Source: Elusimicrobia bacterium GWA2_62_23 (GTDB lineage Bacteria > Elusimicrobiota > Elusimicrobia > Elusimicrobiales > UBA9959). From it: a stretch of 64,000 bases of DNA. The position numbers and the translations under genes are program-made. The DNA lies in the NCBI GenBank assembly GCA_001799635.1, contig MGTV01000049.1, positions 1 to 64,000 of the forward strand. Reading direction: 5' to 3'. The notes beneath the pieces are model-generated. The model searched no databases. It was not told the DNA's origin and worked only from the letters and a program-made list of their open reading frames with translations. Shown here piece by piece: positions 1-64,000 of the stretch. Every line of letters starts with the position of its first letter. Position 1 is the stretch's first letter.

Positions 1-64
1 GGTAGGTTCTATCAACCCCCGCAGGGGACTTTCACCCCCAAGCGTGCGCGCATGCCGCGCGCAC
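1..64. other. Window-edge intergenic DNA
   Basis: No coding signal is recognised here. Two small inverted repeats are visible: CCCC-GCA-GGGG near 17-28 and GTGCGCG/CGCGCAC near 43-64. The stretch may be the 3' flank of a gene lying outside the window. No function is assigned. Confidence 0.4.
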
Positions 65-95
65 AATAAAAAAGCCGCGCGGGGAGCGCGGCTTT
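65..95 (-). terminator. Rho-independent terminator of the alpha-2-macroglobulin/pbpC operon
   Basis: A 10-bp stem, AAAGCCGCGC at 71-80 and GCGCGGCTTT at 86-95, closes a GGGGA loop. On the minus strand it is followed by a T-run (the complement of 65-73). It lies 24 bp past the stop of the lipoprotein gene and would end the operon 10052-119. It is almost identical to the hairpin at 10821-10851. Confidence 0.85.
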
Positions 96-118
96 CGCTT
101 CGGAACCGCCTTCCAAGC

Positions 119-1849
119 TCATGGCAACGGAGGCATCCTATACCCCTGCGCCGCAGGAAGCGCACTTATTTCAAAGATCTGCACCGAATTGCCGCCGGCC
201 CCGTTTATCCCTTGTGACGTTACCCACAGGTACCGACCGTCAGGCGTTAGATCCATCCCCACCGGGAACGAATCGGCGCCCACGCGCGCCGTAACCAGCA
301 TCTTTTCAGTGTCCACCACCGCTACCTGGGAATCCGCATTAAGTGCCACGAATATCCATTTTCCGCCAGGTAACAGTCTCATTGAGCGCGGCGCTCCGCC
401 AACGCTTACGGAGGAAACGGCCACCGAGGCCCCGTTGCCGGCGGCGGCCTTGCGTACCGCCTCTGCCTCCGTCTTTATCACCGCCCCGGCCGCGCCGGAA
501 GCGGCATACAGCCAGCGGCCGTCTTCGGAAATGGCCAAGTCGCGGGGGTTTCCGCCGACCTTCACACGTCCGGAAAGCAACGGCGCGCCAGATCCGGGAA
601 CATCTATTACCGCCACACCTCCGGCCCCACCCATACAGCCCACAAAAAGCGTCCGGGAATCCACGCTCCAGGCCAACCCTCTCAGGCAAAGCCCGCACTC
701 CCGGTCTCTGTCCATCCCCTCGCTTCCGCTGGGAGGCTGCGTGGAGCCAATGATAACAAGGCCCGCTGGGGCGAAAGCCGCGGGTTCGGAAGAAGATATA
801 TCTATGAACCCTACCGTGTTCCCTCCCCAGTGGGCTACGGCCATGTAGCGCCCGTCAGGGGACGCGGCCACGTTCTTGGCTATGGGGCCGGCCGGCAGGA
901 CCCGCAAGATCTTCCTGCTGCCTGTATCCATAACGGCCAGGGCGGATGGCTGGGTGCCGTCAAGGTCGAAATCCCGGCGGTAGTACGGGATCCACAGGTA
1001 GCGCCCCCCGTGACTGAGCTCTCCCTCCACGGGTTTGCCGCTGAAGACATTCGGCCCTTCCGGCGGCAAATCCGCCGAGAATTTATAGCCGAACCATGGT
1101 TCCCCTGCCGGGAACAGGTCCGCCTGGCCGGCGCTGAAATTGTGACGGACCGAAGCCAGTTTCCCCGGTAACCTGGCGTCGTAAATTACCGTACGCCTCC
1201 CCTCCAGGGAATTCACGAAGGCCGTAGCGCCATCCGTGGATATTACCACCGACTTCGGGGAGTCTATCTCCGTATCGTATACGTCGGCGGCATTGAGCGT
1301 GGAAGTGCTGTAGCGCTGGAAACGCGCCGCCAGCCGCAGCCGCAACGGCGCGTCTTCCGGAGTTGACAAAGTGCCGATAGGGAACCGCGATGCGGCCTTG
1401 GCGCGGCGCCTGTTATGGGCGTCCCAGGACCGCCGTGCCGCGGCAAGGCGCTGGGCCAAAGGTTTATCCTCGGGAGACAGCGCAGCCAATTCTCCCCAAG
1501 CGGTCACGGCGTCTTCCCACTGCCGAAGGGCCGCGTGCGCGCGCCCCTTCCCGTCCAGGCAGGCCGTGTTACCCGGTTCTATCACCAGGCACCTGTGGAA
1601 CTGACCTATGGCGGCGGCTGGCCGGCCCCGCCGCAGCGCAAGCCGTCCCGCCTCGATAAATCCGGGGACCCGGACGTCCTTCCGAAGCGGCGCCGCCGCC
1701 ACCGGCGCCGCGATTGGAGCCACCGGCGCGGACCTGCGCCCATGACAGCCGGCCACAAGGAAAAGCGCCAGGCAAAAACGCGCAGCAGCTGCGCCAAAAA
1801 CTAGCGATAAATATTTCGCGCACCGCGACGTAATATCACGCCTCCTCAA
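119..1849 (-). CDS. Beta-propeller lipoprotein with N-terminal TPR-like segment
   Basis: Probable lipoprotein of about 576 residues. A hydrophobic N-terminus ends in a lipobox (LVAGC, Cys35). Residues about 60-130 look like two TPR-type helical repeats (RGRPAAAIGQFHRCLVIEPG). From about 190 to the end there are repeated DGR-(YLW)-V blade motifs typical of YVTN/cytochrome-d1-like propellers, for example SEDGRWLYAAS and TPDGRYLWVTS. It is the last gene of an operon behind pbpC and alpha-2-macroglobulin, so a periplasmic role next to those proteins is likely but unproven. The start is uncertain. The frame opens with TTG overlapping the pbpC stop as TTGA. A strong GGAGG at 1841-1845 lies just after it, ideally spaced (6 nt) for an ATT codon at 1832-1834. 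Ligand or enzymatic function is unknown. Confidence 0.8.
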   Translation of the reverse strand: MRRRDITSRCAKYLSLVFGAAAARFCLALFLVAGCHGRRSAPVAPIAAPVAAAPLRKDVRVPGFIEAGRLALRRGRPAAAIGQFHRCLVIEPGNTACLDGKGRAHAALRQWEDAVTAWGELAALSPEDKPLAQRLAAARRSWDAHNRRRAKAASRFPIGTLSTPEDAPLRLRLAARFQRYSTSTLNAADVYDTEIDSPKSVVISTDGATAFVNSLEGRRTVIYDARLPGKLASVRHNFSAGQADLFPAGEPWFGYKFSADLPPEGPNVFSGKPVEGELSHGGRYLWIPYYRRDFDLDGTQPSALAVMDTGSRKILRVLPAGPIAKNVAASPDGRYMAVAHWGGNTVGFIDISSSEPAAFAPAGLVIIGSTQPPSGSEGMDRDRECGLCLRGLAWSVDSRTLFVGCMGGAGGVAVIDVPGSGAPLLSGRVKVGGNPRDLAISEDGRWLYAASGAAGAVIKTEAEAVRKAAAGNGASVAVSSVSVGGAPRSMRLLPGGKWIFVALNADSQVAVVDTEKMLVTARVGADSFPVGMDLTPDGRYLWVTSQGINGAGGNSVQIFEISALPAAQGYRMPPLP

Positions 1850-4215
1850 TCCGCCACCCGTATGGAGATATCGCGAAGATCGGAACGGCCGCGGTCGTCC
1901 ACCGCTCGCACCACATACTCCCCCGCCTGCGGCGTTATGAAGAACGGCTCGCCACTTTTAGACCTGCCGACATAATTTTGATTCAGGAACCAGTATACGG
2001 ATTTCGCGTCAGCGTCGGATACGGCCGTCAAAGGGATCCTGGAATCGTCCTTTTTTCTGGTGCGCAAATTATATACCACACCCGCCTGAGGGGACGTTAT
2101 TATCGGGGGCGTCCCCTCATCCATTGCGTAGCCGGCCGGGCAGGCGGGATTTTCCGGCGGCGGTAGTTTTCTTGGGACCCCCCCGGTCTTGAACACCTTC
2201 AGGATATCTGACGGCCAATACTCGTGGACTTCCATCCTGGTGCGTTTCTTATCATAGGCACATGCCCGCATCCCGCTGGCCATGTCCACAAGCACTCCCC
2301 GATGTATCTCACATGTTCTTATAGGCGATGTTCCGGGAATGAAAGTCGTGACCGTTTTTTTCCGGCAATACGGCCCGGGGATCTGCCCGGACACGGCGCA
2401 TACCTCGACCTCTGAAATCTTTAACGGCGGGGCCGGCCACGAGCCAAGGTCCTTTTGCCCCGCGCGCATTGCATCTATTATCCTCAACATCAGCGGCGCA
2501 GCGGCCTCCACGCCGACAAAGGCCGGATTAGCTTCTCTATTGAAATTGCCGACCCATACCAAAAGAGCGTATTTACCGAACAGACCTGCGGACCAAGCGT
2601 CCCTGAAGCCGTATGATGTTCCGGTCTTCCACGCCACCTTCAGAGGTTTACTGGTCCATTCCTGCCGGAAACCCTGACCCGGTCGCGGATTATCCTTAAG
2701 CATGTCTAAAACAATATAAGCCGCCTCCTGACTCAAGAGTCTCTGCCCAGCGCCGGGGGCCTCTTCTCTAAAATATCGCAGCGGCAGGAACTCGCCGCCA
2801 TTAAGCAGCATGGAATAGAGTTCCCCCAATTTTCCCATGGATACTTCCAGCCCGCCAAGAGCCAACGCCAGGCCGTAATAGCTTTCCTCCCGCAACGGGG
2901 AAACGCCCGCCCGCTTCAGGAAACCGTAAAGTCCGGGCGCAGCCAAGCGCATAGCCAGATTTACGGCCGGGATATTGCGGCTTCGGATGAGCGCATCTTT
3001 TGCGTGAACCGGTCCGGAGAAATCTCTATCGAAATTTTCCGGATTGAACCCGCCATAGCTTACCGGCGTATCCTTAAGCATGCTCATCGGTTGCACCAGC
3101 CCCTGATCCAGGGCCAACGCGTAAATAAACGGCTTAAGCGTTGAGCCGGGCGACCGCTTCACCAAAGTACCATTGAGCTGTCCTTCTATTTTAACGTCGT
3201 GAAAGTCTGCCGAACCGACCATCGCCCGAACTTCCATCACGGAAGTATCTATCAACAACGCTGCGGCGTTCTGTATCCCGAAGTGCCGTTTCTGCCCCAC
3301 ATAATCGGCCAACTGTCTCTCAACCAGCTTCTGTAGCCCCAAATCAAGGGTGGTCTCAAGCCTATTGCCTAGCAGCTTCGCGCGCAGGACCGCGTCGGCG
3401 AAATGCGGCGCCAGAAAAGGGAGTGAAGCGGGAGAGCGTATTTCCGAGAAATCAGGGAACGAAGCCCGGTACCCGGCATCCTCAGGATGCTTTACCACCC
3501 ACCTCTCGAACAGCCGCCGCCTGGCCTTATCGGCCTCAAGCGCGCCAGATGTGCCGCCGCGGGTCAATGAACGGCGGGCGGGGCTTTTAGGGATAACGCA
3601 CAACGTCATGATCTCCGGCGGCGTCAACTTGGCGGTATCTTTCGCGAAGTATATCAGGCTGGCGGACGGAAAGCCCTCTATATTCCCGCCACACGGGACA
3701 AGGTTCAGATATGCCTCCAATATGTCGTTTTTGGAGTAGAGCAATTCCAACATTACGGCGGTCAGCGCCTGCCTGACTTTCCCGCTAATGGTCCTCGAAT
3801 CTATGCCATACAGCATCCGCGCCAGCTGCATGGTTATAGTAGACCCACCCATGCGGAACTTTTTGTCCGAGGCATAGGTGTGCCAAAACGCTTTTGCCAG
3901 GGAAGCAGGGTTCACTCCGGGATGTCTGAAAAAGAGGCGATCCTCCTGCAGGAGGACCGCCTCTATCAGTTTGGGGGAAATCTCCTGTATGCGAACCCAG
4001 CGCCGGTATTTATCATCCGAAGTAAGGGTCAGCCGCAGAAGTTTCCCGTTACGGTCGTAAACCTCCCGTGAAAATGGAGGTGGCCCGCTGACAGGTCGCT
4101 TAGGAAAAATCTGCAACACTGCGACCGCGAGGCACAAAACGGCGACGCCTCTGACGGCCGGCCTACGCCAGGCGCCTCGCAACAGCATCACGGCCGCAGC
4201 CTGCGACGGCTTCAT
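1846..4215 (-). CDS. pbpC: Penicillin-binding protein 1C
   Basis: Bifunctional peptidoglycan glycosyltransferase/transpeptidase of 789 residues, the usual size for PBP1C. An N-terminal membrane anchor spans about residues 20-36. The GT51 domain carries the catalytic glutamate motif EDRLFFRHPG (from E91) and GGSTITMQLAR (about 123-133). The transpeptidase has SxxK at Ser358-Lys361 (SPGSTLKPF), SRN at 412-414 and KTGT at 530-533. The last 85 or so residues match the PBP1C-type C-terminal beta domain (ITSPQAGVVYNL onward). The ATG overlaps the alpha-2-macroglobulin stop by one base (TAATG), so the two are translationally coupled. Pairing of pbpC with a bacterial alpha-2-macroglobulin is a known arrangement, thought to link envelope repair with trapping of foreign proteases. 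Confidence 0.95.
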   Translation of the reverse strand: MKPSQAAAVMLLRGAWRRPAVRGVAVLCLAVAVLQIFPKRPVSGPPPFSREVYDRNGKLLRLTLTSDDKYRRWVRIQEISPKLIEAVLLQEDRLFFRHPGVNPASLAKAFWHTYASDKKFRMGGSTITMQLARMLYGIDSRTISGKVRQALTAVMLELLYSKNDILEAYLNLVPCGGNIEGFPSASLIYFAKDTAKLTPPEIMTLCVIPKSPARRSLTRGGTSGALEADKARRRLFERWVVKHPEDAGYRASFPDFSEIRSPASLPFLAPHFADAVLRAKLLGNRLETTLDLGLQKLVERQLADYVGQKRHFGIQNAAALLIDTSVMEVRAMVGSADFHDVKIEGQLNGTLVKRSPGSTLKPFIYALALDQGLVQPMSMLKDTPVSYGGFNPENFDRDFSGPVHAKDALIRSRNIPAVNLAMRLAAPGLYGFLKRAGVSPLREESYYGLALALGGLEVSMGKLGELYSMLLNGGEFLPLRYFREEAPGAGQRLLSQEAAYIVLDMLKDNPRPGQGFRQEWTSKPLKVAWKTGTSYGFRDAWSAGLFGKYALLVWVGNFNREANPAFVGVEAAAPLMLRIIDAMRAGQKDLGSWPAPPLKISEVEVCAVSGQIPGPYCRKKTVTTFIPGTSPIRTCEIHRGVLVDMASGMRACAYDKKRTRMEVHEYWPSDILKVFKTGGVPRKLPPPENPACPAGYAMDEGTPPIITSPQAGVVYNLRTRKKDDSRIPLTAVSDADAKSVYWFLNQNYVGRSKSGEPFFITPQAGEYVVRAVDDRGRSDLRDISIRVAD

Positions 4216-7200
4216 TATTCTACGGTCACGCTCCCGGCAAGACTTCTCGCCTGGACCGTACGGTCATACATCGATTCCGCAAAGACCGGGGGCACAGTGA
4301 AAGTCCCTGAATTAGTAGCGCGTATCTTGTAAACGAATTCCCGCGCGTCCGTTCCGGCGCCGCCGTAGATCACCATGCGGTCCTCGCGCACATCTACATA
4401 ATCCGGCCGCCAGCCGCCAGGAAGAACGGTAGCGGAATACTCCTCCTCGTACTCTTCTCCCTCCTGCGCCTCACGGCGCACAGGGGCAGGAGGCGCCATG
4501 GTATCGCGAAGCGACTGATCCATGACCACCTCGAAACCTCCCGGGAGCATGTCCACTATGGCTACGTTGGATGTTTCCCACGAAAGCGCGCGAAACTTGA
4601 CGTGCACTTCGAGATTACCACCTATCTTTACCTTATCCGTTACCTTCCCGTCCTCCCCTCTGTATTCGCGTTGCACTTCCAATTTATTCTTGAGCTCGGC
4701 CTGGGGCGGCTTAAGGTCGAAACCGGCCGCTGTCACCTGATAGAACAGGTTGTAATCGGAGGCGTTCTCCACACGTACTGTTTTGGCTTTGTCTGAAAAG
4801 GTCACCACAGGAAACATCCCACCAGGGGAACTCAATGACCTGATATTGCCGTCCCGGAGAACCTCCCTAACGGAGACTACAGCTGCTTTGGGTGCACCTA
4901 CGGCCCCGGCATAAGCATCCAGCGCCAAAATGACATAAGCGGAAGACAGCGTGTTGTATTGGTTCGCGACCACCGGATCTACTATTTTGAGGAGATCGTC
5001 GCCACCAAGGTCCTGCAGTTTTTCCGGAAAATGCCGGGCCATAATGAACAACAACTGCGCGTCCCGCGACAGCCCATCATAGAAATATCCGTAATCAGAA
5101 CGCTGCGGATCCCCAAGACGGCACTTTTTGAGCACCTTCTCCGCTTCCCTGTCCTGTTTCATTATTTTATATGCAGCAGCAACGTATACGGCGGTAAGAT
5201 CCTTCTCCCACTGCCCCTCCAGCCTTGACTCGAGTTGCTGGCGCATCGCGCCTAACGCACCGCTTATGACTATGCCGTTGCGAGTAAGAACGTAGGCCGC
5301 GTAGGCCCTCGCCCGGGCATCGTTAAGTGTGGAAGCTTCGCTGCCGAGAAGACTTCCCAGATAAGAGAGCCCTCGGCTCATCATCTCAGTAGGGACTGGA
5401 TAACCTTTCTCTTTCGCCTCCGTCAAAAAATGCATCGCATATACGGTTTGCAACTCGGAGTAGTGGGAATTCGCCGCCCAAAAACCGAAAGCCCCTTCTG
5501 CATTCTGCCTGGAACGGAGGACCTTCATGGTTCGCTCGAGACTGGCACGCACTTTGTCCGGTGAGTAACCGAATTCCGGCCGGTTAAGCAGCACCATCGC
5601 TGGAAAGGCCTGGCTGATCAATTGTTCCGTGCAACCGTATGGAAAGTTGTTCAAATAGTTAACCAGACCTCGGGCCAAGCCGAGAGGGACTGTAGAGTAC
5701 GCCGCCTCCAGTATCCTGAAATCAGGATACAGCATGCGCTCTACTGCGACGTCTGCCTTGCTATCCTTCACATAACCGGCCACCACGCTGGTCACATACG
5801 GAGTGGCGGGTCTAACACTAAGATCCACGGCCGCCTTTGCCTCTTTGTCTTTGGAGGCCACGCGGAAATTCAAGGTGGCGGAGCCGGGCTTATCCAACAC
5901 CTTTATCGAGAATTTCACGCTCCCCTCTTCCCCCTCGGGGATATCGGTCTCCGCCCGGGCCTGCCCCTGCACGGAAAGATGCTCCGAAACAGAAAGTTCC
6001 ACCGACTGCCTCGCTTCTTTGCCGGATCCCTCCACATTATTCGCCACTCCGGCGCTTACTTCCAGGACGTCACCAGGTGACGCGGCCGAAGGCACGTTAG
6101 GCGTGATCACGAACGGACCCCTCACTATCGCTCTTTTTTCCGCCACCCCTATCGTATGCTGGGTCACGGCCACCGCCATGACCTTCAGCGAGCCGTTGAA
6201 ATAGTCTGGGACATCGTAGGTCAGTTCACGCGGAGAAGCATCAGTATCCACTATCCCGGACCAGAACGCTACGGGCTTTTCACGCTTGCGCTTGAATGGA
6301 TTAAGATTTTTACCTATGGCGTCGAAACCACCGTCGCCTCCGGGAGCCGACAACCGGCGGACCATTTCAAACTCTGGCAGCACAAGGTCCAATATCTGAT
6401 AGGTCGCAACTTCCAACGCCCTTTTCTCGAAGAAGTACGATAGCGGATCCGGAACCTTATACCTGGCCACCTGCAAGATCCCTTCGTCCACGGCGAAGAC
6501 CACGATCTTGCCGGCCCTGGCGGTGCTGTACTTTATCTTGAACGGTTTGCCTGGCAGAGCGATGTCTTGACACTCAAGATTGACCGGCTCGGTGAACCGC
6601 TTCCGGCTTATAGTGAACGGGACAACCCCATAGCTCAACGGACTCATGAATATCTCCGGGGAATCCGGCGCACGCAGGAAGGTAACGTTAACGTAGCCAT
6701 TCCCCTGTAATCCCTGCGGCAGCTGTATACGCTGGGTTGAAGCGGTCGTGGAGGTCTTGAACCACTTATGTGCGTAAACCTTATCACGCTCTATGGTTAT
6801 CAACCCGGCACCGGTGTAGGGAGCCTTGATCTGGATCTCAATGGTCTCGCCGTTCGCATAGTCCTCTTTGTCCAGCCGCACCTCCAGCTCTGCGTTTCTG
6901 TCCAAAGAGCGCTCAAGATTGCCGCTGCCGGCCACGTAGAACGGAACTCGACACAGTTCCAAATTCTCTGAATTGGCAAGCACCAGAGCGAATGAACCGC
7001 TCTGCCCTGTGGGCAATTTATAGTCCCCTCCCTTCTCGGGCACCTTAAAATCGCTCCGGCTGACCTGAACCTCTTTCTCCACTGATTGGTATTTGTATGT
7101 CCTGTCCGGCTGCTGTATGAGCGCGGAAACGTATTTCAATTCCACTATCTTGAGTTTCAGGCCAGTGACTTCCATCCTGTTAAGCTCAGGCCCCACGGCA

Positions 7201-10052
7201 ATTAGACTCAGATACCTGTCACTGCCCTTGGAAAGAAATTTCAGGTCCCCGTCAGCCCTGTACCCCACTATGTACGGCATTGGAGATACCAAGACGGAAC
7301 TTTCAGAAACCACTCCGCGGCCGCCTTCGGCCTCGAAACCTTCCGCGGCGAAATTCACGCGGTAAGTAGCCTTTTCGAACTTCTCAAGGTCCAGTTCCAG
7401 CTCAGCCTCGCCCTTATCATCAGTCCTGGTCTCTTCTAGCGCGTCACTGTAACTGTTCTTTGCTTTAAGAGGATCAGAGAAAATGTAATCCGGATACTCC
7501 TTGAACGCCGAAAAACTGGGGGAAAGCGTTATAGAAGCCTTGACCCTCCGATTCTGCGCGGGTGTGCCGAAGAGATTCTTCAATGACACCAGCCCTTTTA
7601 GTCCGGCCGGCTGCACCCAGCCCTTCTTCCTGCTTTCCGAAAACCTGGTGGTTATGGTCATCCGGTCCGGGAGGAACTCTTCTATCTTCACGGAAACTGC
7701 GCCCAGCAGCGCCGCGCGGCGATTATCCTTCACTATATAAAGCTGCGCCTGATAACTCCCCGTGGGCGAATTATCCTCGGTCCTATAGCGCAACTCCTTG
7801 AACCCGGATGAGGCCAAACTGAATTTCTCCTTCATTATCTCTAGTCCGCGGGAGTCCGTTATGACCGCCTCCAGCGGGATTCCCGACACGTCCTTCCCCC
7901 ACTCGCCTGATTTCACAATGGCACCAATGTGGAACTCGTCTCCGGGCCGGTAAATGCCTCTGTCCGAGAACAGGTAGGCCTGCAAGCTATCCCCACCGGC
8001 CGGTATCCGCGCGCCGCCGATATCAAAACGGGAAAAGTCTATCTGCCTGCTGCTCCAATTGTACGGGAGGAAGGACAGGTCTCCGCCTTTCCTGACCACA
8101 TAAACGGTAGGAGTCTTCTCCCCGTCGAAACCATTCAGGGGCTGGAATCTCGCGCGGCCGCTCTCATCCGAGGTCTGGTCCGCTACTGGGAGGCCGTTCC
8201 TGCCTATGACCTGCACCTGAGCGAACCCTTCCGGCTGACCACCATGGAGCGACTGCACAAAAACGTCTCTCCCCCCATCCTTGGAGTTCTTTACCACTAT
8301 CCCCAGGTCCGTGATCAGGATGAGACGTTTATCCGCCACTCCCACTCCCGTTTTCCGTATCGGATCCCAACCTTCCGCGGAGAAAAAGAACAGGCCGCGC
8401 TTAAGACCGCCACCCTCACCGCCCAAATACCCAGACAGATCGAAGGAGGAATACTGCGTCTTTCCGTATTCCACCTTATTCAGCGGCCGTATCTCCGAGA
8501 ACTTCTCTGTTATATTGTCCTCTCCGAAATTCCAGTTATTGAATTCCGGCAACTTCATATCTCCGCCGGATTGGCTCACCAGGTGGTTTATCTGGCTGGG
8601 GATCACCCGTCCTATCTGAAAACGGATAGCATCTATGTCCCTTGAGACAAGGGAAAGCTTTCGCTCACCGCTCATGCTGAGCACTGAGCCGTCCGCCATT
8701 ATTTTAAGTTCCCTCGGGAACTCCGGGACCTGGCCCACATAATAAAAATCCTTGGCCAGCACAAAGTCCCCGTAACACTTGAGCCCTTTCCTTATCTTCA
8801 GGTACACGAACTTGCCTGGCCGGGACTGGTAGCGAAAACTGTGCAGCGTAGCGTATTCCCTATCCACGGGCAAAGCCTCAAGCTTAAGCCTGGACGCAAG
8901 GGAGAGAACTTCCGGACCTATCCTGGATGGGTCCCCCCAAGAATAGTTCTTTATAGCCGGCTCGCCGTTAAGAGCAGGATAGTCCGAGGGCAATTCATAG
9001 GCTTCGAGGGCGCTCTGAATATCGCTCTCGAGCACTCCGGCGCTGGCCTGCAGCACCAGCACCTGCTCCGGCTCATAACGTTCGTTGCGCACCAACGTGA
9101 GCTCCGAAGAGGAGATCCGAAAATAGGAATACATCCCTGGCACCAGCACTTTCGACTCGACCTGCCTTTTCGAAGGAGAAGCTTCCCTGGCCGGACGGAC
9201 ACCACTCTCGATCCCAACCGTCATGTAGGTATCATCCAAAGGTATACGTATGCTGTCGGAATGGATGTAGGCCTCGGTCTTGTACTTATTGTAAAAGATG
9301 ACACGCGGATAATCCTTGTCGCCGCCAAACCCGAGAAATCCTGTTTTCTGTCCCTCCATGCGAAGATGGACGCGCTTCTCAAAATCGGCGGTGTCAACAG
9401 GGTGCGTGAAGGAAATCGTAGCGACGACCTTCTTAATATCGGGCTTTTGCGGATCTATATAGAATTCCGATTTCGCCATGGAATAATCAAAATTCGGGGT
9501 GGTGAAGCTGTAAGAGTATCGCTCCAAATTCACGTGCGATGGGAACATTTTTTTATTCAGTTCCACATTGTATTCCTGGCCTATAGCCCAATCTTCTGCG
9601 GGAGTGAATTTAAGCTGCCGGTCGGTAATCCATGTCCAGTCGCCCTTTATTTCGGGGACCATGGAGACAACGCTTGCCGCATTTTTACCGATTTGATCAA
9701 GCATGGCGGCAGACCCGCCGAAATTAATATAAATGGGATCCGGTACGATGATATCCCCTATCCGTGTAAGCCCAGGGGCCGTCCCATAAACCGAGATACG
9801 AGCCTGGACGGGCCGGCTGGCATACCAATATACCAAGAGACTAAAGGTCAGCCCGGAGAAAAATATCACCGCGGCAGTCTTCGCTGACTTTTTGGGATCC
9901 TGCTCCAATTTAGCACGGGCCGAGGATACGGCTGCGAGGAATTTTGCCGACCATTTTCCAATCAAGGCCCGCGCCCATTGCGGCGGTTCCCATCTGAAAC
10001 TGCCAAGATACGTCTTTATCAGCTCTTTGTCAGCACCGTTCTGTTGTTCCAT
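4215..10052 (-). CDS. Bacterial alpha-2-macroglobulin, membrane-anchored
   Basis: Large periplasmic protease-trap protein of 1945 residues, YfhM/ECAM type. A cytoplasmic N-terminus of about 58 residues precedes a single transmembrane segment (about 59-78). It has no lipobox, unlike E. coli YfhM. MG-type beta domains fill most of the chain. The thioester motif Cys-Thr-Glu-Gln is intact at residues 1474-1477 (codons at 5622-5633) inside the complement-like alpha-alpha toroid. The C-terminus resembles the receptor-binding-like domain of bacterial members. First gene of the operon with pbpC. A GGGGA lies 6 nt before the ATG and the promoter is at 10127-10155. The family covalently traps attacking proteases through the thioester; the targets here are unknown. 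Confidence 0.95.
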   Translation of the reverse strand: MEQQNGADKELIKTYLGSFRWEPPQWARALIGKWSAKFLAAVSSARAKLEQDPKKSAKTAAVIFFSGLTFSLLVYWYASRPVQARISVYGTAPGLTRIGDIIVPDPIYINFGGSAAMLDQIGKNAASVVSMVPEIKGDWTWITDRQLKFTPAEDWAIGQEYNVELNKKMFPSHVNLERYSYSFTTPNFDYSMAKSEFYIDPQKPDIKKVVATISFTHPVDTADFEKRVHLRMEGQKTGFLGFGGDKDYPRVIFYNKYKTEAYIHSDSIRIPLDDTYMTVGIESGVRPAREASPSKRQVESKVLVPGMYSYFRISSSELTLVRNERYEPEQVLVLQASAGVLESDIQSALEAYELPSDYPALNGEPAIKNYSWGDPSRIGPEVLSLASRLKLEALPVDREYATLHSFRYQSRPGKFVYLKIRKGLKCYGDFVLAKDFYYVGQVPEFPRELKIMADGSVLSMSGERKLSLVSRDIDAIRFQIGRVIPSQINHLVSQSGGDMKLPEFNNWNFGEDNITEKFSEIRPLNKVEYGKTQYSSFDLSGYLGGEGGGLKRGLFFFSAEGWDPIRKTGVGVADKRLILITDLGIVVKNSKDGGRDVFVQSLHGGQPEGFAQVQVIGRNGLPVADQTSDESGRARFQPLNGFDGEKTPTVYVVRKGGDLSFLPYNWSSRQIDFSRFDIGGARIPAGGDSLQAYLFSDRGIYRPGDEFHIGAIVKSGEWGKDVSGIPLEAVITDSRGLEIMKEKFSLASSGFKELRYRTEDNSPTGSYQAQLYIVKDNRRAALLGAVSVKIEEFLPDRMTITTRFSESRKKGWVQPAGLKGLVSLKNLFGTPAQNRRVKASITLSPSFSAFKEYPDYIFSDPLKAKNSYSDALEETRTDDKGEAELELDLEKFEKATYRVNFAAEGFEAEGGRGVVSESSVLVSPMPYIVGYRADGDLKFLSKGSDRYLSLIAVGPELNRMEVTGLKLKIVELKYVSALIQQPDRTYKYQSVEKEVQVSRSDFKVPEKGGDYKLPTGQSGSFALVLANSENLELCRVPFYVAGSGNLERSLDRNAELEVRLDKEDYANGETIEIQIKAPYTGAGLITIERDKVYAHKWFKTSTTASTQRIQLPQGLQGNGYVNVTFLRAPDSPEIFMSPLSYGVVPFTISRKRFTEPVNLECQDIALPGKPFKIKYSTARAGKIVVFAVDEGILQVARYKVPDPLSYFFEKRALEVATYQILDLVLPEFEMVRRLSAPGGDGGFDAIGKNLNPFKRKREKPVAFWSGIVDTDASPRELTYDVPDYFNGSLKVMAVAVTQHTIGVAEKRAIVRGPFVITPNVPSAASPGDVLEVSAGVANNVEGSGKEARQSVELSVSEHLSVQGQARAETDIPEGEEGSVKFSIKVLDKPGSATLNFRVASKDKEAKAAVDLSVRPATPYVTSVVAGYVKDSKADVAVERMLYPDFRILEAAYSTVPLGLARGLVNYLNNFPYGCTEQLISQAFPAMVLLNRPEFGYSPDKVRASLERTMKVLRSRQNAEGAFGFWAANSHYSELQTVYAMHFLTEAKEKGYPVPTEMMSRGLSYLGSLLGSEASTLNDARARAYAAYVLTRNGIVISGALGAMRQQLESRLEGQWEKDLTAVYVAAAYKIMKQDREAEKVLKKCRLGDPQRSDYGYFYDGLSRDAQLLFIMARHFPEKLQDLGGDDLLKIVDPVVANQYNTLSSAYVILALDAYAGAVGAPKAAVVSVREVLRDGNIRSLSSPGGMFPVVTFSDKAKTVRVENASDYNLFYQVTAAGFDLKPPQAELKNKLEVQREYRGEDGKVTDKVKIGGNLEVHVKFRALSWETSNVAIVDMLPGGFEVVMDQSLRDTMAPPAPVRREAQEGEEYEEEYSATVLPGGWRPDYVDVREDRMVIYGGAGTDAREFVYKIRATNSGTFTVPPVFAESMYDRTVQARSLAGSVTVE

Positions 10053-10126
10053 GAAGTCCCCATTGGGATCGCGCAGCCAGGCGCGCGGAATATCCCTGCA
10101 TTCCCTAACCTTGTACCGGGACTACT

Positions 10127-10155
10127 ATAATATCTGGACTGGAAAGGGTTGTCAA
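10127..10155 (-). promoter_or_regulatory. Sigma-70-type promoter of the alpha-2-macroglobulin operon
   Basis: Read on the minus strand, TTGACA (10150-10155), a 17-bp spacer and TATTAT (10127-10132). The predicted start near 10120 leaves a leader of about 68 nt before the ATG at 10052. This is one of the best consensus matches in the window. Confidence 0.85.
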
Positions 10156-10323
10156 ATTCGCGCGCGTCAGTTTTTTTATGATTTAACTTCGGGCGAGGAC
10201 ATGTTGGATCCATTTGGAAAGGCCCCGGCAGGTACGCCCCGGCCGCACAAAGAACCCAACCGCCCGATTTTTTAATAGAATACCCGGAGTATCGCAAACT
10301 CTCGTTCAGGGGGATATCTGGAA

Positions 10324-10755
10324 ATGAAAAAGCATCTGATGGCGGTGGCGGTGATGGCGACGGCGGCCTGCGCTCTGTACGCGCAGACGCCGCAGGCGCA
10401 GCAGCCGGAGGCTCCGGGAATAACCGTGGAAAAGATAACGGCGGCGGCCTCCGTGGAGAACCGTGAGCCGGTGGGAGAGTCGGCGGTTTTCCCCAAGGGG
10501 ACCGTACGCGTCTATGTCTGGACCAAGATAGCCGCGCTATCCGCTCCGGTGAAGATAAAACACGTCTACTATTACGAGGGCAGGAAAGCGGCCGAAGTGG
10601 AATTGGCCGTGAATTCCAGCCCTTACCGGGTATGGAGCAACAAGTCGGTAAGACCCGGCAACTGGAAAGTTGACGTTACCGACGAGGCCGGCACCGTGCT
10701 GGCCACGCTGGAGTTCTCGGTTACGTCGGAAGAGGCCGCCCAGCCCAACCCCTGA
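10324..10755 (+). CDS. Secreted DUF2914 protein
   Basis: Small exported protein of 143 residues. The signal peptide is about residues 1-22, with cleavage after an AxA-like LYA site. The mature part matches the DUF2914 pattern: a beta-rich domain with VYVWTKI near the start and the signature YRVWSNKSVRPGNWKVDV followed by F-V strands. DUF2914 domains often sit at the C-terminus of larger envelope proteins; here the domain stands alone. An AGGGGG lies about 10 nt before ATG. The gene is transcribed divergently from the alpha-2-macroglobulin operon and closed by its own terminator at 10773-10800. Molecular function is unknown for the family. Confidence 0.8.
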   Translation: MKKHLMAVAVMATAACALYAQTPQAQQPEAPGITVEKITAAASVENREPVGESAVFPKGTVRVYVWTKIAALSAPVKIKHVYYYEGRKAAEVELAVNSSPYRVWSNKSVRPGNWKVDVTDEAGTVLATLEFSVTSEEAAQPNP

Positions 10756-10772
10756 CAGACCGGACCGCACAT

Positions 10773-10800
10773 AAAAAGCCGCGCTTTAGCGCGGCTTTTT
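10773..10800 (+). terminator. Rho-independent terminator after the DUF2914 gene
   Basis: Stem AAAAAGCCGCGC (10773-10784), loop TTTA, then GCGCGGCTTTTT (10789-10800) running into further T residues. It shares the GCCGCGC core with the terminators at 65-95 and 10821-10851. Confidence 0.9.
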
Positions 10801-10820
10801 TGTTTTGTGGCCGCGCGGCA

Positions 10821-10851
10821 AATAAAAAAGCCGCGCGGGGGGCGCGGCTTT
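10821..10851 (-). terminator. Rho-independent terminator after the 65-residue ORF
   Basis: Stem AAAGCCGCGC (10827-10836) and GCGCGGCTTT (10842-10851) around five G, with an A-rich side at 10821-10829 that reads as a T-run on the minus strand. It lies just past the stop at 10868. Confidence 0.85.
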
Positions 10852-10867
10852 CCGGGGCGGCCGGGAT

Positions 10868-11065
10868 TCAGTTGAGGCTGCCTTCTCCGCGCCAGCTCTT
10901 GCCGGAGCGGCGGCGGGGGCCCATCACCCACATGTAGGCGCCGCCCTTGGGCTTAAGGCCGGGGGTGTCGGTACCGACGGAATGGCCGGGCGGGATGCGG
11001 ACTATCAGCTTCTCGCCTTTCTTCAGCTCTTCGCGGTCGTCTTTTTCGAAATTACAGGTCATCAT
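10868..11065 (-). CDS. Small hypothetical protein (65 aa)
   Basis: Short basic protein that I do not recognise. It contains a lysine/glutamate-rich stretch followed by IVRIPPGHSVGTDTPG and a C-terminal arginine/glycine patch. Support for a real gene: a GAGGA (11071-11075) 5-8 nt before two adjacent ATG codons, no competing frame, and a dedicated terminator directly behind it. The start is either ATG of the pair (11063-11065 or 11060-11062). No signal peptide or membrane segment. Confidence 0.6.
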   Translation of the reverse strand: MMTCNFEKDDREELKKGEKLIVRIPPGHSVGTDTPGLKPKGGAYMWVMGPRRRSGKSWRGEGSLN

Positions 11066-11184
11066 AACTTTCCTCTCAATAACGAACCAGTTCCCCCTAT
11101 ACCCATATACTATGAAATACCACCTCCGCCAGATAGGTCCAAAGGGCCCAGCCGGCCGGAGTTTTTGGGCCTATGCCGGCCTCG

Positions 11185-11523
11185 CTATTCCCCCTCCACC
11201 TGGCGCGCTATCTCGTCCAGGGCCTTGCCCATGTCCTCGTCCAGCGCGCGGGTAAAGCCGGCTATATAGCCGGCCGCCATCACCAGCACCAGCGCCGCGA
11301 AGGCCAGGAGCGGGCCGCGTTCTTTCAGGTACGCTTTCAGGGCGCCGCGGTTAAGGAACAGGTGGCAGAGCCCGGCCGCTACCAGCACCACCGCGAAGAC
11401 CTTGTGCACCGGGTGCACCCGGAACTGGAAAGCCATGGACTCGTTGAGCAGCATGAGCAGCCCGGAACTGGCCATGGCCATGAAGGCCGCGGCCATGGTG
11501 ACGCCGATAATTTTCCTGAACAT
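11185..11523 (-). CDS. DUF4405-like small membrane protein
   Basis: 112-residue protein with three hydrophobic helices (about 5-25, 41-58 and 71-90). The middle part HPVHKVFAVVLVAAGLCHLFLN followed by a lysine-rich turn resembles DUF4405, a cytochrome-b-like fold in which paired histidines may bind heme. The C-terminus is acidic and predicted soluble. A GGAGG lies about 5 nt before ATG. It follows uvsE by 29 bp on the same strand, so it is probably co-transcribed. A heme-binding or electron-transfer role is only a possibility. Confidence 0.65.
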   Translation of the reverse strand: MFRKIIGVTMAAAFMAMASSGLLMLLNESMAFQFRVHPVHKVFAVVLVAAGLCHLFLNRGALKAYLKERGPLLAFAALVLVMAAGYIAGFTRALDEDMGKALDEIARQVEGE

Positions 11524-11552
11524 TTTTCCTCCTGCTCCGCGCGGAGCGCCGC

Positions 11553-12452
11553 TTATTTGACCTTTTCCAGCTGTTCGCGCAGGCGGGCTATGGCCAGCTC
11601 TTTGGCTTTAGCCTCCACCTCTATGGTGATATCCAGGCCGCGCCAGCACTTGGGAAAATCTTTCATGTCTATGTAGTCGTGGTGCGGGCGCGGGTCTGAG
11701 TTCCCCCACCCGTCCCTCGGGCTGGAGAGGTGGAACAGCGGTTCCCGGTCCCAGGTCTTCAGGGCCCGGCGCGTGACCGCTTCAGGCGTCAGCGCGTCGG
11801 GCAGGCAGCGGTGGTGATGGACGTCGTACACGAAAGGCAGCTTATGCTCCTCGCAGAAAGGCAGCAGGTCGGCGGGGGCATAAATGCGGTCGTCGTTCTC
11901 GAAGGCGAGCCGCGAGCGCACGGCGGGGCTGAGCAGCTTCAGCGCCGCGCCGGCCCGGGCCAGGGCGGATTTCTTGTCGCCGTAGGCCCCGCCGCCGTGG
12001 ATGTTTATCACGTCGGCGCCTATCCAGCCGGCCACTTCGGCCTGGTATTCCAGTTCCTTTACCGACGACTCCGTGATCGCCGGCTTCTCGGCGCTGAGCA
12101 GGATGAACTGGTCGGGATGGAAGGTAAGGCGCATTTTCAGCCGCCGGGCCAGGGCGCCGCACTTTTCAAAATCCTTAATTATGCCCGGGCCGCCCGGCAG
12201 CTCCGCCAGCTCATAACCGGCCTTCGGGTGGGTCTTGAGCGGCAGGATCTGGCTGTTCACCCGGAAGCTGCCTATGCCGTTGGCCGCGCAGTATTGCAGT
12301 GCCCGCTCCAGGGCCGCCGCGTTCGCCCGGCAGAGTCCGGCCAGCCTGGCGCGGCGCTGCGCCGGCTTGAGCTTGAGGGCGTAGAGCGCGGTGGTGACCG
12401 GGAACTTTATGGGTTCGGCGGCGAATTTACAGCAGAGGCCCAACCGTATCAT
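11553..12452 (-). CDS. uvsE: UV damage endonuclease UvsE/UVDE
   Basis: Putative UV DNA damage endonuclease of 299 residues with a TIM-barrel fold. It nicks DNA 5' of cyclobutane dimers and 6-4 photoproducts in an alternative excision pathway. Recognisable family blocks are MIRLGLCC at the N-terminus, FRVNSQILPL, LTFHPDQFILLS, NIHGGGAYGDK, FENDD and YDVHHHRC, which supply the His/Glu/Asp metal ligands. The ATG at 12450-12452 shares one base with the stop of the upstream nitroreductase (TGATG). The frame stays open further upstream to 12677, but the extra 75 residues overlap the nitroreductase and are not part of the family. Operon with the nitroreductase and the DUF4405 gene. Confidence 0.92.
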   Translation of the reverse strand: MIRLGLCCKFAAEPIKFPVTTALYALKLKPAQRRARLAGLCRANAAALERALQYCAANGIGSFRVNSQILPLKTHPKAGYELAELPGGPGIIKDFEKCGALARRLKMRLTFHPDQFILLSAEKPAITESSVKELEYQAEVAGWIGADVINIHGGGAYGDKKSALARAGAALKLLSPAVRSRLAFENDDRIYAPADLLPFCEEHKLPFVYDVHHHRCLPDALTPEAVTRRALKTWDREPLFHLSSPRDGWGNSDPRPHHDYIDMKDFPKCWRGLDITIEVEAKAKELAIARLREQLEKVK

Positions 12453-13006
12453 CAGTCCAGGTAGTTCACCAGGTCCTTCTTCCTGGGCAGCGCGCGGCTG
12501 GGCCGCTGGGCCTTGTAGCCGAGCGTCACGGCGTAGAAAGGCTCGTACCCGTCGGGGATACCCAGCAGAGGCCGTTCCGCCTCCAGCGAAAAATAGTAGC
12601 GGGCCAGGCCTATCCAGCAGGAGCCTATGTCCAGGCTTTCGGCGGCCAGCAGCATGTTCTGTATGGCGGCCGCGCAATCCACCTTAGGCGACATGGCCCC
12701 CAGGCGGGTGGACACCACCACCACGGTGGGCGCCTTATAGAAGATGTGCAGGTCGGGATTCTGTCCCATCTTCTTTATCCAATCGGTGTCCTGGGCTGCC
12801 ATCAGTTCCTTGCTCTTGTCACTGATGCGGTCCAGCAGCTCCCGGTTGCGGATCACGGTGAAGTGCCAGGGCTGCTCGTTGTGGGCGCTCGGCGCGTAGG
12901 CGCCGGCCTCCAGGATGGCGGCCAGTTCGGCGTCCTTTATCTGGTCGGGCAGGTACCTTCTTATGCTGCGGCGGCTTTTTATGACTTCCAGGACCGGGTT
13001 TTTCAT
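12452..13006 (-). CDS. Nitroreductase family protein
   Basis: 184-residue FMN-dependent oxidoreductase of the nitroreductase superfamily. The N-terminal SRRSIRRYLPDQI supplies the phosphate-binding Arg/Ser residues, APSAHNEQPWHFTVI is the second FMN motif, and IGSCWIGLARYYF with LGIPDGYEPFYAVTLGYK forms the C-terminal FMN-contacting part. AGGAAGG precedes the ATG. A possible promoter on the minus strand is TTGCCA (13059-13064), 17 bp, TAGAAA (13036-13041), back to back with the 13086-13113 promoter. The substrate cannot be read from sequence. First gene of the uvsE operon. Confidence 0.9.
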   Translation of the reverse strand: MKNPVLEVIKSRRSIRRYLPDQIKDAELAAILEAGAYAPSAHNEQPWHFTVIRNRELLDRISDKSKELMAAQDTDWIKKMGQNPDLHIFYKAPTVVVVSTRLGAMSPKVDCAAAIQNMLLAAESLDIGSCWIGLARYYFSLEAERPLLGIPDGYEPFYAVTLGYKAQRPSRALPRKKDLVNYLD

Positions 13007-13085
13007 GGGTCACCTTCCTGAGGCTGTATTCCTACTTTCTACCAAATGGAGGAGGCCTTGGCAACCGGCACTGCCCCTCCGGCCC

Positions 13086-13113
13086 TTGACATCTCTCAAC
13101 CTTGCCTTATACT
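13086..13113 (+). promoter_or_regulatory. Sigma-70-type promoter placing the start at or next to the ATG
   Basis: TTGACA (13086-13091), 16-bp spacer, TATACT (13108-13113). The expected transcription start (13119-13122) is within a few bases of the ATG at 13123, and no Shine-Dalgarno sequence is present. The mRNA is probably leaderless. Confidence 0.8.
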
Positions 13114-13122
13114 ATTAATACT

Positions 13123-15063
13123 ATGAAAAAGATCTCCTATCTTTTAACGCTTTCCATATTTTCGGTCGCGCTGGCCGCGCCCGCCCTGGCGGAGCTGACG
13201 GGAGAAGATGTCACCAAAGTCAATGTCTGCAAACAGAACATAGAGGAAGGCGTCCTTTCCCCCAAAGAAGCGGAAAAATGCGTTAAGACCTATTTCTACC
13301 CCGACTCCGATCTCTACAGGGAAATGAAGACGGAAGACCAGGACTCCCTTAACTATATACTGAAGTACAACGGCGTGATCACGGAACTGGGTGAATTCTT
13401 CAGGGAGAAGCCGGAGGAATGCCATATCCGCCAACGCTTCGTAGACATCCTGGACTACTCCCGCTACGAGAAGGGCTGCCTGCTCTGCGACCTGCAGATG
13501 GCCCCCCAGCCGGAAAAGATGTTCCCCTGGATCGGGAAATACTACAACGGGTCCCTGCAGGGCGCCCAGAAGATGTCCCTTACCTGGGCCAACGCCGGCG
13601 CCCCGCGCGCCGCCATGCTGAACAATTTTTCAGTGAACCAGGCCCGCTGGCAGCAGATGACCATTTCCGAGCGCACGGCCGTGATCATGGCCGAGACCGC
13701 TTTCTCCGGGCGAAAAAACTACCCGCCGGAGCTGACCAGCTGCTGGATAGTGGACGAAGACCCCGTCTCCTACATGCGCCACAATATCCCCCAGGACGTC
13801 CTTAACGCTATAGAGGCTTATAAAGCCAGGCTGATGCCCGCCGCCGCCGGAGCGGCCGGTGGCAAGGCGGGCGGCACCGGCCCCGACAGTTCCCGGTTCG
13901 CGGCCGCCAACGCCAAGATAAAGGCCGCTACCGGCAAGGACGGCGACACCCTGGCCCTGCTGGGCGAGATGTTCGACAAGAACACCATCCCGGCCCGCAA
14001 CGTAGAGCCCTTTGCCAAGCCCAAGCCCGCCCCGGCCAAACCCCCGGCGGCCAAGCCCGGCGCGGCCGCGGCCAAATACGAGCTGCCGGTGGACAAACTC
14101 CCCATGGTAGCCACGGAACTCAAAACCCGGATGCTGGGCGGCAAGAGCGCCATGGATGGCAAGCCGCGCAAGGCCGCCTTCGAAGGTACGCCCTGGGAGG
14201 ACGAGGCTTTAAAGTTCTACACCGCCAAGGGCAAGGACGGTAAGCCCCTGCATGACCTGAACTTCCAGGTGTTGCCCATGGCCAAGAGCACCAACGGCGG
14301 CTACTGCCCGCAGCACGCGAAAAACGGCTGCGGCAAGGATTTCCCCGCCGGCAGCATAGCGGTCAACAAAACCCTGATAGAGGCCTGGATGAAGAAGAAC
14401 AAGGTCACGGCCGAGCGGCTCGCCAAAGACCCCAAGCTTATGGACCGCCTGGGCCGCCACCTGTACATGGTGATGGTGCATGAAGGCCCCGTACACGAAG
14501 TGCGCCAGGACCAGTTCTACATCGCCAATGGCGTGGACAATAAGAAGATCCTGGACAAGGAAGCCATGGCCTTCGGGCTCTCCGGTCTGTCCCTGATGAA
14601 TAAGTTCAACGGCCCCGAGGGGGCGCTGTACCGCCGCGAAGCCTCTGAGTTCGACCTAAAAACGGTTAAGGCCGTGAAGGACGGCGGCTTCCGCGGAATA
14701 AAGGGATTCGTCCGCTACTACGATCTGGAAGGCGTGCAGGGCGTCGGCGCCAAGACCATAAAGCAGCTGGAGTACGGCCTTAAAGACATGGAACTGCGCA
14801 AGACCGACGCGGCCTACGGCTCCGCCCCCAGGGACCCCGACAACTGCTCCTGGTACGTGGTCCGCAACTGCACCGATGCGCAGCTGCTCAGCATGACGCA
14901 GAAGGCCTATCCCTGGTACGAGACCGCCATTACGCGGCAGAAGTCAGAGACGGCCATGCTCAACGCCGTACTGGAGCAGCAGATAAACCGGAGTTCCCTG
15001 TCCAAGCGGCTCAAGGCCAAGAAGATCAAGGAACTCAGGGAACTGAACGGAGAGGGACTGTGA
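13123..15063 (+). CDS. Large secreted protein of unknown function
   Basis: 646-residue exported protein; signal peptide about residues 1-23 (cleavage after ALA). The start at 13123 is chosen because MKKISYLLTLSIF begins a classic signal sequence. The N-terminal half has several cysteines (CHIRQRF, KGCLLCDLQ). A low-complexity Ala/Pro/Lys linker (about 295-325) leads to a C-terminal half with VMVHEGPVHEVRQ, an HExxxH arrangement, and a following KEAMAFGLSGLSLM helix. This recalls a zinc peptidase but does not fit canonical HExxH. I do not recognise the family. The gene for a second secreted protein follows 26 bp later. Confidence 0.75.
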   Translation: MKKISYLLTLSIFSVALAAPALAELTGEDVTKVNVCKQNIEEGVLSPKEAEKCVKTYFYPDSDLYREMKTEDQDSLNYILKYNGVITELGEFFREKPEECHIRQRFVDILDYSRYEKGCLLCDLQMAPQPEKMFPWIGKYYNGSLQGAQKMSLTWANAGAPRAAMLNNFSVNQARWQQMTISERTAVIMAETAFSGRKNYPPELTSCWIVDEDPVSYMRHNIPQDVLNAIEAYKARLMPAAAGAAGGKAGGTGPDSSRFAAANAKIKAATGKDGDTLALLGEMFDKNTIPARNVEPFAKPKPAPAKPPAAKPGAAAAKYELPVDKLPMVATELKTRMLGGKSAMDGKPRKAAFEGTPWEDEALKFYTAKGKDGKPLHDLNFQVLPMAKSTNGGYCPQHAKNGCGKDFPAGSIAVNKTLIEAWMKKNKVTAERLAKDPKLMDRLGRHLYMVMVHEGPVHEVRQDQFYIANGVDNKKILDKEAMAFGLSGLSLMNKFNGPEGALYRREASEFDLKTVKAVKDGGFRGIKGFVRYYDLEGVQGVGAKTIKQLEYGLKDMELRKTDAAYGSAPRDPDNCSWYVVRNCTDAQLLSMTQKAYPWYETAITRQKSETAMLNAVLEQQINRSSLSKRLKAKKIKELRELNGEGL

Positions 15064-15089
15064 CTTTACAGCTTTTACGGAGAATTAAA

Positions 15090-15650
15090 ATGATAAAAAT
15101 ACTCGCGCTGCTCGTGACCCTGGCCCCGGCCGTCTGCGCCGGCGAGGCCGCGCCCCCCGCTATGGAAAAATTCGTCTGCGACGGGAACGTCTTCACCGCC
15201 ATGGTACCTTCGGATTGGGAGAAGGAAGAAGAGATCATCGCCGGCCGGCAGGAAAAACAATACGGCGTGGACCTCTACTCCCCCGGAGAAAAGCCCGCCG
15301 GCGCGGTCTCGCTCATCTACTTCGGGCCGGACCACCCGCGCTTCAAGACCTGGGAGAAATACCTGGCCACGCTCAGGGACACCAAGGACGGCATCCAGGG
15401 CGAAGTGGTGGGCAAGCTGACCGACACCGTGGTGAACAACCGCTACGCCAAGACCTTCGACAAGAAGACCTTCGCCTTCATACCGCCCTACGCCCCGGAA
15501 CCGGAAAAGATAGAGATGCTGGAGCGGTACGTGATAATACCGGCCAAGAAGGGCTTCTACGCGCTGAGTTTCAAGTCGCCCAAGGGCGAGGCCAAGAGGC
15601 ACCTGGCGGTTTTCGAGAAGATACTGAAGAGTTTCAAGCCGGCCCGCTGA
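15090..15650 (+). CDS. Secreted PsbP-like single-domain protein
   Basis: 186-residue exported protein with a signal peptide ending near AVCAGEA. The mature part begins with a short strand and the AMVPSDWEKEEE motif, followed by alternating strands and a C-terminal amphipathic helix (HLAVFEKILKSFKPA), as in PsbP-like or DUF1795-like stress proteins. The start at 15090 is preferred over an upstream frame extension because CGGAG (15078-15082) is properly spaced and the signal peptide begins there. Its last 17 bp overlap the convergent gene at 15634. A related two-module protein is encoded at 50376-51383. Function unknown. Confidence 0.7.
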   Translation: MIKILALLVTLAPAVCAGEAAPPAMEKFVCDGNVFTAMVPSDWEKEEEIIAGRQEKQYGVDLYSPGEKPAGAVSLIYFGPDHPRFKTWEKYLATLRDTKDGIQGEVVGKLTDTVVNNRYAKTFDKKTFAFIPPYAPEPEKIEMLERYVIIPAKKGFYALSFKSPKGEAKRHLAVFEKILKSFKPAR

Positions 15651-16323
15651 CGCGGGGCAGCTTCAGCAAAGAGTAAGGCTTAGGGCGCCGCTTCACCAGC
15701 GGCGCCTTATTTTCCCCCACCAGCTCGGCCTCCACCAGCAGGGAATCGGCCCTGGCGAGCCGGCGCTCCTGGCCGTGGGCGAGGATATTGTAGTGGCGCG
15801 CGGCGTCCAGCCTGCGCCCGACGTAAAATACGTCCTTCGGGGAATCCAGCCAGCCGGGCTTGAGCGCCGAAACCGGCAGCGGCGCGGAATATTCCCGCAA
15901 GGTCTTCTCCCCCCGCCCGTTGTAATAGAATTCGAAATAACTGCGCGCCAGTTCGCCGTAAGTGCGGTACACGGGCTCGCGGTAGCGCAGGCCGCAGAAA
16001 TGCGACTGCGCCACGGCGCCCCAGCGCCCGTTCTCGGTGAACGGGGCTATCACGTGGTCGTCGTCCCTGGGATTGGCCCGCAGGTCCAGCAGCAGGGCGC
16101 GGCGGCCGTGCAGCAGGAAAGCCGCGGCGGCCAGCATGGCGCCCTCTATGCAGTGCGCCCGGCCCCGCTTCAGCACTTCAAGCGGGGACAGGCAGGTGTT
16201 CTTAGGGGAATCGTTGTAGGCCAGGCCGCAGTCCAGGAACGCCTGCACCTTTTGGGGCGTATCCAGCCGCCGCAGTACAGCCAGCAGCCGGGACGGGAAG
16301 TTCCTGAAAGCGGAAAGGGTCAC
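15634..16323 (-). CDS. Transglutaminase-like cysteine protein
   Basis: About 229 residues with a transglutaminase-like core: GRAHCIEGAMLAAAAFL contains the putative nucleophilic Cys, DDDHVIAPF the His, and the following RWGAVAQSHF region may carry the third residue. There is no signal peptide, so it is predicted cytoplasmic. Two GTG starts are possible. The one at 16321-16323 overlaps the regulator stop as GTGA, the usual coupling pattern, and is chosen. The one at 16345-16347 would add eight residues. It is the last gene after the kinase/regulator pair. Substrate unknown; such domains may be peptidases or non-catalytic. Confidence 0.65.
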   Translation of the reverse strand: MTLSAFRNFPSRLLAVLRRLDTPQKVQAFLDCGLAYNDSPKNTCLSPLEVLKRGRAHCIEGAMLAAAAFLLHGRRALLLDLRANPRDDDHVIAPFTENGRWGAVAQSHFCGLRYREPVYRTYGELARSYFEFYYNGRGEKTLREYSAPLPVSALKPGWLDSPKDVFYVGRRLDAARHYNILAHGQERRLARADSLLVEAELVGENKAPLVKRRPKPYSLLKLPRVSGPA

Positions 16324-16739
16324 TCTTTTTTCTTCTTCACTTTCCACGGCCGCGCGGAAGGCTTGCCGCCCGCGCTATCCGCGGCCTCCACGGCGCCCAG
16401 CACTATCTCGCGCAGGCGGGCCAGGTCGAAAGGCTTGGTCACGTAGCCGCTGGCGCCTATGCTCAGGGTCTTCAGGGCGGTGTCCAGGTCCTCGTCACCG
16501 GTCAGCATCCAGACCAGCGGCGGCACGGACATGTTCCCTATGGCTTCCAGCACCTCCATGCCGGACTTGCCCGGCATCTTGATGTCCAGGAAGACCAGCA
16601 GGGGTTTTTCCCGTTTGATTATCTCCAGCGCCACGTCGCCGTCCGGGGCCGTAAAGACCTCGTAATGCTGTTCGAAAGCGGTTTTGGTGACGAAAAGGAT
16701 GTTCTCCTCGTCGTCCACTATCAGTATCTTGTGTTTCAT
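16320..16739 (-). CDS. Single-domain response regulator (CheY-like)
   Basis: 139-residue receiver domain with no output domain. The acidic pocket is IVDDEEN (Asp9/Asp10), the phospho-acceptor Asp52 lies in FLDIKMPGKSG, the switch Thr80 in MLTGDED, and Lys102 in VTKPFD. A short basic tail (about 125-139) ends the protein. The ATG at 16739 has GGGAG about 9 nt upstream. It lies 28 bp behind the histidine kinase gene and is its probable partner. The output may be by protein-protein contact, possibly with the coupled transglutaminase-like protein. Confidence 0.92.
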   Translation of the reverse strand: MKHKILIVDDEENILFVTKTAFEQHYEVFTAPDGDVALEIIKREKPLLVFLDIKMPGKSGMEVLEAIGNMSVPPLVWMLTGDEDLDTALKTLSIGASGYVTKPFDLARLREIVLGAVEAADSAGGKPSARPWKVKKKKE

Positions 16740-16767
16740 AATTGATTCTCCCAAAGATCGGACGCGG

Positions 16768-17835
16768 CTACTCCGCCGGCCGCAGCAGCGCCGGCAGCTC
16801 GAAGAAGAAGCGGGAGCCTTTGCCTTTTTCGCTCGAGATCTCCAGGCGGCTGCCGTGGAGTTCCAGCAGGTCGTTGCAGATCTTGAGTCCCATGCCGAAC
16901 CCGGCGGCCTGCATCTGTCCTTCTTCCGTCCTGTAGAAACCGGCCGTGATCTTTTTCATGTCGTCCAGCGAGATCCCTATGCCCGAATCCTCCACGGAAA
17001 AAATAACTTTACCGCCGGAGGCCGCGGGGGCTTCTATGCTCACAGTTATGCTCCCGTCCCGCCGGGTGTATTTAACGGCGTTGCCGATAAGGTTGCTGAT
17101 CACCAGCGCCAGCGCCTCCCGGTCCCCGCTGACCATGACCGGGGTCTGCGGCATGCTGGTTTCCAGCTCTATGCCTTTCTGGTCCAGCAACTCCCGCATC
17201 GGTTCGACGGCGGCCGCCGCCAGTTCCCGCAGCGCCACCGGGTGTCTCTCTATCTTGAAGCGGCCTTCTTCCATCCGGGCCTCGTTCAGGATGCTCTTAA
17301 CGTAGATCGTAAGGTTATGCAGGGACGACTCCATAGACGAATAGATCCGGCCCTTGGCCGCAGCCCCGCCCTCGGGATCCATCTCCTTAAGGAGGAAGAG
17401 TCCGGCGGAAAGCCCGGTAAGCGAATTATTGAACTCATGGCTGACGGTGTGGATCATGGCGGATTTCAATTTGGAGACGGCCCGCTCCCGGGTGATTATC
17501 ACCTTGAGTTCGTTGAGCAGCAGCACCAGCAGCGAAAAGAAGGACAGCCGGACCACGGCGTTCCAGAGCACGACGTTGAACTGGTCCTGGAAGCCCGGCA
17601 GGAAGAGGCGCTCGTCGGTGATCCAGACCAGCACTCCAGCCGCCGCCGCGGCCAGCCCCCAGCCGCGGCTGCCCCGCCAGGTCAGCACGAAGATCGGCAG
17701 GAAGTAAAAAATATCCACGGAGATCTCGTTGCGCAGGTAATAGTCAGCGCCGGATACCGCGCTGAACAGCAGGGCCCCGGTAACCAGGGCCCGCGCCCTG
17801 GTACCGAGCAGCATTTCGTATATCTTCTTGGCCAT
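16768..17835 (-). CDS. Membrane sensor histidine kinase
   Basis: 355-residue kinase with about four N-terminal membrane helices (roughly 15-32, 42-54, 60-73, 88-108) joined by very short loops, so it probably senses a signal within or at the membrane. The HisKA H-box is IHTVSHEFNNSLTG with His133. The HATPase domain shows the N-box (LIGNAVKYTRRDGS), G1 (VEDSGIGIS) and G2 (GFGMGLKICNDLLELHG). It is followed by a single-domain response regulator. It lies 38 bp after DUF1015 on the same strand, so it may be read through from the serC-serA unit, but its function need not relate to serine synthesis. Confidence 0.93.
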   Translation of the reverse strand: MAKKIYEMLLGTRARALVTGALLFSAVSGADYYLRNEISVDIFYFLPIFVLTWRGSRGWGLAAAAAGVLVWITDERLFLPGFQDQFNVVLWNAVVRLSFFSLLVLLLNELKVIITRERAVSKLKSAMIHTVSHEFNNSLTGLSAGLFLLKEMDPEGGAAAKGRIYSSMESSLHNLTIYVKSILNEARMEEGRFKIERHPVALRELAAAAVEPMRELLDQKGIELETSMPQTPVMVSGDREALALVISNLIGNAVKYTRRDGSITVSIEAPAASGGKVIFSVEDSGIGISLDDMKKITAGFYRTEEGQMQAAGFGMGLKICNDLLELHGSRLEISSEKGKGSRFFFELPALLRPAE

Positions 17836-17873
17836 AGGAACCCACCACCGCCCCGGCCCTCACCCTCGGCGCC

Positions 17874-19130
17874 TTACAGCAGCGGGTTGGACACCACGCC
17901 GTCGGCCAGCTTGGGCTCGAACCAGGTGGACTTGGGGGGCATCACCTGGTTGTCGTCAGCCACGGAAATAAGTTCGTCGAGGGAAGTGGCGTGCAGGGCG
18001 AAGGCCGCGGCCATCTCCCCGGAATTCACGCGCTTCTCCAGCTCGCCCAGGCCGCGTATGCCGCCCACAAAATCCACGCGGTCGCTCTTGCGCAGGTCCT
18101 TTATCCCCAGGACCTTATCCAGCACCAGGTCGCTGAGCACGCTGACGTCCAGCGCCTTCACCGGGTCTTCCTCTTTGGCCGGGGTCTTTACGGTCGGCTT
18201 CATGAGGTACCACTTGCCGCCCAGGTACAGGCCGAACTCGCGGCGCGCGGCCGGCTTGGCCTGCCCCTGCACCTCTTTCACGTCGAAACTCTTCTTCACT
18301 TCGGCCAGGAACTTCTCGGGCGTAAGGCCGTTGAGGTCCTTCACCACGCGGTTATAGTCCCAGATCTTCATTTCGTTCACCGGGAAGGCGGCGGCGAGGT
18401 AAACGTTATAGGGCTCGGTGCCGGTGTGCGCGTTGCCGCGGGTCTCCACCATGTACTTCTTCACGCGGCTGGCGGCCGCGGAGCGGTGGTGGCCGTCGGC
18501 TATGTAGACGGTCTTCTGTTTCTCCGACGCGTCGGAGATGGTCTTTATGTCGGCCGCGTCGTCTATCAGCCAGAGGGTATGGATCACGCCGCCGCTGCCG
18601 GTGGCGGAGAAGAGCGGTTCTTTCTTAACGTTCTTCTTGATGACGGCGTCTATCTCGGGCACCTGCTTGTAAGCGATGATGCCGGGGCCGGTCTGAGCCT
18701 TCACGTACTTTATCTGGTTCACACGGTCGTCCTCTTTCACGGGGCGGGTGAACTCGTGCTTGCGGATGCGACCGTTGTCGTAGTCGTCCACACAGGCGCC
18801 CACCATCAGGCCGGTCTGTATGTGCGTTCCCATCTGCAGGCGGTAGGCGTAGAAACAGGGTTTCGCTTCGCGGATCAGCAGGCCGCTCTTCAGCATTTTC
18901 TCAAAATTCTCGGCGGCCTTCAGGTAAACCTTCTCGTCGTGCACATCCGTGCCGGGCGGCAGGTCTATTTCCGCCTTGGACACGTGCAGGAAGCTGTTGG
19001 GCTTGCCCTTGGCCTGCTCGCGGGCCTCGTCGGAATCCATCACGTCGTAAGGCGGGGCGATAATTTCCTGCGCCTTGCCCGGCGCGGGGCGTATGCCGAA
19101 GATCGGGGAGAAAAGAGGGAGTTTTGCCAT
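17874..19130 (-). CDS. DUF1015 family protein
   Basis: 418-residue soluble protein of the DUF1015 family. Recognisable blocks are the N-terminal PIFGIRPAPGKAQEIIAPPYDVMDSDEAR, KEDDRVNQIKYV in the middle, and VYIADGHHRSAAASRVKKYM, the strongest family signature (ADGHHR). The family is widely distributed and often lies next to serine biosynthesis genes, as here behind serA and serC. That neighbourhood suggests a link to phosphoserine or serine metabolism, but no reaction is known to me. AAGGAA precedes the ATG. A GC-rich hairpin (19156-19183) sits between it and serA. Confidence 0.88.
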   Translation of the reverse strand: MAKLPLFSPIFGIRPAPGKAQEIIAPPYDVMDSDEAREQAKGKPNSFLHVSKAEIDLPPGTDVHDEKVYLKAAENFEKMLKSGLLIREAKPCFYAYRLQMGTHIQTGLMVGACVDDYDNGRIRKHEFTRPVKEDDRVNQIKYVKAQTGPGIIAYKQVPEIDAVIKKNVKKEPLFSATGSGGVIHTLWLIDDAADIKTISDASEKQKTVYIADGHHRSAAASRVKKYMVETRGNAHTGTEPYNVYLAAAFPVNEMKIWDYNRVVKDLNGLTPEKFLAEVKKSFDVKEVQGQAKPAARREFGLYLGGKWYLMKPTVKTPAKEEDPVKALDVSVLSDLVLDKVLGIKDLRKSDRVDFVGGIRGLGELEKRVNSGEMAAAFALHATSLDELISVADDNQVMPPKSTWFEPKLADGVVSNPLL

Positions 19131-19155
19131 GTCAGCGTTCCTTGTTTGAAAATGA

Positions 19156-19183
19156 GCCCGGGCCCCCTCGCGGGGACCCGGGC
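19156..19183 (-). promoter_or_regulatory. Intercistronic hairpin between serA and DUF1015
   Basis: Stem GCCCGGG (19156-19162) with CCCGGGC (19177-19183), plus inner CCCC/GGGG, around TCGC. On the minus strand it is followed only by a weak T-run (TCATTTTC). It may be an mRNA-stabilising or partial termination structure rather than a full terminator. Confidence 0.45.
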
Positions 19184-19197
19184 GCGGGGCGGCAAGG

Positions 19198-20148
19198 TTA
19201 TATCTTGTCGCCGTTCACCGCGTGGGTGCGCTTGCCTGTGAGCAGGAAGTCGGCTATCTGCTCGGCCGCCTGCCTGGCCACGGTCACCTGCGCGTCCTTG
19301 GTGGAGGCGGCGATATGCGGAGTGCAGATCACCTTGTCCATGCCGAAGAACATGTGCGCGGTGGCGGGCTCTTCCGCGTAAACGTCCACCGCGAAGCCGG
19401 CTATGTGGCCGCTTTCTATGGCGGCCTTGATATCAGCCTCCACCATGATGCCGCCGCGCGCGCAGTTGATGAGGCGCACGCCTTTCTTCATCTTGGCTAT
19501 GGTGTCCTTGTTGATCATGCCCTTGGTGTTGGGGTTGATGGTCACATGGTAGGTTATGAAGTCGGCCTTGGCGTACAGCTCGTCCAGGGTCACCATCTTC
19601 ACGCCCAGCTCGCGGGCGCGTTCCGTGGTCATCACCGGGTCGAATACCAGCACGTCCATGTGCAAGCCCTTGGCGCGGTCGGCCACCACGGCGCCGATAT
19701 TGCCGCAGCCGACGACGCCCAGCGTCTTGCCGGTTATCTCCACGCCTTCGAACTTGCTCTTCTCCCACTTGCCCGCGTGGGTGGACGCGTTGGCCTGGGG
19801 GATCAGGCGGGCCATGGCGAACATCATGGCTATGGCGTGCTCGCCGGTGCTCACGGTGTTGCCGAAGGGCGTGTTCATCACCAGCACCTTGCGCTCGCTG
19901 GCGGCCACAACATCTATGTTGTCCACGCCGGCGCCGGCGCGGGCCACGGCCTTGAGGTTCTTGGCGGCCTCTATGATCTCGCGGGTGAGCTTGCTGGCGG
20001 AGCGCACTATGATGGCGTCGTACTCGTGCGCGCAGGCCTTCAGTTCTTCCGGCTTCATGCCGGTCTTCACTACGGCGGTGAGGCCGCGGTCCTTCAGGAC
20101 CTTCTCGCAGAGGGGATCGGCCTTGTCGGCTATAAGAACTTTGCTCAT
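19198..20148 (-). CDS. serA: D-3-phosphoglycerate dehydrogenase, short form
   Basis: Catalyses the first step of serine synthesis, oxidation of 3-phosphoglycerate to 3-phosphohydroxypyruvate with NAD. 316 residues, with no C-terminal ACT domain, so feedback control by serine through ACT is not expected. The NAD-binding motif is GVVGCGNIG (Gly147-x-Gly149-x-x-Gly152). The catalytic triad is Arg231 (NCARGG), Glu259/260 (DVYAEEP) and His278 (TPHIAAST). The ATG at 20146-20148 overlaps the serC stop by four bases (ATGA) and has GGAGG at 20157-20161. The frame extends upstream inside serC, but those residues are not homologous to the family. Confidence 0.95.
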
Positions 20149-21323
20149 TTCACTGCCTCCTTGGAGTATTCTTTGGCGGTCTGTTCGTAAGCCCAGTCGA
20201 GCCACGGGATCAGCGCTTCTATGTCGGAAGTCTCTACGGTGGCGCCGCACCACACGCGGATGCCGGCCGGGGCCTTACCGTAGGAGTTGATGTCCTTGGC
20301 CACGCCTTCCTTGTCGAGCATGGAGGTGAGCTTCTTGGCGGCCTTCACCTTGTCCTCGTCGGACAGTTTCTGGAACCACTCGGCCTTGATCTTGAAGCAG
20401 ACCGAGGTGTTGGAGCGGGTTTCCTTGGACTCGGCCAGGAAATCTATCCAGCCGGACTTCTCCACCCAGCGCTCGAAGGCGGCCAGGTTGGCGGTGGAGC
20501 GCTTCACGAGCCCGGGCAGGCCGCCCACGGTCTCGGCCCACTTCAGGGCGTCTATGGCGTCCTCCACGCAGAGCATGGACGGGGTATTGATGGTGCTGTA
20601 CTCCAGCTCTCCGGGCAGCAGCTTCTTCTCGTCCACCAGGCGGAAGATCTTGGGCACGGGCCAGGTGATCCTGGCGTTCTGCTCTTCCATGCGCTTGACG
20701 GCCTTGGGAGAGAGGATGATGACGCCGTGCGCGGCCTCGCCGCCCAGCACTTTCTGCCAGGAGAAGGTGATGACGTCGAGCTTGGTGAAGTCTATGTCCA
20801 TGGCGAACACGCCGCTGGTGGCGTCGCAGATCACGAAGCCTTCCTGGTTCTTCGGGATCCAGTTGAGGTCGGGGACCTTCACGCCGGAGGTGGTGCCGTT
20901 CCAGGTGAAGATGATGTCGTTCTGCGCGTTGGCCTTGGAGAGGTCGGGCAGTTTGCCGAAGTCGGCCTTGTACTCGTTGACGTTCTTGAGCTTGAGGTAT
21001 TTCACCGCGTCGGTGATCCAGCCCTTGCTGAAGGCTTCCCAGCCGAAGATGTCCACGGAGCGGGGCCCGAGCAGGGTCCACATGGCGAGTTCCACGGCGC
21101 CGGTGTCGGAGCCGGCCACTACGCCTATGCGGTAGTCGGCGGGCAGGTTCAGCACTTTCTTCATGCGGTCGGAGACTTCCTGCAGGCGGGCTTTGCCTTC
21201 TTTGGAGCGGTGGGAGCGGCCCACCAGCGCGTTCTTCAGCGCGTCAACGGTCCAGCCGGGGCGCTTGGCGCAGGGGCCGGAAGAGAAGTTTGGGCACTTG
21301 GGTTTCAGTGTAGGTTTTTCCAT
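20145..21323 (-). CDS. serC: Phosphoserine aminotransferase
   Basis: PLP enzyme that transaminates 3-phosphohydroxypyruvate to phosphoserine using glutamate; the second step of serine synthesis. 392 residues. The N-terminal [13 protein letters not shown] is the substrate-binding start, RSHRSKEGK another family block, and [16 protein letters not shown] carries the PLP-binding Lys191. GGAG lies about 10 nt before ATG. A candidate promoter on the minus strand is TTGCCA (21387-21392), 18 bp, TATATA (21363-21368). First gene of the unit serC-serA-DUF1015. Confidence 0.95.
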
Positions 21324-21403
21324 GGTTATGATTCTCCTGAATATATTTTAAAACGCTAATCATATATAAACAAAATAATCTCGGGTTGGCAACCACCCCC
21401 TCA

Positions 21404-21506
21404 AGGGGACGCTGCACAATAACTCAATAACCTTCCGCAAAGATGCCATCCCTGGAATCAGGATAGCTGTTCCCCATGGTTATTGAGTTATTGTGCAGCG
21501 TCCCCT
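21404..21506. repeat. Inverted-repeat element, type A (AGGGGACGCT ends)
   Basis: Two perfect 29-bp arms (21404-21432 and 21478-21506) face each other around a 45-nt loop. Each arm starts AGGGGACGCT and continues with an 8-nt tandem word, CACAATAA then CTCAATAA. It lies in the divergent gap between serC and the receiver/ATP-grasp gene. It carries no ORF and is a candidate non-autonomous element related to those at 36776-37970 and 47741-47854. No T-run follows, so it is not a simple terminator. Confidence 0.9.
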
Positions 21507-21544
21507 AGCACTGCGCCGGACGGCTTTTTAGTAAAATAAACCCT

Positions 21545-24490
21545 ATGCCGACATCAAAGAAACCGGGCGACTACGAGATAGAATTCGGCGGCTTCGAGAA
21601 GCTCACGCCGCACAGGATCAAGAACGTCCTGATGGTGGCCTCCCTTTACGACTCTTTCCTCCTGGCCGACGACGACCGCCTCAACGAGGCGCTGTTCGGC
21701 GAGCTGCCGGACTCGGGCCGGGGCACGCCCAAGATCACGCGGGTGGCCACGGCCGAGAAGGCCATAGAGAAACTCAAGCGCGGCAACTACGACCTGGTGA
21801 TAGCCATGATCCAGGTGGGCGAGACAGACATGGCCGATTTTTTCCGCGGCCTGAAGGAAGGCCGGCCGGACCTGCCGGTAGTGCTGCTCTCCTTCAACGT
21901 CCAGGACATCAAGAACGTCCTGGACGAGGCCCGGGCGCTGGCCGACGGGATCTGCCTGTGGAGCGGCGACACGCGCATTTTCTCCGCCATCATCAACATC
22001 ATCGAGGACGCCCGCAACTTCGACCACGATTCCAAGGTGGGCGTGCAGGCCGTGCTGCTGGTGGAGGATAATATCAAGTTCTATTCCTCCTACCTGCCCA
22101 TCATCTACACCGAGCTGATGAAGCAGACGCAGATAGTGATGGCCGAGGAACTCAACCCGGCCAAGAAGAACCTGCGCCTGCGCGCGCGCCCCAAGATCCT
22201 TTTCTGCAGCACCTACGAAGAAGCCTGGGCCCTCTACGAAAAGTACAAGGGCAACCTGCTCGGCGTGATCAGCGACATTGAATACCCCAAGGGCGGGGCC
22301 TGCCACAGCGAGGCGGGGCTGGAACTGACCCGCAAGATAAAGGCGGAGAACCCGGACATGCCCGTGCTGCTGCAGTCCTCCAATGCGCGCATGGCCGGCG
22401 CCGCGGCCGGCCTGGGCGCCGCCTTCGTGCATAAGGCCGCCCCGGACCTGGCCAAACAGCTGCGCGCCTTCATCACCCGCTATTTCGGATTCGGCGATTT
22501 CGTGTTCACGGACCAGAACGGCGCGGAACTGGCGCGCGCGGCCGACCTCAACACCATGCTGAAGCTTTTGAAGGTGGTGCCCATCGAGTCGGTGCTCTAC
22601 CACGCCGGGCGCAACCATTTCTCCAAGTGGCTGCTGGCGCGCACCGAGTTCGAAATGGCGTACCACATCCGGCCCAAAAAGATCTCCGAGTTCAACAACC
22701 CCGAGGAACTGCGCAAGTACCTCATCGAGACCATGCACCAGTTCATCTATAAGACCCAGCTGGGCACGGTGCTGAAGTTCGACCGCAAGCTGTTCGACGA
22801 TTCCACGCCGTTCGCCAAGATCGGCTCCGGCTCCATAGGCGGCAAAGCCCGCGGCCTGGCTTTCGTGGACTTCCTGCTCAGCAAGAGCGACCTGGAGACC
22901 CGCTGGCCCGGCGTGACGGTAAGCGTGCCCAATACCGTGGTGGTGGCCACGGACGTGTTCGATTTCTTCATGGAGCAGAACGGCCTGGACTCGGTCATCA
23001 ACGAGAACCACTCCACCGAGGAGACCGCCGCCCTGTTCGAGAAGGCCCGGCTTCCGGATTACGTGACGCGCGACCTGGCCGCGGTGCTCGACAAGATCCG
23101 CGGCCCGCTCGCGGTACGCTCCTCCTCGCTGCTGGAGGACTCCAAGACCCAGCCGTTCGCGGGCGTCTACAAGACCTACATGCTGCCCAACGACAGCCTG
23201 AATCCGGCGCAGCGCCTGGCCGAGCTGGAGCGGGCCATCAAGTTCATCTACGCCTCGGTTTTCTCCCGGGAGGCCCGCGCCTACCGCAAGCTGAACCCGC
23301 TGCTCATAGAAGAGGAGAAGATGGCCGTGGTGATACAGAAGGTGGTTGGACGGCCCTACGGGGACGGGCGCTTTTACCCGGCCTTCGCCGGCGTGATGCA
23401 GTCCTACAACTATTATCCCGTGCCGCCGCTGGAGGCCGAGGACCCGATAGCCCACATAGCCCTGGGCCTGGGCAAGACCATAGTGGAGGGGTACAACGCC
23501 CTGCGTTTCTCCCCCGCCCACCCGCAGAACCTGCACCAGTTCTCCACGCTCACCGACTTCCTGACGAATTCGCAGAAGAAATTCATAGCCCTCAGCGTGA
23601 AAGGCAACGAGCCAGGCCTGAAATACGACGAGGAACCCGCGCTGGTCTCGGCCGGCATAGAGGAAGCGGAGACCGACGGCTCGCTGGAGCTGGTGGGGTC
23701 TTCCTATTCCGCGGAGAACGATAGGGTTTACGACGGTATCTCAAACCCTGGCCGGCGGCTGATCACTTTCGCGCCTATCCTCAAGAACGAGGCCCTGCCG
23801 CTGGCGGACATCCTGGGCACGGTCTCGGACCTGGGCAAGGACGCCATGGGCTGCAACATCGAGATGGAGTTCGCCTGCGACTACGACCCGGCCTCCGGCG
23901 CCGCTTCGTTCAACATCCTGCAGATGCGGCCCATGGTGTCGCGCAGTCCCGTTAAAAAGGTGACCCTTAAGGACATGAGGCCCGATAGCCTGCTGTGCCT
24001 GAGCCCGCAGGCGCTCGGCAACGGCGCCCACCGCGACATAAGCGACCTGATCTACGTGATCCCGGAAAAGTTCGACCCGCTCAAGACCCGCGACATCGCC
24101 GCCGAGATAGGCGAACTGAACGCGCGCCTGCGCGCCGAAGGCCGCTCCTACATCATCATAGGCCCGGGCCGCTGGGGCTCGAGCGACCCGGCACTGGGCA
24201 TCCCGGTGAAATGGAACCACATCTCCGGCTCCCGCATCATCATAGAGGCGGCGTACGGGGACTTCATAGTGGACCCTTCGTACGGCACCCACTTCTTCCA
24301 CAACGTGACGTCGCTCGGCCTGGGCTACCTGACCGTGCACGAGACCGGGCCGGATTCCTTCATAAACTGGGACCGGATACGGGCCCAGGCGCCGGTAGGC
24401 GAAGGCGCGTACATACGCCACCTGCGCTTCCCGGCGCCGCTGGACATCCGCATAGACGGCTCGGAAGGCCGCGGGGCCGTGGCCGCCTGA
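21545..24490 (+). CDS. Receiver-domain/PEP-synthase-type ATP-binding fusion protein
   Basis: 981-residue multidomain protein. Residues about 28-150 and 165-310 form two CheY-like receiver domains (MVASLYDSFLLADDD; AVLLVEDN with VISDIEYP as the second phospho-acceptor region). From about 420 comes a pyruvate phosphate dikinase/PEP synthase N-terminal ATP-binding domain: KIGSGSIGGKARGLAF, then LAVRSSSLLEDS and QPFAGVYKTYML. The C-terminus (IIIGPGRWGSSDP, VDPSYGTHFFHN) is characteristic of this group. I see no swivelling phosphohistidine domain (TSHAAI-type) and no PEP-binding barrel, so it is not a normal PEP synthase. A role as an ATP-using signalling or phosphotransfer protein is inference. 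A TAAAAT box (21532-21537) lies 7 nt before ATG and there is no Shine-Dalgarno. Confidence 0.85.
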   Translation: MPTSKKPGDYEIEFGGFEKLTPHRIKNVLMVASLYDSFLLADDDRLNEALFGELPDSGRGTPKITRVATAEKAIEKLKRGNYDLVIAMIQVGETDMADFFRGLKEGRPDLPVVLLSFNVQDIKNVLDEARALADGICLWSGDTRIFSAIINIIEDARNFDHDSKVGVQAVLLVEDNIKFYSSYLPIIYTELMKQTQIVMAEELNPAKKNLRLRARPKILFCSTYEEAWALYEKYKGNLLGVISDIEYPKGGACHSEAGLELTRKIKAENPDMPVLLQSSNARMAGAAAGLGAAFVHKAAPDLAKQLRAFITRYFGFGDFVFTDQNGAELARAADLNTMLKLLKVVPIESVLYHAGRNHFSKWLLARTEFEMAYHIRPKKISEFNNPEELRKYLIETMHQFIYKTQLGTVLKFDRKLFDDSTPFAKIGSGSIGGKARGLAFVDFLLSKSDLETRWPGVTVSVPNTVVVATDVFDFFMEQNGLDSVINENHSTEETAALFEKARLPDYVTRDLAAVLDKIRGPLAVRSSSLLEDSKTQPFAGVYKTYMLPNDSLNPAQRLAELERAIKFIYASVFSREARAYRKLNPLLIEEEKMAVVIQKVVGRPYGDGRFYPAFAGVMQSYNYYPVPPLEAEDPIAHIALGLGKTIVEGYNALRFSPAHPQNLHQFSTLTDFLTNSQKKFIALSVKGNEPGLKYDEEPALVSAGIEEAETDGSLELVGSSYSAENDRVYDGISNPGRRLITFAPILKNEALPLADILGTVSDLGKDAMGCNIEMEFACDYDPASGAASFNILQMRPMVSRSPVKKVTLKDMRPDSLLCLSPQALGNGAHRDISDLIYVIPEKFDPLKTRDIAAEIGELNARLRAEGRSYIIIGPGRWGSSDPALGIPVKWNHISGSRIIIEAAYGDFIVDPSYGTHFFHNVTSLGLGYLTVHETGPDSFINWDRIRAQAPVGEGAYIRHLRFPAPLDIRIDGSEGRGAVAA

Positions 24491-24491
24491 G

Positions 24492-25148
24492 CTATTTGCT
24501 GATATACTCCAGGCCGTTCTTGGTCTCTTTCACTCCGGGCACGGGCACGGCCCAGATATCGAGGGAAAGCACGTCCTTCACAAAAGCTTTTCGGCCGGCA
24601 TCGCCGGCCTTCTCCCATTCGGGCGAGACGCCCTTGAGGGAACTGCGCAGCAGGAAATCCTTAAGCCCGTCGTCGAAATTACGCTTCAGATCGTCCACCA
24701 GCGGGGAAATGGACAAGCGGACCTTCTTGCGGTAGACCGGCGCCGCCGGCTCCACTATGCCGCCGGTCTCGCCGGCCTCCGGAGGCGGGGCAGCCTGTTT
24801 TTTCTCCTTGGTTATGATCACCCGCCAGGGATTGGTGCGGAAACCGTAATAGTCCACCCGGGTGTTCTCCGTGATGTCCCAGGAAGTGATGGCCCTGACG
24901 CCGTCGGTGAACGTGCGCAGGCTCGGGCGGAAAGAGGCCAGGTCCGAGAAGTCCCAGCGCACCGAATAGTCCAGCCCCACGCGGGACCTGTAAGAATCCT
25001 TCGAGATATTGAGCATCAGCGGGCTCTGGCGCGGCGCCGCGGCCGGCGCGGCAACTGCCGGCGCGGTGGAAACCGCGGCCTCCTGCGCCCCGCAGGGCAC
25101 GGCGCCCGGCGGCAGCAGCAGCAGCAGGAACAGGGCGGTCTTCAGCAT
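24492..25148 (-). CDS. Secreted hypothetical protein
   Basis: About 218 residues. The signal peptide MLKTALFLLLLLPPGAVPCGA is followed by an Ala-rich linker. The mature part contains SRVGLDYSVRWDFSDLASFRP, DYYGFRTNPWRVIITKEKK and a C-terminal helical segment. I do not recognise the family. The ATG at 25148 is preferred to an upstream TTG because the signal peptide begins there; AAAGG lies about 9 nt upstream. It starts 11 bp after the stop of the TPR lipoprotein gene, so they are co-transcribed. It converges on the 21545-24490 gene with one base between the stops. Confidence 0.7.
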   Translation of the reverse strand: MLKTALFLLLLLPPGAVPCGAQEAAVSTAPAVAAPAAAPRQSPLMLNISKDSYRSRVGLDYSVRWDFSDLASFRPSLRTFTDGVRAITSWDITENTRVDYYGFRTNPWRVIITKEKKQAAPPPEAGETGGIVEPAAPVYRKKVRLSISPLVDDLKRNFDDGLKDFLLRSSLKGVSPEWEKAGDAGRKAFVKDVLSLDIWAVPVPGVKETKNGLEYISK

Positions 25149-25159
25149 CCTTTCGCCTT

Positions 25160-26386
25160 TCAAAACCCTTCCTTGGAATAGCGTTCGAGCAGCTCCCGGG
25201 CCAGGCGGCCTTCAGGGTTGAGCTTTACCGCCTCGTCGAGCGCGGTCTTGAACTCGCGCTCCAGCTTGGCCGTGTTGCGCAGGCGGCGGCCTTCCACGGC
25301 GCGCAGGGCGGCCAGGTCGGCGGCCTTGAGGGCGTAAAGCTCGCCCAGGAATCTCTCGGGCTTTATGAAGGGCAGCGGCTCGGCGCCCTTGAGCGTGAGG
25401 GCGATGGCCGCGTCGGCCTCGCCGTAGGCCTTGTACAGCAGCTGGGCGGAGGCTTTGGGGTCGCCGCCAGCGGCGGCCATGGCGGCGCCTTCCTGGAAGT
25501 CGGTTTCGGCCAGCTGGCGTCGGGCGTCCAGCAGGTCGGGGTTATGCTGCAGCGCGCCCTGGTAGTAGGCGCGGGCCTGGGAATATTCCTTTTTCACGAG
25601 CGCGGCGTTGCCCTGCACCGCCATTTCCACCGACTTTTTGAAAGCGGGGTCCGAGCCGGCGCGGCCGTTGAAGGCGGCGGCCCTGGCCACGGCCGCAGGC
25701 ACGCGCAGCGCGTCGGCGGAGGAGACCTCCGCGGCGGAAACCAGGGCGGCGGGAGCGCCCTGCTTTACCGTCGGGTCGGAGGCGGCGAGCTTCTCGGCCT
25801 CGGCCTTCAGGGCGGCGACATCGGCGGCGGCGGCGGAGTACGCGCCGGCCTTTTCAAAAAAGAGTTCGGGGGCTTTGTTCATGGCCAGGTAGGCTTCCGA
25901 CTCCAGCCAGGGCACGGCCGAAGCGCGGGCCGCCAGCGCGGCCAGCAGGGCGCAGTATTTAACGGCGCCCTCTTCGAGCTGGGCCAGGCCGCGGGCCTGG
26001 GCGGCGGCGGCTTCCAGGGCGGCGGTGTCGCCTCGGGCGGCGTAGAAGTTTATGAGGGCCTCGCGCGCGTGCCAGTTCAGCGGGGCCAGCTCCAGGGCGC
26101 GCCTGAGGGAGGCCGACTGCAGCTCCTGGCCGCGGGAGAAACCGGCCCGGCCTGCGGCGTCGCCCAGTTCTTCCAGCAGCGCCACGGCCTGCTCGGAACC
26201 GGGCGCGTAACCGAGCGCCTTGTCCACGGCGGCGAAGGCGGCTTCCAGGTCGGCCGGGGCCGGGTTCTGCGCGGCGGCGGCGGGGCGGGCCTTGCCGAGG
26301 TAGTGTTCGGCGGCTTTCTGTTTGGCGAGGCCGCAGCCGGACAGCAGCACGGCGGCCAGCAGGAGCGCGGGCAATGTGTTTTTCAT
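25160..26386 (-). CDS. TPR-repeat lipoprotein
   Basis: 408-residue lipoprotein: short basic N-terminus, hydrophobic core and lipobox LLSGC. The rest is Ala/Leu/Glu-rich helix with TPR-like units, for example AALKVKKEYSQARAYYQGALQHNPDLLDARRQL-type spacing in the C-terminal half and EFKTALDEAVKLNPEGRLA near the end. The ATG at 26384-26386 overlaps the stop of the flavin-reductase gene by one base (TGATG), which fixes the start; the open frame upstream of it is only the shadow of that gene. Likely a scaffold in the periplasm or outer membrane; partner unknown. Confidence 0.8.
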   Translation of the reverse strand: MKNTLPALLLAAVLLSGCGLAKQKAAEHYLGKARPAAAAQNPAPADLEAAFAAVDKALGYAPGSEQAVALLEELGDAAGRAGFSRGQELQSASLRRALELAPLNWHAREALINFYAARGDTAALEAAAAQARGLAQLEEGAVKYCALLAALAARASAVPWLESEAYLAMNKAPELFFEKAGAYSAAAADVAALKAEAEKLAASDPTVKQGAPAALVSAAEVSSADALRVPAAVARAAAFNGRAGSDPAFKKSVEMAVQGNAALVKKEYSQARAYYQGALQHNPDLLDARRQLAETDFQEGAAMAAAGGDPKASAQLLYKAYGEADAAIALTLKGAEPLPFIKPERFLGELYALKAADLAALRAVEGRRLRNTAKLEREFKTALDEAVKLNPEGRLARELLERYSKEGF

Positions 26387-26886
26387 CAGAATTTCTCCGC
26401 CTTGACTATCTTGCCGAAATAGACGGTGTGGATGTCGCCGCCGCCGGGGTAATAGCGGGAGACGGCCGGCTGGGCCGCGGTTTCCACGGCGAGGTCGGTG
26501 GTGCCGTAGAGTTCGCACTGGTAAACCAGTTCGCAGCCGTCTATGTACTTTACCTTGTGGCCGTAGCCTTCCTTCAGGGTGAAGCCGCAGACGCGCGCCT
26601 TGTCGTACTCTTTCCCGGATCTGGTGCCGCAGTAGGCGAGTTCTTTCTGCATGCCGCCCGGACGCGGCACGCAGACGGTGAAATGGGAGGCTTTGGAGAG
26701 GAGGTCGTGGGTGTGGCGCGAGGGGCGCACGAGCACGGTCATGATGGGCTGGCCCCAGACCACGCCTATCTGCGCCCAGCCGATGGTCATCACGTTGACG
26801 CGGCCTATCTTGTCCTCGACCACGAGGAAAGCCCCGGGCCCGTCCAGCGCCGCGCACAGCTTATCGAAATGTTCGGAATATTTCAT
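26386..26886 (-). CDS. Flavin reductase-like FMN-binding protein
   Basis: 166 residues with the flavin-reductase-like split-barrel fold: GPGAFLVVEDKIGRVNVMTIGWAQIGVVWGQ at the N-terminus, VLVRPSRHTHDLLSKASHFTVCVP in the middle, and a C-terminal DIHTVYFGKIVKAEKF strand. Proteins of this type bind FMN and may reduce flavin or act as oxidoreductases; the substrate is not evident. First gene of a three-gene unit (flavin protein, TPR lipoprotein, secreted protein). The 115-nt structured repeat lies upstream, between it and the tdh gene. Confidence 0.85.
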   Translation of the reverse strand: MKYSEHFDKLCAALDGPGAFLVVEDKIGRVNVMTIGWAQIGVVWGQPIMTVLVRPSRHTHDLLSKASHFTVCVPRPGGMQKELAYCGTRSGKEYDKARVCGFTLKEGYGHKVKYIDGCELVYQCELYGTTDLAVETAAQPAVSRYYPGGGDIHTVYFGKIVKAEKF

Positions 26887-26918
26887 ATTTCCTTAAGCAT
26901 CGCTATTGCCCAAAAGCA

Positions 26919-27033
26919 CGGGCGGGGTGTTGCCCCGAGCGCCAGTTGGGGAGGGGAGGCTCCAACCGCAGGTTGGAGGGGAACCGCGCAACGGTTCCCT
27001 GCAGTCCTGGCGAGCGGGGTAACACCCCGCCCG
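26919..27033. repeat. 115-nt cloverleaf-like inverted-repeat structure
   Basis: Outer arms of 27 nt (26919-26945 and 27007-27033) pair with three mismatches. Between them are two compact hairpins: CTCCAACC-GCA-GGTTGGAG near 26960-26978, and GGGAACCG-CGCAA-CGGTTCCC near 26979-27000. Each outer arm also contains its own small palindrome (CGGGG-TGTTG-CCCCG and CGGGGT-AAC-ACCCCG). It lies between tdh and the flavin reductase gene, both on the minus strand. It could be a mobile palindromic repeat or a structured RNA. It has no run of T on either side. Confidence 0.75.
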
Positions 27034-27044
27034 GGCTGCCGCGA

Positions 27045-28076
27045 CTAGATGTTCGTCCAGTCGAGGATGATCTTGCCGGACTTGCCGGAGCTCATGATCT
27101 CGAAGCCTTCCTTGAAGTCCTTGGCGGCGAAGCGGTGCGTGATGACCGGCTTGATGTCCAGGCCGCTGGTGAGCATGGCGCACATCTTGTACCAGGTCTC
27201 GAACATCTCGCGGCCGTAGATGCACTTCATGGTGAGCGCCTTGAAGATGACGGTGCTCCACGGGATGGTGGTGTTGGGCGGCAGGATGCCGAGCAGGGCC
27301 AGCTTGGCGCCCATCTTCACGTTGGAGATCATGTCGTTGAAGGCCTGCGCGTTGCCGCTCATCTCCAGGCCCACGTCGAAGCCCTCGGTCATGCCGAGCT
27401 GCTTCATGACCTCCGGGAGTTTCTCCTTGCGGGAATCCACCACGGTCTTTATGCCCAGCTTGCGGGCCAGGTCCATGCGGTAATCGTTCACGTCGGTGAT
27501 CACGGTGTGGCGCGCGCCCACGTGGTTGGCTATGGCGCCCGCCATGATGCCTATGGGGCCGGCGCCGGTTATCAGCACGTCCTCGCCTATCAGGTCGAAG
27601 GAGAGCGCCGTGTGCACGGCGTTGCCGAGCGGGTCCAGGATGGCGGCCTCGTCGTCGGACACGCCCTCGGGCAGCGGGAACACGTTCTCGGCCGGGATAG
27701 CCAGGTACTCGGCGAAGCAGCCGGGGCGGTTCACGCCCACCCCCCTGGTATTGATGCAGAGGTGGCGGTGGCCGGCCTTGCAGTTGCGGCAATGGCCGCA
27801 CACTATGTGGCCTTCGCCGGACACGCGCTCGCCTATGGTGTGGCCCTTCACGGCCTTGCCCAGCTCGGCGATCTCGCCCACGAACTCGTGGCCCACGTGC
27901 ATGGGCACCGGGATGGTCTTCTGCGCCCAGTCGTCCCACTGGTAGATGTGGATGTCGGTGCCGCAGATGGCGGTCTTCTTTATCTTGATGAGGACCTCGT
28001 TGTCCCCTATCACGGGCTTGGGCACGTCCTGCAGCCAGAGGCCTTTTTCGGCTTTAGCTTTAACAAGTGCTTTCAT
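27045..28076 (-). CDS. tdh: L-threonine 3-dehydrogenase
   Basis: Zinc-dependent medium-chain dehydrogenase of 343 residues that oxidises L-threonine to 2-amino-3-ketobutyrate with NAD. Catalytic zinc ligands Cys38 (AICGTD) and His63-Glu64 (GHE) are present, with structural zinc cysteines at 93, 96, 99 and 107. The NAD fold starts at [12 protein letters not shown]. The signatures [13 protein letters not shown] and [12 protein letters not shown] are typical of threonine dehydrogenase rather than other alcohol dehydrogenases. AAGGAG lies about 12 nt before ATG. No kbl (ketobutyrate-CoA ligase) gene is adjacent. Confidence 0.95.
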
Positions 28077-28195
28077 AAGAGCTGTTCTCCTTAAGAAGAT
28101 CGAAGGACCGGCGCTACGTGGATATTATAGAAATTGTGGAAGCCGTGAGCGCGACAAAAACAAGGGCGGTTCTTTTGGTATTATTGTAGGCAGAC

Positions 28196-29002
28196 ATGGT
28201 TACGGGCGCGATAAAGCATATAAAGATCCTGGCGGTGGAGGACAACCCCGCCATCCTGGACTTTTACCGGGAATTCTTCCTGGACATGGGCTTCGAGCTG
28301 AAGACCGCCGAGGACGCCGTGAGCGCCCTGGCGGTTTACCAGCAGTTCAAGCCGGACCTGGTGGTGCTGGACCTCGGCATCCCGGCCGGCGGCGGCATGA
28401 TGGTCTTCGAGGCGCTGAGGCATGGCCTCAAGGACCCTGTCCCGATAATTTTCTCCACCGGCAAGCCGGAAATGCTGCCGCATAACGTCAGCAGCCTCCA
28501 CCGGGTGGCCGTGGTGACCAAACCCACCCCGCCCGAAGCGCTGCTGGCGGAGGTCCGGCGGCTGCTGCCGCAGCACTTCGACCGCCCCCTGGACCCCAAC
28601 CCGCCGCCGCCGCCCTCCGCCTCCATGCGGGCCAGGGCCTCGCGCCGCAAGGTGCTGGTGGTGGACGACGACCCGGCAGTAACCTCGCTTTATTCGGAGA
28701 TCCTGACCAAGGCCGGCTTCGAAGTGCGGACGGCGGAGGACACCGTGGTGGCCGTTACCGTCTTCCAGGATTTCCGCCCGGAACTGGTGGTGCTGGACGT
28801 GGAAATGCCGGGCGGCGGCGGCCGGAAGGTCTTCGAACGCCTGCGCATCCAGCTGGCCTCGCCGGCCCCCATCCTGTTCGCCACCGCCTCGCCAGCCTCC
28901 GTGGCGGACCTGGAGAAGAACCTCAGCGTCCTGGTGCTCAAGAAGCCGCTCACCCCGGGGATCCTGGTAGGGGCCGTCCGCGACCTGCTCAAACTGGCCT
29001 GA
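28196..29002 (+). CDS. Tandem response-regulator receiver protein
   Basis: 268 residues made of two receiver domains in series and nothing else. Domain 1 covers about 8-125, with Asp59 in VVLDLGIPAGGG. Domain 2 covers about 151-266, with DDD at 157-159 and Asp201 in VVLDVEMPGGGG. A proline-rich linker (about 131-142) joins them. The two halves resemble each other closely (KTAEDAVSALAVYQQFKPDLVVLD against RTAEDTVVAVTVFQDFRPELVVLD), so this is an internal duplication. No output domain and no adjacent kinase. An extended -10-like TGGTATTAT (28176-28184) lies close to the ATG and no clear Shine-Dalgarno is seen. Confidence 0.9.
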   Translation: MVTGAIKHIKILAVEDNPAILDFYREFFLDMGFELKTAEDAVSALAVYQQFKPDLVVLDLGIPAGGGMMVFEALRHGLKDPVPIIFSTGKPEMLPHNVSSLHRVAVVTKPTPPEALLAEVRRLLPQHFDRPLDPNPPPPPSASMRARASRRKVLVVDDDPAVTSLYSEILTKAGFEVRTAEDTVVAVTVFQDFRPELVVLDVEMPGGGGRKVFERLRIQLASPAPILFATASPASVADLEKNLSVLVLKKPLTPGILVGAVRDLLKLA

Positions 29003-29059
29003 CCCGGCTCACGCCGGAGAAACTCCGTCCGGCCGCGGGAAAATGCTAATCTTGAAAAC

Positions 29060-31816
29060 ATGAAGCTCACCGTAACGCTCCTCGCCGCGGCGCTGGCCGC
29101 GGCCCTGCCGGCGGCCTCCCGGGCCCAGGCGGCCTCCGTCTACTATTTCGACCACGATTACCGCATCAGCTTCGACCTCTCCCAGGTCATTGAGGAGGTG
29201 ACCAGCTCCACCTCCGGCATAAAGCTCTCCAGCGCGGCCACCTCCATAACCTACACCAACGGCGCCAAATTCGTGATAGACGGCCCGGAGGACCTCACCT
29301 CCGAGGAACTGGCCCGCACCACCAGCTACGCGCTCGAGGGCGAGGTGGAAGTGGTGGAAGGCGGCCACTCCCTGGTGCTGATGCCGCAGGACCTGCTCGA
29401 CACGCTCGCCCCGGTGATAGAAGAGGCCATGAGCGCCTATTTCAGCGTGGAGCGCGTGCCCGCGCGGCTCCTGGCCGGGACCTCCCCTTCGGGCATAAAT
29501 TTCCGCGCCCTGCACATTCCCTCCAAGACGGAAAAACGGCTGTGGGAACCCACCCTGGAAATGCGCCACTACGCCCGGTCCGGAGATAGGAACCTGCTGT
29601 TCACCGGCCTCTCGGTGCCGCTGGGGCTCAACGGCCTCAGCCGCAAACTCGTGGAAAGCGCCGCGGACAAACAGGCCGGGACGCTGCTGAGCCTGGGGCT
29701 CGGCGGGGTGATGACCGGCCAGGTGCTCATGGCCGGCATGGAGCGCACCCTGGGCTACCTGACCGGGGCCGGCACCGACATAGCCGCGCTGGACCCCAAC
29801 GACCTGCATAATTTCTGGCAATGGAGCCGGGAAGGCGCGCTGAAACTTCCGGCCGGGTCTCCCGAGCTGATCTGCTCCAACGCGGTAGTGTCGGACCCGG
29901 AACTGGCGAAGCTCATAAAGCCGTACGCCCTGCGCCGCATAGGCGGCGCCACGGTGGCGTTCATCTCGCTGGTGCCCTCCAACGCTTCCGCCCTGGCGGA
30001 CCTGGACGGCTCCGGCATAAGGGTGAACGACCCCAAGGACGAAAAAGCCCTTTACGCGCTGATCGACGACCTGCGCGGCCGCCTGAAAGCCAAGGCCGTG
30101 GTCGCCGTCTCCTTCCTGCGGCGCGACGAGCTGGGCTGGCTGCTGGGCGCCCGCGGCATAGACGTGCTGATAGGCCCCAAGACCTGGGACCTGGAGTCGG
30201 GCCGCAAAAGCCGGGTGGAGCTGATGAAGTGGGGCAAGGAGGCGCATACCGGGCCGGCCCTCACCGTGTTCCCCGATTCCCGAGGCTCCGGCGTGGTGCG
30301 CCTGGAATTCGGCGCCCGCTCGGCGCTGTCGGCCGTGGAATCACTGCCCCCTCCCGAAGACGGGCGCGAACCGCTCTACTACCGCGAACAGCTTTACATG
30401 AAGGAGCGCATAGTCCGCCATTTCCTGGGCTCGGGCGACACGCTGCTGCCGGACCGCCGCGGCCGCGCCGTCCAGGACGGGGGCCCCTCCTACGGCGTGC
30501 CCGATTTCTTCAACCTTTCCGCGAACCTCCTGCGCAAGGGCTTCAAGGCCGAGGTCTCGGTGCTGAAAGTGAAAGCCTTCTCCAGCTCCATGCTGGGCGA
30601 CGTGCCCACCGCCATGACCAAGACCTGGCTGGGCCCCGACAAGCCGGTGAAGCTGGTGCTGGCGCCGGGCCGGTTCATAAACGAATTGCGCGGGCGCCGG
30701 GTACCGGACCGCGCCGCGGGGGCGTACTACACGCCGCAGACCTATACCGGCAAGGATTACTACGCCCTGTCCGGCATAGACGACGCCGGGCGCATAGGCG
30801 GCCTGCCCATAGACAACGGCGAACTGTACCTGACCGCCCTGCCGGCCGAGCTGGCGGAAGGCAAGCCTTTCCTGCGTCCGGCGGAAGCCCCCGCCGGGGC
30901 CCCCGCCACGCTGCACGCCGCCGTAACCGGTGAGCTGGCCCGCCTGCGCGCCGCCGCGCCGTCCAGGCAGGCCTGGGAGGACGCCATCGGGCTGGCCATC
31001 GAGAACAAGCCGGAACCCCGCGACCTCTGGCGCATCAACCTGCGCAGCCTCTCGCTGCGGACCGACAACACCGAGGTGCACGGGCGTTCCGATTACGCCT
31101 CGGCGGATTCGCGGCTGGGCGCCGTGAACCAGACCCGCATGGAAGGTTCCATGCGGCTGTTCTCGGAATACTATTCCGGCCGCTTCCGCTTCGATTCGGG
31201 CCTTTCGGCCGACTACGGCAAGACCGTGCTGCGCCCCCGCGGCCAGCCGCGCCTGACCACCGAAAGCGTGGACCAGCTTATACTGGAATCGCAGGTGGTC
31301 TACCGGATGAAGAGCTACAACGGCCTGCTGGGCCCGCTGGTCATCGGCCCCTACGGCTCGGCCGCCTATGACACCGAATTCTCCAGGACCGAGCCCCAGC
31401 CTCTGCGCAAGGTGCTGCGGGCCAGCGCCGGCATGAAGCTCTACGAAGGCGCGGCCCTGCAGGAACTCTACGCCGGCCTCACCACCGAGAACATCTACAC
31501 CTATACCCCGGCCCGCACCAAGTACGCGGCCGAGGCCGGTTTCCGGGTATACACGCCTATCCCCCGCACCGCCCTGATACTGTCGGCCGACGGGAACTAC
31601 CGCAATTTCGCCCGCAGCCGCTTCGACACGGTGTACGACCTCAAGGACCGCCTGGAGGTGAACGTAAAACTGAGCACACGCCTCTACAAGGACATCATGC
31701 TCAGCCCGTACCTCAACTATTTCCTGGCCACCGGCAAGAAACTGCCGGGGTCCGCCTCCAACCTCACCACCGGCCTCTCGCTGGAATACTCCCGCCTTTT
31801 CAAGATAAAGCGGTAA
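29060..31816 (+). CDS. 5'-nucleotidase-like/outer-membrane beta-barrel fusion protein
   Basis: 918 residues with a signal peptide (about 1-24). The first two-thirds follow the UshA/5'-nucleotidase layout: FTGLSVPLGLNG, LICSNAVVSDPELAKLIKPYALRRIGGATVAFISLV, then AVVAVSFLRRDELGWLLGARGIDVLIGPKTWD, where active enzymes have GGHSH. The metal-binding Asp/His motifs are not visible, so catalysis is doubtful. A region resembling the nucleotidase C-terminal domain follows. The last 270 or so residues alternate polar and hydrophobic strands with aromatic girdles and look like an outer-membrane beta-barrel. TAATCT (29047-29052) lies 7 nt before ATG and there is no Shine-Dalgarno. The fusion reading is inference from motifs. 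Confidence 0.65.
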   Translation: MKLTVTLLAAALAAALPAASRAQAASVYYFDHDYRISFDLSQVIEEVTSSTSGIKLSSAATSITYTNGAKFVIDGPEDLTSEELARTTSYALEGEVEVVEGGHSLVLMPQDLLDTLAPVIEEAMSAYFSVERVPARLLAGTSPSGINFRALHIPSKTEKRLWEPTLEMRHYARSGDRNLLFTGLSVPLGLNGLSRKLVESAADKQAGTLLSLGLGGVMTGQVLMAGMERTLGYLTGAGTDIAALDPNDLHNFWQWSREGALKLPAGSPELICSNAVVSDPELAKLIKPYALRRIGGATVAFISLVPSNASALADLDGSGIRVNDPKDEKALYALIDDLRGRLKAKAVVAVSFLRRDELGWLLGARGIDVLIGPKTWDLESGRKSRVELMKWGKEAHTGPALTVFPDSRGSGVVRLEFGARSALSAVESLPPPEDGREPLYYREQLYMKERIVRHFLGSGDTLLPDRRGRAVQDGGPSYGVPDFFNLSANLLRKGFKAEVSVLKVKAFSSSMLGDVPTAMTKTWLGPDKPVKLVLAPGRFINELRGRRVPDRAAGAYYTPQTYTGKDYYALSGIDDAGRIGGLPIDNGELYLTALPAELAEGKPFLRPAEAPAGAPATLHAAVTGELARLRAAAPSRQAWEDAIGLAIENKPEPRDLWRINLRSLSLRTDNTEVHGRSDYASADSRLGAVNQTRMEGSMRLFSEYYSGRFRFDSGLSADYGKTVLRPRGQPRLTTESVDQLILESQVVYRMKSYNGLLGPLVIGPYGSAAYDTEFSRTEPQPLRKVLRASAGMKLYEGAALQELYAGLTTENIYTYTPARTKYAAEAGFRVYTPIPRTALILSADGNYRNFARSRFDTVYDLKDRLEVNVKLSTRLYKDIMLSPYLNYFLATGKKLPGSASNLTTGLSLEYSRLFKIKR

Positions 31817-31834
31817 TTTATATACTAGGGCCTC

Positions 31835-32461
31835 ATGGAGATCCTTAACTTCGCCCTGATGAGCGCCGGCTCGCTGTTCGCCATCATCAACCCGCTGGCG
31901 GCGGTCCCCACTTTCTTCGCCATGACCCCGGAGAACACGGAGGCCGAGCGCTGCCGCATGGCGCGCACCGCGTGCCTCACCGCTACCGGCGTGCTGATAG
32001 TCTTCGCCGCCACCGGCAACGCCCTGTTCAAGGTCTTCGGCATCACCATAGCCGCCTTCCAGATGGCCGGCGGCCTGCTGCTGCTGCTGGTTTCGCTGGA
32101 CAGCCTGCGCGCCAAGCGCTCCGCCGTACAGGAGACCGAAGAGGAAAAGGCCGAGGGCGCGGCCAAGGCCGACGTTTCCATAACCCCGCTGGCCATCCCC
32201 ATGCTCTCCGGCCCCGGCGCCATCACCACCGCCATCCTGCTGGAATCCAAGGCGAAGAACCTGGTCTACGACGCGGTGCTCTTCGCCCTGTTCATCCTCA
32301 TCGGCTTCGCCAGCTACCTGATCTTCCGTTTCGCCATAAAGCGGGCCCCGCACATCAACCCCATAGCCATGAACATCACCACCCGCCTTATGGGCCTCAT
32401 CCTCGCCGCCACCGCCGTGCAGTTCATCATAGACGGGGTGAAGAAGGCCTTCTTCAACTGA
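31835..32461 (+). CDS. MarC family integral membrane protein
   Basis: 208 residues with about six membrane helices. The N-terminal SLFAIINPLAAVPTFFAMT, the central ITPLAIPMLSGPGAITTAI and the C-terminal ITTRLMGLILAATAVQFIIDGV are hallmarks of the MarC/UPF0056 family. A charged Glu/Lys-rich loop (about 105-120) separates two three-helix halves. Transport substrate is not established for the family. TATACT (31821-31826) lies 8 nt before ATG; an AGGG is only 4 nt from ATG. A strong terminator follows. Confidence 0.92.
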   Translation: MEILNFALMSAGSLFAIINPLAAVPTFFAMTPENTEAERCRMARTACLTATGVLIVFAATGNALFKVFGITIAAFQMAGGLLLLLVSLDSLRAKRSAVQETEEEKAEGAAKADVSITPLAIPMLSGPGAITTAILLESKAKNLVYDAVLFALFILIGFASYLIFRFAIKRAPHINPIAMNITTRLMGLILAATAVQFIIDGVKKAFFN

Positions 32462-32477
32462 ACCGGAGCGCCAAAAG

Positions 32478-32508
32478 AAAAGGCCCCTTAACGGGGCCTT
32501 TTTTTTGT
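32478..32508 (+). terminator. Rho-independent terminator after marC
   Basis: Stem AAAAGGCCCC / GGGGCCTTTT around TTAAC, followed by more T residues. It lies 17 bp past the MarC stop and may also work for the convergent kinase gene ending at 32522, since the A-run on its left reads as T on the minus strand. Confidence 0.9.
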
Positions 32509-32521
32509 TCCGGGCGCGCGG

Positions 32522-34981
32522 CTAAACTATGGCGTCCAGGGCGCGGCGGAAATCCTCGGCGCTGTGGAAGCGCGACTCCGGGTCCGGGGACAGGCACTTG
32601 GCCACCAGAGCGTCCACGCCCTTGGGCAGGCCCGGCACCATCTCGGAAAGTTTCTGATAGGAAGGATGCGTCTTCTGGTGGTGGAAGTCCGGCCCCTGGA
32701 AAGGCAGCACCCCGCTCAGGGCTTCGTAGAAACAGACCCCGAGGGCGTAAATATCCGACTCCGGCGAGGAAACGCCCAGGTCCTGTTCCGGCGACATGTA
32801 AGCGGGCGAACCCACCACTTCCTTGCTGGAGGCCCGCGCCATGGATTCCTTGGCCCTCCGGGCCAGCCCGAAATCCATCACCTTCACCCAGCCCTCGGCG
32901 GAGAGCATCAGGTTGGAGAGCTTGAGGTCGCGGTGCACCACGTTCTTGGAATGCGCATAGGCCAGGGCGCCGGCCGTCTCGCCGAAGAGCTGCGCGGCCT
33001 GCTCGAAGGGCAGGCGGGCTTCCTTGTCTAGTACCTTATCCAGCGGCGTGCCGTCCACGTGCTCGAAGACCAGGTAGATGTTGTCGTCCTCTTCGAAAAT
33101 GGTATAGATCTCCACTATGTTGGGGTGGTGCAGCAGGGCCACCGTGCGCGCCTCCTCCAGGAAGCGCTGCTTCTCGCGGTCGTTCACCTTTATTTCGTCG
33201 CCCATCTTCTTGATGGCCACCTTGCGGCCGAGCGACTGGTCGGTGGCTTCGTAGACCACGCCCATGGCGCCCTCGCCCAGCTTGCGCTCTATCTTGTACT
33301 TGCCGGTGGCCACGCCTTCGTAGAAGACGGACGGGGACAGCACGTCGGGGTGGGTGGAACGGGCGGCGGCGCCGGCGCGCGTCTCGCGCCCGGAGGTCAC
33401 CACGTGGATGAGCCCCACGGCCACCAGGACCCCGCCGGTCAGAGTGAAGAAAAGGGTCAGCAGGAAACGGCGCATGGGGCTGCGCTTGCCTCCGCCGTGC
33501 CGTTCACCGCCGGCGGCCTTGGCGGCCAGGGCGGCGCCCTGCCCGGCGAAGCCCGGCACGCGCGGCCCGTACTGGGCCACGGCGTCCTGGTAACGGGCGG
33601 CGTACGCGCCGGAGAGCGAGGCGGCCTGCTTGAAGTCCTCGAGCATGCGGCGGTAATCGCCCTGCTTTTCATAAGCCAGCGCGCGGTTGAACCAGGCGTC
33701 GGCGAAACCGGGGTTGAGGCCTATGGCGCGGCTGGCGTCGGATTCGGCCTGGGCGGCCTGGCCTTTGCGGTTCAGGGCCCAGGCGCGCATGTTGAAGGCC
33801 TGCAGGTTGGACGGCTCCTTGCCTATTACGTGGGTGGCGTCGCGCACGGCGTCGTCGTAGCGGCCGAGGAAATTATAGGCGTTGGCCCGCTCCAGGTAGG
33901 CCTCGGTATTGGCCGGGTCCTTCTCTATGGCCATGCCGGCGTAGCGCACGGCCTGCTCGTAATCGCCCAGGCGCGTCTTGGACAGGGCCGTTTTAAGGTA
34001 AGCCTTGGACCTGGCGTAGTCGGGGGCCTGCGGCGGCAAAGCGGCCTGGCCGATACCCTCTTCGGCGGCGCCGGAGCCCTGCACGGCCTCCGGGGATTCG
34101 TCGTAGGCGCCCAGCGCCTTCTTTATCTCCTCCACCGAGGCCACGGACTTGAGGGTGGCCGCCGACTTGCGGCTTTCGAGCAGGGCGGACAGCACCCGCG
34201 CCGATTCGTCCTGCGGATCTATGGCCATGGCCTTCTTTATGTCCTCTATGGCCCCTTTGCGGTCCTCCAGCGAAGCGCGGGCCAGGGCCCTGGCCTTGTA
34301 GGCCGCGGGCGAATTTTCATCCAGCGCTATGGCATTGCTGGCGGTCTTTTCCGCCATGGCGTAATTTTTGGTCTCGTTGTAGTAGGAGGCGGCCGCGGCC
34401 TGGACCGAGGGATTGTCCGGGTAGGCCGTGCTGGCCGCGGCTATGGCGGCCTCGGTCTTCTGCGTGTCGCCCGAATTGGCGGCTATCCGCACGTCCACCA
34501 GGGCCGCCACCGGGTTATTGCGCTTATGGTGCGGCTGGGGGCCGTCCGGCGTCGCCTGGGTACGGCCCTGTATGGTAGGTATTTCGAAGAGGGAGAATCT
34601 GGAGGTGAATTCCTCGTAAGCCTCCCGGCTTACCCGGCCCGAAGCGGCCGCGCGCTCCAGCGAGTCCACGAGCTCGGCTATGACCCCGCAGTGCTTCTGC
34701 CTGAAAGCGTCCACCTCTTGCGGCTTCAGGCCGGCCAGCAGGCGCAGCAGGGCCTCGGCCGAGACCTGGGGCCGGTGGGCGGCGTTGCGGGTAAAGAGGG
34801 CCATGTCGTCGCGCCCCTGGGCGTGCTGGTCGGCGCCGGGAGGCGGGCCGTCCTGCTGGCCCGTGCCCGCCCCGCTTACGGCGGCGGCAGGCAGGTCCGC
34901 GGCCTCTTCCGCGCGCAACGGCCCCTGCATGGCACAGACGGCCAGGGAAAAGAAAAGCAGGGCAGAAAGTATCTTCCTCAT
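32522..34981 (-). CDS. TPR-TM-Ser/Thr protein kinase (kinase at C-terminus)
   Basis: 819 residues. Signal peptide or anchor at 1-22, TPR repeats across about 150-480 (YARSKAYLKTALSKTRLGDYEQAVRYAGMAIEKDP-type units), a membrane helix about 510-530 (FLLTLFFTLTGGVLVAVGLI), then a Hanks-type kinase at 562-819. Kinase motifs are GEGAMGVVYEA, Lys591 (VAIKK), HRDLKLSN (683-690), DFG (703-705) and SPAYMSPEQ. The predicted topology puts TPRs in the periplasm and the kinase in the cytoplasm. This is the reverse of the common PknB-type order, in which the kinase is N-terminal. It probably converts a periplasmic protein-binding signal into phosphorylation. An imperfect palindrome TATCTT-AC-AAGATA (35004-35017) lies upstream of the start. 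Confidence 0.9.
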   Translation of the reverse strand: MRKILSALLFFSLAVCAMQGPLRAEEAADLPAAAVSGAGTGQQDGPPPGADQHAQGRDDMALFTRNAAHRPQVSAEALLRLLAGLKPQEVDAFRQKHCGVIAELVDSLERAAASGRVSREAYEEFTSRFSLFEIPTIQGRTQATPDGPQPHHKRNNPVAALVDVRIAANSGDTQKTEAAIAAASTAYPDNPSVQAAAASYYNETKNYAMAEKTASNAIALDENSPAAYKARALARASLEDRKGAIEDIKKAMAIDPQDESARVLSALLESRKSAATLKSVASVEEIKKALGAYDESPEAVQGSGAAEEGIGQAALPPQAPDYARSKAYLKTALSKTRLGDYEQAVRYAGMAIEKDPANTEAYLERANAYNFLGRYDDAVRDATHVIGKEPSNLQAFNMRAWALNRKGQAAQAESDASRAIGLNPGFADAWFNRALAYEKQGDYRRMLEDFKQAASLSGAYAARYQDAVAQYGPRVPGFAGQGAALAAKAAGGERHGGGKRSPMRRFLLTLFFTLTGGVLVAVGLIHVVTSGRETRAGAAARSTHPDVLSPSVFYEGVATGKYKIERKLGEGAMGVVYEATDQSLGRKVAIKKMGDEIKVNDREKQRFLEEARTVALLHHPNIVEIYTIFEEDDNIYLVFEHVDGTPLDKVLDKEARLPFEQAAQLFGETAGALAYAHSKNVVHRDLKLSNLMLSAEGWVKVMDFGLARRAKESMARASSKEVVGSPAYMSPEQDLGVSSPESDIYALGVCFYEALSGVLPFQGPDFHHQKTHPSYQKLSEMVPGLPKGVDALVAKCLSPDPESRFHSAEDFRRALDAIV

Positions 34982-35042
34982 AAGTTACTGTTAAGGATAC
35001 ACTTATCTTACAAGATAGGATAAGAGGGCGGCGGCCTTTTGT

Positions 35043-35090
35043 CAAGGGCCCCAGGGCCCACCGGCCTGGGTCCCTTGCCGGCCGTTTTTT
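35043..35090 (+). terminator. GC-rich hairpin with following T-run
   Basis: A 13-bp stem with one mismatch (35043-35055 with 35065-35077) is followed, after GCCGGCCG, by six T (35085-35090). It lies in the divergent gap between the kinase gene and the MepK-like gene. No plus-strand gene ends just before it, so it may be a leader structure or an old terminator. Confidence 0.4.
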
Positions 35091-35104
35091 GGGACTAAAG
35101 GCGC

Positions 35105-35132
35105 TTGAACCTTTCCGCGGTTCGGGTAGACT
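35105..35132 (+). promoter_or_regulatory. Promoter of the MepK-like gene
   Basis: TTGAAC (35105-35110), 16-bp spacer, TAGACT (35127-35132), inside the string GGGTAGACTATATC that recurs upstream of the next gene. GGAG follows at 35141-35144 before the ATG at 35151. Confidence 0.7.
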
Positions 35133-35150
35133 ATATCAGCGGAGACTTTT

Positions 35151-35849
35151 ATGAAACGCCTCATAGCCCTTCTCTCTATCCTCTTCCAGGCGCAGGCCGT
35201 ATTCGCCCAGGAGTTCCGCCTGGCCGTTATCAGCGCCAGCGACCTGCGCGAACTGGCCCCGGCGCCCGTGGGTGAGGTCCAGGCCGTGGCCGAACTCTCC
35301 GGCATGGAAGAAAGAGAGGCGGCCGCCTACCTGGCCGACCGCGAGGACCAGTCCGGCGCGGATGAAAAATCGGTTCCCGGTGAACCCGCCGCGTCCGATC
35401 TTGGCGGCGACGGCTTCATCAAGCTTTACCATGAGTGGAACAAAGAGGTGCTGGCGGTGCGCTACCGAGGCGCCGACGGCCGCTACCTGCCGGAAGCCCT
35501 GGCCAAGGTCCGCCATTTCATGCGCTGCCGCCTGACCGGCAGGGAGGCCGACATCCCGGCCAGACTGCTGGAGATCATAGACGCCATCCAGGAGCGCCAC
35601 GGCGACAAGACCGTCACCGTGATCTGCGGCTACCGCAGCCCCGAGCTCAACGGCGCCCTGGCCTCGGATTCCAGCGGCGTGGCTAAAAAGAGCCTGCACC
35701 TGAAAGGCTGGGCCGCCGACATCAAGATAGACGGCGTCCGCACCTCCGCCCTGCGCAATACCGCCCGCGCCCTCAGGGCCGGGGGCGTAGGCTACTACCC
35801 TTCCGACGGCTTCGTGCACGTGGACACCGGCCGCGTGCGCTACTGGTAG
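35151..35849 (+). CDS. MepK-like murein endopeptidase (DUF882/M15 fold)
   Basis: 232-residue exported protein; signal peptide about 1-19 (ending VFA). The C-terminal 130 residues match the DUF882/YcbK group of M15-like zinc peptidases: VICGYRSPELN, SLHLKGWAADIKI (first His and Asp zinc ligands) and FVHVDTGRVRYW (last His). E. coli MepK cleaves mDap-mDap and D-Ala-mDap cross-links. The N-terminal 100 residues are extra relative to MepK and include an acidic segment. It has its own promoter and weak downstream hairpin. Confidence 0.88.
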   Translation: MKRLIALLSILFQAQAVFAQEFRLAVISASDLRELAPAPVGEVQAVAELSGMEEREAAAYLADREDQSGADEKSVPGEPAASDLGGDGFIKLYHEWNKEVLAVRYRGADGRYLPEALAKVRHFMRCRLTGREADIPARLLEIIDAIQERHGDKTVTVICGYRSPELNGALASDSSGVAKKSLHLKGWAADIKIDGVRTSALRNTARALRAGGVGYYPSDGFVHVDTGRVRYW

Positions 35850-35860
35850 GACCTTAAGGC

Positions 35861-35882
35861 CCAGGCTCGGCTGGGTCTTTAA
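35861..35882 (+). terminator. Weak terminator-like hairpin after the MepK-like gene
   Basis: CCCAG and CTGGG around GCTCGG, extended by imperfect TTAAGG/TCTTTAA pairing. The T-run is only three bases, so termination may be partial. Confidence 0.5.
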
Positions 35883-35886
35883 CCCC

Positions 35887-35915
35887 TTGTGACCTTACCG
35901 GCCAGAGGGTAGACT
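35887..35915 (+). promoter_or_regulatory. Promoter of the 279-residue secreted protein gene
   Basis: TTGTGA (35887-35892), 17-bp spacer, TAGACT (35910-35915). The surrounding GGGTAGACTATATC is identical to that before the MepK-like gene, 783 bp upstream. An AGGAGGA (35922-35928) sits close before the ATG at 35933. Confidence 0.7.
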
Positions 35916-35932
35916 ATATCCAGGAGGAAATT

Positions 35933-36772
35933 ATGAAAACCCTTAACTCAACCTTGGCTCTCGCGGCGCTCATCGCCATAGTTCCCCCCCTGTTCGCTCA
36001 GGACGGCAAGACCGTCGACAAGGACTATTTCACCGTGGCCGGAGAGCAGGTAACGCTCACCGCCGTGGACGAGGGCAAGAGCGCCGTTCCTCCTCTCATG
36101 CCCGAAAATCCCGCTTCTTTCAACAAAGGCGCCGCCGGCGGCGGCATAGTGAACGCCGGCATGGCCGCCTGGGGCGTCATCAATAGCGGCGCGCCCAGCG
36201 GCTCCTACACCTCGGCCTATGCCAGCGCCATCCCCGGCTTCTCCTTCAACTGGGGCAACATGACCGGCTGGAAAGGCCCCAAGGAAATGGTGTACCGCTA
36301 CAAGGTCACCAACCTGATGGGCATAGACGTAATTGACGTCAAGTACAAGATCTCGTTCTTCTACGGCGGTACCGAGGATTACAGCGGCAAGTCCCGCGCC
36401 AGCGACTATATCTCCCAGGCCACCGGCGGCGCCGTCAACGACGAAGAGAAGGGCGACGGCAAAGTGCACGGCCGCTATATCACCAACTTCACCGTACAGC
36501 CCATCAGCGTGAACGTGAAGTGGGGCTGGAATTTCGACCTGGCCGTACGCATGTCCGACCCCATGAACATCGGCACCAAGATGAACCCTGTAGCGGCCCT
36601 CCACACCTCTCTGAACTGGATCCGCAAGACCCCCTTCGCCACCGACGGCGGCACCCTGAGCTACGCCGTGGACGGCCTGGGCAACTTCAAGGACCTCTCC
36701 GAGGATATGCGCGCCAACGGCGAAGTGGCCCCGGTCATGATCTCCGAGACCCCCACCGTTACCTGGAACTAA
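35933..36772 (+). CDS. Secreted hypothetical protein (279 aa)
   Basis: Exported protein with a signal peptide of about 22 residues ending LFAQ. A Gly/Ala/Ser-rich segment (GAAGGGIVNAGMAAWGVINSG) precedes beta-rich sequence with KEMVYRYKVTNLMGIDVIDVKYKISFFYGG, then repeated aromatic-flanked strands. I do not recognise the family. Strong AGGAGGA Shine-Dalgarno and a clear promoter shared in sequence with the MepK-like gene suggest coordinated expression. Its terminator lies between two repeats of the RAYT element. Confidence 0.7.
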   Translation: MKTLNSTLALAALIAIVPPLFAQDGKTVDKDYFTVAGEQVTLTAVDEGKSAVPPLMPENPASFNKGAAGGGIVNAGMAAWGVINSGAPSGSYTSAYASAIPGFSFNWGNMTGWKGPKEMVYRYKVTNLMGIDVIDVKYKISFFYGGTEDYSGKSRASDYISQATGGAVNDEEKGDGKVHGRYITNFTVQPISVNVKWGWNFDLAVRMSDPMNIGTKMNPVAALHTSLNWIRKTPFATDGGTLSYAVDGLGNFKDLSEDMRANGEVAPVMISETPTVTWN

Positions 36773-36775
36773 GTA

Positions 36776-36804
36776 AGGGGACGTTCATTCCTAATTCCCA
36801 AATT
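36776..36804 (+). repeat. REP-like repeat, type B copy 1 (degenerate)
   Basis: Begins AGGGGACGTT and continues with an imperfect ATTCCTA/ATTCCCA tandem. It starts 4 bp after the stop of the secreted protein gene and is in direct orientation with copy 2. Confidence 0.85.
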
Positions 36805-36832
36805 GCTCACTAACCTCAGTCAGAATCAGAAG

Positions 36833-36855
36833 CCCCGGGGAAACCCGGGGTTTTT
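36833..36855 (+). terminator. Rho-independent terminator between REP copies 1 and 2
   Basis: Stem CCCCGGG / CCCGGGG around GAAA, followed by five T. It belongs to the gene ending at 36772 and is flanked on both sides by type B repeats. Confidence 0.9.
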
Positions 36856-36860
36856 GATTG

Positions 36861-36888
36861 AGGGGACGCTCATTCCTAATTCCTAATT
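36861..36888 (+). repeat. REP-like repeat, type B copy 2
   Basis: Begins AGGGGACGCT, then a 7-nt word (ATTCCTA) repeated twice and ATT. The stop codon and last Asn codon of the transposase gene lie inside it (36883-36888). It is the left inner end of the RAYT element, inverted relative to copies 3 and 4. Confidence 0.9.
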
Positions 36889-37788
36889 ACTACCGGCCAG
36901 CAGCGCGCGGCCTTTCGTTATTAGTTTAGATATCCCGCTTTGCTTAATTTCTAATTCATCCATTAGCTCCTGGCCGCTGGCCCCGGCCTGCTCACGGCAC
37001 AAATAGCAGTAGATCGCCCGCGCCTTGGCCGCCGCCCTCATGTGGCTCGGGCGGAGGATATCCCCGCAGGCCACGCCTGTCAATCTGGCCGCCTCCGCAA
37101 GAAGTTCCGCCCGCGGCCGGAGAGGGCGCTCTTCAACCCTTTCAGCTTTTCTTAGAATATCCTCTATGAGATCTTTTGTCTCTCCAGTGAATTGAGGGTT
37201 ATGCCTCCGGCCTTCCGCCCTTTCGCGCTCCAATTCCGCGGCCTTTACCTCCATAGCCGCGATGTAACGCGCCATGGCTGTCTCGCCGCCGCCGTAATGC
37301 TTCAATAAGCCAGACGCGCAAAGTATGCCGTCAGTATCGCCTGTGACCAGCGCCCTGTGGCCGCACCAAAGATAGTTCTCCAGGTCCCGCAGGTCCTTCA
37401 CCAGCCCCGCTCTCAGCGGATTCAAGTGTATGTAGGGTGCTGCCTCCAGAAAATATTCCTCGGAGTTGCAGAGGATAGCTTTGTACCTGTTCTGGAACAG
37501 GTGCCCGCACCGGTTGCGGCGCAGGTTGTAGTTGACCGCGTAGCCGGTCATCACGTGATGCATGAGCTCGCTGAGCGGGCGCTCGCCGCGGAGCAGCAGG
37601 AAGTGGAAGTGGTTCGGCATCAGGCACCAGGCCAGGCACTTGGCGCCGCAGCGCTTCAGCCAAGCCTCGAACCGTTCAAGGAAATCCGCATAATCCTCGT
37701 CCTGCGTGAAGATCTCCCTGCGCTCTATCCCGCGAGAGATCACATGGTAATACTGACCCGGCACGTCTATCCTGGCTTGTCTTGGCAT
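36883..37788 (-). mobile_element. REP-associated tyrosine transposase (RAYT) gene
   Basis: Y1 HUH single-strand transposase of the RAYT/IS200-like class, 301 residues. The N-terminal MPRQARIDVPGQYYHVISRG is the family start, the HUH motif is His60-Phe-His62 (PNHFHFLLL), tyrosines 83 and 87 lie in the expected catalytic helix, and HLFQNRYKA and YIHLNPLRAGLV are diagnostic. A C-terminal helix-turn-helix-like domain (SGQELMDELEIKQSGISKLITKG) probably binds DNA. The ATG at 37786-37788 is chosen because GGGGGG precedes it and the family begins there; upstream residues in frame come from copy 3. The gene looks intact. It likely moved the flanking AGGGGACGYT repeats. Confidence 0.92.
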
Positions 37789-37879
37789 AATCCCCCCTAA
37801 CCTATGCCAATATCCTAGCACGCCAACCCGACAAAGGTCTGTCGGCCAGAAAATAGCCATCGGGCTGTCCAGGCGGCTC

Positions 37880-37907
37880 AATTAGGAATTAGGAATGAGC
37901 GTCCCCT
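37880..37907 (-). repeat. REP-like repeat, type B copy 3
   Basis: Same 28-bp unit as copy 2 in reverse orientation; on the plus strand it ends AGCGTCCCCT. Preceded by GGCGGCTC, as is copy 4. Right inner end of the RAYT element. Confidence 0.9.
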
Positions 37908-37908
37908 C

Positions 37909-37939
37909 CAAAAAAAGAACCGCCGGGTTGCCCCGGCGG
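37909..37939 (-). terminator. Rho-independent terminator between REP copies 3 and 4
   Basis: Stem CCGCCGGG (37920-37927) / CCCGGCGG (37932-37939) around TTGC. The A-rich 37909-37918 reads as a T-run on the minus strand. It ends the operon whose last gene is the SEC-C protein and is bracketed by two repeats, mirroring the left side. Confidence 0.88.
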
Positions 37940-37942
37940 CTC

Positions 37943-37970
37943 AATTAGGAATTAGGAATGAACGTCCCCT
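37943..37970 (-). repeat. REP-like repeat, type B copy 4
   Basis: 28-bp unit, reverse orientation, ending AACGTCCCCT on the plus strand. It directly abuts the stop codon of the SEC-C gene (37971-37973). Confidence 0.9.
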
Positions 37971-38453
37971 CTACTTTCCGCAGCACTTTTTGTGTTTTTT
38001 GCCGGAACCGCAGGGGCAGGGGTCGTTGCGGCCCACCTTGGGCTCTTCCCGGCGCACCGTCTCCACCTTCACGGTCTCGCCGCCCTGCAGCACCTCGGGG
38101 TGCTTCTTCATCCACTTCTTCACTTCCTTGTCGTCGTGGATGTTCACGTTGTCCAGGAGCATCTTGCGGTAGATGCCGATGATGAGCGCGCGCATCTGCG
38201 GGTCCTTGGCCTGCGCCAGGATCTCGGGGGACATCTTGTCCAGCTCGGCCGCCAGTTCGTCGTCGGTCTTCTCGGAGGCCGGCTTGTTCTTGGCGGGCGC
38301 GGCCGGCGCGGGGGCCGCCGTGGCTTTAGCGGCCGCGGGCGCCTGGGGCGCCGGGGCTGCGGGCTGCGGCTTGAAAGCCGGGGCCTCAGGAGAGGGCTGG
38401 TGCTTCTTCTCCTCTTCCTTACCTACCAGTTTCTTGATGAAATTCCAGGCCAT
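37971..38453 (-). CDS. SEC-C zinc-motif protein
   Basis: 160 residues. The C-terminus [18 protein letters not shown] is the SEC-C zinc-binding motif found in SecA and many small proteins. The N-terminus [17 protein letters not shown] is amphipathic; an Ala/Pro-rich linker (about 25-60) follows, then a helical domain ([25 protein letters not shown]) with predicted amphipathic helices. Function unknown; SEC-C motifs usually bind proteins or ribosomes. An AAGGAG lies 9 nt before ATG, and the gene starts 12 bp after ptb, so it is the last gene of the butyrate operon. Confidence 0.85.
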
Positions 38454-38465
38454 TAGGTATTCTCC

Positions 38466-39395
38466 TTAAGCCAGCACGCCGGCTTTATCTTTAAGATAAG
38501 CGGCGAGGGCTATGGAATGCAGCTTGGTCATCGGGCTGTCCGTGCGGGACGGCAGGATGACGGGGATATTGGAGCCGGCCAGCAGCGTGGCGCTCTTCAT
38601 GCCGGCGCCGAAGAAGGAAAGGCACTTGTACACCGGGTTGGCGGAATCCAGGTCGGGGAACAGCGCGATGTCGGTGTTGCCCGGCACCACGGCGCCCTTT
38701 ATGCCCTTCTCGGCGGCGAGCTCCTTGGAGAAGGAGATGTAAACGTCGTAGGGGCCTTCCACCACGCAGTTCTTGATCTTACCTTCCTTGTTGCGTTTGG
38801 ACAGTTCCTGCGCGTCCAGGGTGCTGGGGATCTTGTCGTTAACCTTCTCCACCGGGCAGACCACGGCCACGTTGGGCTTTTCCACGCCCAGCATGCGCAT
38901 CATGTCCACGGCGTTATTGAGGATCATCTGCTTCTGGTCCAGGGTGGGGCTGATCATGATGGCCGCGTCGGTGACGGCGAAGAGCTTGTGGTAGTTGGCC
39001 TGCTCGAACAGCACGAAATGGCTGAGCACGGTGCCCTCGGCCACGGCGCCGATCTCCTTGCGCAGGATGGCCTTCATGTAGAACTTGGTATCTACCAGTC
39101 CCTTCACCAGGAAGTCGCCCTTGCCGGCCTTCACCAAGTCCACGGCCATATTGCACATCTCGGCGTAGTCGCTCTTATCTACCACTTCGAAGATGTCGAG
39201 CTTCAGGCCCACCTTTTTGGCCATCGCTTCCACGTCGGCCTTCGGGCCGATCAGAATGCCGCCCGAGATGATCTTATGGTCCACGCCCATCTTGCAGGCG
39301 GTCAGCACCTCGTCGTTGTTGGCGCCGGGCACCACTATGCGGTTGGTCTTGCCCCGCACCATGCCCAAAAGTTCGTCAAAGTTCTTGAATTTCAT
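38466..39395 (-). CDS. ptb: Phosphate butyryltransferase
   Basis: 310-residue phosphate acyltransferase of the Pta/Ptb family that exchanges CoA of butyryl-CoA (or a branched acyl-CoA) for phosphate. The blocks ITDAAIMISPTLDQKQMILNNAVDMM, NVAVVCPVEKVNDKIPSTLDAQELSK and GNTDIALFPDLDSANPVYKCL separate it from acetyl-specific Pta. The ATG at 39393-39395 has GGAGG about 6 nt upstream; the frame extends 11 codons further, but the family begins at MKFKNFDELL. It lies 34 bp after buk. Together they make ATP from butyryl-CoA. Confidence 0.93.
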   Translation of the reverse strand: MKFKNFDELLGMVRGKTNRIVVPGANNDEVLTACKMGVDHKIISGGILIGPKADVEAMAKKVGLKLDIFEVVDKSDYAEMCNMAVDLVKAGKGDFLVKGLVDTKFYMKAILRKEIGAVAEGTVLSHFVLFEQANYHKLFAVTDAAIMISPTLDQKQMILNNAVDMMRMLGVEKPNVAVVCPVEKVNDKIPSTLDAQELSKRNKEGKIKNCVVEGPYDVYISFSKELAAEKGIKGAVVPGNTDIALFPDLDSANPVYKCLSFFGAGMKSATLLAGSNIPVILPSRTDSPMTKLHSIALAAYLKDKAGVLA

Positions 39396-39429
39396 GTTTT
39401 CCTCCGGAGTAAGTTTAAGTTGAAACAAA

Positions 39430-40545
39430 TCAGTACTTCTTTATCATGTTCGGGTGCCGCAGCGCCGTCTCGGCCGCCGTGCGCAGCGCCGTCATCTCGT
39501 CGCCGCCGGGATAGGTCAGGATCTGAGCTATCCAGCCGACGCGCCGCTTGATCTCGGGCACCAGCACCTTGTCGTAGGCGAGGCCGCCGGTAAGCACTAT
39601 GGCGTCCACCCTGCCTTCCAGCACGCAGGCCATGGCGCCGATCTCCTTGCAGATCTGGTAGCCCATGGCGTGCACGGCCTCCCGGGCCTCCTCGCGGGTC
39701 ATCTTGTCGGGGTCGATGCCGCTGCCGGGCTTGATCTCGCCGGTAAGTATGTATTTTTCGAGCGCGATGCAGTCGGAGGTGCCGGTATAGGCCACCAGGC
39801 CGCCGCGGCCCTTGAGCTTGAGCATCATGTCCTGCTGGGTGTACTTGCCGCTGAAGCACATTTTCACCAGGCCGCCGGCTGGCACGCCGCCGGAGCGCTG
39901 CGGGGTCATGGGGCCGTCGCCGTTCAAAGCGTTGTTCACGTCTATCACGCGCCCGCCCATATGCGCGCCCACGGAAACGCCGCCGCCGCCGTGCATGATG
40001 ATCAGGCGGCATTCTTCGTAAGGTTTGCCGAGCTGGGCCGCCGCGTGCCGGCCCACGCGCTTCTGGTTGAGCGCGTGGAAAATGGAAATGCGGGGATTCT
40101 CCGGCATGCCGGAATAGCGCGCTATCGGCTGCATCTCGTCCACCACCACCGGGTCCGCGATGTAGGACGGGATGCCGAGCGGCGTGGCGATATCGTGGGC
40201 TATGATGCCGCCCAGGTTGGAAGAATGGTCGCCGAGCACGCCCTCGCGCAGGTCCGCCAGCAGCGTCTCGTCCACCGCGTAGACACCGCCTTCTATGGGC
40301 TTCACCAGGCCGCCGCGGCCGATGACCGCGTGCAGTTCCTTCGGGTCCACGCCGTGCTCTTTCAGCGCCTCCAGCGTCATACGCTTGCGCATGTCGAACT
40401 GGGCGGTGATCTTTTCGTGGTCGTAAGGCCGCATGTCCTCCGGGCTGTAGCGGACGGTCTTATGAAAGACCTCTTTTTCGCCGCGGTAATAACTCACTTC
40501 GTCGGAGGTGGAACCGGGATTTATGACCAGTATGTTGTAGTCCAT
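39430..40545 (-). CDS. buk: Butyrate kinase
   Basis: 371-residue acetokinase-family enzyme that transfers phosphate from butyryl phosphate to ADP. The N-terminal ILVINPGSTSDEVSYY is the phosphate-binding motif; HGGGGVSVGAHMGGRVIDVNNALNGDGPMTPQRSG and VLTGGLAYDKVLVPEI are family hallmarks. The ATG at 40543-40545 follows GGGGAAAGC. The frame runs on to 40719 upstream, but this part overlaps the DUF4185-like gene and is not homologous. With ptb it forms a butyrate (or branched-chain acid) fermentation module; no butyryl-CoA-forming genes are in the window. Confidence 0.95.
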   Translation of the reverse strand: MDYNILVINPGSTSDEVSYYRGEKEVFHKTVRYSPEDMRPYDHEKITAQFDMRKRMTLEALKEHGVDPKELHAVIGRGGLVKPIEGGVYAVDETLLADLREGVLGDHSSNLGGIIAHDIATPLGIPSYIADPVVVDEMQPIARYSGMPENPRISIFHALNQKRVGRHAAAQLGKPYEECRLIIMHGGGGVSVGAHMGGRVIDVNNALNGDGPMTPQRSGGVPAGGLVKMCFSGKYTQQDMMLKLKGRGGLVAYTGTSDCIALEKYILTGEIKPGSGIDPDKMTREEAREAVHAMGYQICKEIGAMACVLEGRVDAIVLTGGLAYDKVLVPEIKRRVGWIAQILTYPGGDEMTALRTAAETALRHPNMIKKY

Positions 40546-40553
40546 GCTTTCCC

Positions 40554-41672
40554 CTATTTGAACCTTAACCGGTACAGGTAAGGCGCGTTCTTTCTTTCGA
40601 CCGTCAGGTACACCACCCGCCCGCCTTCCGCGGCGAAAGCCGGCTGCTCCTTGGCCCCGTAGCAGTAGTCTTCCTTGGCGCAGGCCAGCAGCCGGGACGG
40701 CTCTCCCCAGGGACCCCACGGGTAACGGGCCTGGCGCGCGAACACCGTGCCCGACTCGTCGTCCATGTAAACGAGCAGGTAACCTTTCAGGAAATCGTTG
40801 TAGGAAACGGAAAAATCCTCCGGCACGCGCTCCAGCACCGTGCCGGCCTCGGCCAGGTCGGAGGTCCAGGTGGAGCTGGAGAGGTCACCGCCGTAGTAGG
40901 AATACTTCTCCCGCGCCGGCAGGTCTCCCGCCTTGACCCGCGCCAGGGCCGCCCCGTACTCTCCGGGCGCGGTCATGACCCTGCCATAGACGTACAGCCA
41001 GCCGTCGTTGTCCGCCAGCAGGGCCGTCCCGAAAGCCGGCTCTATGTCGTTCCAGAGCGAGTAGCGGCCGCCGCGCGCGGCCTTTACGTAAGCCCCCCCC
41101 GGGTTCGCCGAGGAAGCCGCGCCCTGCCCCACGCGGAAATACTCATAAGGGCCGGGGCCGTAGTTGTTCATGACGGAATAGAAGACGACGCAGCGCCCGG
41201 CGCCGCAGTAGCCGGAACGCGGCCAGAACTTGCGCACCTGGGTGTACTCGCCCAGGTCTCCCGACAGCAGCGGCAGAGGCAGCCCGTTCTCGTCGGAAAC
41301 ATAGCTGAGCGCGCCGGCCTGCGCTTCGGGGGCGGTGCTGGCCGACAGGGCGGCCGCCCCGTCGGTTATGTCCCATACCGCGCTCTGGCCGTCGGCCTTG
41401 CGCTCTCCGGTCATGACGTTATTGAGCAGCCAGAGCGTCCGGCCGTCCGGCAAAGCCACCGCGTAATTGCCGCCCTGCCCAACCACCACGCCGGTAGCGG
41501 CGGCCTGCGCGAACAACGGCGCGGCGCCGGAAAGTTCGAAGGCCGGCAGGGCCGGTTTCTGGTCCGAGGCGGAAGAGGAAGCCGAAAAGAGGAAGGAAAG
41601 CAGGGCCGCGGCGCGTAAAATTAGGGCGCCGTTTCTATTCCAAGGCGCTGTCTGAGTGGTACCGTTTTGCAT
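40554..41672 (-). CDS. Secreted DUF4185-like five-bladed propeller protein
   Basis: 372 residues with an N-terminal export signal (about 14-35, AALLSFLFSASSSAS). The body shows DUF4185-type features: PDGRTLWLLNNVMTGER, DNDGWLYVYGRVMTAPGEYGAALARV and DEYSGTVFARQA-type motifs with WGPWGEPSRLLACA near the end, consistent with glycoside-hydrolase-like propellers. Enzyme activity is not established. It precedes buk by 8 bp and may share its transcript. A candidate minus-strand promoter is TTTGCA (41732-41737), 17 bp, TATATT (41709-41714). Confidence 0.65.
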   Translation of the reverse strand: MQNGTTQTAPWNRNGALILRAAALLSFLFSASSSASDQKPALPAFELSGAAPLFAQAAATGVVVGQGGNYAVALPDGRTLWLLNNVMTGERKADGQSAVWDITDGAAALSASTAPEAQAGALSYVSDENGLPLPLLSGDLGEYTQVRKFWPRSGYCGAGRCVVFYSVMNNYGPGPYEYFRVGQGAASSANPGGAYVKAARGGRYSLWNDIEPAFGTALLADNDGWLYVYGRVMTAPGEYGAALARVKAGDLPAREKYSYYGGDLSSSTWTSDLAEAGTVLERVPEDFSVSYNDFLKGYLLVYMDDESGTVFARQARYPWGPWGEPSRLLACAKEDYCYGAKEQPAFAAEGGRVVYLTVERKNAPYLYRLRFK

Positions 41673-41708
41673 TTTTAGTTCCGGTGCGGCCGTCTCGAGT
41701 TAATTTAT

Positions 41709-41737
41709 AATATAATAGAAACCGCGCCCCGTGCAAA
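41709..41737 (-). promoter_or_regulatory. Candidate promoter for the DUF4185-buk-ptb operon
   Basis: TTTGCA, 17-bp spacer, TATATT on the minus strand, within a very AT-rich stretch (TATATTATAAATTAA). Divergent from the FN3 gene promoter at 41779-41806. Confidence 0.5.
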
Positions 41738-41778
41738 CCACGCACAGGGAGGCGTTTCTTTCTGTAACATATTAGTCA

Positions 41779-41806
41779 TTGATATTTAACGCGCGTTTAT
41801 TAGACT
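41779..41806 (+). promoter_or_regulatory. Promoter of the FN3 protein gene (leaderless)
   Basis: TTGATA (41779-41784), 16-bp spacer, TAGACT (41801-41806). The ATG at 41813 falls exactly where transcription should begin, and no Shine-Dalgarno is present. Confidence 0.7.
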
Positions 41807-41812
41807 ATAACC

Positions 41813-44800
41813 ATGCTCCGATGGGCCAGATCGTTGACAGCCGCCGCGGCCTGCCTGATGGCAGCCGCGGTTCCCGCTCACGCGGTCGCTCCCACACCCT
41901 CCGTAACCGGGACCACCTTTAACAGCGTAAGCGTGTCGTGGACCGGCGGAACCGCCCCTTTCATAGCCGCCATCTCCACCTCGCCCGCGTTCACCGTGAC
42001 CACGGCCAGCGGTGTGGCCGCCTCCCCGCTCACTTATTCCCCGCTCGATCCCAACACCACCTACTACTTCAAGGTCCAGAGTTCCGGCGATACGTTCTAC
42101 TCCGTCACGCGCACCACCTCCACCAGGGCGGCAACGCCCACCGCGCCCTACTTCATCTCCTCCTACTTCACGGCGGAATCCTCCTACACGGCCGGCGCGC
42201 AGGTAGGTTGGCTGGTGAATGGCAATCCGGAGTGGACCCGCTACGACATAGAATATGCCGATAATGCCGGCTTTACCGGCTCGGAGATCCTGCCCAAGAA
42301 CTACCCGCCGGTCACCATGGGCGGCCTGAACGCCAACACCACCTATTACTTCCGGGTACGCGCGCGCGGCGTGGGCGGCACCGCCACGGCTTTTACCGCT
42401 GACATTTCCACCGCCACGCTGGCCCTGAAGCTGCCCGCCCTGGGGGAAACCGTCTACGAAAGCAGCGTCACCGTTCACTGGACCTCCGTGAACGACAGCT
42501 CTATACAAGCGCTCAAGTCGGAAGGCTACAGACTGCACCTCTCCACCACGGCCTCGGAGTTGATCACCCCGGCCAGCACCTATTTCAACACTGCCGACGC
42601 CGCCGCGGAGTCGGTGAACCTGGAGCCGCTGGATATCAACACCACCTACTACTACCGCGCCGGTACCCTGAACTGGAACGCCGCCTCCAACCTCTCCGAC
42701 ACCCGCAGATTCACCACGCTGGGGGCCAAGGTAACGGGTCTGGCTCTGGTCTCGGTCACCGAAGGCGCCTCCCTGCTGTCGTGGACGGCGCTCTCCGGCG
42801 GCGAAGCCATGGGCTACCGCCTGGAAGCCTCCAGTTCCGGCTTCTCTTCGCCCATGACAGAGCCGTCTTCCACCACTTACGCGCTGGCCAAGAACTCGCT
42901 GGCGGTCTCCGGGCTGAACGCCAACACCACTTATTATTTCCGGGCCTCTTCGCTCAACCAGGCTTTCACGCCCAACTACACCGCGGCCCTGTCCTCCATA
43001 ACGCTGGCCAGCCCGCCATCGGCCAACCTTACCACCATAGTGCCGCAAACCGACGCGCTCACGGTCTTCCTCTCCCCCCTGCCGGCCGCGCCCCAGAACG
43101 CCACCTGCGAAGGCTACCGCCTGGAGGTCTCCTCCACGGCTTTCGGCGGCACCGGCGTGCTCCTCTCTTCGGTCACCTTTGATTCGCAGGCGGGCTTCCT
43201 GTCCATCGGCGGACTTAAGCCCAACACCCTCTACAACCTGCGGCTGGGCACCCTGAACTGGGCCGGCACCCCGAATTATTCTGCCCTGGACCAGACCCTC
43301 ACCCTGCTGCCGCCGGCGCCGGCGGGGCCGGCCCTGGGCCAGGTCTGGCAGTCCAGCGCCACCGTTTACTTCAGCGCCGAGGGCGGCGGCGACAACTACC
43401 TGATAGAGGCTTCCACCTACCAGTTCTTCAACTACGTGCACCGCAGTTCCGCCACGCCCTCCGTTGGCGTGACCACGCTGACCGTCTCCGGTCTGGAAGG
43501 GAATACCCGCTACTATTTCAGGGCCGGGGCCCTCTACGGCGGGACCACGGTGTACGCCAACACGACGCCGGCTTACCGCTACACCCTGCCGCTGCCCCTG
43601 GTCCTGAACGCCGAGCCGTTCCCCGGGGTCTTCTACTCCAGCGCCACCATGGCCTGGACCCCGCTGGCCGCCGCGCCGCCGGAGGCCACGGCCGAATCCT
43701 ACCTGCTGGAGGCCGCCACCACCCAGGCCTTCACCACGGTGCTCTTCTCCTCGCAGAGCGTCTCCGTGACGGCGGCGTCCCTGTCGCTGCAGGGACTCTC
43801 CCCCAACACCTCCTATTACTTCAGGGCAGGATCGCTCAACGCGCAAGGCACCGCCAATTACTCCGTGGCGCCCGCCACCGCCACGCTGGCCAACCCGCCG
43901 GTGCAGCAGGGCTTCTCGGTGGCCCCGTTCACCATGAGCCTGACCTGGCTGCCGAACTCCAACCCGGCCGACACGCTCTACCTGGTGCAGATCTCCTCCA
44001 ATTCCGACTTCCGGCCGCCGGTGCATTCTTCGGGCACGTTCCTGTCTTCGGCCACTTTCTCAGGGCTGGTCCCCAACACCACTTACTACCCGGTGGTGAC
44101 GGCCTACAACCGCTTCAACCGCGCCACCCCCACAGTGGTCTTCTCTTCCATGGCCACCGGCGCCTTCCACCCGGCCTACGCCCCCTTCTCCGACGTGGGA
44201 GTATCCTCCGTGACCGTGGACTGGCTGCCAGGTACCAACCCGGCGGACACCTGGTACCGCGCCCAGATCTCCTCCAATACCGATTTCTCCGGGACCGTGC
44301 ACTCCTCCATAACGGCCAACCTCTACGCAGATTTCAACGGCCTGGTCTCCAACGCGAGTTATTACATGCGCGTTTCGGCGCTGAACCTGACCGGCGTCCC
44401 CACCGAACCTGCAGTGGACCTGGGTGCCGCGCTGACGCTGCCTGCCACGCCCTATATACTGGCGGAAGCCCAGACCTTCACCGGGCCGCTGACGGATGGG
44501 TTCACGGTCAACTGGACCGCCAACAACAATTCCTCCCACACCGTGTACAACGTGCAGGTCTCTACGAAGTCGGATTTCTCCGTGGTCAATTCCTCCCTGT
44601 CGGTGCAAGCACTGGCCTGTTCCTTCACGGACCTCCTGATAGACACCACCTACTTCGTCCGCCTCCAGGCCAGGGGGCAGACAGGCATACTCTCCCCATT
44701 CGAGACCGCGTGGTCCACCAAGACCGTGCTCTACTCGCAACTCAACGCGGTGGCGCTGCAGGACAGCGTGATCTCGCTGCAGACCTCCTACGGTCTCATC

Positions 44801-45433
44801 TCGGTCCACATACCGCGCGGCGCCATCGGCATCTCCACCCGCCTGCAGCTGCAGCCGGTTTCCGCTTTCCCCGCGCCGGTGTCGGCGGTTTCGGCGCTAT
44901 CGCCCACGGGCATAGGCCTTTCCATAACCCACTTCCCCCCCACGCTGGTGCTGGACGCCATCACCATCACCCTGCCTTATAGGCCGAGCGACCTGCCGGG
45001 CGGCACCGACAGGTCCAAGCTGATCCTGGCCCTTTACGACGAGGGGCACGGCGTCTGGGTGCCGCTGCCCTCCAATTCCGACACGGCCAATGACCGGGTC
45101 ATCGGCCAGACCTGGCACCTGTCCACGTTCCAGCTCATGCAGGCCACGAGCGAGACGGGCCTGGCCAACGTCAAGATCTATCCCAACCCGTACCGGCCCA
45201 ACTCGGTCTCCGACGTGATGCACTTCACCAACCTGACCCCTTACGCCAGGGTGAAGATCTACACTTTCCTGGGCGAGCTGGTGCGCAGCATCCGCGCCGA
45301 CGTCAACGGCATGGCGTACTGGGACGGCCTCAATGACGACGGCCGCAAGGCGGCCAGCGGCGTCTACATAGCTTTCATACAGACCAGCGACAAGAAAGGC
45401 AACAAGAGCTTCAAGGTGGCGGTGGAGAGGTAA
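41813..45433 (+). CDS. Secreted ten-repeat FN3 protein with FlgD-like C-terminal domain
   Basis: 1206 residues; signal peptide about 1-25 (ending AHA). Ten FN3-like units follow, each marked by an NTTYYFR-type strand (for example LNANTTYYFRVRA, LSPNTSYYFRAGS, LIDTTYFVRL). A ZU5-like region (ISVHIPRGAIGIS onward) lies near 1000-1100. The C-terminal 85 residues (VKIYPNPYRPN ... YWDGLNDDGRKAASGVYIAFIQT) match the FlgD-Ig/type IX secretion sorting-tail fold. The gene for a PorV/PorQ-like outer-membrane protein starts 4 bp later. Together this suggests an exported surface protein, but no T9SS core gene is in the window. Confidence 0.88.
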   Translation: MLRWARSLTAAAACLMAAAVPAHAVAPTPSVTGTTFNSVSVSWTGGTAPFIAAISTSPAFTVTTASGVAASPLTYSPLDPNTTYYFKVQSSGDTFYSVTRTTSTRAATPTAPYFISSYFTAESSYTAGAQVGWLVNGNPEWTRYDIEYADNAGFTGSEILPKNYPPVTMGGLNANTTYYFRVRARGVGGTATAFTADISTATLALKLPALGETVYESSVTVHWTSVNDSSIQALKSEGYRLHLSTTASELITPASTYFNTADAAAESVNLEPLDINTTYYYRAGTLNWNAASNLSDTRRFTTLGAKVTGLALVSVTEGASLLSWTALSGGEAMGYRLEASSSGFSSPMTEPSSTTYALAKNSLAVSGLNANTTYYFRASSLNQAFTPNYTAALSSITLASPPSANLTTIVPQTDALTVFLSPLPAAPQNATCEGYRLEVSSTAFGGTGVLLSSVTFDSQAGFLSIGGLKPNTLYNLRLGTLNWAGTPNYSALDQTLTLLPPAPAGPALGQVWQSSATVYFSAEGGGDNYLIEASTYQFFNYVHRSSATPSVGVTTLTVSGLEGNTRYYFRAGALYGGTTVYANTTPAYRYTLPLPLVLNAEPFPGVFYSSATMAWTPLAAAPPEATAESYLLEAATTQAFTTVLFSSQSVSVTAASLSLQGLSPNTSYYFRAGSLNAQGTANYSVAPATATLANPPVQQGFSVAPFTMSLTWLPNSNPADTLYLVQISSNSDFRPPVHSSGTFLSSATFSGLVPNTTYYPVVTAYNRFNRATPTVVFSSMATGAFHPAYAPFSDVGVSSVTVDWLPGTNPADTWYRAQISSNTDFSGTVHSSITANLYADFNGLVSNASYYMRVSALNLTGVPTEPAVDLGAALTLPATPYILAEAQTFTGPLTDGFTVNWTANNNSSHTVYNVQVSTKSDFSVVNSSLSVQALACSFTDLLIDTTYFVRLQARGQTGILSPFETAWSTKTVLYSQLNAVALQDSVISLQTSYGLISVHIPRGAIGISTRLQLQPVSAFPAPVSAVSALSPTGIGLSITHFPPTLVLDAITITLPYRPSDLPGGTDRSKLILALYDEGHGVWVPLPSNSDTANDRVIGQTWHLSTFQLMQATSETGLANVKIYPNPYRPNSVSDVMHFTNLTPYARVKIYTFLGELVRSIRADVNGMAYWDGLNDDGRKAASGVYIAFIQTSDKKGNKSFKVAVER

Positions 45434-45437
45434 TGAG

Positions 45438-46415
45438 ATGAGAACTGAGGCGACAGGGAGGGCTCTGCGCGCGGCTTTAGCGCCGGCGCTGCTCCTTTGC
45501 GCTCTGGCGGCCGCGGCCGGAGCTCAGGGCTTCGACGCCGGCTCCGCCGGCACCGCCTCCGCCCAGTTCCTCAAGATCGCCTCCGGCGCGCGCGGCGCGG
45601 CCCTGGGCGAGGCCTACTCCGCCCTGGCCGACGACGCCTTCGCGCTGGACTGGAACCCGGCCGGCCTCATCAACATCAAGAAGAACTCCATGGTCTTCAT
45701 GCACGCGCCCTACCTGGCCGGCACCTACGCCGATTTCTTCGCCTACGCCGAGACCGCCGGCGAGGTGGGCTCCTGGGGCGTCTCGTTCAAGTACATGAAC
45801 TACGGCAAGATCAGCCAGACCGACTCCAGCGGCTTCGAACTGGGGTCCTTCTCCCCCACGGACATGGCCGTGAACGTGGGCTTCGCCTGCTACGTGACGG
45901 GCTTCAACAAGGACCCGGAGGAGCGCTTCGTGCTGGGCGCCACCGGCAAGTTCGTGCGCTCCAAGATCATCTCGGCCGACAACACCGTGTCCGCCGACAT
46001 CGGCCTCAACTTCCCCTACATGTTCGACAACCGCTTCCTCATGACCATGTCGGCCCAGAACATCATGGGCACCCTGCGCTACGACAAGGAAGAGGCGCCG
46101 CTGCCGCTCATCCTGCGCCTTGGCACCCTGACCAAGCTGGGCGACCACTTCAACCTGACCGCCGACATAGTGGCTGCGCGCGACAATATCCCGTTCCTGG
46201 CCATGGGCGGCGAGGCCCGCGTCCGGGTCTACAGCGAGATGGACGTTTTCCTGCGCGCCGGCTTCAACACCCGCGCGGTGAGCGACCTCAGCGGCGCCCG
46301 CAACATGGCGGTAGGCGGCGGCCTGCGCTACGGCTCCTATAACATAGACTACGCCTTCTCCCCCTTCGGCGACCTGGGCACCGTGCACCGCATCTCGGCG
46401 GCCCTGGTCTTCTAA
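45438..46415 (+). CDS. PorV/PorQ-like outer-membrane beta-barrel protein
   Basis: 325 residues; signal peptide about 1-30. The mature start FDAGSAGTASAQFLKIASGARGAALGEAYSALADDAFALDWNPAGL is the signature of PorV/PorQ-type (FadL-superfamily) barrels, with later VGFACYVTG, FNLTADIVAARDN and a final strand ending in Phe (HRISAALVF). In Bacteroidetes PorV shuttles T9SS cargo to the attachment complex. Here it follows an FN3 protein with a sorting-type C-terminus by 4 bp, which fits a cargo/shuttle pair. AGAGG precedes the ATG. Confidence 0.88.
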   Translation: MRTEATGRALRAALAPALLLCALAAAAGAQGFDAGSAGTASAQFLKIASGARGAALGEAYSALADDAFALDWNPAGLINIKKNSMVFMHAPYLAGTYADFFAYAETAGEVGSWGVSFKYMNYGKISQTDSSGFELGSFSPTDMAVNVGFACYVTGFNKDPEERFVLGATGKFVRSKIISADNTVSADIGLNFPYMFDNRFLMTMSAQNIMGTLRYDKEEAPLPLILRLGTLTKLGDHFNLTADIVAARDNIPFLAMGGEARVRVYSEMDVFLRAGFNTRAVSDLSGARNMAVGGGLRYGSYNIDYAFSPFGDLGTVHRISAALVF

Positions 46416-46432
46416 ACCTTTCCTCCGCAAAT

Positions 46433-46462
46433 AAAAAAAGCCCGGTTGTCCGGGCTTTTTCT
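46433..46462. terminator. Bidirectional rho-independent terminator
   Basis: AAAAAGCCCGG (46435-46445) and CCGGGCTTTTT (46450-46460) around TTGT, with A- and T-runs on both sides. It serves the PorV-like gene (+) and the transporter gene ending at 46478 (-). Confidence 0.9.
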
Positions 46463-46477
46463 TTCCACGGCCGGCGG

Positions 46478-47722
46478 CTAGTTCGCGGGCTCCCTCCTGG
46501 CGGTCAGCGGGAAGGACATGGCCAGCCACGCGCCGGAGAAGACTATCCCCAGCGCCGGGTAGAAGGCCGGGGCGATGGTGCCCACGGTCTTCATCCCCGA
46601 CACCCACACCGCCGTGACGCCCTTGGCGAACCGGTAGGTGAAGGCGTCGGCCACCTGCTTGGCGCGGTAGCGCGTGTCATAGGAGAACGGGATGTAGAGC
46701 GTCTCCTTGGAAGCGCGGAAGATGGAATAGTCCATGCCCTTGAACAACAGGAACGCCGCCGAGGCCAGCCCCAGCGTGGGGTAGAGCAGCAGGAGCGCGC
46801 AGGTGACTATGTGCACGGCCGGGATGGCCGTGAGGATGCCGCGGCGCGGGATATAGCGCAGCAGCAGCGGCGTGAGCAGGAACTGCATGGAGAACGAGAA
46901 CACGTTCACGTACATCCAGAAATTGCCCAGGTACGCCGTGCGCTGGTCTTTTAGCGGCATGTAGTCCTGCACCAGCTGGGTGAACCTGAAGTCCAGCGCC
47001 GTGGCCACCACCTGCGCCGCGAAGATGATGAAGGCGATGAACAGCACCGTGCGGTTCTCTTTGAGGATGCTCAGGTGCAGGTGACCTTTTTTACCGCCAG
47101 CCTCTTCCGCCGTCGGCTTGGGCTCGCCCGCGGCGTTATAGCTCAGCCAGGACAGCACGGCCGCCGGCAGGATGATGAGCGCCGCGAACAGCACGAACTT
47201 GTCCGTGCCCAGGCCCATCACGTAGCGGCTCAGCAGCCAGCCGCCTATGAGCGAGCCCAGCGCGCCGAGGCCGGCCACCGGCCCGTTGAAGACCTTGCCC
47301 TCCTCGTCCTGCAGCACGCTGTTTATGAAAGACCAGTACTGCTCGGAAATTATCACCACGTAGGATTCTTTGAACACCAGCAGGAAGAAGGCGAACCAGC
47401 GCCCCGCGGAACCCAGCATGGCCCAGGCCAGCACGAAGAACGCCGCGCTGCCCAGCATGGAAACGACCATAGCCTTCTTGGCGCCGACGGCGGAGAGCAT
47501 GCGCCCGTAGCCGTAGATCATGGCGGCCATCATGAAAGGCACGCAGGCTATGGCGTAGGGCTTGTACTCCGCGCCGAACTGGTCCATGAAGATGGATTCG
47601 GCGGGAGAGCGGATGAATTCGTAGCCGCAGAAAAGGAACATGGCGGACAGGCCCGCCAGGAAAACCGCCCCGGCCACGTGCCGGCCCCGTTCAGTCTTTA
47701 ACGCCGCGAGAAGTGTGCTCAT
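46478..47722 (-). CDS. MFS/nucleotide-translocase-like membrane transporter
   Basis: 414 residues with about 11-12 membrane helices. FKESYVVIISEQYWSFINSVL and YIPFSYDTRYRAKQVADAFTYRFAKG resemble the ATP/ADP carrier (Npt1/Npt2, Tlc) branch of the MFS superfamily, known from obligate intracellular bacteria but also present as divergent members in free-living ones. The substrate cannot be assigned. GATAAT (complement of 47729-47734), in an extended -10 context (TGCGATAAT), lies 6 nt before the ATG, with no Shine-Dalgarno, so the mRNA is probably leaderless. The type C inverted-repeat element begins 18 bp upstream. Confidence 0.7.
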   Translation of the reverse strand: MSTLLAALKTERGRHVAGAVFLAGLSAMFLFCGYEFIRSPAESIFMDQFGAEYKPYAIACVPFMMAAMIYGYGRMLSAVGAKKAMVVSMLGSAAFFVLAWAMLGSAGRWFAFFLLVFKESYVVIISEQYWSFINSVLQDEEGKVFNGPVAGLGALGSLIGGWLLSRYVMGLGTDKFVLFAALIILPAAVLSWLSYNAAGEPKPTAEEAGGKKGHLHLSILKENRTVLFIAFIIFAAQVVATALDFRFTQLVQDYMPLKDQRTAYLGNFWMYVNVFSFSMQFLLTPLLLRYIPRRGILTAIPAVHIVTCALLLLYPTLGLASAAFLLFKGMDYSIFRASKETLYIPFSYDTRYRAKQVADAFTYRFAKGVTAVWVSGMKTVGTIAPAFYPALGIVFSGAWLAMSFPLTARREPAN

Positions 47723-47740
47723 ATTTCAATTATCGCAAAA

Positions 47741-47854
47741 AGGGGACGCTGATGACTATATGACTATTCGTCATCAGCGTCCCTCCTCCGACCATGCCGC
47801 TATTACGTGCCCGCCCGGTGGTCCGAAATAGTCACATAGTCATCAGCGTCCCCT
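47741..47854. repeat. Inverted-repeat element, type C (AGGGGACGCT ends)
   Basis: Two 28-bp arms (47741-47768 and 47827-47854) with one mismatch, separated by 58 nt. Each arm starts AGGGGACGCT and carries an 8-nt tandem word (ATGACTAT twice in the left arm). The central part holds a shorter inverted copy (GTCATCAGCGTCCCT, 47770-47784) that can pair with the left arm instead, giving a nested hairpin. It fills the gap between the M29 peptidase and transporter genes, ending one base before the peptidase stop codon. Confidence 0.9.
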
Positions 47855-47855
47855 G

Positions 47856-49061
47856 CTAATACTTGAACTGGCCTTTTTCGTAGATGGTGACTTTTTTGCC
47901 GTTCTTCAGCGTGGCGGTCACTTTCTTATCCTCGGTGTTGATCAGGTCCCAGTGCACCGCGGAGTCGTTGTAGCCCAGGCGCTTCTTGGCGGCCTCGTTG
48001 AGCTTGGAAACGTCGCCGGTATAAGTGTCGGTATAGGCGTTGCCTATGGCCACGTGGCAGTTGCCGTGCTTGCCCCCGTGGTTCTCGTCGAAGAGCGTAT
48101 CCGCCATGAAGCGGTCTATCTTGGAGAAGCGGCGGTCGGTCAGCGAGTATTCGCCCAGCTGGCTCGCACCCTTGTCGGTGTTCATGATCTTCCTCACGTA
48201 ATCTTCGCCTTTCGCCGCGGCGATCTTCACCGCGCGGCCGTCCTTGAACTCCAGCCGGATCTTCTCCACGTAGTTGCCGCCGCGGAAGGCCGGCAGGTTG
48301 GCGTAATAGGTGCCGCGGGTGCCGCGCCAGTCGGGCGAGGTGAAGATCTCGAAGCTCGGGATGTTGTGGCCGCTGATGCCCAGGAAGCGGCGCTTCTCGC
48401 CCAGCGTCACCTCGAAGTCCATGGAGGCGGACTCCGTGCGGATCACGTCCATGTTCAGGCCGAGCAGCCATTTCTTTATGGCCGTGACCTGCTTGTAGAC
48501 CTGGTTCCATTTCCTGGTCGGGTCGGGCTCGTTCAAGTAGCAGGCCTTGGCTATCTGGGCCGCGTATTCCTTCACGGAGAGCCGGGCCTGTTTGGCGAGT
48601 TCGGGGGTGGGATAGGTGCAGAGGGTCCAGGCGAACTGCCCGTTCTCCTCGCGCTTATTGCGGATGGCGAACAGCGGCTTGCGGGCTATGGCCACCTGCG
48701 ACTGGCGCTTGGTGTCTATGTCCTTCAAATGCGTGAGCGACGCCGGCGCGTGGATGAACACGTAGCCGTTGAGGTTGTTATACATTTCCTTGTCCCAGGG
48801 GGACAGGAAGGCGCGCTGCCTGTCGTCCGAGAACTGGTAGAAGTCCTTCTCTATGGCCGGGCTGGGCAGGAAGTTAACTACCACGTTGAAGCGGCGCTGC
48901 ACCAGTTTGCGGTGCACCAGTTCGCCCAGCTCGCGGGCTTCCAGGTCGCAGCGCAGCAGTACGTTGTCGTATTTCTTAAAGGGCTTGGTGCGGGCGGTCA
49001 TCAGCCCCCATACCAGGGTATCGGCGTATTTTTCCAGCTGGGTCTTAGAGAAGACGTTCAT
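47856..49061 (-). CDS. M29 family metallo-aminopeptidase
   Basis: 401-residue cytoplasmic aminopeptidase of the M29 (AmpS/thermophilic) family, which uses two metal ions. The N-terminal LEKYADTLVWGLM is the family start. Metal-ligand motifs are PSFEIFTSPD (Glu), LGEYSLTDRRFSKID (Glu), FDENHGGKHGNCHVAIG (His and others) and SAVHWDLI (His-x-Asp). GGAGG lies 7 nt before ATG, and TATAAT (complement of 49093-49098) is a probable -10. Cleaves N-terminal residues from peptides; specificity not predictable. Confidence 0.92.
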   Translation of the reverse strand: MNVFSKTQLEKYADTLVWGLMTARTKPFKKYDNVLLRCDLEARELGELVHRKLVQRRFNVVVNFLPSPAIEKDFYQFSDDRQRAFLSPWDKEMYNNLNGYVFIHAPASLTHLKDIDTKRQSQVAIARKPLFAIRNKREENGQFAWTLCTYPTPELAKQARLSVKEYAAQIAKACYLNEPDPTRKWNQVYKQVTAIKKWLLGLNMDVIRTESASMDFEVTLGEKRRFLGISGHNIPSFEIFTSPDWRGTRGTYYANLPAFRGGNYVEKIRLEFKDGRAVKIAAAKGEDYVRKIMNTDKGASQLGEYSLTDRRFSKIDRFMADTLFDENHGGKHGNCHVAIGNAYTDTYTGDVSKLNEAAKKRLGYNDSAVHWDLINTEDKKVTATLKNGKKVTIYEKGQFKY

Positions 49062-49202
49062 TTTGGCCTCCGGGGAAAGTCGCTACGGATAGATTATATT
49101 AATTTCGTTCCCAAAGGGCCTACCCGGGGCTGGGAAGAATGCCGCGCGAAACAGGGCCCTTGGCACCTGCGAGAACGCCTCCCGGGAACGTATGATATAC
49201 CT

Positions 49203-50303
49203 ATGATATTAAAAGCCCTCTCTTTCGCCCTGCTGTTCGCCCCCATGGCCGCCACGGCCCAGGACTTTTCGGAACTCGAAACCCTTAACGCCGCCCGCAT
49301 AGCCGAGCTGCCCGCCCTGGAACTGCCGGCGGACAAGAGCTGGGGCGTGGCTTACTCCCTAAAAGGCGTCGTCACCAGCAACGAAGGCGGGGTGTTCATA
49401 AACACCGTGGACGGCCGCCTGTTCAGGCTGGACCTGTCCGAGGCCAAGGCGGCCAAGTTCGACGGCCGCACCGTAATTATAGAAGCCGAGGCCAAACAGG
49501 CCGACGACCTCGGCATCCTCAAGGTCAACAAGATCACCGCCTACTCGCCCAAGGCCGGGGAAGTGACCCCCGCCCCCTACCAGCCCCGCCGCCGCCAGGC
49601 CACGATACTCGAGAACAAGGCCGGCGAATTCGTGATGGGCAACGTACGCATGACCGAAGCGGAAGTCCCTCCCGCCGACGCCTATGACTGGACCACGATG
49701 CGCATAAAGCCGGAACTCATAAAGAACGTGTACTTCATCAAGAAGCCGTTCAAGCCGGAGGTCGTGGCCGCGCATTCCTTCCTGGTCTTCACTTTCGAAA
49801 AGGGCGGCCTGAAGGACGCCAAAGGGCGGGAACCCATGGCCCTGGCCCTGAGCATAGAGGGCAAGACCCGCACGGACCAGACCTTCTCCCCCCTCACCGG
49901 CCTCAAGAACTCCTTCGGCATCATCTGGTCGCTGTCCACCTGGGAAGAATACGCCGCCCGCACCATCTACCACGAGAAAGGCCACCTGGTGCCCTACCCG
50001 GTCAAGTTCACTCACGAACAGAAAGTAAAGCTGCTGCAGGAATCCCTGACGCTGGCCGCAGTAAACCGCGAAGGCGAGTTCTACCACACCATCACCAACA
50101 ACTGCACCAACAACCTGCTCATCCTCTTCAACCGCGTGCTGCCGCAGGACAGGCAGATAAAGCTCTGGACAATCCCCTACATGGTCTACAACGTGAAGGC
50201 CACCATGCCCCTGATGGTGATCACCAACCTGCAGAAGCGCGGCATCCTCGGCGCGGAATTCACCGACATCAACGCGCAGACCCTGCACACCCGCATTCCC
50301 TAA
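49203..50303 (+). CDS. Secreted DUF4105-like (Lnb N-terminal) protein
   Basis: 366 residues; signal peptide about 1-19 (AATAQD). An N-terminal beta domain (about 40-115, VAYSLKGVVTSNEGGVFINTVDGRLFRLDL) resembles an OB-fold. The C-terminal two-thirds match DUF4105: a WSLSTWEEYAARTIYHEKGHL segment followed by FYHTITNNCTNNLLILFNR, with the conserved Asn-Cys-Thr-Asn. In some proteins this domain has cysteine-protease-like features, but no function is certain. An open frame exists far upstream (to 47952), but it is antisense to the M29 gene. TATGAT (49191-49196) lies 6 nt before ATG and no Shine-Dalgarno is present. Confidence 0.8.
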   Translation: MILKALSFALLFAPMAATAQDFSELETLNAARIAELPALELPADKSWGVAYSLKGVVTSNEGGVFINTVDGRLFRLDLSEAKAAKFDGRTVIIEAEAKQADDLGILKVNKITAYSPKAGEVTPAPYQPRRRQATILENKAGEFVMGNVRMTEAEVPPADAYDWTTMRIKPELIKNVYFIKKPFKPEVVAAHSFLVFTFEKGGLKDAKGREPMALALSIEGKTRTDQTFSPLTGLKNSFGIIWSLSTWEEYAARTIYHEKGHLVPYPVKFTHEQKVKLLQESLTLAAVNREGEFYHTITNNCTNNLLILFNRVLPQDRQIKLWTIPYMVYNVKATMPLMVITNLQKRGILGAEFTDINAQTLHTRIP

Positions 50304-50317
50304 AGCGGTCCCACTCG

Positions 50318-50347
50318 AAAAAACCGGGGGAGTTCCCCGGTTTTTTT
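50318..50347. terminator. Rho-independent terminator after the DUF4105 gene
   Basis: AAAAAACCGGGG and CCCCGG followed by seven T around GAGTT. Strong on the plus strand; the A-run makes it readable on the minus strand too. Confidence 0.9.
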
Positions 50348-50375
50348 GTTATGATTCTGTCGAGGACAATAATTC

Positions 50376-51383
50376 ATGGCGGGCTTCTTCAACTTAAGGA
50401 TATTTTTAAAACGCTTCCTGGCCGCGGCCGCCGCGATAGCGCTGGTATTCCTTGCCTGGCGCTACATACCGCGCGGCGAAGGGGCCGCGGCGAAACTGCC
50501 AGGCACGCTTACCGAGTCGGCCGTTTACGCGGATTCCGAAGGGGAATTCTCCGTGGAATTCCCCGCCCCCTACTTCCTGGCCAACCTGCCGGCTTCCGGC
50601 GGCCTGCCAGCCAGGCAGCAGGGGTCTTTCCGGGTAGGGAACGGCGTGATCCTTACGGCGGTCTCCCTGCCGCTGCCGCCGCAGATGAGCTTCGACTACG
50701 CGGCCGATTCCGAGACCATCTTCAAAGGCAAGGTGGAAGCCTGCGAGGACCCCGCCGAAGGGCCGGCCGTCTGCAACGGCGCTCTGGAGCCGGTGCCGAA
50801 CCAGGAGGGCGTATTCGCGTTAAGGCGCCTCTTCTTCGGCAAAAAGGCGCTGCTCATGCTGACCGCGTCCGGCAAGGGCCTAAAAGCCGGGGACCCAGAC
50901 CTCGAAAGGCTCGCTACCACTTTAAAGACTTCCTGGTCGGCGCTGCAGTCCGAAGGCGACTCTGGCGCTTTCAGGGTGGCGCCCCGGGCCCACGGCGTGG
51001 GCGTGGTCTTTCCCGGGAAGCCTGAATTGTCCGCGACGCTGAACGCCGGCTGGAAAACGGCCGTCTACCGCTACACCTCTCCGGAAGGCAGCGTCTATAC
51101 CGCCACCTTCATGAGCCGGGGCGGCGCCCCCCTCTCCCCCGCCGAACTCAAGCGCGGCTGGGACTCCCAGTTGAAGGACAAGACCGTGGCCGAGCAGGCC
51201 TGCAGGGGCGGGACTTTCGCCATAGACTGCGCCGCGGAACTGCTCAACGACTCGGGCTCACCCGTGAAGCTGCGCTACGCCGGCGGCGGCAACGGCGTTA
51301 CGGTGCTGGCCGGCGCCCCCTGCCCGCAGGAAGCCTGCCTCCGGAGCGTGACCGACTTCCTGCGCTCCGCCTACCGCCAGTAG
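50376..51383 (+). CDS. Envelope protein with two PsbP-like modules
   Basis: 335 residues with an N-terminal membrane helix (about 12-31, LAAAAAIALVFLAW) that anchors the rest outside the cytoplasm. Two repeats of similar design follow: about 45-190 (FSVEFPAPYFLANLP ... LERLATTLKTSW) and about 200-335 (VGVVFPGKPELSATL ... LRSVTDFLRSAYR). Each starts with a short strand and a FP-G/P motif and ends in an amphipathic helix, like the single-domain protein at 15090-15650. Four or more cysteines may form disulfides. GAGGA lies 9 nt before ATG. Function unknown. Confidence 0.7.
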   Translation: MAGFFNLRIFLKRFLAAAAAIALVFLAWRYIPRGEGAAAKLPGTLTESAVYADSEGEFSVEFPAPYFLANLPASGGLPARQQGSFRVGNGVILTAVSLPLPPQMSFDYAADSETIFKGKVEACEDPAEGPAVCNGALEPVPNQEGVFALRRLFFGKKALLMLTASGKGLKAGDPDLERLATTLKTSWSALQSEGDSGAFRVAPRAHGVGVVFPGKPELSATLNAGWKTAVYRYTSPEGSVYTATFMSRGGAPLSPAELKRGWDSQLKDKTVAEQACRGGTFAIDCAAELLNDSGSPVKLRYAGGGNGVTVLAGAPCPQEACLRSVTDFLRSAYRQ

Positions 51384-51400
51384 CGAGTCGCCCTCCAGTA

Positions 51401-51437
51401 AATAAGAGAGCCGGGGAATTTCCCCGGCTCTCTTATT
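51401..51437. terminator. Long bidirectional terminator between convergent genes
   Basis: 17-bp perfect stem (51401-51417 with 51421-51437) with a 3-nt loop ATT. It separates the gene ending at 51383 (+) from the LuxC/ligase gene ending at 51454 (-). Confidence 0.88.
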
Positions 51438-51453
51438 TTATGAACCCGCCCTT

Positions 51454-54096
51454 CTACGCCTTAACGCGTTTGTCCAGGACCCTGCGGATCTTGCCGGTGC
51501 GCTGGATGCGCTCTATGGTATTGGGCTTGAGCACTTCGATAACCGGCTTATCCAGCCACTTCATGCGCACGCTTTCGTGCAGGTCCTCGCAGTGGCTCTC
51601 TATCTGGCGCCACAGCAGGTCGGCCAGCTCCCCGGCGCGCGCGAGCGCCGCCGGGTCTTTCACTTCCACCCGGATGGTCAGGGTGTCCTTGTGGCCCTTC
51701 TTGCCTATCACCACCTGGAAATTGAAGGTCAGGTCCGGCACCTTGCCCAGGGCGTTCTGGATGTCGTTGACGAACAGGTGCGCGCCGCCCACGTGGATGC
51801 GGTCGTCGCAGCGGCCGAGGATCTCGAACATGGGCTCCTTGCGGCCGCAGGCGCAGGTCTTGCCGAGCCAGCGGCCCAGGTCGCCCACGCGGTAGCGGAT
51901 TATGGGCATGTGCTTCTTGGACAGCCCCGTCACCACCAGCTCGCCCACCTCCCCCCGCTTTACCGGCTTAAGGGTGTCCTGGTCCACGAATTCTATGAAC
52001 TGGCTGGAGGAGAACAGGTGGTGCTGCCCCTTCACGCAGCGCTGGCACTGGAAGCCTATCACGCCGGCGTCGGCGGTGGCGTAGCCGGCCGAGCGCACGT
52101 CCACGCCGGGAAACACGCCCTTGAAGAACTTCACCATTTCCTCGCCCACGTATTCGCCGCCGTAAAAGATCTTCTTCACGGCCAGCTTATGCCGACCCGG
52201 GTTTGCCTTCACATATTCCGCGAGCTTCACCAGGAAGGACGGCAGGCCGATGACCGCGGTGACCTGGAAGTCCTCCAGATACCCCACGATATTCTCCAGC
52301 GGCAGATTGCTGCCCACCGGCACCGAGATGGCCTTGGTGTAAGCTATGGCCTTCTCCACCGACAGCCAGCTGGACCACAGGTTGCCGGCTATGAAGAGGT
52401 TGGCTATCACGTCCTTCTCGCCCAAGCCGGCGGCCTCGTAGGTGAAGGCGAGCATGCGGCAGGTGTGGTCGTACTCGTGCTGGTCGTAGAAAACGTACTT
52501 GGGCTGGCCGGTGGAGCCGCCGCTGGCGAAGAAGATGCCGCGCTGCACCTTGCTGGTCAGCAGGTCGGAGCTGTCCGGCGGGGTGTTCTCCAGCACGTGG
52601 TGTTTCTCCAGGAACGGCACCTCCAGAAAATCCTCCAGCGCCGTTATCCGGGGCACGCCCTTGAAGTGGCGCTTGTAGAACGGGCTGCGCGCGCGGGCAT
52701 AGTCCACCAGCTCGCTCAGGCGGTCCAGCTGCGAGGGCTTCTCCTCTATCGGCAGCCAGTTAACCAGCGACATCATGGGGAAGATCCCGTCGTGCGGGGA
52801 GCCGTTGGCTTCCTCCAGCATCTTGCCCAGCTTCACCACCCTGGCTATGCCGGCGGGAGCCAAAGTTTCCAGCACCTTCTTTCGCTCTATGGAGCCGCCC
52901 ACGCCCACGGTCTGGATGTAGCCGCGCATGGGTGTCAGCAGGTCGCGGACCGCCTCTATGCTCTCCACGGCCTTCACGTAAAGCACCCGGTTGAGCGGCG
53001 ACACGCGGTACACCGGGTCCTTTTCATAGATCACCGTCCAGTCCGTCCTGGGCGCCGAACTGATGAAAGAAGCATTGCCCAGCGCCGAGTCCACGCGAGC
53101 CAGCTCCCGGGCGCGGTTTATCTCCACCTGCTCGTCCGGCGAGAGTTTTCCGGGCGGCAGCTCTTTGGCCAGCCCCGCGAACTGCCCGCGGGCTTCTTTA
53201 AGGAACTCCGCGGCCAGCGCCTTATGGCGCGCGGCGGGAGCTATGAAATAAAGGGTATGCAGGGAGGAGCAGGCCGCCTGGTCCCACAGGGAGGCGTCCA
53301 GCGCCGCGCGGCGGGCCACTTCGGCCATGCCTTCGTTGTCCACGCAGCTGGCGAACACCACGCCCACGCTGGTCTTGGGGCCGAAGCCCTCCACGCGCAC
53401 GTCTATGGGGGCGATCCGGCGGTAACTCTGCACCGCGTCGTAGCCGCCCCAGACAAAGACGGCGTTCACGTGCTTCAAAGCCGCCTCTTCCAGGGCCTGG
53501 CTGCCGCCCTTCCAGCTGACTATCGCGGCGCTCCCGGAAAGAATGCCTTTCTCGTCCACCTCTTTGAGCGCTTCCATGAACAGGTTGATGAAGTTGGAGC
53601 CCGAAGAGGAAAGCTTCACGATGTTGACGTTCTTGGTAAGGAACCCTATCACCATGGAATCCAGGATGCCCAGGAACACGTTGCCGGCGCCCACGTGCAG
53701 CACCACGCCTTTCGGCGCGGCCCGCACCAGGCCCTCGTAGCCGCGGCGCTCCACCGGGGCCTCGAGCGCGTAGGGCAGGAACAGCTCCATGTTCAGGCGC
53801 TTGTTCATGGCAACCTTGTTGAGCAGTTCGGGGATCACGTCCAGGCTCTTGTCTATCACCGGCGGGGAGAAAGTGATGTGTTCTTTCAGGTGGGCGAGGG
53901 CGGCCTTGCGGTACTTGCCGCCTTTTTCGAAGAGGGCCCCGGCCCTGGCCAGCGTGGAGATTATGTACTCGCGGGAGGCGCCGCGCATCAGCTCGCGGGC
54001 GGCCTGGGCCTTCAGGCCGACGGCCTCCAGTTCCTCCGGGGTCCAGGCGGCCTTATCGGAAGCCTTGCCGAATAAATAGGTGTTGTGTATTTTCAT
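51454..54096 (-). CDS. LuxC-type acyl-CoA reductase fused to PaaK-like AMP-ligase
   Basis: 880 residues. The N-terminal half (about 1-430) is a LuxC/acyl-CoA reductase domain with an NADPH-type aldehyde dehydrogenase fold: VVLHVGAGNVFLG, KLSSSGSNFINLF, FGPKTSVGVVF and the active-site Cys in WDQAACSSLHTLYF. The C-terminal half (about 455-880) is an adenylating domain with FFASGGSTGQPKYVFYD (nucleotide loop), FYGGEYVGEEMVKFF, IIRYRVGDLGRW and GRCDDRIHVGGAHLF, like phenylacetate-CoA ligase or LuxE relatives. The ATG overlaps the LuxE stop by four bases (ATGA). It probably reduces an activated long-chain acid to an aldehyde. No luciferase (luxAB) is present. Confidence 0.88.
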   Translation of the reverse strand: MKIHNTYLFGKASDKAAWTPEELEAVGLKAQAARELMRGASREYIISTLARAGALFEKGGKYRKAALAHLKEHITFSPPVIDKSLDVIPELLNKVAMNKRLNMELFLPYALEAPVERRGYEGLVRAAPKGVVLHVGAGNVFLGILDSMVIGFLTKNVNIVKLSSSGSNFINLFMEALKEVDEKGILSGSAAIVSWKGGSQALEEAALKHVNAVFVWGGYDAVQSYRRIAPIDVRVEGFGPKTSVGVVFASCVDNEGMAEVARRAALDASLWDQAACSSLHTLYFIAPAARHKALAAEFLKEARGQFAGLAKELPPGKLSPDEQVEINRARELARVDSALGNASFISSAPRTDWTVIYEKDPVYRVSPLNRVLYVKAVESIEAVRDLLTPMRGYIQTVGVGGSIERKKVLETLAPAGIARVVKLGKMLEEANGSPHDGIFPMMSLVNWLPIEEKPSQLDRLSELVDYARARSPFYKRHFKGVPRITALEDFLEVPFLEKHHVLENTPPDSSDLLTSKVQRGIFFASGGSTGQPKYVFYDQHEYDHTCRMLAFTYEAAGLGEKDVIANLFIAGNLWSSWLSVEKAIAYTKAISVPVGSNLPLENIVGYLEDFQVTAVIGLPSFLVKLAEYVKANPGRHKLAVKKIFYGGEYVGEEMVKFFKGVFPGVDVRSAGYATADAGVIGFQCQRCVKGQHHLFSSSQFIEFVDQDTLKPVKRGEVGELVVTGLSKKHMPIIRYRVGDLGRWLGKTCACGRKEPMFEILGRCDDRIHVGGAHLFVNDIQNALGKVPDLTFNFQVVIGKKGHKDTLTIRVEVKDPAALARAGELADLLWRQIESHCEDLHESVRMKWLDKPVIEVLKPNTIERIQRTGKIRRVLDKRVKA

Positions 54097-55262
54097 AACA
54101 TCGTGGCGGCCGAGATGGCGCAGCCCTTGAGTTTCTTCACACCGGCGCGGCCCTTTATTTCCAGTACGGGCCCGGGCAGGCCGCAGGAGCATTTGGGCCG
54201 CAGCAGGCCGAAATCGGAAGAGAGCACGGACAGCGACGGGTAACTGGTCAGGTACGGGGTAATGAACTGCAGCAGGCCGGTCTTGCCGAAGCCCAGCGGC
54301 GCCAGCGTCCCGGGCTCGCGCACCACTATGCGGCCATAATTGGGCACGTGGAAATTGCCCAGCCGGCAGTCCACATAAGGCACGCCGTGCTCCACCATGC
54401 CGAACAGGTCGCGCACGTTGGCCACGGGGACGCCCAGGTTGTCGGCGAGGATCTTGCGGTACACTTTCTTATCTACCGCCTCGTCGGCCAGCGTCTTCCA
54501 GCCGCCGCCCGTCACCACGGAGGACTCCGGGTTCAACCTGGGGTAACGGCCGTAGCGCTTCTTGAATTCCTCGGTGAGCTTCAGCGCGAAGGCGGGGAAC
54601 CCCACCAGCCGCACCAGGCTCCGCCGTTCCTCGAACTTCTTCATGGCGGAAACGGCGCCTTCGATATCGAAGTAAAAATCGTTCTTCGCGGCGCTCCAGC
54701 GGAAGGTGTAGAAGATCTCCCCCTTCCTGGTGAAGCCGCTGAGCAGTTTGTCGGTCCAGGCGGTGCCCAGGTCCTTGGCCACTTCCGGGTCGTAGGTGAA
54801 GCAGATATAGTCGTGGGGCCGCGCCAGGTCCGTCAGGCCCAGGCCCTCGAACACCCGCCAGGCCATGCGGCGCACGCGCATCAGCGAGCCGCGGTCCAGC
54901 TGCATGCGGGAACGCTGGCCCGAAGTGCCGCTGGACTTGAGTTCCAGCACTATTTTCGAATACGGCAGGGTGGTCAAGTCGCGTTCCTTGAGCGCGGCCA
55001 CGAAGACCCAGGGGATGCGGGCGATGTCGCGCTCGGTCTTCACCGACGCCGGGGAAAAATTTTCCGCCTTGTAGAGGGCCCTGAGCACCGGGGCGCGGCG
55101 GCCCTGGAAGTCCAGCGCGGCGCGCATGGCGGCCAGGAAGGCGCGGGAGGTCTTGGGGGAATAGTCGAAAGCCGGCGTCTCGAACAGCGCGTCCACGGCG
55201 GCGCGGCCCTTGAGCGGTTTGTAGAACGGCGGCAGCTTGTCTTCGACGGAAAGGTCGGCCAC
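54093..55262 (-). CDS. LuxE-like acyl-protein synthetase
   Basis: 389 residues of the LuxE/acyl-protein synthetase family, which adenylates a fatty acid and passes it to a Cys for hand-over to LuxC. Motifs are VLELKSSGTSGQRSRMQLD (ATP loop), FTYDPEVAKDLGTAWTDKLLSGFTRKG, MVEHGVPYVDCRLGNFHVPNYG and the C-terminal RPKCSCGLPGPVLEIKGR, where the acyl-accepting Cys may lie. The start is GTG (55260-55262) with GGGGGG upstream. It lies between a GNAT gene and the LuxC fusion. Confidence 0.88.
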   Translation of the reverse strand: MADLSVEDKLPPFYKPLKGRAAVDALFETPAFDYSPKTSRAFLAAMRAALDFQGRRAPVLRALYKAENFSPASVKTERDIARIPWVFVAALKERDLTTLPYSKIVLELKSSGTSGQRSRMQLDRGSLMRVRRMAWRVFEGLGLTDLARPHDYICFTYDPEVAKDLGTAWTDKLLSGFTRKGEIFYTFRWSAAKNDFYFDIEGAVSAMKKFEERRSLVRLVGFPAFALKLTEEFKKRYGRYPRLNPESSVVTGGGWKTLADEAVDKKVYRKILADNLGVPVANVRDLFGMVEHGVPYVDCRLGNFHVPNYGRIVVREPGTLAPLGFGKTGLLQFITPYLTSYPSLSVLSSDFGLLRPKCSCGLPGPVLEIKGRAGVKKLKGCAISAATML

Positions 55263-55270
55263 GGTCCCCC

Positions 55271-56467
55271 CTATTTGGTCTCGGTCTTGAAGACCAGCTC
55301 TATGTAGTTCTCGCGCCAGAGCTTCAGGTACTCCTTCAGGAAGTTCTTATACAGCGAGATGATCTTGACGTTGCGGAAGTCCAGGATGTCGAAAGTGCGG
55401 GAAAAGACTATGCAGTCGTAGCGCTTGCCGCCCATGCGCTTGGCGCAGGGGAAATAGGCGCTCGGGATGAAGCGGGCGTCGAGCGCGTCGCGCTGGATGG
55501 CCGGAGAGTAGCCGTCGATTATTACCTCGACGTAGCCCATGTCCATCTGGCTCACCTTCTGGGCTATGCTCTCCAGCACCACGGCGAAGCTCTTCTGGTC
55601 GGTCACGCCGCCCACCACCACGCTGTACTTGTCCTTCATGTTCACGGTCAGGTAAACTTCGGTGCCCTGGTCCGGCGTGATAAGGATGAGGTTGGGTTCG
55701 TGGAACGGCATGAAGATATGGTCGAAGAAACTGTTGGGCCTGGTCTTGCGCCAGCGGTTCTTCACGAACTCGGGGGCGTTGATGGCCTCGAAATGCAGCA
55801 GCGGGATCTTCACCTTGTGGTCGCTGTACATCCCCTCCACCTTCTTGATCTGCGGCTTATCCAGGTTCACCTGGCGGCGGACGATATCGTAAAAAGGCTC
55901 CACTTCGGGGATGATGCGGGGGCGCTGGCGGCGGCGCTGCAGCGCGCGTTCCGTAAAATAGGCGGTAAGGCAGTGCGTCTCGTTGTATTGCAGGCGGTTG
56001 GAATTGGGGAAGATCCCGAGCTTGATGAAGCCGAGGCTTTCGGTCAGCTTCTGCGGGGCGTAATTGGCGGTGCGGGTGGTGGCGTAGACCAGGTCCACCA
56101 GGTCCTTGTTGTGGGTGATGTCGTCGAGGACCAGCTTCATCATGGTGTAGGCCAGGTCGAGCTTGCGGAACTCCTGGCTGACCACGGCACCGAAAGCTTT
56201 TGAATTGCGGTAATGCAGGTCCAGCGCGTAGACCAGGCTGCCCACCACCCGGCCCTGACACTCGGCCACCAGCCAGTAGTATTCGTTGTCCTCTATGGCC
56301 CGGCGCATCTTCTCCTTGTCCGTGACTATAGGGATGGAGTAAGAGCCGCCGTAGACCTCGGCGTAGAGCATCTGGATGCGGCGCATGTCCTGGACCTTGG
56401 CCAGGCGTATCACCACGTCGGACTTGCCTTCGGCCCGGATCACCCTCTCGATCTTTTTTTGCGCCAT
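55271..56467 (-). CDS. GNAT N-acyltransferase with C-terminal extension
   Basis: 398 residues. The N-terminal about 180 residues form a GNAT domain: VVIRLAKVQDMRRIQMLYAEVYGG, VAECQGRVVGSLVYALD, AYTMMKLVLDDI in place of the canonical acyl-CoA loop, and TTRTANYAPQKLTESLGF. About 215 extra residues follow with no clear match (HIFMPFHEPNLILITPDQGTEVY, ISLYKNFLKEYLKLWREN). First gene of the LuxE-LuxC operon, 8 bp before luxE. A natural idea is that it uses or supplies the acyl group handled by LuxC/E, but this is unproven. GGGGAG precedes ATG. Confidence 0.8.
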   Translation of the reverse strand: MAQKKIERVIRAEGKSDVVIRLAKVQDMRRIQMLYAEVYGGSYSIPIVTDKEKMRRAIEDNEYYWLVAECQGRVVGSLVYALDLHYRNSKAFGAVVSQEFRKLDLAYTMMKLVLDDITHNKDLVDLVYATTRTANYAPQKLTESLGFIKLGIFPNSNRLQYNETHCLTAYFTERALQRRRQRPRIIPEVEPFYDIVRRQVNLDKPQIKKVEGMYSDHKVKIPLLHFEAINAPEFVKNRWRKTRPNSFFDHIFMPFHEPNLILITPDQGTEVYLTVNMKDKYSVVVGGVTDQKSFAVVLESIAQKVSQMDMGYVEVIIDGYSPAIQRDALDARFIPSAYFPCAKRMGGKRYDCIVFSRTFDILDFRNVKIISLYKNFLKEYLKLWRENYIELVFKTETK

Positions 56468-56575
56468 ATGCTCCCCGTGAACGTATTGCAGGAAATGCTT
56501 CTATAATATAATATAGTAAAAATAGCGGGGCGTTTCATATGAGCAAAGTCAGCCCCGGCGGCTAGGACATACCTG

Positions 56576-57487
56576 ATGAAGAACTTCTCTTTGGCGTTAG
56601 CGGCGGCGGCCCTGTGCGGCTGCGCCTCGTTCAATTCCGGCGACGTGAAGGTGCGGCGTGACACCGCCGCGGCCATGTTCGCCGACAAGGCCATTACCCC
56701 CTTCGCCGAACTCGAGGTGGTCTGGCAGGGCTTCCCCTACAAGGCCCCCACCGAGACCATCGGCGAAGGGTCCGCCTCCAAGAAAAAGATAGTGAGGCCG
56801 CAGCCCGTGGAACCCGGGGACGCCGGCGATTTCACCCAGGACGCGCGGGAGATCTTCACGGAGGCCGGCCTTTACGACCCTGACCGCGGCCGCGGCCGGC
56901 TGCGCCTGGAGCTCACCACCTTCGGCAGGTGGAACTACGGCGACCTCTTCCGCTCCTTCCTGGTGGATACCGGCTTCATCTTCATCATTCCCGCCTCCCT
57001 GCGGGTCAACTACTTCCTCCGGTCCGATTTCGCCGTGCCCGCCGGCCCGGTCAGGGTGGAGACCGAGGCGCGCAACAAAACCACTTTCCACCTGCTGATG
57101 GCCCCGCTGTATCCGTTCTTCCCGCCGGGCCGCAAAGAAGCGGGCCTCCTGCGCCAGATGCTGTGGCGCTCGGCCACCGATGTTTACTCGCGCCTGAAGG
57201 CCGGCGGCGGCGTGCCAGCGGACCTGCCTGCGGCCGCGGGCAAGAAGGCCGCCGGAGAGACCCTCTCCGGCCCGCCGGTCCCCCCGGACAGGACCTGGCT
57301 GCCCGGCGAGGAGCCGGCCGTGGAAACGGACACCCCCCCCATAAAGCCGGAAACGCCGGACAAGACCTGGGTGGTGCCGGAATCCTCCAAGCATGAAGCC
57401 CCGCCCCCGGCCGACCCCATAAAACCCGCTGCGGCGGACCGTTCCTGGGAGACCAAGACGGCCCCCGAAGAAACCCCGGACGACTAA
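56576..57487 (+). CDS. Lipoprotein with Trp-containing C-terminal repeats
   Basis: 303 residues; lipobox LCGCA at residues 13-17 (Cys16). The middle (about 85-200) has TFGRWNYGDLFRSFLVDTGFIFIIPASLR and other helical or beta segments of unknown class. The C-terminal 80 residues are Pro/Glu-rich and carry three D-(R/K)-(T/S)-W units: PPDRTWLPGEE, TPDKTWVVPE and AADRSWETK, spaced about 25-35 residues. Such a tail could be a binding or spacer segment. AGGA precedes the ATG; overlapping TATAAT-like boxes lie at 56502-56517. Confidence 0.7.
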   Translation: MKNFSLALAAAALCGCASFNSGDVKVRRDTAAAMFADKAITPFAELEVVWQGFPYKAPTETIGEGSASKKKIVRPQPVEPGDAGDFTQDAREIFTEAGLYDPDRGRGRLRLELTTFGRWNYGDLFRSFLVDTGFIFIIPASLRVNYFLRSDFAVPAGPVRVETEARNKTTFHLLMAPLYPFFPPGRKEAGLLRQMLWRSATDVYSRLKAGGGVPADLPAAAGKKAAGETLSGPPVPPDRTWLPGEEPAVETDTPPIKPETPDKTWVVPESSKHEAPPPADPIKPAAADRSWETKTAPEETPDD

Positions 57488-57500
57488 CCTCGGCCGGAAC

Positions 57501-57535
57501 AATGAAAAAGCCCCGCGTTCGCGGGGCTTTTCATT
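57501..57535. terminator. Bidirectional terminator
   Basis: AATGAAAAAGCCCCGC and GCGGGGCTTTTCATT around GTTC, one bulged A. It separates the lipoprotein gene (+) from the convergent gene at 57549 (-). Confidence 0.88.
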
Positions 57536-57548
57536 GCCTGTCCCGGCC

Positions 57549-58070
57549 TTAGTTGCCGGTCTTGGGGGTTTCGGGGGCTTTTTCCGCCGCCGGTTTCGCC
57601 CCTTCGGCGGCCGGCGCGGCTTCGGGCGCCTTCGGCGCTTCAGGCTTGGCCTCGTCGGGCTTGGCCTCGTCGGAAGGCAGGCGCTCCAGGGCTTCCTTGG
57701 CTTCCTGCGCGTAAACGCTTTCGGGATTGTCCTTGAGGAACTTGGCGATGGCGGCCTTGCCCTCAGGCAGGCTGCCGTCCATGACCAGCTGCAGCGCGTC
57801 GGTCAGCTGCTTCTTCTCGGCGTCCAGTTTCTTGCTGGCCGCGTCGGAAACCCCGCCCTTCCAGTAGAGCGCCCGCGGGTCGCCGCCCTGCTTGGCGCCG
57901 CGCACGGCGGCCACCGCGCTCACGCGGTTCTTGGACTCCAGCTTTTTCTCCACCTTGGTCCGCAGGCCCTTGAGCATGTTGGAATACCAGTCCTTCCAGT
58001 CGCCCTTGTCGGCGGCGTGGACGGCGTTCACCGAGAATACCAGCGCCAGCGTTAAAAGTATCGTCTTCAT
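57549..58070 (-). CDS. Small secreted protein with acidic Pro/Ala tail
   Basis: 173 residues; signal peptide about 1-19 (VHA). A helical middle (about 25-125, KLDAEKKQLTDALQLVMDGS and a TPR-like ESVYAQEAKEALERLP) is followed by a 50-residue tail of DEAKP/EAPK-like repeats, probably extended and able to span peptidoglycan or bind partners. Not recognised as a known family. It starts 20 bp after the stop of the giant NHL gene, so the two form an operon. Confidence 0.75.
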   Translation of the reverse strand: MKTILLTLALVFSVNAVHAADKGDWKDWYSNMLKGLRTKVEKKLESKNRVSAVAAVRGAKQGGDPRALYWKGGVSDAASKKLDAEKKQLTDALQLVMDGSLPEGKAAIAKFLKDNPESVYAQEAKEALERLPSDEAKPDEAKPEAPKAPEAAPAAEGAKPAAEKAPETPKTGN

Positions 58071-58090
58071 ATTTCCTCCCAGTATCCCTT

Positions 58091-61000
58091 TTACTTGAGC
58101 AGCTTGTCTCCCACGCTCTTCACCGCGGGGTCTATCTTGGCGGCCCGGTCGGCGAAGGTCTTCACGTCGTCCTTCTTGCCGAGCTTCTCCGAGACCCTGG
58201 CCAGGTTAAGCCAGATCTCGGCGTCGTACGGGTCGGCCTTGGCGGCGTCGTAGTAGGCCTTTTTGGCCGCGTCGTATTTCTTATCCATGAACGAGACGTT
58301 GCCCAGGTTGTTCAGGGCGGCGGCGTTGAACGGCTCCTTGGCCAGCACCTCGTTGAAGTATTTCACGGCCTCGGCGCCTTCGCCGTTGCGGGCGGTCAGC
58401 ATGCCCAGGTTCAGGTTGGCGTCCACGTCGCCGGGATTCTCCGCCAGGATCTTGCCGAAGTACTCCTTGAAGTAGTCGTAGCGGGCCTTCAGCAGGTCGG
58501 CCGCGGCGGTTTTGACGCGGGCGGTGAATTTGGCCTTGTCGGGGTGCGACTCGTCGGCGCTCTCGGGCAGCGTGACCGGCTCGAACTCCGCCCAGGCGCC
58601 GCGCACGTCTATCACGCGCACTTCGTCCTTGGAGCGGCGGTAGAGGTCGGCCTCGTGCTTGACCGCGTCGTAGAAATCCTTGCCCACCATGGTGGTCTCG
58701 AGGCCCACCCACCAGGTGTTGTTGTACTTGATCAGGTATTCCTCCGGGATGCCGACTTCCAGGGCGTCGGAAGAGCCGGTGTCGAACATCAGCGCTATGT
58801 GCGCCGGGTAGTCCAGCAGAGCCGCCCGCACGCCGGAGGCCTCGAAGATGGAGGCAAAGAGGGCGGTCAGGTCGTCGCAGTCGCCGCTCTTGAGCTTGAG
58901 GGTGCTGCGCGGGAACTGCACGGTGTCCAGGACCACTTCCTTGGAGGACTTGAGCACGGCGTAGGGGCTCACCGGGTCGGCCAGGTAGCTGAGACCCTGC
59001 TCGCCCAGCGCTTCCCACACCATCAGCGCGGTCAGCGCGTTCTCGTTGAGGAAGGAGGTCTCCTCCTCGAACTTGCCCTTCTCGTTGAGGGCGAAACGGC
59101 TGAAGGCGAACACCGGGGTGTCCTTGGGGGTGATGAAGTTGGCCAGGCGCTGGGGCTTGTCCCAGACGATGGCGTTCTTGGACAGCACCTTCACCGGCTT
59201 GTTCAGGGTGGAGGTCTTTTCCGCGCCGTCCTGGTAGTAGGTCAGCGTCAGCTGGCACTGTATGGGGGTGTCCTCGGTGATATTGAGCACGCGGTTGTTG
59301 AGCGTGGCCACCAAATCCACGTCGGCCTGGGACTTCGCCTTCACGAGCGGCATCACGGTGTCGCTGGGGAAGTCCATGAAGTCCTTGAAGAAGAAGGAGA
59401 GCTTCACGTTGGTGAAGTCGCTGTCGGTGTTGTTCTTCACTGAGATGCGGCCCACCGGGTTCTTCTGGTAGAACTTGTAATTGGCGGAGAAGATGTAGCT
59501 GAGCTCGGGGGCCAGGATCTCCATCGGGGCCACGTTGCGGTTATCCGCCTCGGCGGCGGGGGCCGCGGCGGGCGCTTCGGGGCCCTTGTAATAGACCTCC
59601 GCGGGCGCGGAGAGGCCGCCCTGCACGCCGGTCACGCTCAGGCCGGCCGCGTAGTAGCGGTACTTGGAGTCGGGGGCCGCGGAGAGATCTTCGAAGGCCT
59701 TCTCCTTGACGGAACCGACCTCCTTGAGCTCGCCGTCGGCGCCGCGGCGGTAGACCTTGGCGCCGCCCGTCCAGGCGTTGGCCTTGGCCTTCCAGGAAAG
59801 CTTCACGCTCTTCTCGCCGGCCTCGGCCTTAAGGTCGAAAGGCTCCTCGGGCAGGTAGCTGATGTCGAAGCCCAGGATGCGCGCGTTCTCCAGGTCGGAG
59901 ATGTAGATCTTGTCGTTGCGGAACGCCATGTACTGCGGCGCCCACAGCTCGCGTTCGCCGCGCCCCTTGGCGAAGAAAGACGCGGTGAAGGCGCCTTCCG
60001 CGTCGAAGATCTTCACGTTGAACGAGCCGCGGTCGAGGATGTAGAAAAAGCCCTTGTCGTCGTAGGTGAGGGAGGCGGGGTCCTGCAGGGCGCCGGAATC
60101 GTTCCAGATGCGCAGGAACTTGCCCATAGCGTCGGTCACCACCACCTTCTTCAGGGCGGCGTCGAGGATATAGACGTTCTTGTTCTCGTCGCAGCGCACG
60201 GCCACCGGGTTGGCCAGGATGAGGTTACCTATCTCCGGCCCCACCGCGAACAGGAACATCCCGTCCGGGCTGAAGGCCTTCACCTTGCGGTTGCGGGTAT
60301 CGGCCACATAGATGTTGCCCTTGGAGTTGACGGCCACGGAGGCGGGCCCTTTGAACTGCCCGTCGGCCGAGCCGCTCTCGCCGAACATGTTGTTGAAGGT
60401 GCCGTCCGGGTTGAAGATCTGCACCCTGTCGTTGCCGGTGTCGGCCACGTAGATCAGGCCCTTGGAGTCTATGAAGATGCCCTTGGGCGCGCGCACCTGC
60501 CCCTGCAGCTTGCCTTCCTGCACCAGGGTCTTCTTGGTGCCGTTGTCTATCAGGACTATCTGTTTGGCCTCGGGCATGTAGGCCACTATCTTGTTGTCCG
60601 GGGTAACGGCGAACACGTCGGCCTTGAAGGCGGCCTTGACGGCCGGGCCCTTCACGGTAAAGCGGTCCAGCACCGCGGCCGCGGTCAGTTCCGGGCCCGT
60701 CTCGGCGCTCTCTATGTTGATCGCCACCACCTTCTTGTTCTCGTCGTCGCAGAGGTAGAGGGTGCCGGCGTCGTCCAGGGCCAGGTCGCGCAGGCCCTTG
60801 AACTCCATCTTGCCTTTGCCCTTGGTGCCGAAGGCCCCTATGGCCTCACCGGCGTCGGAGACCTCGCGCACCTTGCCTTCCTTGTAATTTATCACGTAGA
60901 GGGTGCCGCGCTTGTCGGCCACGGCGCCGTTATTGGCCATGGCGTATTCCTTCAGCAGCTTGCCGGTCCTGTCGTATTTCTGGAGCAGGGCTTTATCGGG

Positions 61001-61558
61001 GTCGGAAACGAAGATGTCGCCGGCGCGGTTGAGGGAAATCTTGACGGGGTTCAGCTTGGTGATACCGTCGGCCTTGGCGGCCGCGAAGCCGTAGAGGTAG
61101 ATGCCGTCAGCGTTGAACACGTCCACCCGGGAATTGCCGGTATTGGAGACGTAAAGCCTGTTATCCGGGCCGTAGGCGATGCCCTTGGGGGAATCCAGCT
61201 GGCCGGGCGCCGAGCCGTCGCTGGCGAAAGCCCAGAGCAGCTTGCCGTCGCCGTCGAACACCACTATCCGGGAGTTGCCGGTGTCGGCCACGTAGATGCG
61301 GTTGCCGGCCACGGCCAGCGCCTCGGGCCCCTTGAGGGCGCCTTCTATCTTCTTGACCTGCTTGCCGGCGGCGTCGAAGACGAACACGGCGTTGGCCTTG
61401 GAGTCGGCCACGAAGGTCTTCCCCCCGGCTACGGCCACGGCGGCCGGCTTCAGGAAAGCCTGGCTCAGGAACTGGGTCTTAAATTCTATCTTTTCATACG
61501 CGGCGGCGCCGCCGGCCAGCAGGAAAAATACGGCCGTAAAAAGGAAATTGCGCTTCAT
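58091..61558 (-). CDS. Giant secreted NHL-propeller/transglutaminase/TPR protein
   Basis: 1155 residues; signal peptide about 1-20. Residues about 30-610 hold many NHL-type propeller repeats (IYVADTGNSRIVVFDGDGKLLW, LYVSNTGNSRVDVF, IYVADTRNRKVKAFSPDG), enough for two propellers. An FN3-like segment follows (about 610-690), then a beta domain (about 720-820), a transglutaminase-like domain (about 860-980; LKSGDCDDLTALFASIFEASG with Cys, and YPAHIALMFDTG with His) and three C-terminal TPR units (ending KKAYYDAAKADPYDAEIWLNLARVSEK). GGGGAGG precedes the ATG. It probably acts in the periplasm as a multidomain scaffold or peptidase. Confidence 0.88.
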   Translation of the reverse strand: MKRNFLFTAVFFLLAGGAAAYEKIEFKTQFLSQAFLKPAAVAVAGGKTFVADSKANAVFVFDAAGKQVKKIEGALKGPEALAVAGNRIYVADTGNSRIVVFDGDGKLLWAFASDGSAPGQLDSPKGIAYGPDNRLYVSNTGNSRVDVFNADGIYLYGFAAAKADGITKLNPVKISLNRAGDIFVSDPDKALLQKYDRTGKLLKEYAMANNGAVADKRGTLYVINYKEGKVREVSDAGEAIGAFGTKGKGKMEFKGLRDLALDDAGTLYLCDDENKKVVAINIESAETGPELTAAAVLDRFTVKGPAVKAAFKADVFAVTPDNKIVAYMPEAKQIVLIDNGTKKTLVQEGKLQGQVRAPKGIFIDSKGLIYVADTGNDRVQIFNPDGTFNNMFGESGSADGQFKGPASVAVNSKGNIYVADTRNRKVKAFSPDGMFLFAVGPEIGNLILANPVAVRCDENKNVYILDAALKKVVVTDAMGKFLRIWNDSGALQDPASLTYDDKGFFYILDRGSFNVKIFDAEGAFTASFFAKGRGERELWAPQYMAFRNDKIYISDLENARILGFDISYLPEEPFDLKAEAGEKSVKLSWKAKANAWTGGAKVYRRGADGELKEVGSVKEKAFEDLSAAPDSKYRYYAAGLSVTGVQGGLSAPAEVYYKGPEAPAAAPAAEADNRNVAPMEILAPELSYIFSANYKFYQKNPVGRISVKNNTDSDFTNVKLSFFFKDFMDFPSDTVMPLVKAKSQADVDLVATLNNRVLNITEDTPIQCQLTLTYYQDGAEKTSTLNKPVKVLSKNAIVWDKPQRLANFITPKDTPVFAFSRFALNEKGKFEEETSFLNENALTALMVWEALGEQGLSYLADPVSPYAVLKSSKEVVLDTVQFPRSTLKLKSGDCDDLTALFASIFEASGVRAALLDYPAHIALMFDTGSSDALEVGIPEEYLIKYNNTWWVGLETTMVGKDFYDAVKHEADLYRRSKDEVRVIDVRGAWAEFEPVTLPESADESHPDKAKFTARVKTAAADLLKARYDYFKEYFGKILAENPGDVDANLNLGMLTARNGEGAEAVKYFNEVLAKEPFNAAALNNLGNVSFMDKKYDAAKKAYYDAAKADPYDAEIWLNLARVSEKLGKKDDVKTFADRAAKIDPAVKSVGDKLLK

Positions 61559-61607
61559 GGTACTTCCTCCCCTTACTTGGACTGTTCGCTTTTATTCTAT
61601 TAAATTT

Positions 61608-61632
61608 TAACCCCGCGGAGTATCCGGCGGGG
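61608..61632. promoter_or_regulatory. Hairpin in the divergent NHL/sdhC gap
   Basis: ACCCCG-CGGA-GTA-TCCG-(G)-CGGGGT stem-loop, placed between two AT-rich stretches that could be -10 regions (TAGAAT toward the NHL gene; TACGAT at 61694-61699, with TTGCCG at 61670-61675, toward sdhC). It could be an operator-like element or a leader structure. Confidence 0.35.
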
Positions 61633-61751
61633 TATTATATTATCTTATAACGGCTTAAGAAGATCGCCCTTGCCGCCAGGCCCGTTAATTATTTACGATA
61701 CCTTCTGTTCCGGAGACCCGGGATCATTGCCGTATTGGAGCGAAACACGTT

Positions 61752-62435
61752 ATGGATATAACCTTCTTAAAACGCTTTATAACCACCTCTATCGGGAGGA
61801 AGGCCGTAATGGCCGCCTCGGGCCTGCTGCTGGGCGGCTTCATGCTGGTCCACCTGGCCGAGAACCTGCTGCTTTTCAAAGGCGAGGCCGCCTATAACGG
61901 CTGGGTGGACCTGCTGCTGTCCAACCCCGCCACCCCCCTGCTCGAGATCGGGCTCCTTTTCGTCTTCGTCGCGCACATAATCACCGGAGTGTGGGTGCGC
62001 GTGGAGGACTTCCTTAACGCCCCCCGCGGCTACGAGGCCCGTAAATGGCAGGGCGGCCGTACGGTCGGTTCCGCCACCATGCTCTACACCGCCGCGGCCA
62101 TCCTGGCCTACCTGGTGTACCACATGCTTACTTTCAGATTCGTAGACCACTCCATGGGTTTCTACCAGATGGTGACCTCCGCCTTCCGCAGTCCGGTCTT
62201 CACGGCGATCTACATCGCCGGCTCCGCGGCCCTGGCGCTGCACCTCAGCCACGGCATGCAGAGCGCCTTCCAGACGCTCGGGCTGAACCATCCCAAATAC
62301 ACCCCCCTGATAAAGGCCGGCGGCCTGCTGGTGGCGCTCGCGATGACCGGTTTCGCGCTGATCTCGCTCTACTACCTGGCCGGGCTGGACCTGAAGGCGG
62401 CCGAAGCCGGCGCGCAGATGGTGGTAATAAACTAA
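61752..62435 (+). CDS. sdhC: Succinate dehydrogenase/fumarate reductase cytochrome b subunit
   Basis: 227-residue membrane subunit with five helices, of the Bacteroidetes/epsilon-type cytochrome b558 family. MLVHLAENLLLF, FVAHIITGVWVRVED, VYHMLTFRF and LHLSHGMQSAFQTLGL carry the histidines that bind heme and the regions that touch quinone. It anchors SdhA/SdhB and passes electrons to or from the quinone pool. GGAG lies about 13 nt before the ATG. sdhA follows 21 bp later; sdhB is expected beyond the window. Confidence 0.93.
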   Translation: MDITFLKRFITTSIGRKAVMAASGLLLGGFMLVHLAENLLLFKGEAAYNGWVDLLLSNPATPLLEIGLLFVFVAHIITGVWVRVEDFLNAPRGYEARKWQGGRTVGSATMLYTAAAILAYLVYHMLTFRFVDHSMGFYQMVTSAFRSPVFTAIYIAGSAALALHLSHGMQSAFQTLGLNHPKYTPLIKAGGLLVALAMTGFALISLYYLAGLDLKAAEAGAQMVVIN

Positions 62436-62456
62436 TTCAAGGATCCTGGAGAAACT

Positions 62457-64000
62457 ATGAAACTCGACGCCCAGATACCCGCCGGCCCCATAGAGAAGAA
62501 GTGGGACAGCCACAAGTTCAACCTCAAGCTGGTCAACCCCAATAACCGCCGCAAGTACGACATCCTGGTGATCGGCTCCGGCCTGGCCGGCGCCTCCGCC
62601 GCCGCCTCCCTCGGCGAACTCGGCTACAACGTGAAGGTCTTCACCATGCACGACTCCCCCCGCCGCGCGCATTCCATAGCGGCGCAGGGCGGCATCAACG
62701 CGGCCAAGAACTATCCCAACGACGGGGACTCGGTCTGGCGGCTGTTCCACGACACCGTGAAGGGCGGCGACTACCGCGCCCGAGAGGCGAACGTCTACCG
62801 CCTGGCCCAGATCTCCAACCAGATCATAGACCACTGCGCGGCCATCGGCGTGCCTTTCGCCCGCGAATACGGCGGCCTGCTCAGCAACCGCTCCTTCGGC
62901 GGGGCGCAGCTCAGCCGCACGTTCTACGCCCGCGGCCAGACGGGCCAGCAGCTGCTGCTGGGCGCCTACTCGGCCATGATGCGCCAGGTGGCCGCCGGCT
63001 CCGTTACGGTGTATCCCCGCCGCGAGATGGTGGACATAGTGGTGAAGAACGGCCGCGCGCGCGGCATTACCGCCCGCAACCTGGTCACCGGCGACCTGGA
63101 GGCCTACTCCGGCCACGCGGTGCTGCTGTGCACCGGCGGCTACGCCAACGTGTTCTACCTCTCCACCAACGCGGCCACCTGCAACGTGTCGGCCGCCTGG
63201 GCCGCCTACAAGCGCGGCGCCGGCTTCGCCAACCCCTGCTTCACGCAGATCCACCCCACCTGCATCCCGCGCTCGGGCGAGCACCAGAGCAAGCTCACGC
63301 TCATGAGCGAGAGCCTGCGCAACGACGGGCGCGTGTGGGTGCCTAAAGCCAGGGGCGACAAGCGCCCCCCCGCCGAGATCCCCGACGAGGAACGCGACTA
63401 CTTCTTGGAGCGCCGCTACCCGGCTTTCGGCAACCTGGTGCCGCGCGACATAGCCAGCCGCGCCGCCAAGCTGGAAGTGGACGCCGGCAAGGGCGTGGGC
63501 CCCAACGGCCAGAGCGTCTACCTGGACTTCCGCGACTCCATCAAGCGCAAGGGCGCCGACAAGATCAAGGCGGAATACGGCAACCTCTTCGACATGTACT
63601 ACCAGATCACCGATGAGAACGGCTATAAGGCCCCCATGCGCATCTACCCCGCGCCGCACTACACCATGGGCGGCCTCTGGGTGGATTACAACCTGATGAC
63701 CACCGTGCCCGGCCTGTTCGCGCTGGGCGAGGCCAACTTCTCGGACCACGGGGCCAACCGGCTCGGCGCGTCCGCCCTGATGCAGGGCCTGGCCGACGGG
63801 TTCTTCATAGCGCCGTCCACGGTGGCCGGCTACCTGGGCGCCCACAAGTTCGACCCGGCCTCCACACTGGACAAGGAATTCGCCGATTCCGCCAGGCACA
63901 TACAGGAGCGGATCAACCGCCTGCTGGCCGTGAAAGGCCAGAAGACGCCCTCCGAGCTGCACCGCCAGCTGGGCAACGTGATGTGGAACGACGTAGGCAT
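62457..64000 (+). CDS. sdhA: Succinate dehydrogenase/fumarate reductase flavoprotein subunit (partial)
   Basis: The start of SdhA/FrdA, about 514 codons before the window ends, in one uninterrupted frame. The FAD fold is [14 protein letters not shown] (Gly40-x-Gly42-x-x-Gly45), and covalent FAD attachment is at His72 in [12 protein letters not shown]. Later blocks are [26 protein letters not shown] (dicarboxylate site) and [25 protein letters not shown]. Oxidises succinate to fumarate or the reverse, with SdhC and the missing SdhB. ATG at 62457 with GGAG at 62448-62451. The rest of the protein lies outside the window. Confidence 0.95.

Follow-up and report, generated by a model that had tools for sequence, protein, structure and literature searches.

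Palindromic elements of an Elusimicrobia genome combine a constant GGGGACG foot with a tandem word that varies with the DnaA-like tail of RAYT transposases

Within a 64,000-nucleotide stretch of the genome of Elusimicrobia bacterium GWA2_62_23 (contig MGTV01000049.1, positions 1 to 64,000; hereafter the window), three kinds of inverted-repeat element share AGGGGACGYT ends while the short word repeated in tandem inside those ends differs from one kind to the next. What are these elements, and what could read a word that changes behind an end that does not? Judged from the comparative sequence evidence assembled here, the short hairpin elements are probably non-autonomous or RAYT-bearing TIRtrons, with the tandem word as the predicted address read by the DnaA-like tail of the RAYT.

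All three arm sets were found at the places given for them by an earlier sequence-only reading (Table 1), with some revision of their anatomy. The left arm of the type A element has the sequence of the arm enclosing another RAYT gene of the genome (C12), and the element is absent at the matching site in all eight alignable relatives (11 considered). Type B, previously described as one element with ATTCCTA twice, consists of two nested end pairs; the description holds for the inner left arm, whereas the second word of the outer left arm is damaged. Type C has its arm word twice, as described, and additionally repeats part of the left arm, inverted, in its interior; it is common to this genome and G042, and absent in G044 and G016. 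An element occupies the site of the outer type B element in G042 and G022 as well. Among the nine relatives aligned at the type B site, six are empty, and three relatives carry elements with other words in that intergenic gap (one D-type, two TTGAGTT-type), which bears out the proposal that the elements are a single mobile palindromic class keeping its ends constant while the inner tandem word is exchanged. By eye, the outer type B element contains terminator-like hairpins, and the type B site in relatives lies behind a hairpin of the same kind. A known RNA family as the identity of the elements was rejected on the absence of any Rfam match in the window at the gathering threshold. Transposition of the IS200/IS605 type inserts without duplicating the target site; across 25 elements here, no flank repeat indicative of target-site duplication exceeded chance, with exact empty-site junctions unreadable because the intergenic flanks have diverged.

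Table 1. Positions of the elements, arms, words and transposase gene in the window.
Feature	Position	Strand	Basis
Type A non-autonomous element, 103 bp	21404..21506	.	Perfect 29-bp arms; hairpin z -11.4
A tandem word CACAATAA CTCAATAA, left arm	21415..21430	+	Sequence
Outer type B element, AGGGGACGTT ends, holding the inner element	36776..37970	.	Sequence
Outer left B arm, with damaged second word	36776..36804	+	Sequence
Inner type B element, AGGGGACGCT ends, enclosing the RAYT gene	36861..37907	.	Sequence
Inner left B arm, ATTCCTA ATTCCTA	36861..36888	+	Sequence
RAYT gene, 301 aa	36883..37788	-	Pfam PF01797, E 3.5e-10
Inner right B arm	37880..37907	-	Sequence
Outer right B arm	37943..37970	-	Sequence
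Type C non-autonomous element	47741..47854	.	Hairpin z -8.3
C tandem word ATGACTAT ATGACTAT, left arm	47752..47767	+	Sequence and arm count

The expectation of further copies of the shared ends was borne out by the genome as a whole: exact AGGGGACGYT occurs at 64 sites (35 + 29) in 2.98 Mb, compared to 5 sites for the pattern read backwards. Taken by itself, the shorter AGGGGACG shows hardly any enrichment (116 vs 109), so the signal is carried by the YT and the letters following it. An inverted partner (matching at 18 or more of 26 letters and no further than 3.3 kb away) is present for 50 of the 64 sites, mostly making elements of 57-125 bp, and about half of the 14 sites lacking one look like chance sites. 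The stretches holding all 64 sites comprise 25 inverted pairs of 57-125 bp, 17 of them with arms identical in at least 25 of 26 letters. Counted by word, exact arms number 14 for A, 29 for B/B', 5 for C and 13 for D, with zero in the reversed controls; the terminal inverted repeats thus form dispersed families. Chance resemblance is ruled out by the genome counts against reversed patterns, together with shuffles. The three types recognized originally are real, and their number was too small: D (TTGACTAT) makes at least four words in this genome, and many others are found in the genomes of relatives. The A element, the C element and one further B copy fold into strong hairpins as single-stranded DNA (z -8.3 to -11.4).

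The RAYT encoded inside the inner B pair has a catalytic Y1 domain with HFH at 60-62, Y119 and NP at 123-124, and H60, H62, Y119, N123 and P124 are invariant in 44 sequences. Its C-terminus (about 226-299) is a DnaA domain IV-like helix-turn-helix. The match to Pfam PF08299 (E 0.0014) is below the cut-off, as is that of the protein to NCBIfam NF047646 (75.2 bits; cut-off 80); the AlphaFold model (pLDDT 90.7) finds 4er8 and 3pvp in Foldseek, and a profile search of solved structures with the C-terminus returned DnaA sequences as the top six (E 6e-9 to 1e-4). Sub-threshold matches to Bac_DnaA_C-type helix-turn-helix families of Pfam are found in all three RAYTs of the genome's A, B and D words (3/3). 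By their catalytic motifs and C-terminal helix-turn-helix, the transposases look like members of TnpAREP subclass 2.1. While the gene does lie within type B, such a location is not special to B: elsewhere in the genome, one Y1 transposase gene of the RAYT type stands between A-word arms and another between D-word arms.

The design of the arms, in which a GGGGACG foot precedes a word, mostly of 8 nt, standing twice in tandem, extends well beyond this genome. The counts start from 115 unique RAYT proteins at least 200 aa long (shorter pieces were excluded), of which 74 have GGGACG arms on both sides under the criteria used, and the other 41 were left out. When the better arm is scored and at least 6 of 7 matches are required, a tandem word is present in 55 of the 74 loci, from several phyla, with a period of 8 in 42 of the 55. 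Taking left arms alone, 48 of the 74 have it, compared to 5.7 ± 2.2, and never more than 13, in 200 shuffles. At offset 8 the arms have a mean self-identity of 0.52; at every other offset between 4 and 12 it is 0.22-0.31. The threshold is missed by 19 loci, and just 38 of the 74 reach p 0.05 or less singly. Contrary to the idea of a design peculiar to this lineage, words past the same threshold surround RAYTs in records named Desulfobacterales, Nitrospiria, Actinomycetes and Methylomirabilota (NC10), among others. None of the seven RAYTs lacking the helix-turn-helix that have readable arms (out of nine hand-picked from the alignment) shows a tandem word. Since five of six helix-turn-helix-bearing RAYTs with another foot also have none (the exception, L134, has it in one arm), presence of the domain does not by itself entail a word.

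Differences between words follow those of the helix-turn-helix more than those of the catalytic domain. Given catalytic-domain distance, the partial Mantel correlation between word and helix-turn-helix distance is 0.27 in 37 Elusimicrobia, 0.28 in 36 others and 0.32 in all 73 (the 74 loci minus L154, whose helix-turn-helix is in another frame), each with p=0.0005, the minimum attainable from 2000 permutations; the converse correlation of word with catalytic domain, given the helix-turn-helix, is 0.15, 0.10 and 0.12, respectively. In a mutual-information scan of alignment columns, from which near-invariant ones (e.g., residue 73) were dropped, the columns equivalent to DnaA base-contact residues (as listed in PMC5043019; for residue 399 the assigned column may be displaced by one position or more) exceed all other columns in word association, as a set, in Elusimicrobia (p=1.8e-5 and 1.9e-5 for the two arms) and in all 73 rows (p=0.0013 and 0.0025). 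Compared to other helix-turn-helix columns, they are enriched in Elusimicrobia (p 0.0004 and 0.001) and weakly so in all 73 (0.029 and 0.051); in the non-Elusimicrobia phyla alone, the contact-column test is not significant (p=0.12 and 0.051). Within Elusimicrobia, 14 of 15 rows whose recognition helix has SG at the equivalents of 434-435 (residues 304-305 of the D RAYT) have a C-initial word, compared to 1 of 22 non-SG rows (Fisher 3.5e-8). The rule fails outside Elusimicrobia, where one row has SG and C-initial words are found also in 12 of 35 non-SG rows. A sign test on independent switches is without power (three supported pairs, median p 0.5) because such switches are too few. Word and RAYT are also paired by genome: all genomes having an A-, B- or C-word RAYT hold matching arms (5/5, 3/3 and 3/3; the A-word RAYT of G047 is in two pieces), compared to 5/27, 4/29 and 3/29 of the genomes without one. 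Orphan arms comprise 13 D-word arms in G044, which has no RAYT match, and B arms without a B-word RAYT in G009 (19), G014 (11), G024 (7) and G045 (6).

The words have moderate likeness to the DnaA box, as far as their letters can tell. On the other strand, the plurality consensus word is about TTATTCA(A/G) and fits the box to which DnaA domain IV binds (TTATNCACA) at seven of eight covered positions, on one strand and with N counted as fit. Among five strings tried, the complement of TTATCCAC ranks in the top 0.9% of its own letter permutations for DnaA-box score, and the forms that are shifted or taken from the opposite strand are unremarkable. Single words (e.g., TTCCTAA) differ from the box.

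We propose that the constant outer AGGGGACG(C/T)T foot, at the base of a long arm-arm hairpin, is the presumed single-stranded cut site of the HUH/Y1 domain, whereas the two head-to-tail words a few bases inward, usually 8 nt each, would become double-stranded once the arms pair. There they could be read by the C-terminal DnaA domain IV-like helix-turn-helix, most likely with one monomer per word. A change of the recognition helix would accompany a change of the word, with the consequence that each RAYT may mobilize mainly elements having its own word while the foot remains common to all. The words themselves may be degenerate descendants of the DnaA box, evolved into a DnaA-box-like site for the transposase's own tail. 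We consider it slightly on the likely side of even that RAYT group 1 employs a two-part end code, in which a widely shared GGGGACG foot serves the catalytic domain and a captured DnaA domain IV reads a tandem word that can be re-coded, new families arising as recognition-helix residues (equivalents of DnaA 434, 435 and 439) and word change together.

The resemblance of the consensus word to the DnaA box would be expected also if the words were boxes for the host DnaA or for replication forks, with the RAYT tail as a separate fork-targeting module, and fork targeting by the DnaA-like domain is indeed proposed in PMC6006769. It is difficult to see, however, why one genome with presumably one host DnaA should hold at least four different words, some of them, like TTCCTAA, differing from the box, and why these words should track the RAYT helix-turn-helix (in Elusimicrobia, also its contact residues) and not the catalytic domain; we regard this explanation as improbable. 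A somewhat less remote, still unlikely case is that of shared ancestry only, with RAYT and arms inherited as a unit and the arms drifting along with the gene, the tail recognizing no word. Catalytic-domain distance does correlate with word distance in Elusimicrobia (r=0.53), and the linker between the domains does so given the helix-turn-helix (r=0.30, p 0.0005); together with the high rank of certain columns outside the helix-turn-helix (85, 43, 183), this is the pattern expected from shared ancestry. Yet the correlation of word and helix-turn-helix persists when both catalytic domain and linker are controlled for (r=0.26-0.32), the contact columns surpass the other helix-turn-helix columns in Elusimicrobia as described above, and the SG rows with C-words are not one clade (p-AU 0.0053 for a single SG clade). 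Drift, moreover, would not hold two word copies alike in fixed register.

The strong hairpin folds, the terminator-like hairpins of the B element and the position of the B site behind one in relatives could also indicate palindromes kept as RNA hairpins (terminators or mRNA stability elements), the word repeats merely forming an A+T-rich stem. Against this explanation, which we consider very improbable, stand the lack of an Rfam match in the window, the insertion differences between relatives, the same-word arms enclosing RAYT genes, and the fact that an RNA stem could do without a constant word period and has no need to match the tail of a transposase. A tandem-word address would explain several element families sharing one end in one genome.

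In REPINs and the RAYT/REP systems of the E. coli type, the spread of short palindromic copies is attributed to a RAYT, and every RAYT has a repeat family of its own. The elements here are alike in both respects, and they differ by the long stem with two tandem words, the extra DNA-binding domain of the RAYT and the lack of a conserved GTAG tag. Reading outward from the GGGG foot, A is found at 43 of 50 ends, preceded by T in 27 and then by G in 13, so GTAG next to the hairpin is at most occasional. CGTC REPs have an unpaired CGTC tag, an 8-9-bp stem and no associated transposase, whereas here the CGTC is part of an arm that is paired over about 26-29 bp, and arms enclose transposase genes. 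Among the matches listed, PMC3733652 and PMC6006769 were judged to bear on RAYTs that have a DnaA-like domain or long terminal inverted repeats (TIRs); the matches listed for the bare string AGGGGACG included no title that looked relevant. TIRtrons or TIRYT (Di Nocera 2013, PMC3733652) are described, in the text available, as a RAYT-like gene between long terminal inverted repeats that are not GTAG REPs; some TIRs, not all, share a GGGGWSAS motif, and some form dispersed families. The sequence-only reading had known of no published description, and to this extent one exists. The A, B and D arms similarly enclose RAYT genes and form dispersed families, their GGGGACG(C/T)T foot missing GGGGWSAS at one base (seventh G, not A). 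The fixed two-word plan, the link to the transposase tail and the word switching do not appear in that text, whose main part lacks 'direct repeat'; a tandem word inside the repeats was likewise not seen in the accessible text of PMC6006769, the main part of which lacks both 'tandem' and 'direct repeat'. A search of mainly open main texts found no published tandem word inside RAYT terminal repeats. New here are the plan of fixed foot and two tandem words and its association with the RAYT tail; TIRtrons and subclass 2.1 are already known.

TnpAREP subclass 2.1, or RAYT group 1 (Quentin 2018, PMC6006769), is characterized in the available text by HUH and Y---NP motifs, a C-terminal Bac_DnaA_C/HTH, and no REP-like sequences adjoining the gene; it is the second-largest subclass of that study. 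The RAYTs examined here share the HUH, Y---NP and C-terminal helix-turn-helix, and likewise lack REP-like neighbours. That text notes a TIR motif unlike the DnaA box and assigns the DnaA-like domain no DNA target, allowing that it may not recognize the ends or may have evolved a new target. The candidate target here lies just inside the TIR motif, and the tandem word therefore offers a concrete, testable answer to the role of the domain left open there. If true, the RAYT relatives in public loci, at least 558, would provide paired recognition helices and sites, a natural, multi-phylum record of DnaA-type specificity change in which the re-specified helices have their cognate sites attached. 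With DnaA domain IV and the DnaA box (PMC5043019 and PMC11511705), the tail has fold and profile match in common and the consensus word resembles TTATNCA; it is distinct in being fused to a transposase, in facing two tandem sites per arm, and in recognition residues and words that vary between families.

Exact AGGGGACGYT occurs at 64 sites, compared to 5 for the reversed pattern, in the 2.98-Mb genome (92% complete) to which the contig (C49) belongs. The motif was matched in all 25 same-genus genomes scanned, the source genome included (single-genome highs 87 and 75), with counts not above reversed controls in G004, G012, G018 and G023; 16 genomes of the same order held 0-5 matches each, with no excess over controls. 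The sequence-only reading had taken three element types of the window as one mobile palindromic class with conserved ends and a replaceable inner word, and the genome-wide survey agrees with it. An inverted partner is present for 50 of the 64 sites, and the surrounding stretches yielded 25 short elements with inverted arms, spanning 57-125 bp, with arm identity of at least 25/26 in 17 of them, A as the base before GGGG at 43 of 50 ends, and no target duplication above chance. The interiors (1-69 bp) look mostly unrelated, three B' copies with a common interior (by eye) apart, whereas the arms are nearly identical between copies, which implies that selection or conversion preserves the arms while interiors drift or are captured. 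The A element, the C element and one further B copy are each folded by their arms into a single long hairpin.

Coordinates of arms, elements and RAYT (Y1 transposase) loci
Feature	Location	Observation
Small palindrome	window 2089-2117	AGGGGACGTTATTATCGGGGGCGTCCCCT; foot present, tandem word absent
A element	window 21404-21506	
A site	window 21340-21560	A element between TTTGACAACC-like box and gene start ~40 bp downstream (by eye)
B element	window 36776-37970	nested, RAYT gene inside
B site, terminator-like hairpin before it in relatives	window 36776-36870, 37905-37970	
C element	window 47741-47854	
L033, fourth PF01797 gene	G000:C8:245039-245437	GGGACAGACACC / AAAATAGGGACAGACACC repeats around gene
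L035, D-word RAYT element	G000:C15:15730-18818	also a partial D arm inside; reading frame resembling a piece of an IS110-type transposase (by eye)
L040, lone arm	G000:C34:20279-20306	word CTTCCTAT CTTCCTAA
L134, other-foot RAYT	1590-2585	perfect 8-nt repeat, one arm only

Behind GGGGACG and three further bases, the main arm words of this genome are A (CACAATAA CTCAATAA), B/B' (ATTCCTA twice), C (ATGACTAT twice) and D (TTGACTAT twice). Pfam family PF01797 has five matches, three of them in genes enclosed by A, B and D arms, respectively, each with a weak C-terminal Bac_DnaA_C match (E 9.5e-6, 0.0014 and 0.0061) under Pfam's cut-off. The fourth gene has no DnaA-like tail and its enclosing repeats no tandem word; the fifth (contig C2) is short, and no GGGACAGACACC-like repeat was found alongside. 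RAYT relatives place the source organism among uncultured Elusimicrobia: the RAYT of the window is 92% identical to L056 of Elusimicrobia bacterium GWB2_63_22. A C-word RAYT was not found in this assembly; such genes are known from G014, G005 and G009. For the L040 word, which is possibly a fifth in the source genome, G014 is the one genome in this analysis with a known RAYT (L169).

Arm copies tend to accompany the RAYT of their own word. A arms occur in 5/5 genomes with an A-word RAYT (5-27 arms; the gene of G047 is split into two pieces) vs 5/27 others (1-5; Fisher 0.0013), B arms in 3/3 (3-29) vs 4/29 (6-19; 0.0071), and C arms in 3/3 (6-20) vs 3/29 (2-5; 0.0040). Thirteen D arms are found in this genome, where the D RAYT is present, and 13 in G044, where no RAYT match was obtained. 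Several copies of a word with no RAYT of that word were seen in G044, G009, G014, G024 and G045; such orphan families may be remnants after gene loss, or their genes may lie in missing sequence or assembly gaps.

Comparison of insertion sites, with 11 loci fetched for each, shows the A element absent in all 8 alignable relatives. The TTTGACAACC-like box was aligned in most of these, at a spacing of 36-68 bp compared to about 149 bp here, so the element may alter a promoter. At the C site (4 loci without right flank; 3 with 869-1143-bp gaps left unaligned), the element recurs in G042, where the arms have hardly changed but the interior has clearly diverged (by eye); the site is empty in G044 and G016, and in G022 it is occupied by another insert without arms. 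At the B site, G042 and G022 carry the RAYT-bearing element in the same position; among the remaining 9 relatives (aligned, short gaps), 6 are empty behind a terminator-like hairpin, G044 has a D-word element, and G009 and G024 have TTGAGTT-type elements, whose RAYT they also encode (L179, L180). One insertion site has thus been used by elements of three different words, which, together with the hairpin, suggests that insertion may favour terminator T-tracts.

The tandem design extends well beyond this genome. From the best 80 of at least 558 relatives in named genomes, 30 + 20 genus loci and this genome's RAYT loci, we obtained 115 unique proteins of at least 200 aa, with both arms readable in 74. 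A tandem word (at least 6 of 7 letters matching) is present in the inner arm at 55 of these 74 loci, with period 8 in 42 of the 55; left arms alone gave 48/74 vs 5.7+-2.2 after shuffling, 38/74 loci reached p 0.05 individually, and arm self-identity peaks sharply at offset 8. Among nine hand-picked RAYTs without the helix-turn-helix (HTH), none of the 7 with readable arms had a tandem word. Six HTH-bearing RAYTs have another foot (GGTGYCAGGC, GGGGTCAG or GGGACAG), and five of them failed the threshold; the ends of L134, L128 and L129 begin GGTGYCAGGC, not GGGGACG, the latter two being under threshold.

An alignment of all RAYTs shows the recognition helix within the HTH; for example, KQSGIS accompanies ATTCCTA, SDSAVS TTGACTAT, TQSAVS ATGACTAT, NSGAIS CACAATAA, and SSGAVS CTTAAACG or CTTCCTAT. 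Given the catalytic domain, word and HTH distances correlate at r=0.27 among 37 Elusimicrobia, 0.28 among the 36 from other phyla and 0.32 over all 73, each p=0.0005 (partial Mantel); the reverse control, word vs catalytic domain given HTH, gave r=0.15, 0.10 and 0.12 (p 0.012, 0.041, 0.001). Shared ancestry is the alternative to be weighed, and it is incompletely removed from this result, since the linker joining the two domains also correlates with the word given HTH (r=0.30, p 0.0005 in Elusimicrobia; 0.01 in others). Where SG stands at the equivalents of DnaA 434-435, the word begins with C in 14/15 Elusimicrobia rows, vs 1/22 rows without SG (Fisher 3.5e-8); the tree of the N-terminal 225 residues places 4 SG changes among the 37 Elusimicrobia, and a single SG group is rejected (p-AU 0.0053), so that repeated origins of the pairing are probable. 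A sign test on independent SG pairs was powerless with 3 supported pairs, and the SG rule fails outside Elusimicrobia (1 SG row; C-initial word in 12/35 non-SG rows).

When solved structures are searched with the C-terminal profile of 22 RAYTs, DnaA entries head the hits (3pvp with E 6.3e-9, as well as 2hcb, 1l8q, 2z4r, 1j1v and 8btg). For the RAYT of the window, an AlphaFold model (pLDDT 90.7, pTM 0.72) matches TnpAREP 4er8 (E 3.1e-7) and, at rank 47, 3pvp, the DNA-binding domain of M. tuberculosis DnaA (E 0.0079, TM 0.60 by target). A passage of PMC5043019 gives 399, 423, 432-435 and 438-439 as the base-specific residues of E. coli DnaA. We placed their equivalents via the profile alignment and ranked all RAYT columns by how strongly each is associated with the letters of the word; shared ancestry raises this association in all columns, so that meaning rests in their order. 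Among 267 columns (all 73), the 435, 434 and 439 equivalents rank 1, 6 and 9 for one arm and 1, 20 and 4 for the other, 433 ranks 20 and 51, and 399, 423, 432 and 438 rank 31 to 172. By statistics uncorrected for phylogeny, the contact set exceeds all other columns in all 73 (p=0.0013, 0.0025) and in Elusimicrobia (1.8e-5, 1.9e-5), with p=0.12 and 0.051 in other phyla alone; when the comparison is restricted to the other HTH columns, the p values are 0.029 and 0.051 (all 73), 0.0004 and 0.001 (Elusimicrobia), and 0.10 and 0.11 (other phyla).

The words themselves may, on moderate evidence from letter comparison, be altered DnaA boxes. The two 8-mers match at a minimum of 5 letters in 83 of 146 arms; the plurality consensus of the 79 distinct words in these arms is (T/C)T(G/T)A(A/C)TA(A/T), approximately TTATTCA(A/G) on the other strand. 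The complement of TTATCCAC, which is GTGGATAA, shares a mean of 3.56 letters with the words vs 2.12+-0.13 after shuffling and lies in the top 0.9% of its own letter permutations; among 5 strings tried, the shifted and opposite-strand ones gave nothing outstanding.

Binding, cutting and word exchange we infer from these patterns. TIRtrons, RAYT-like genes with long terminal inverted repeats, and the DnaA-like tail are already known; the authors describing the tail suggest, in a passage of PMC6006769, that it may not recognise the ends or may have evolved a new target. The tandem word immediately inside the foot, judged from sequence comparison, is a good candidate for the target of this tail.
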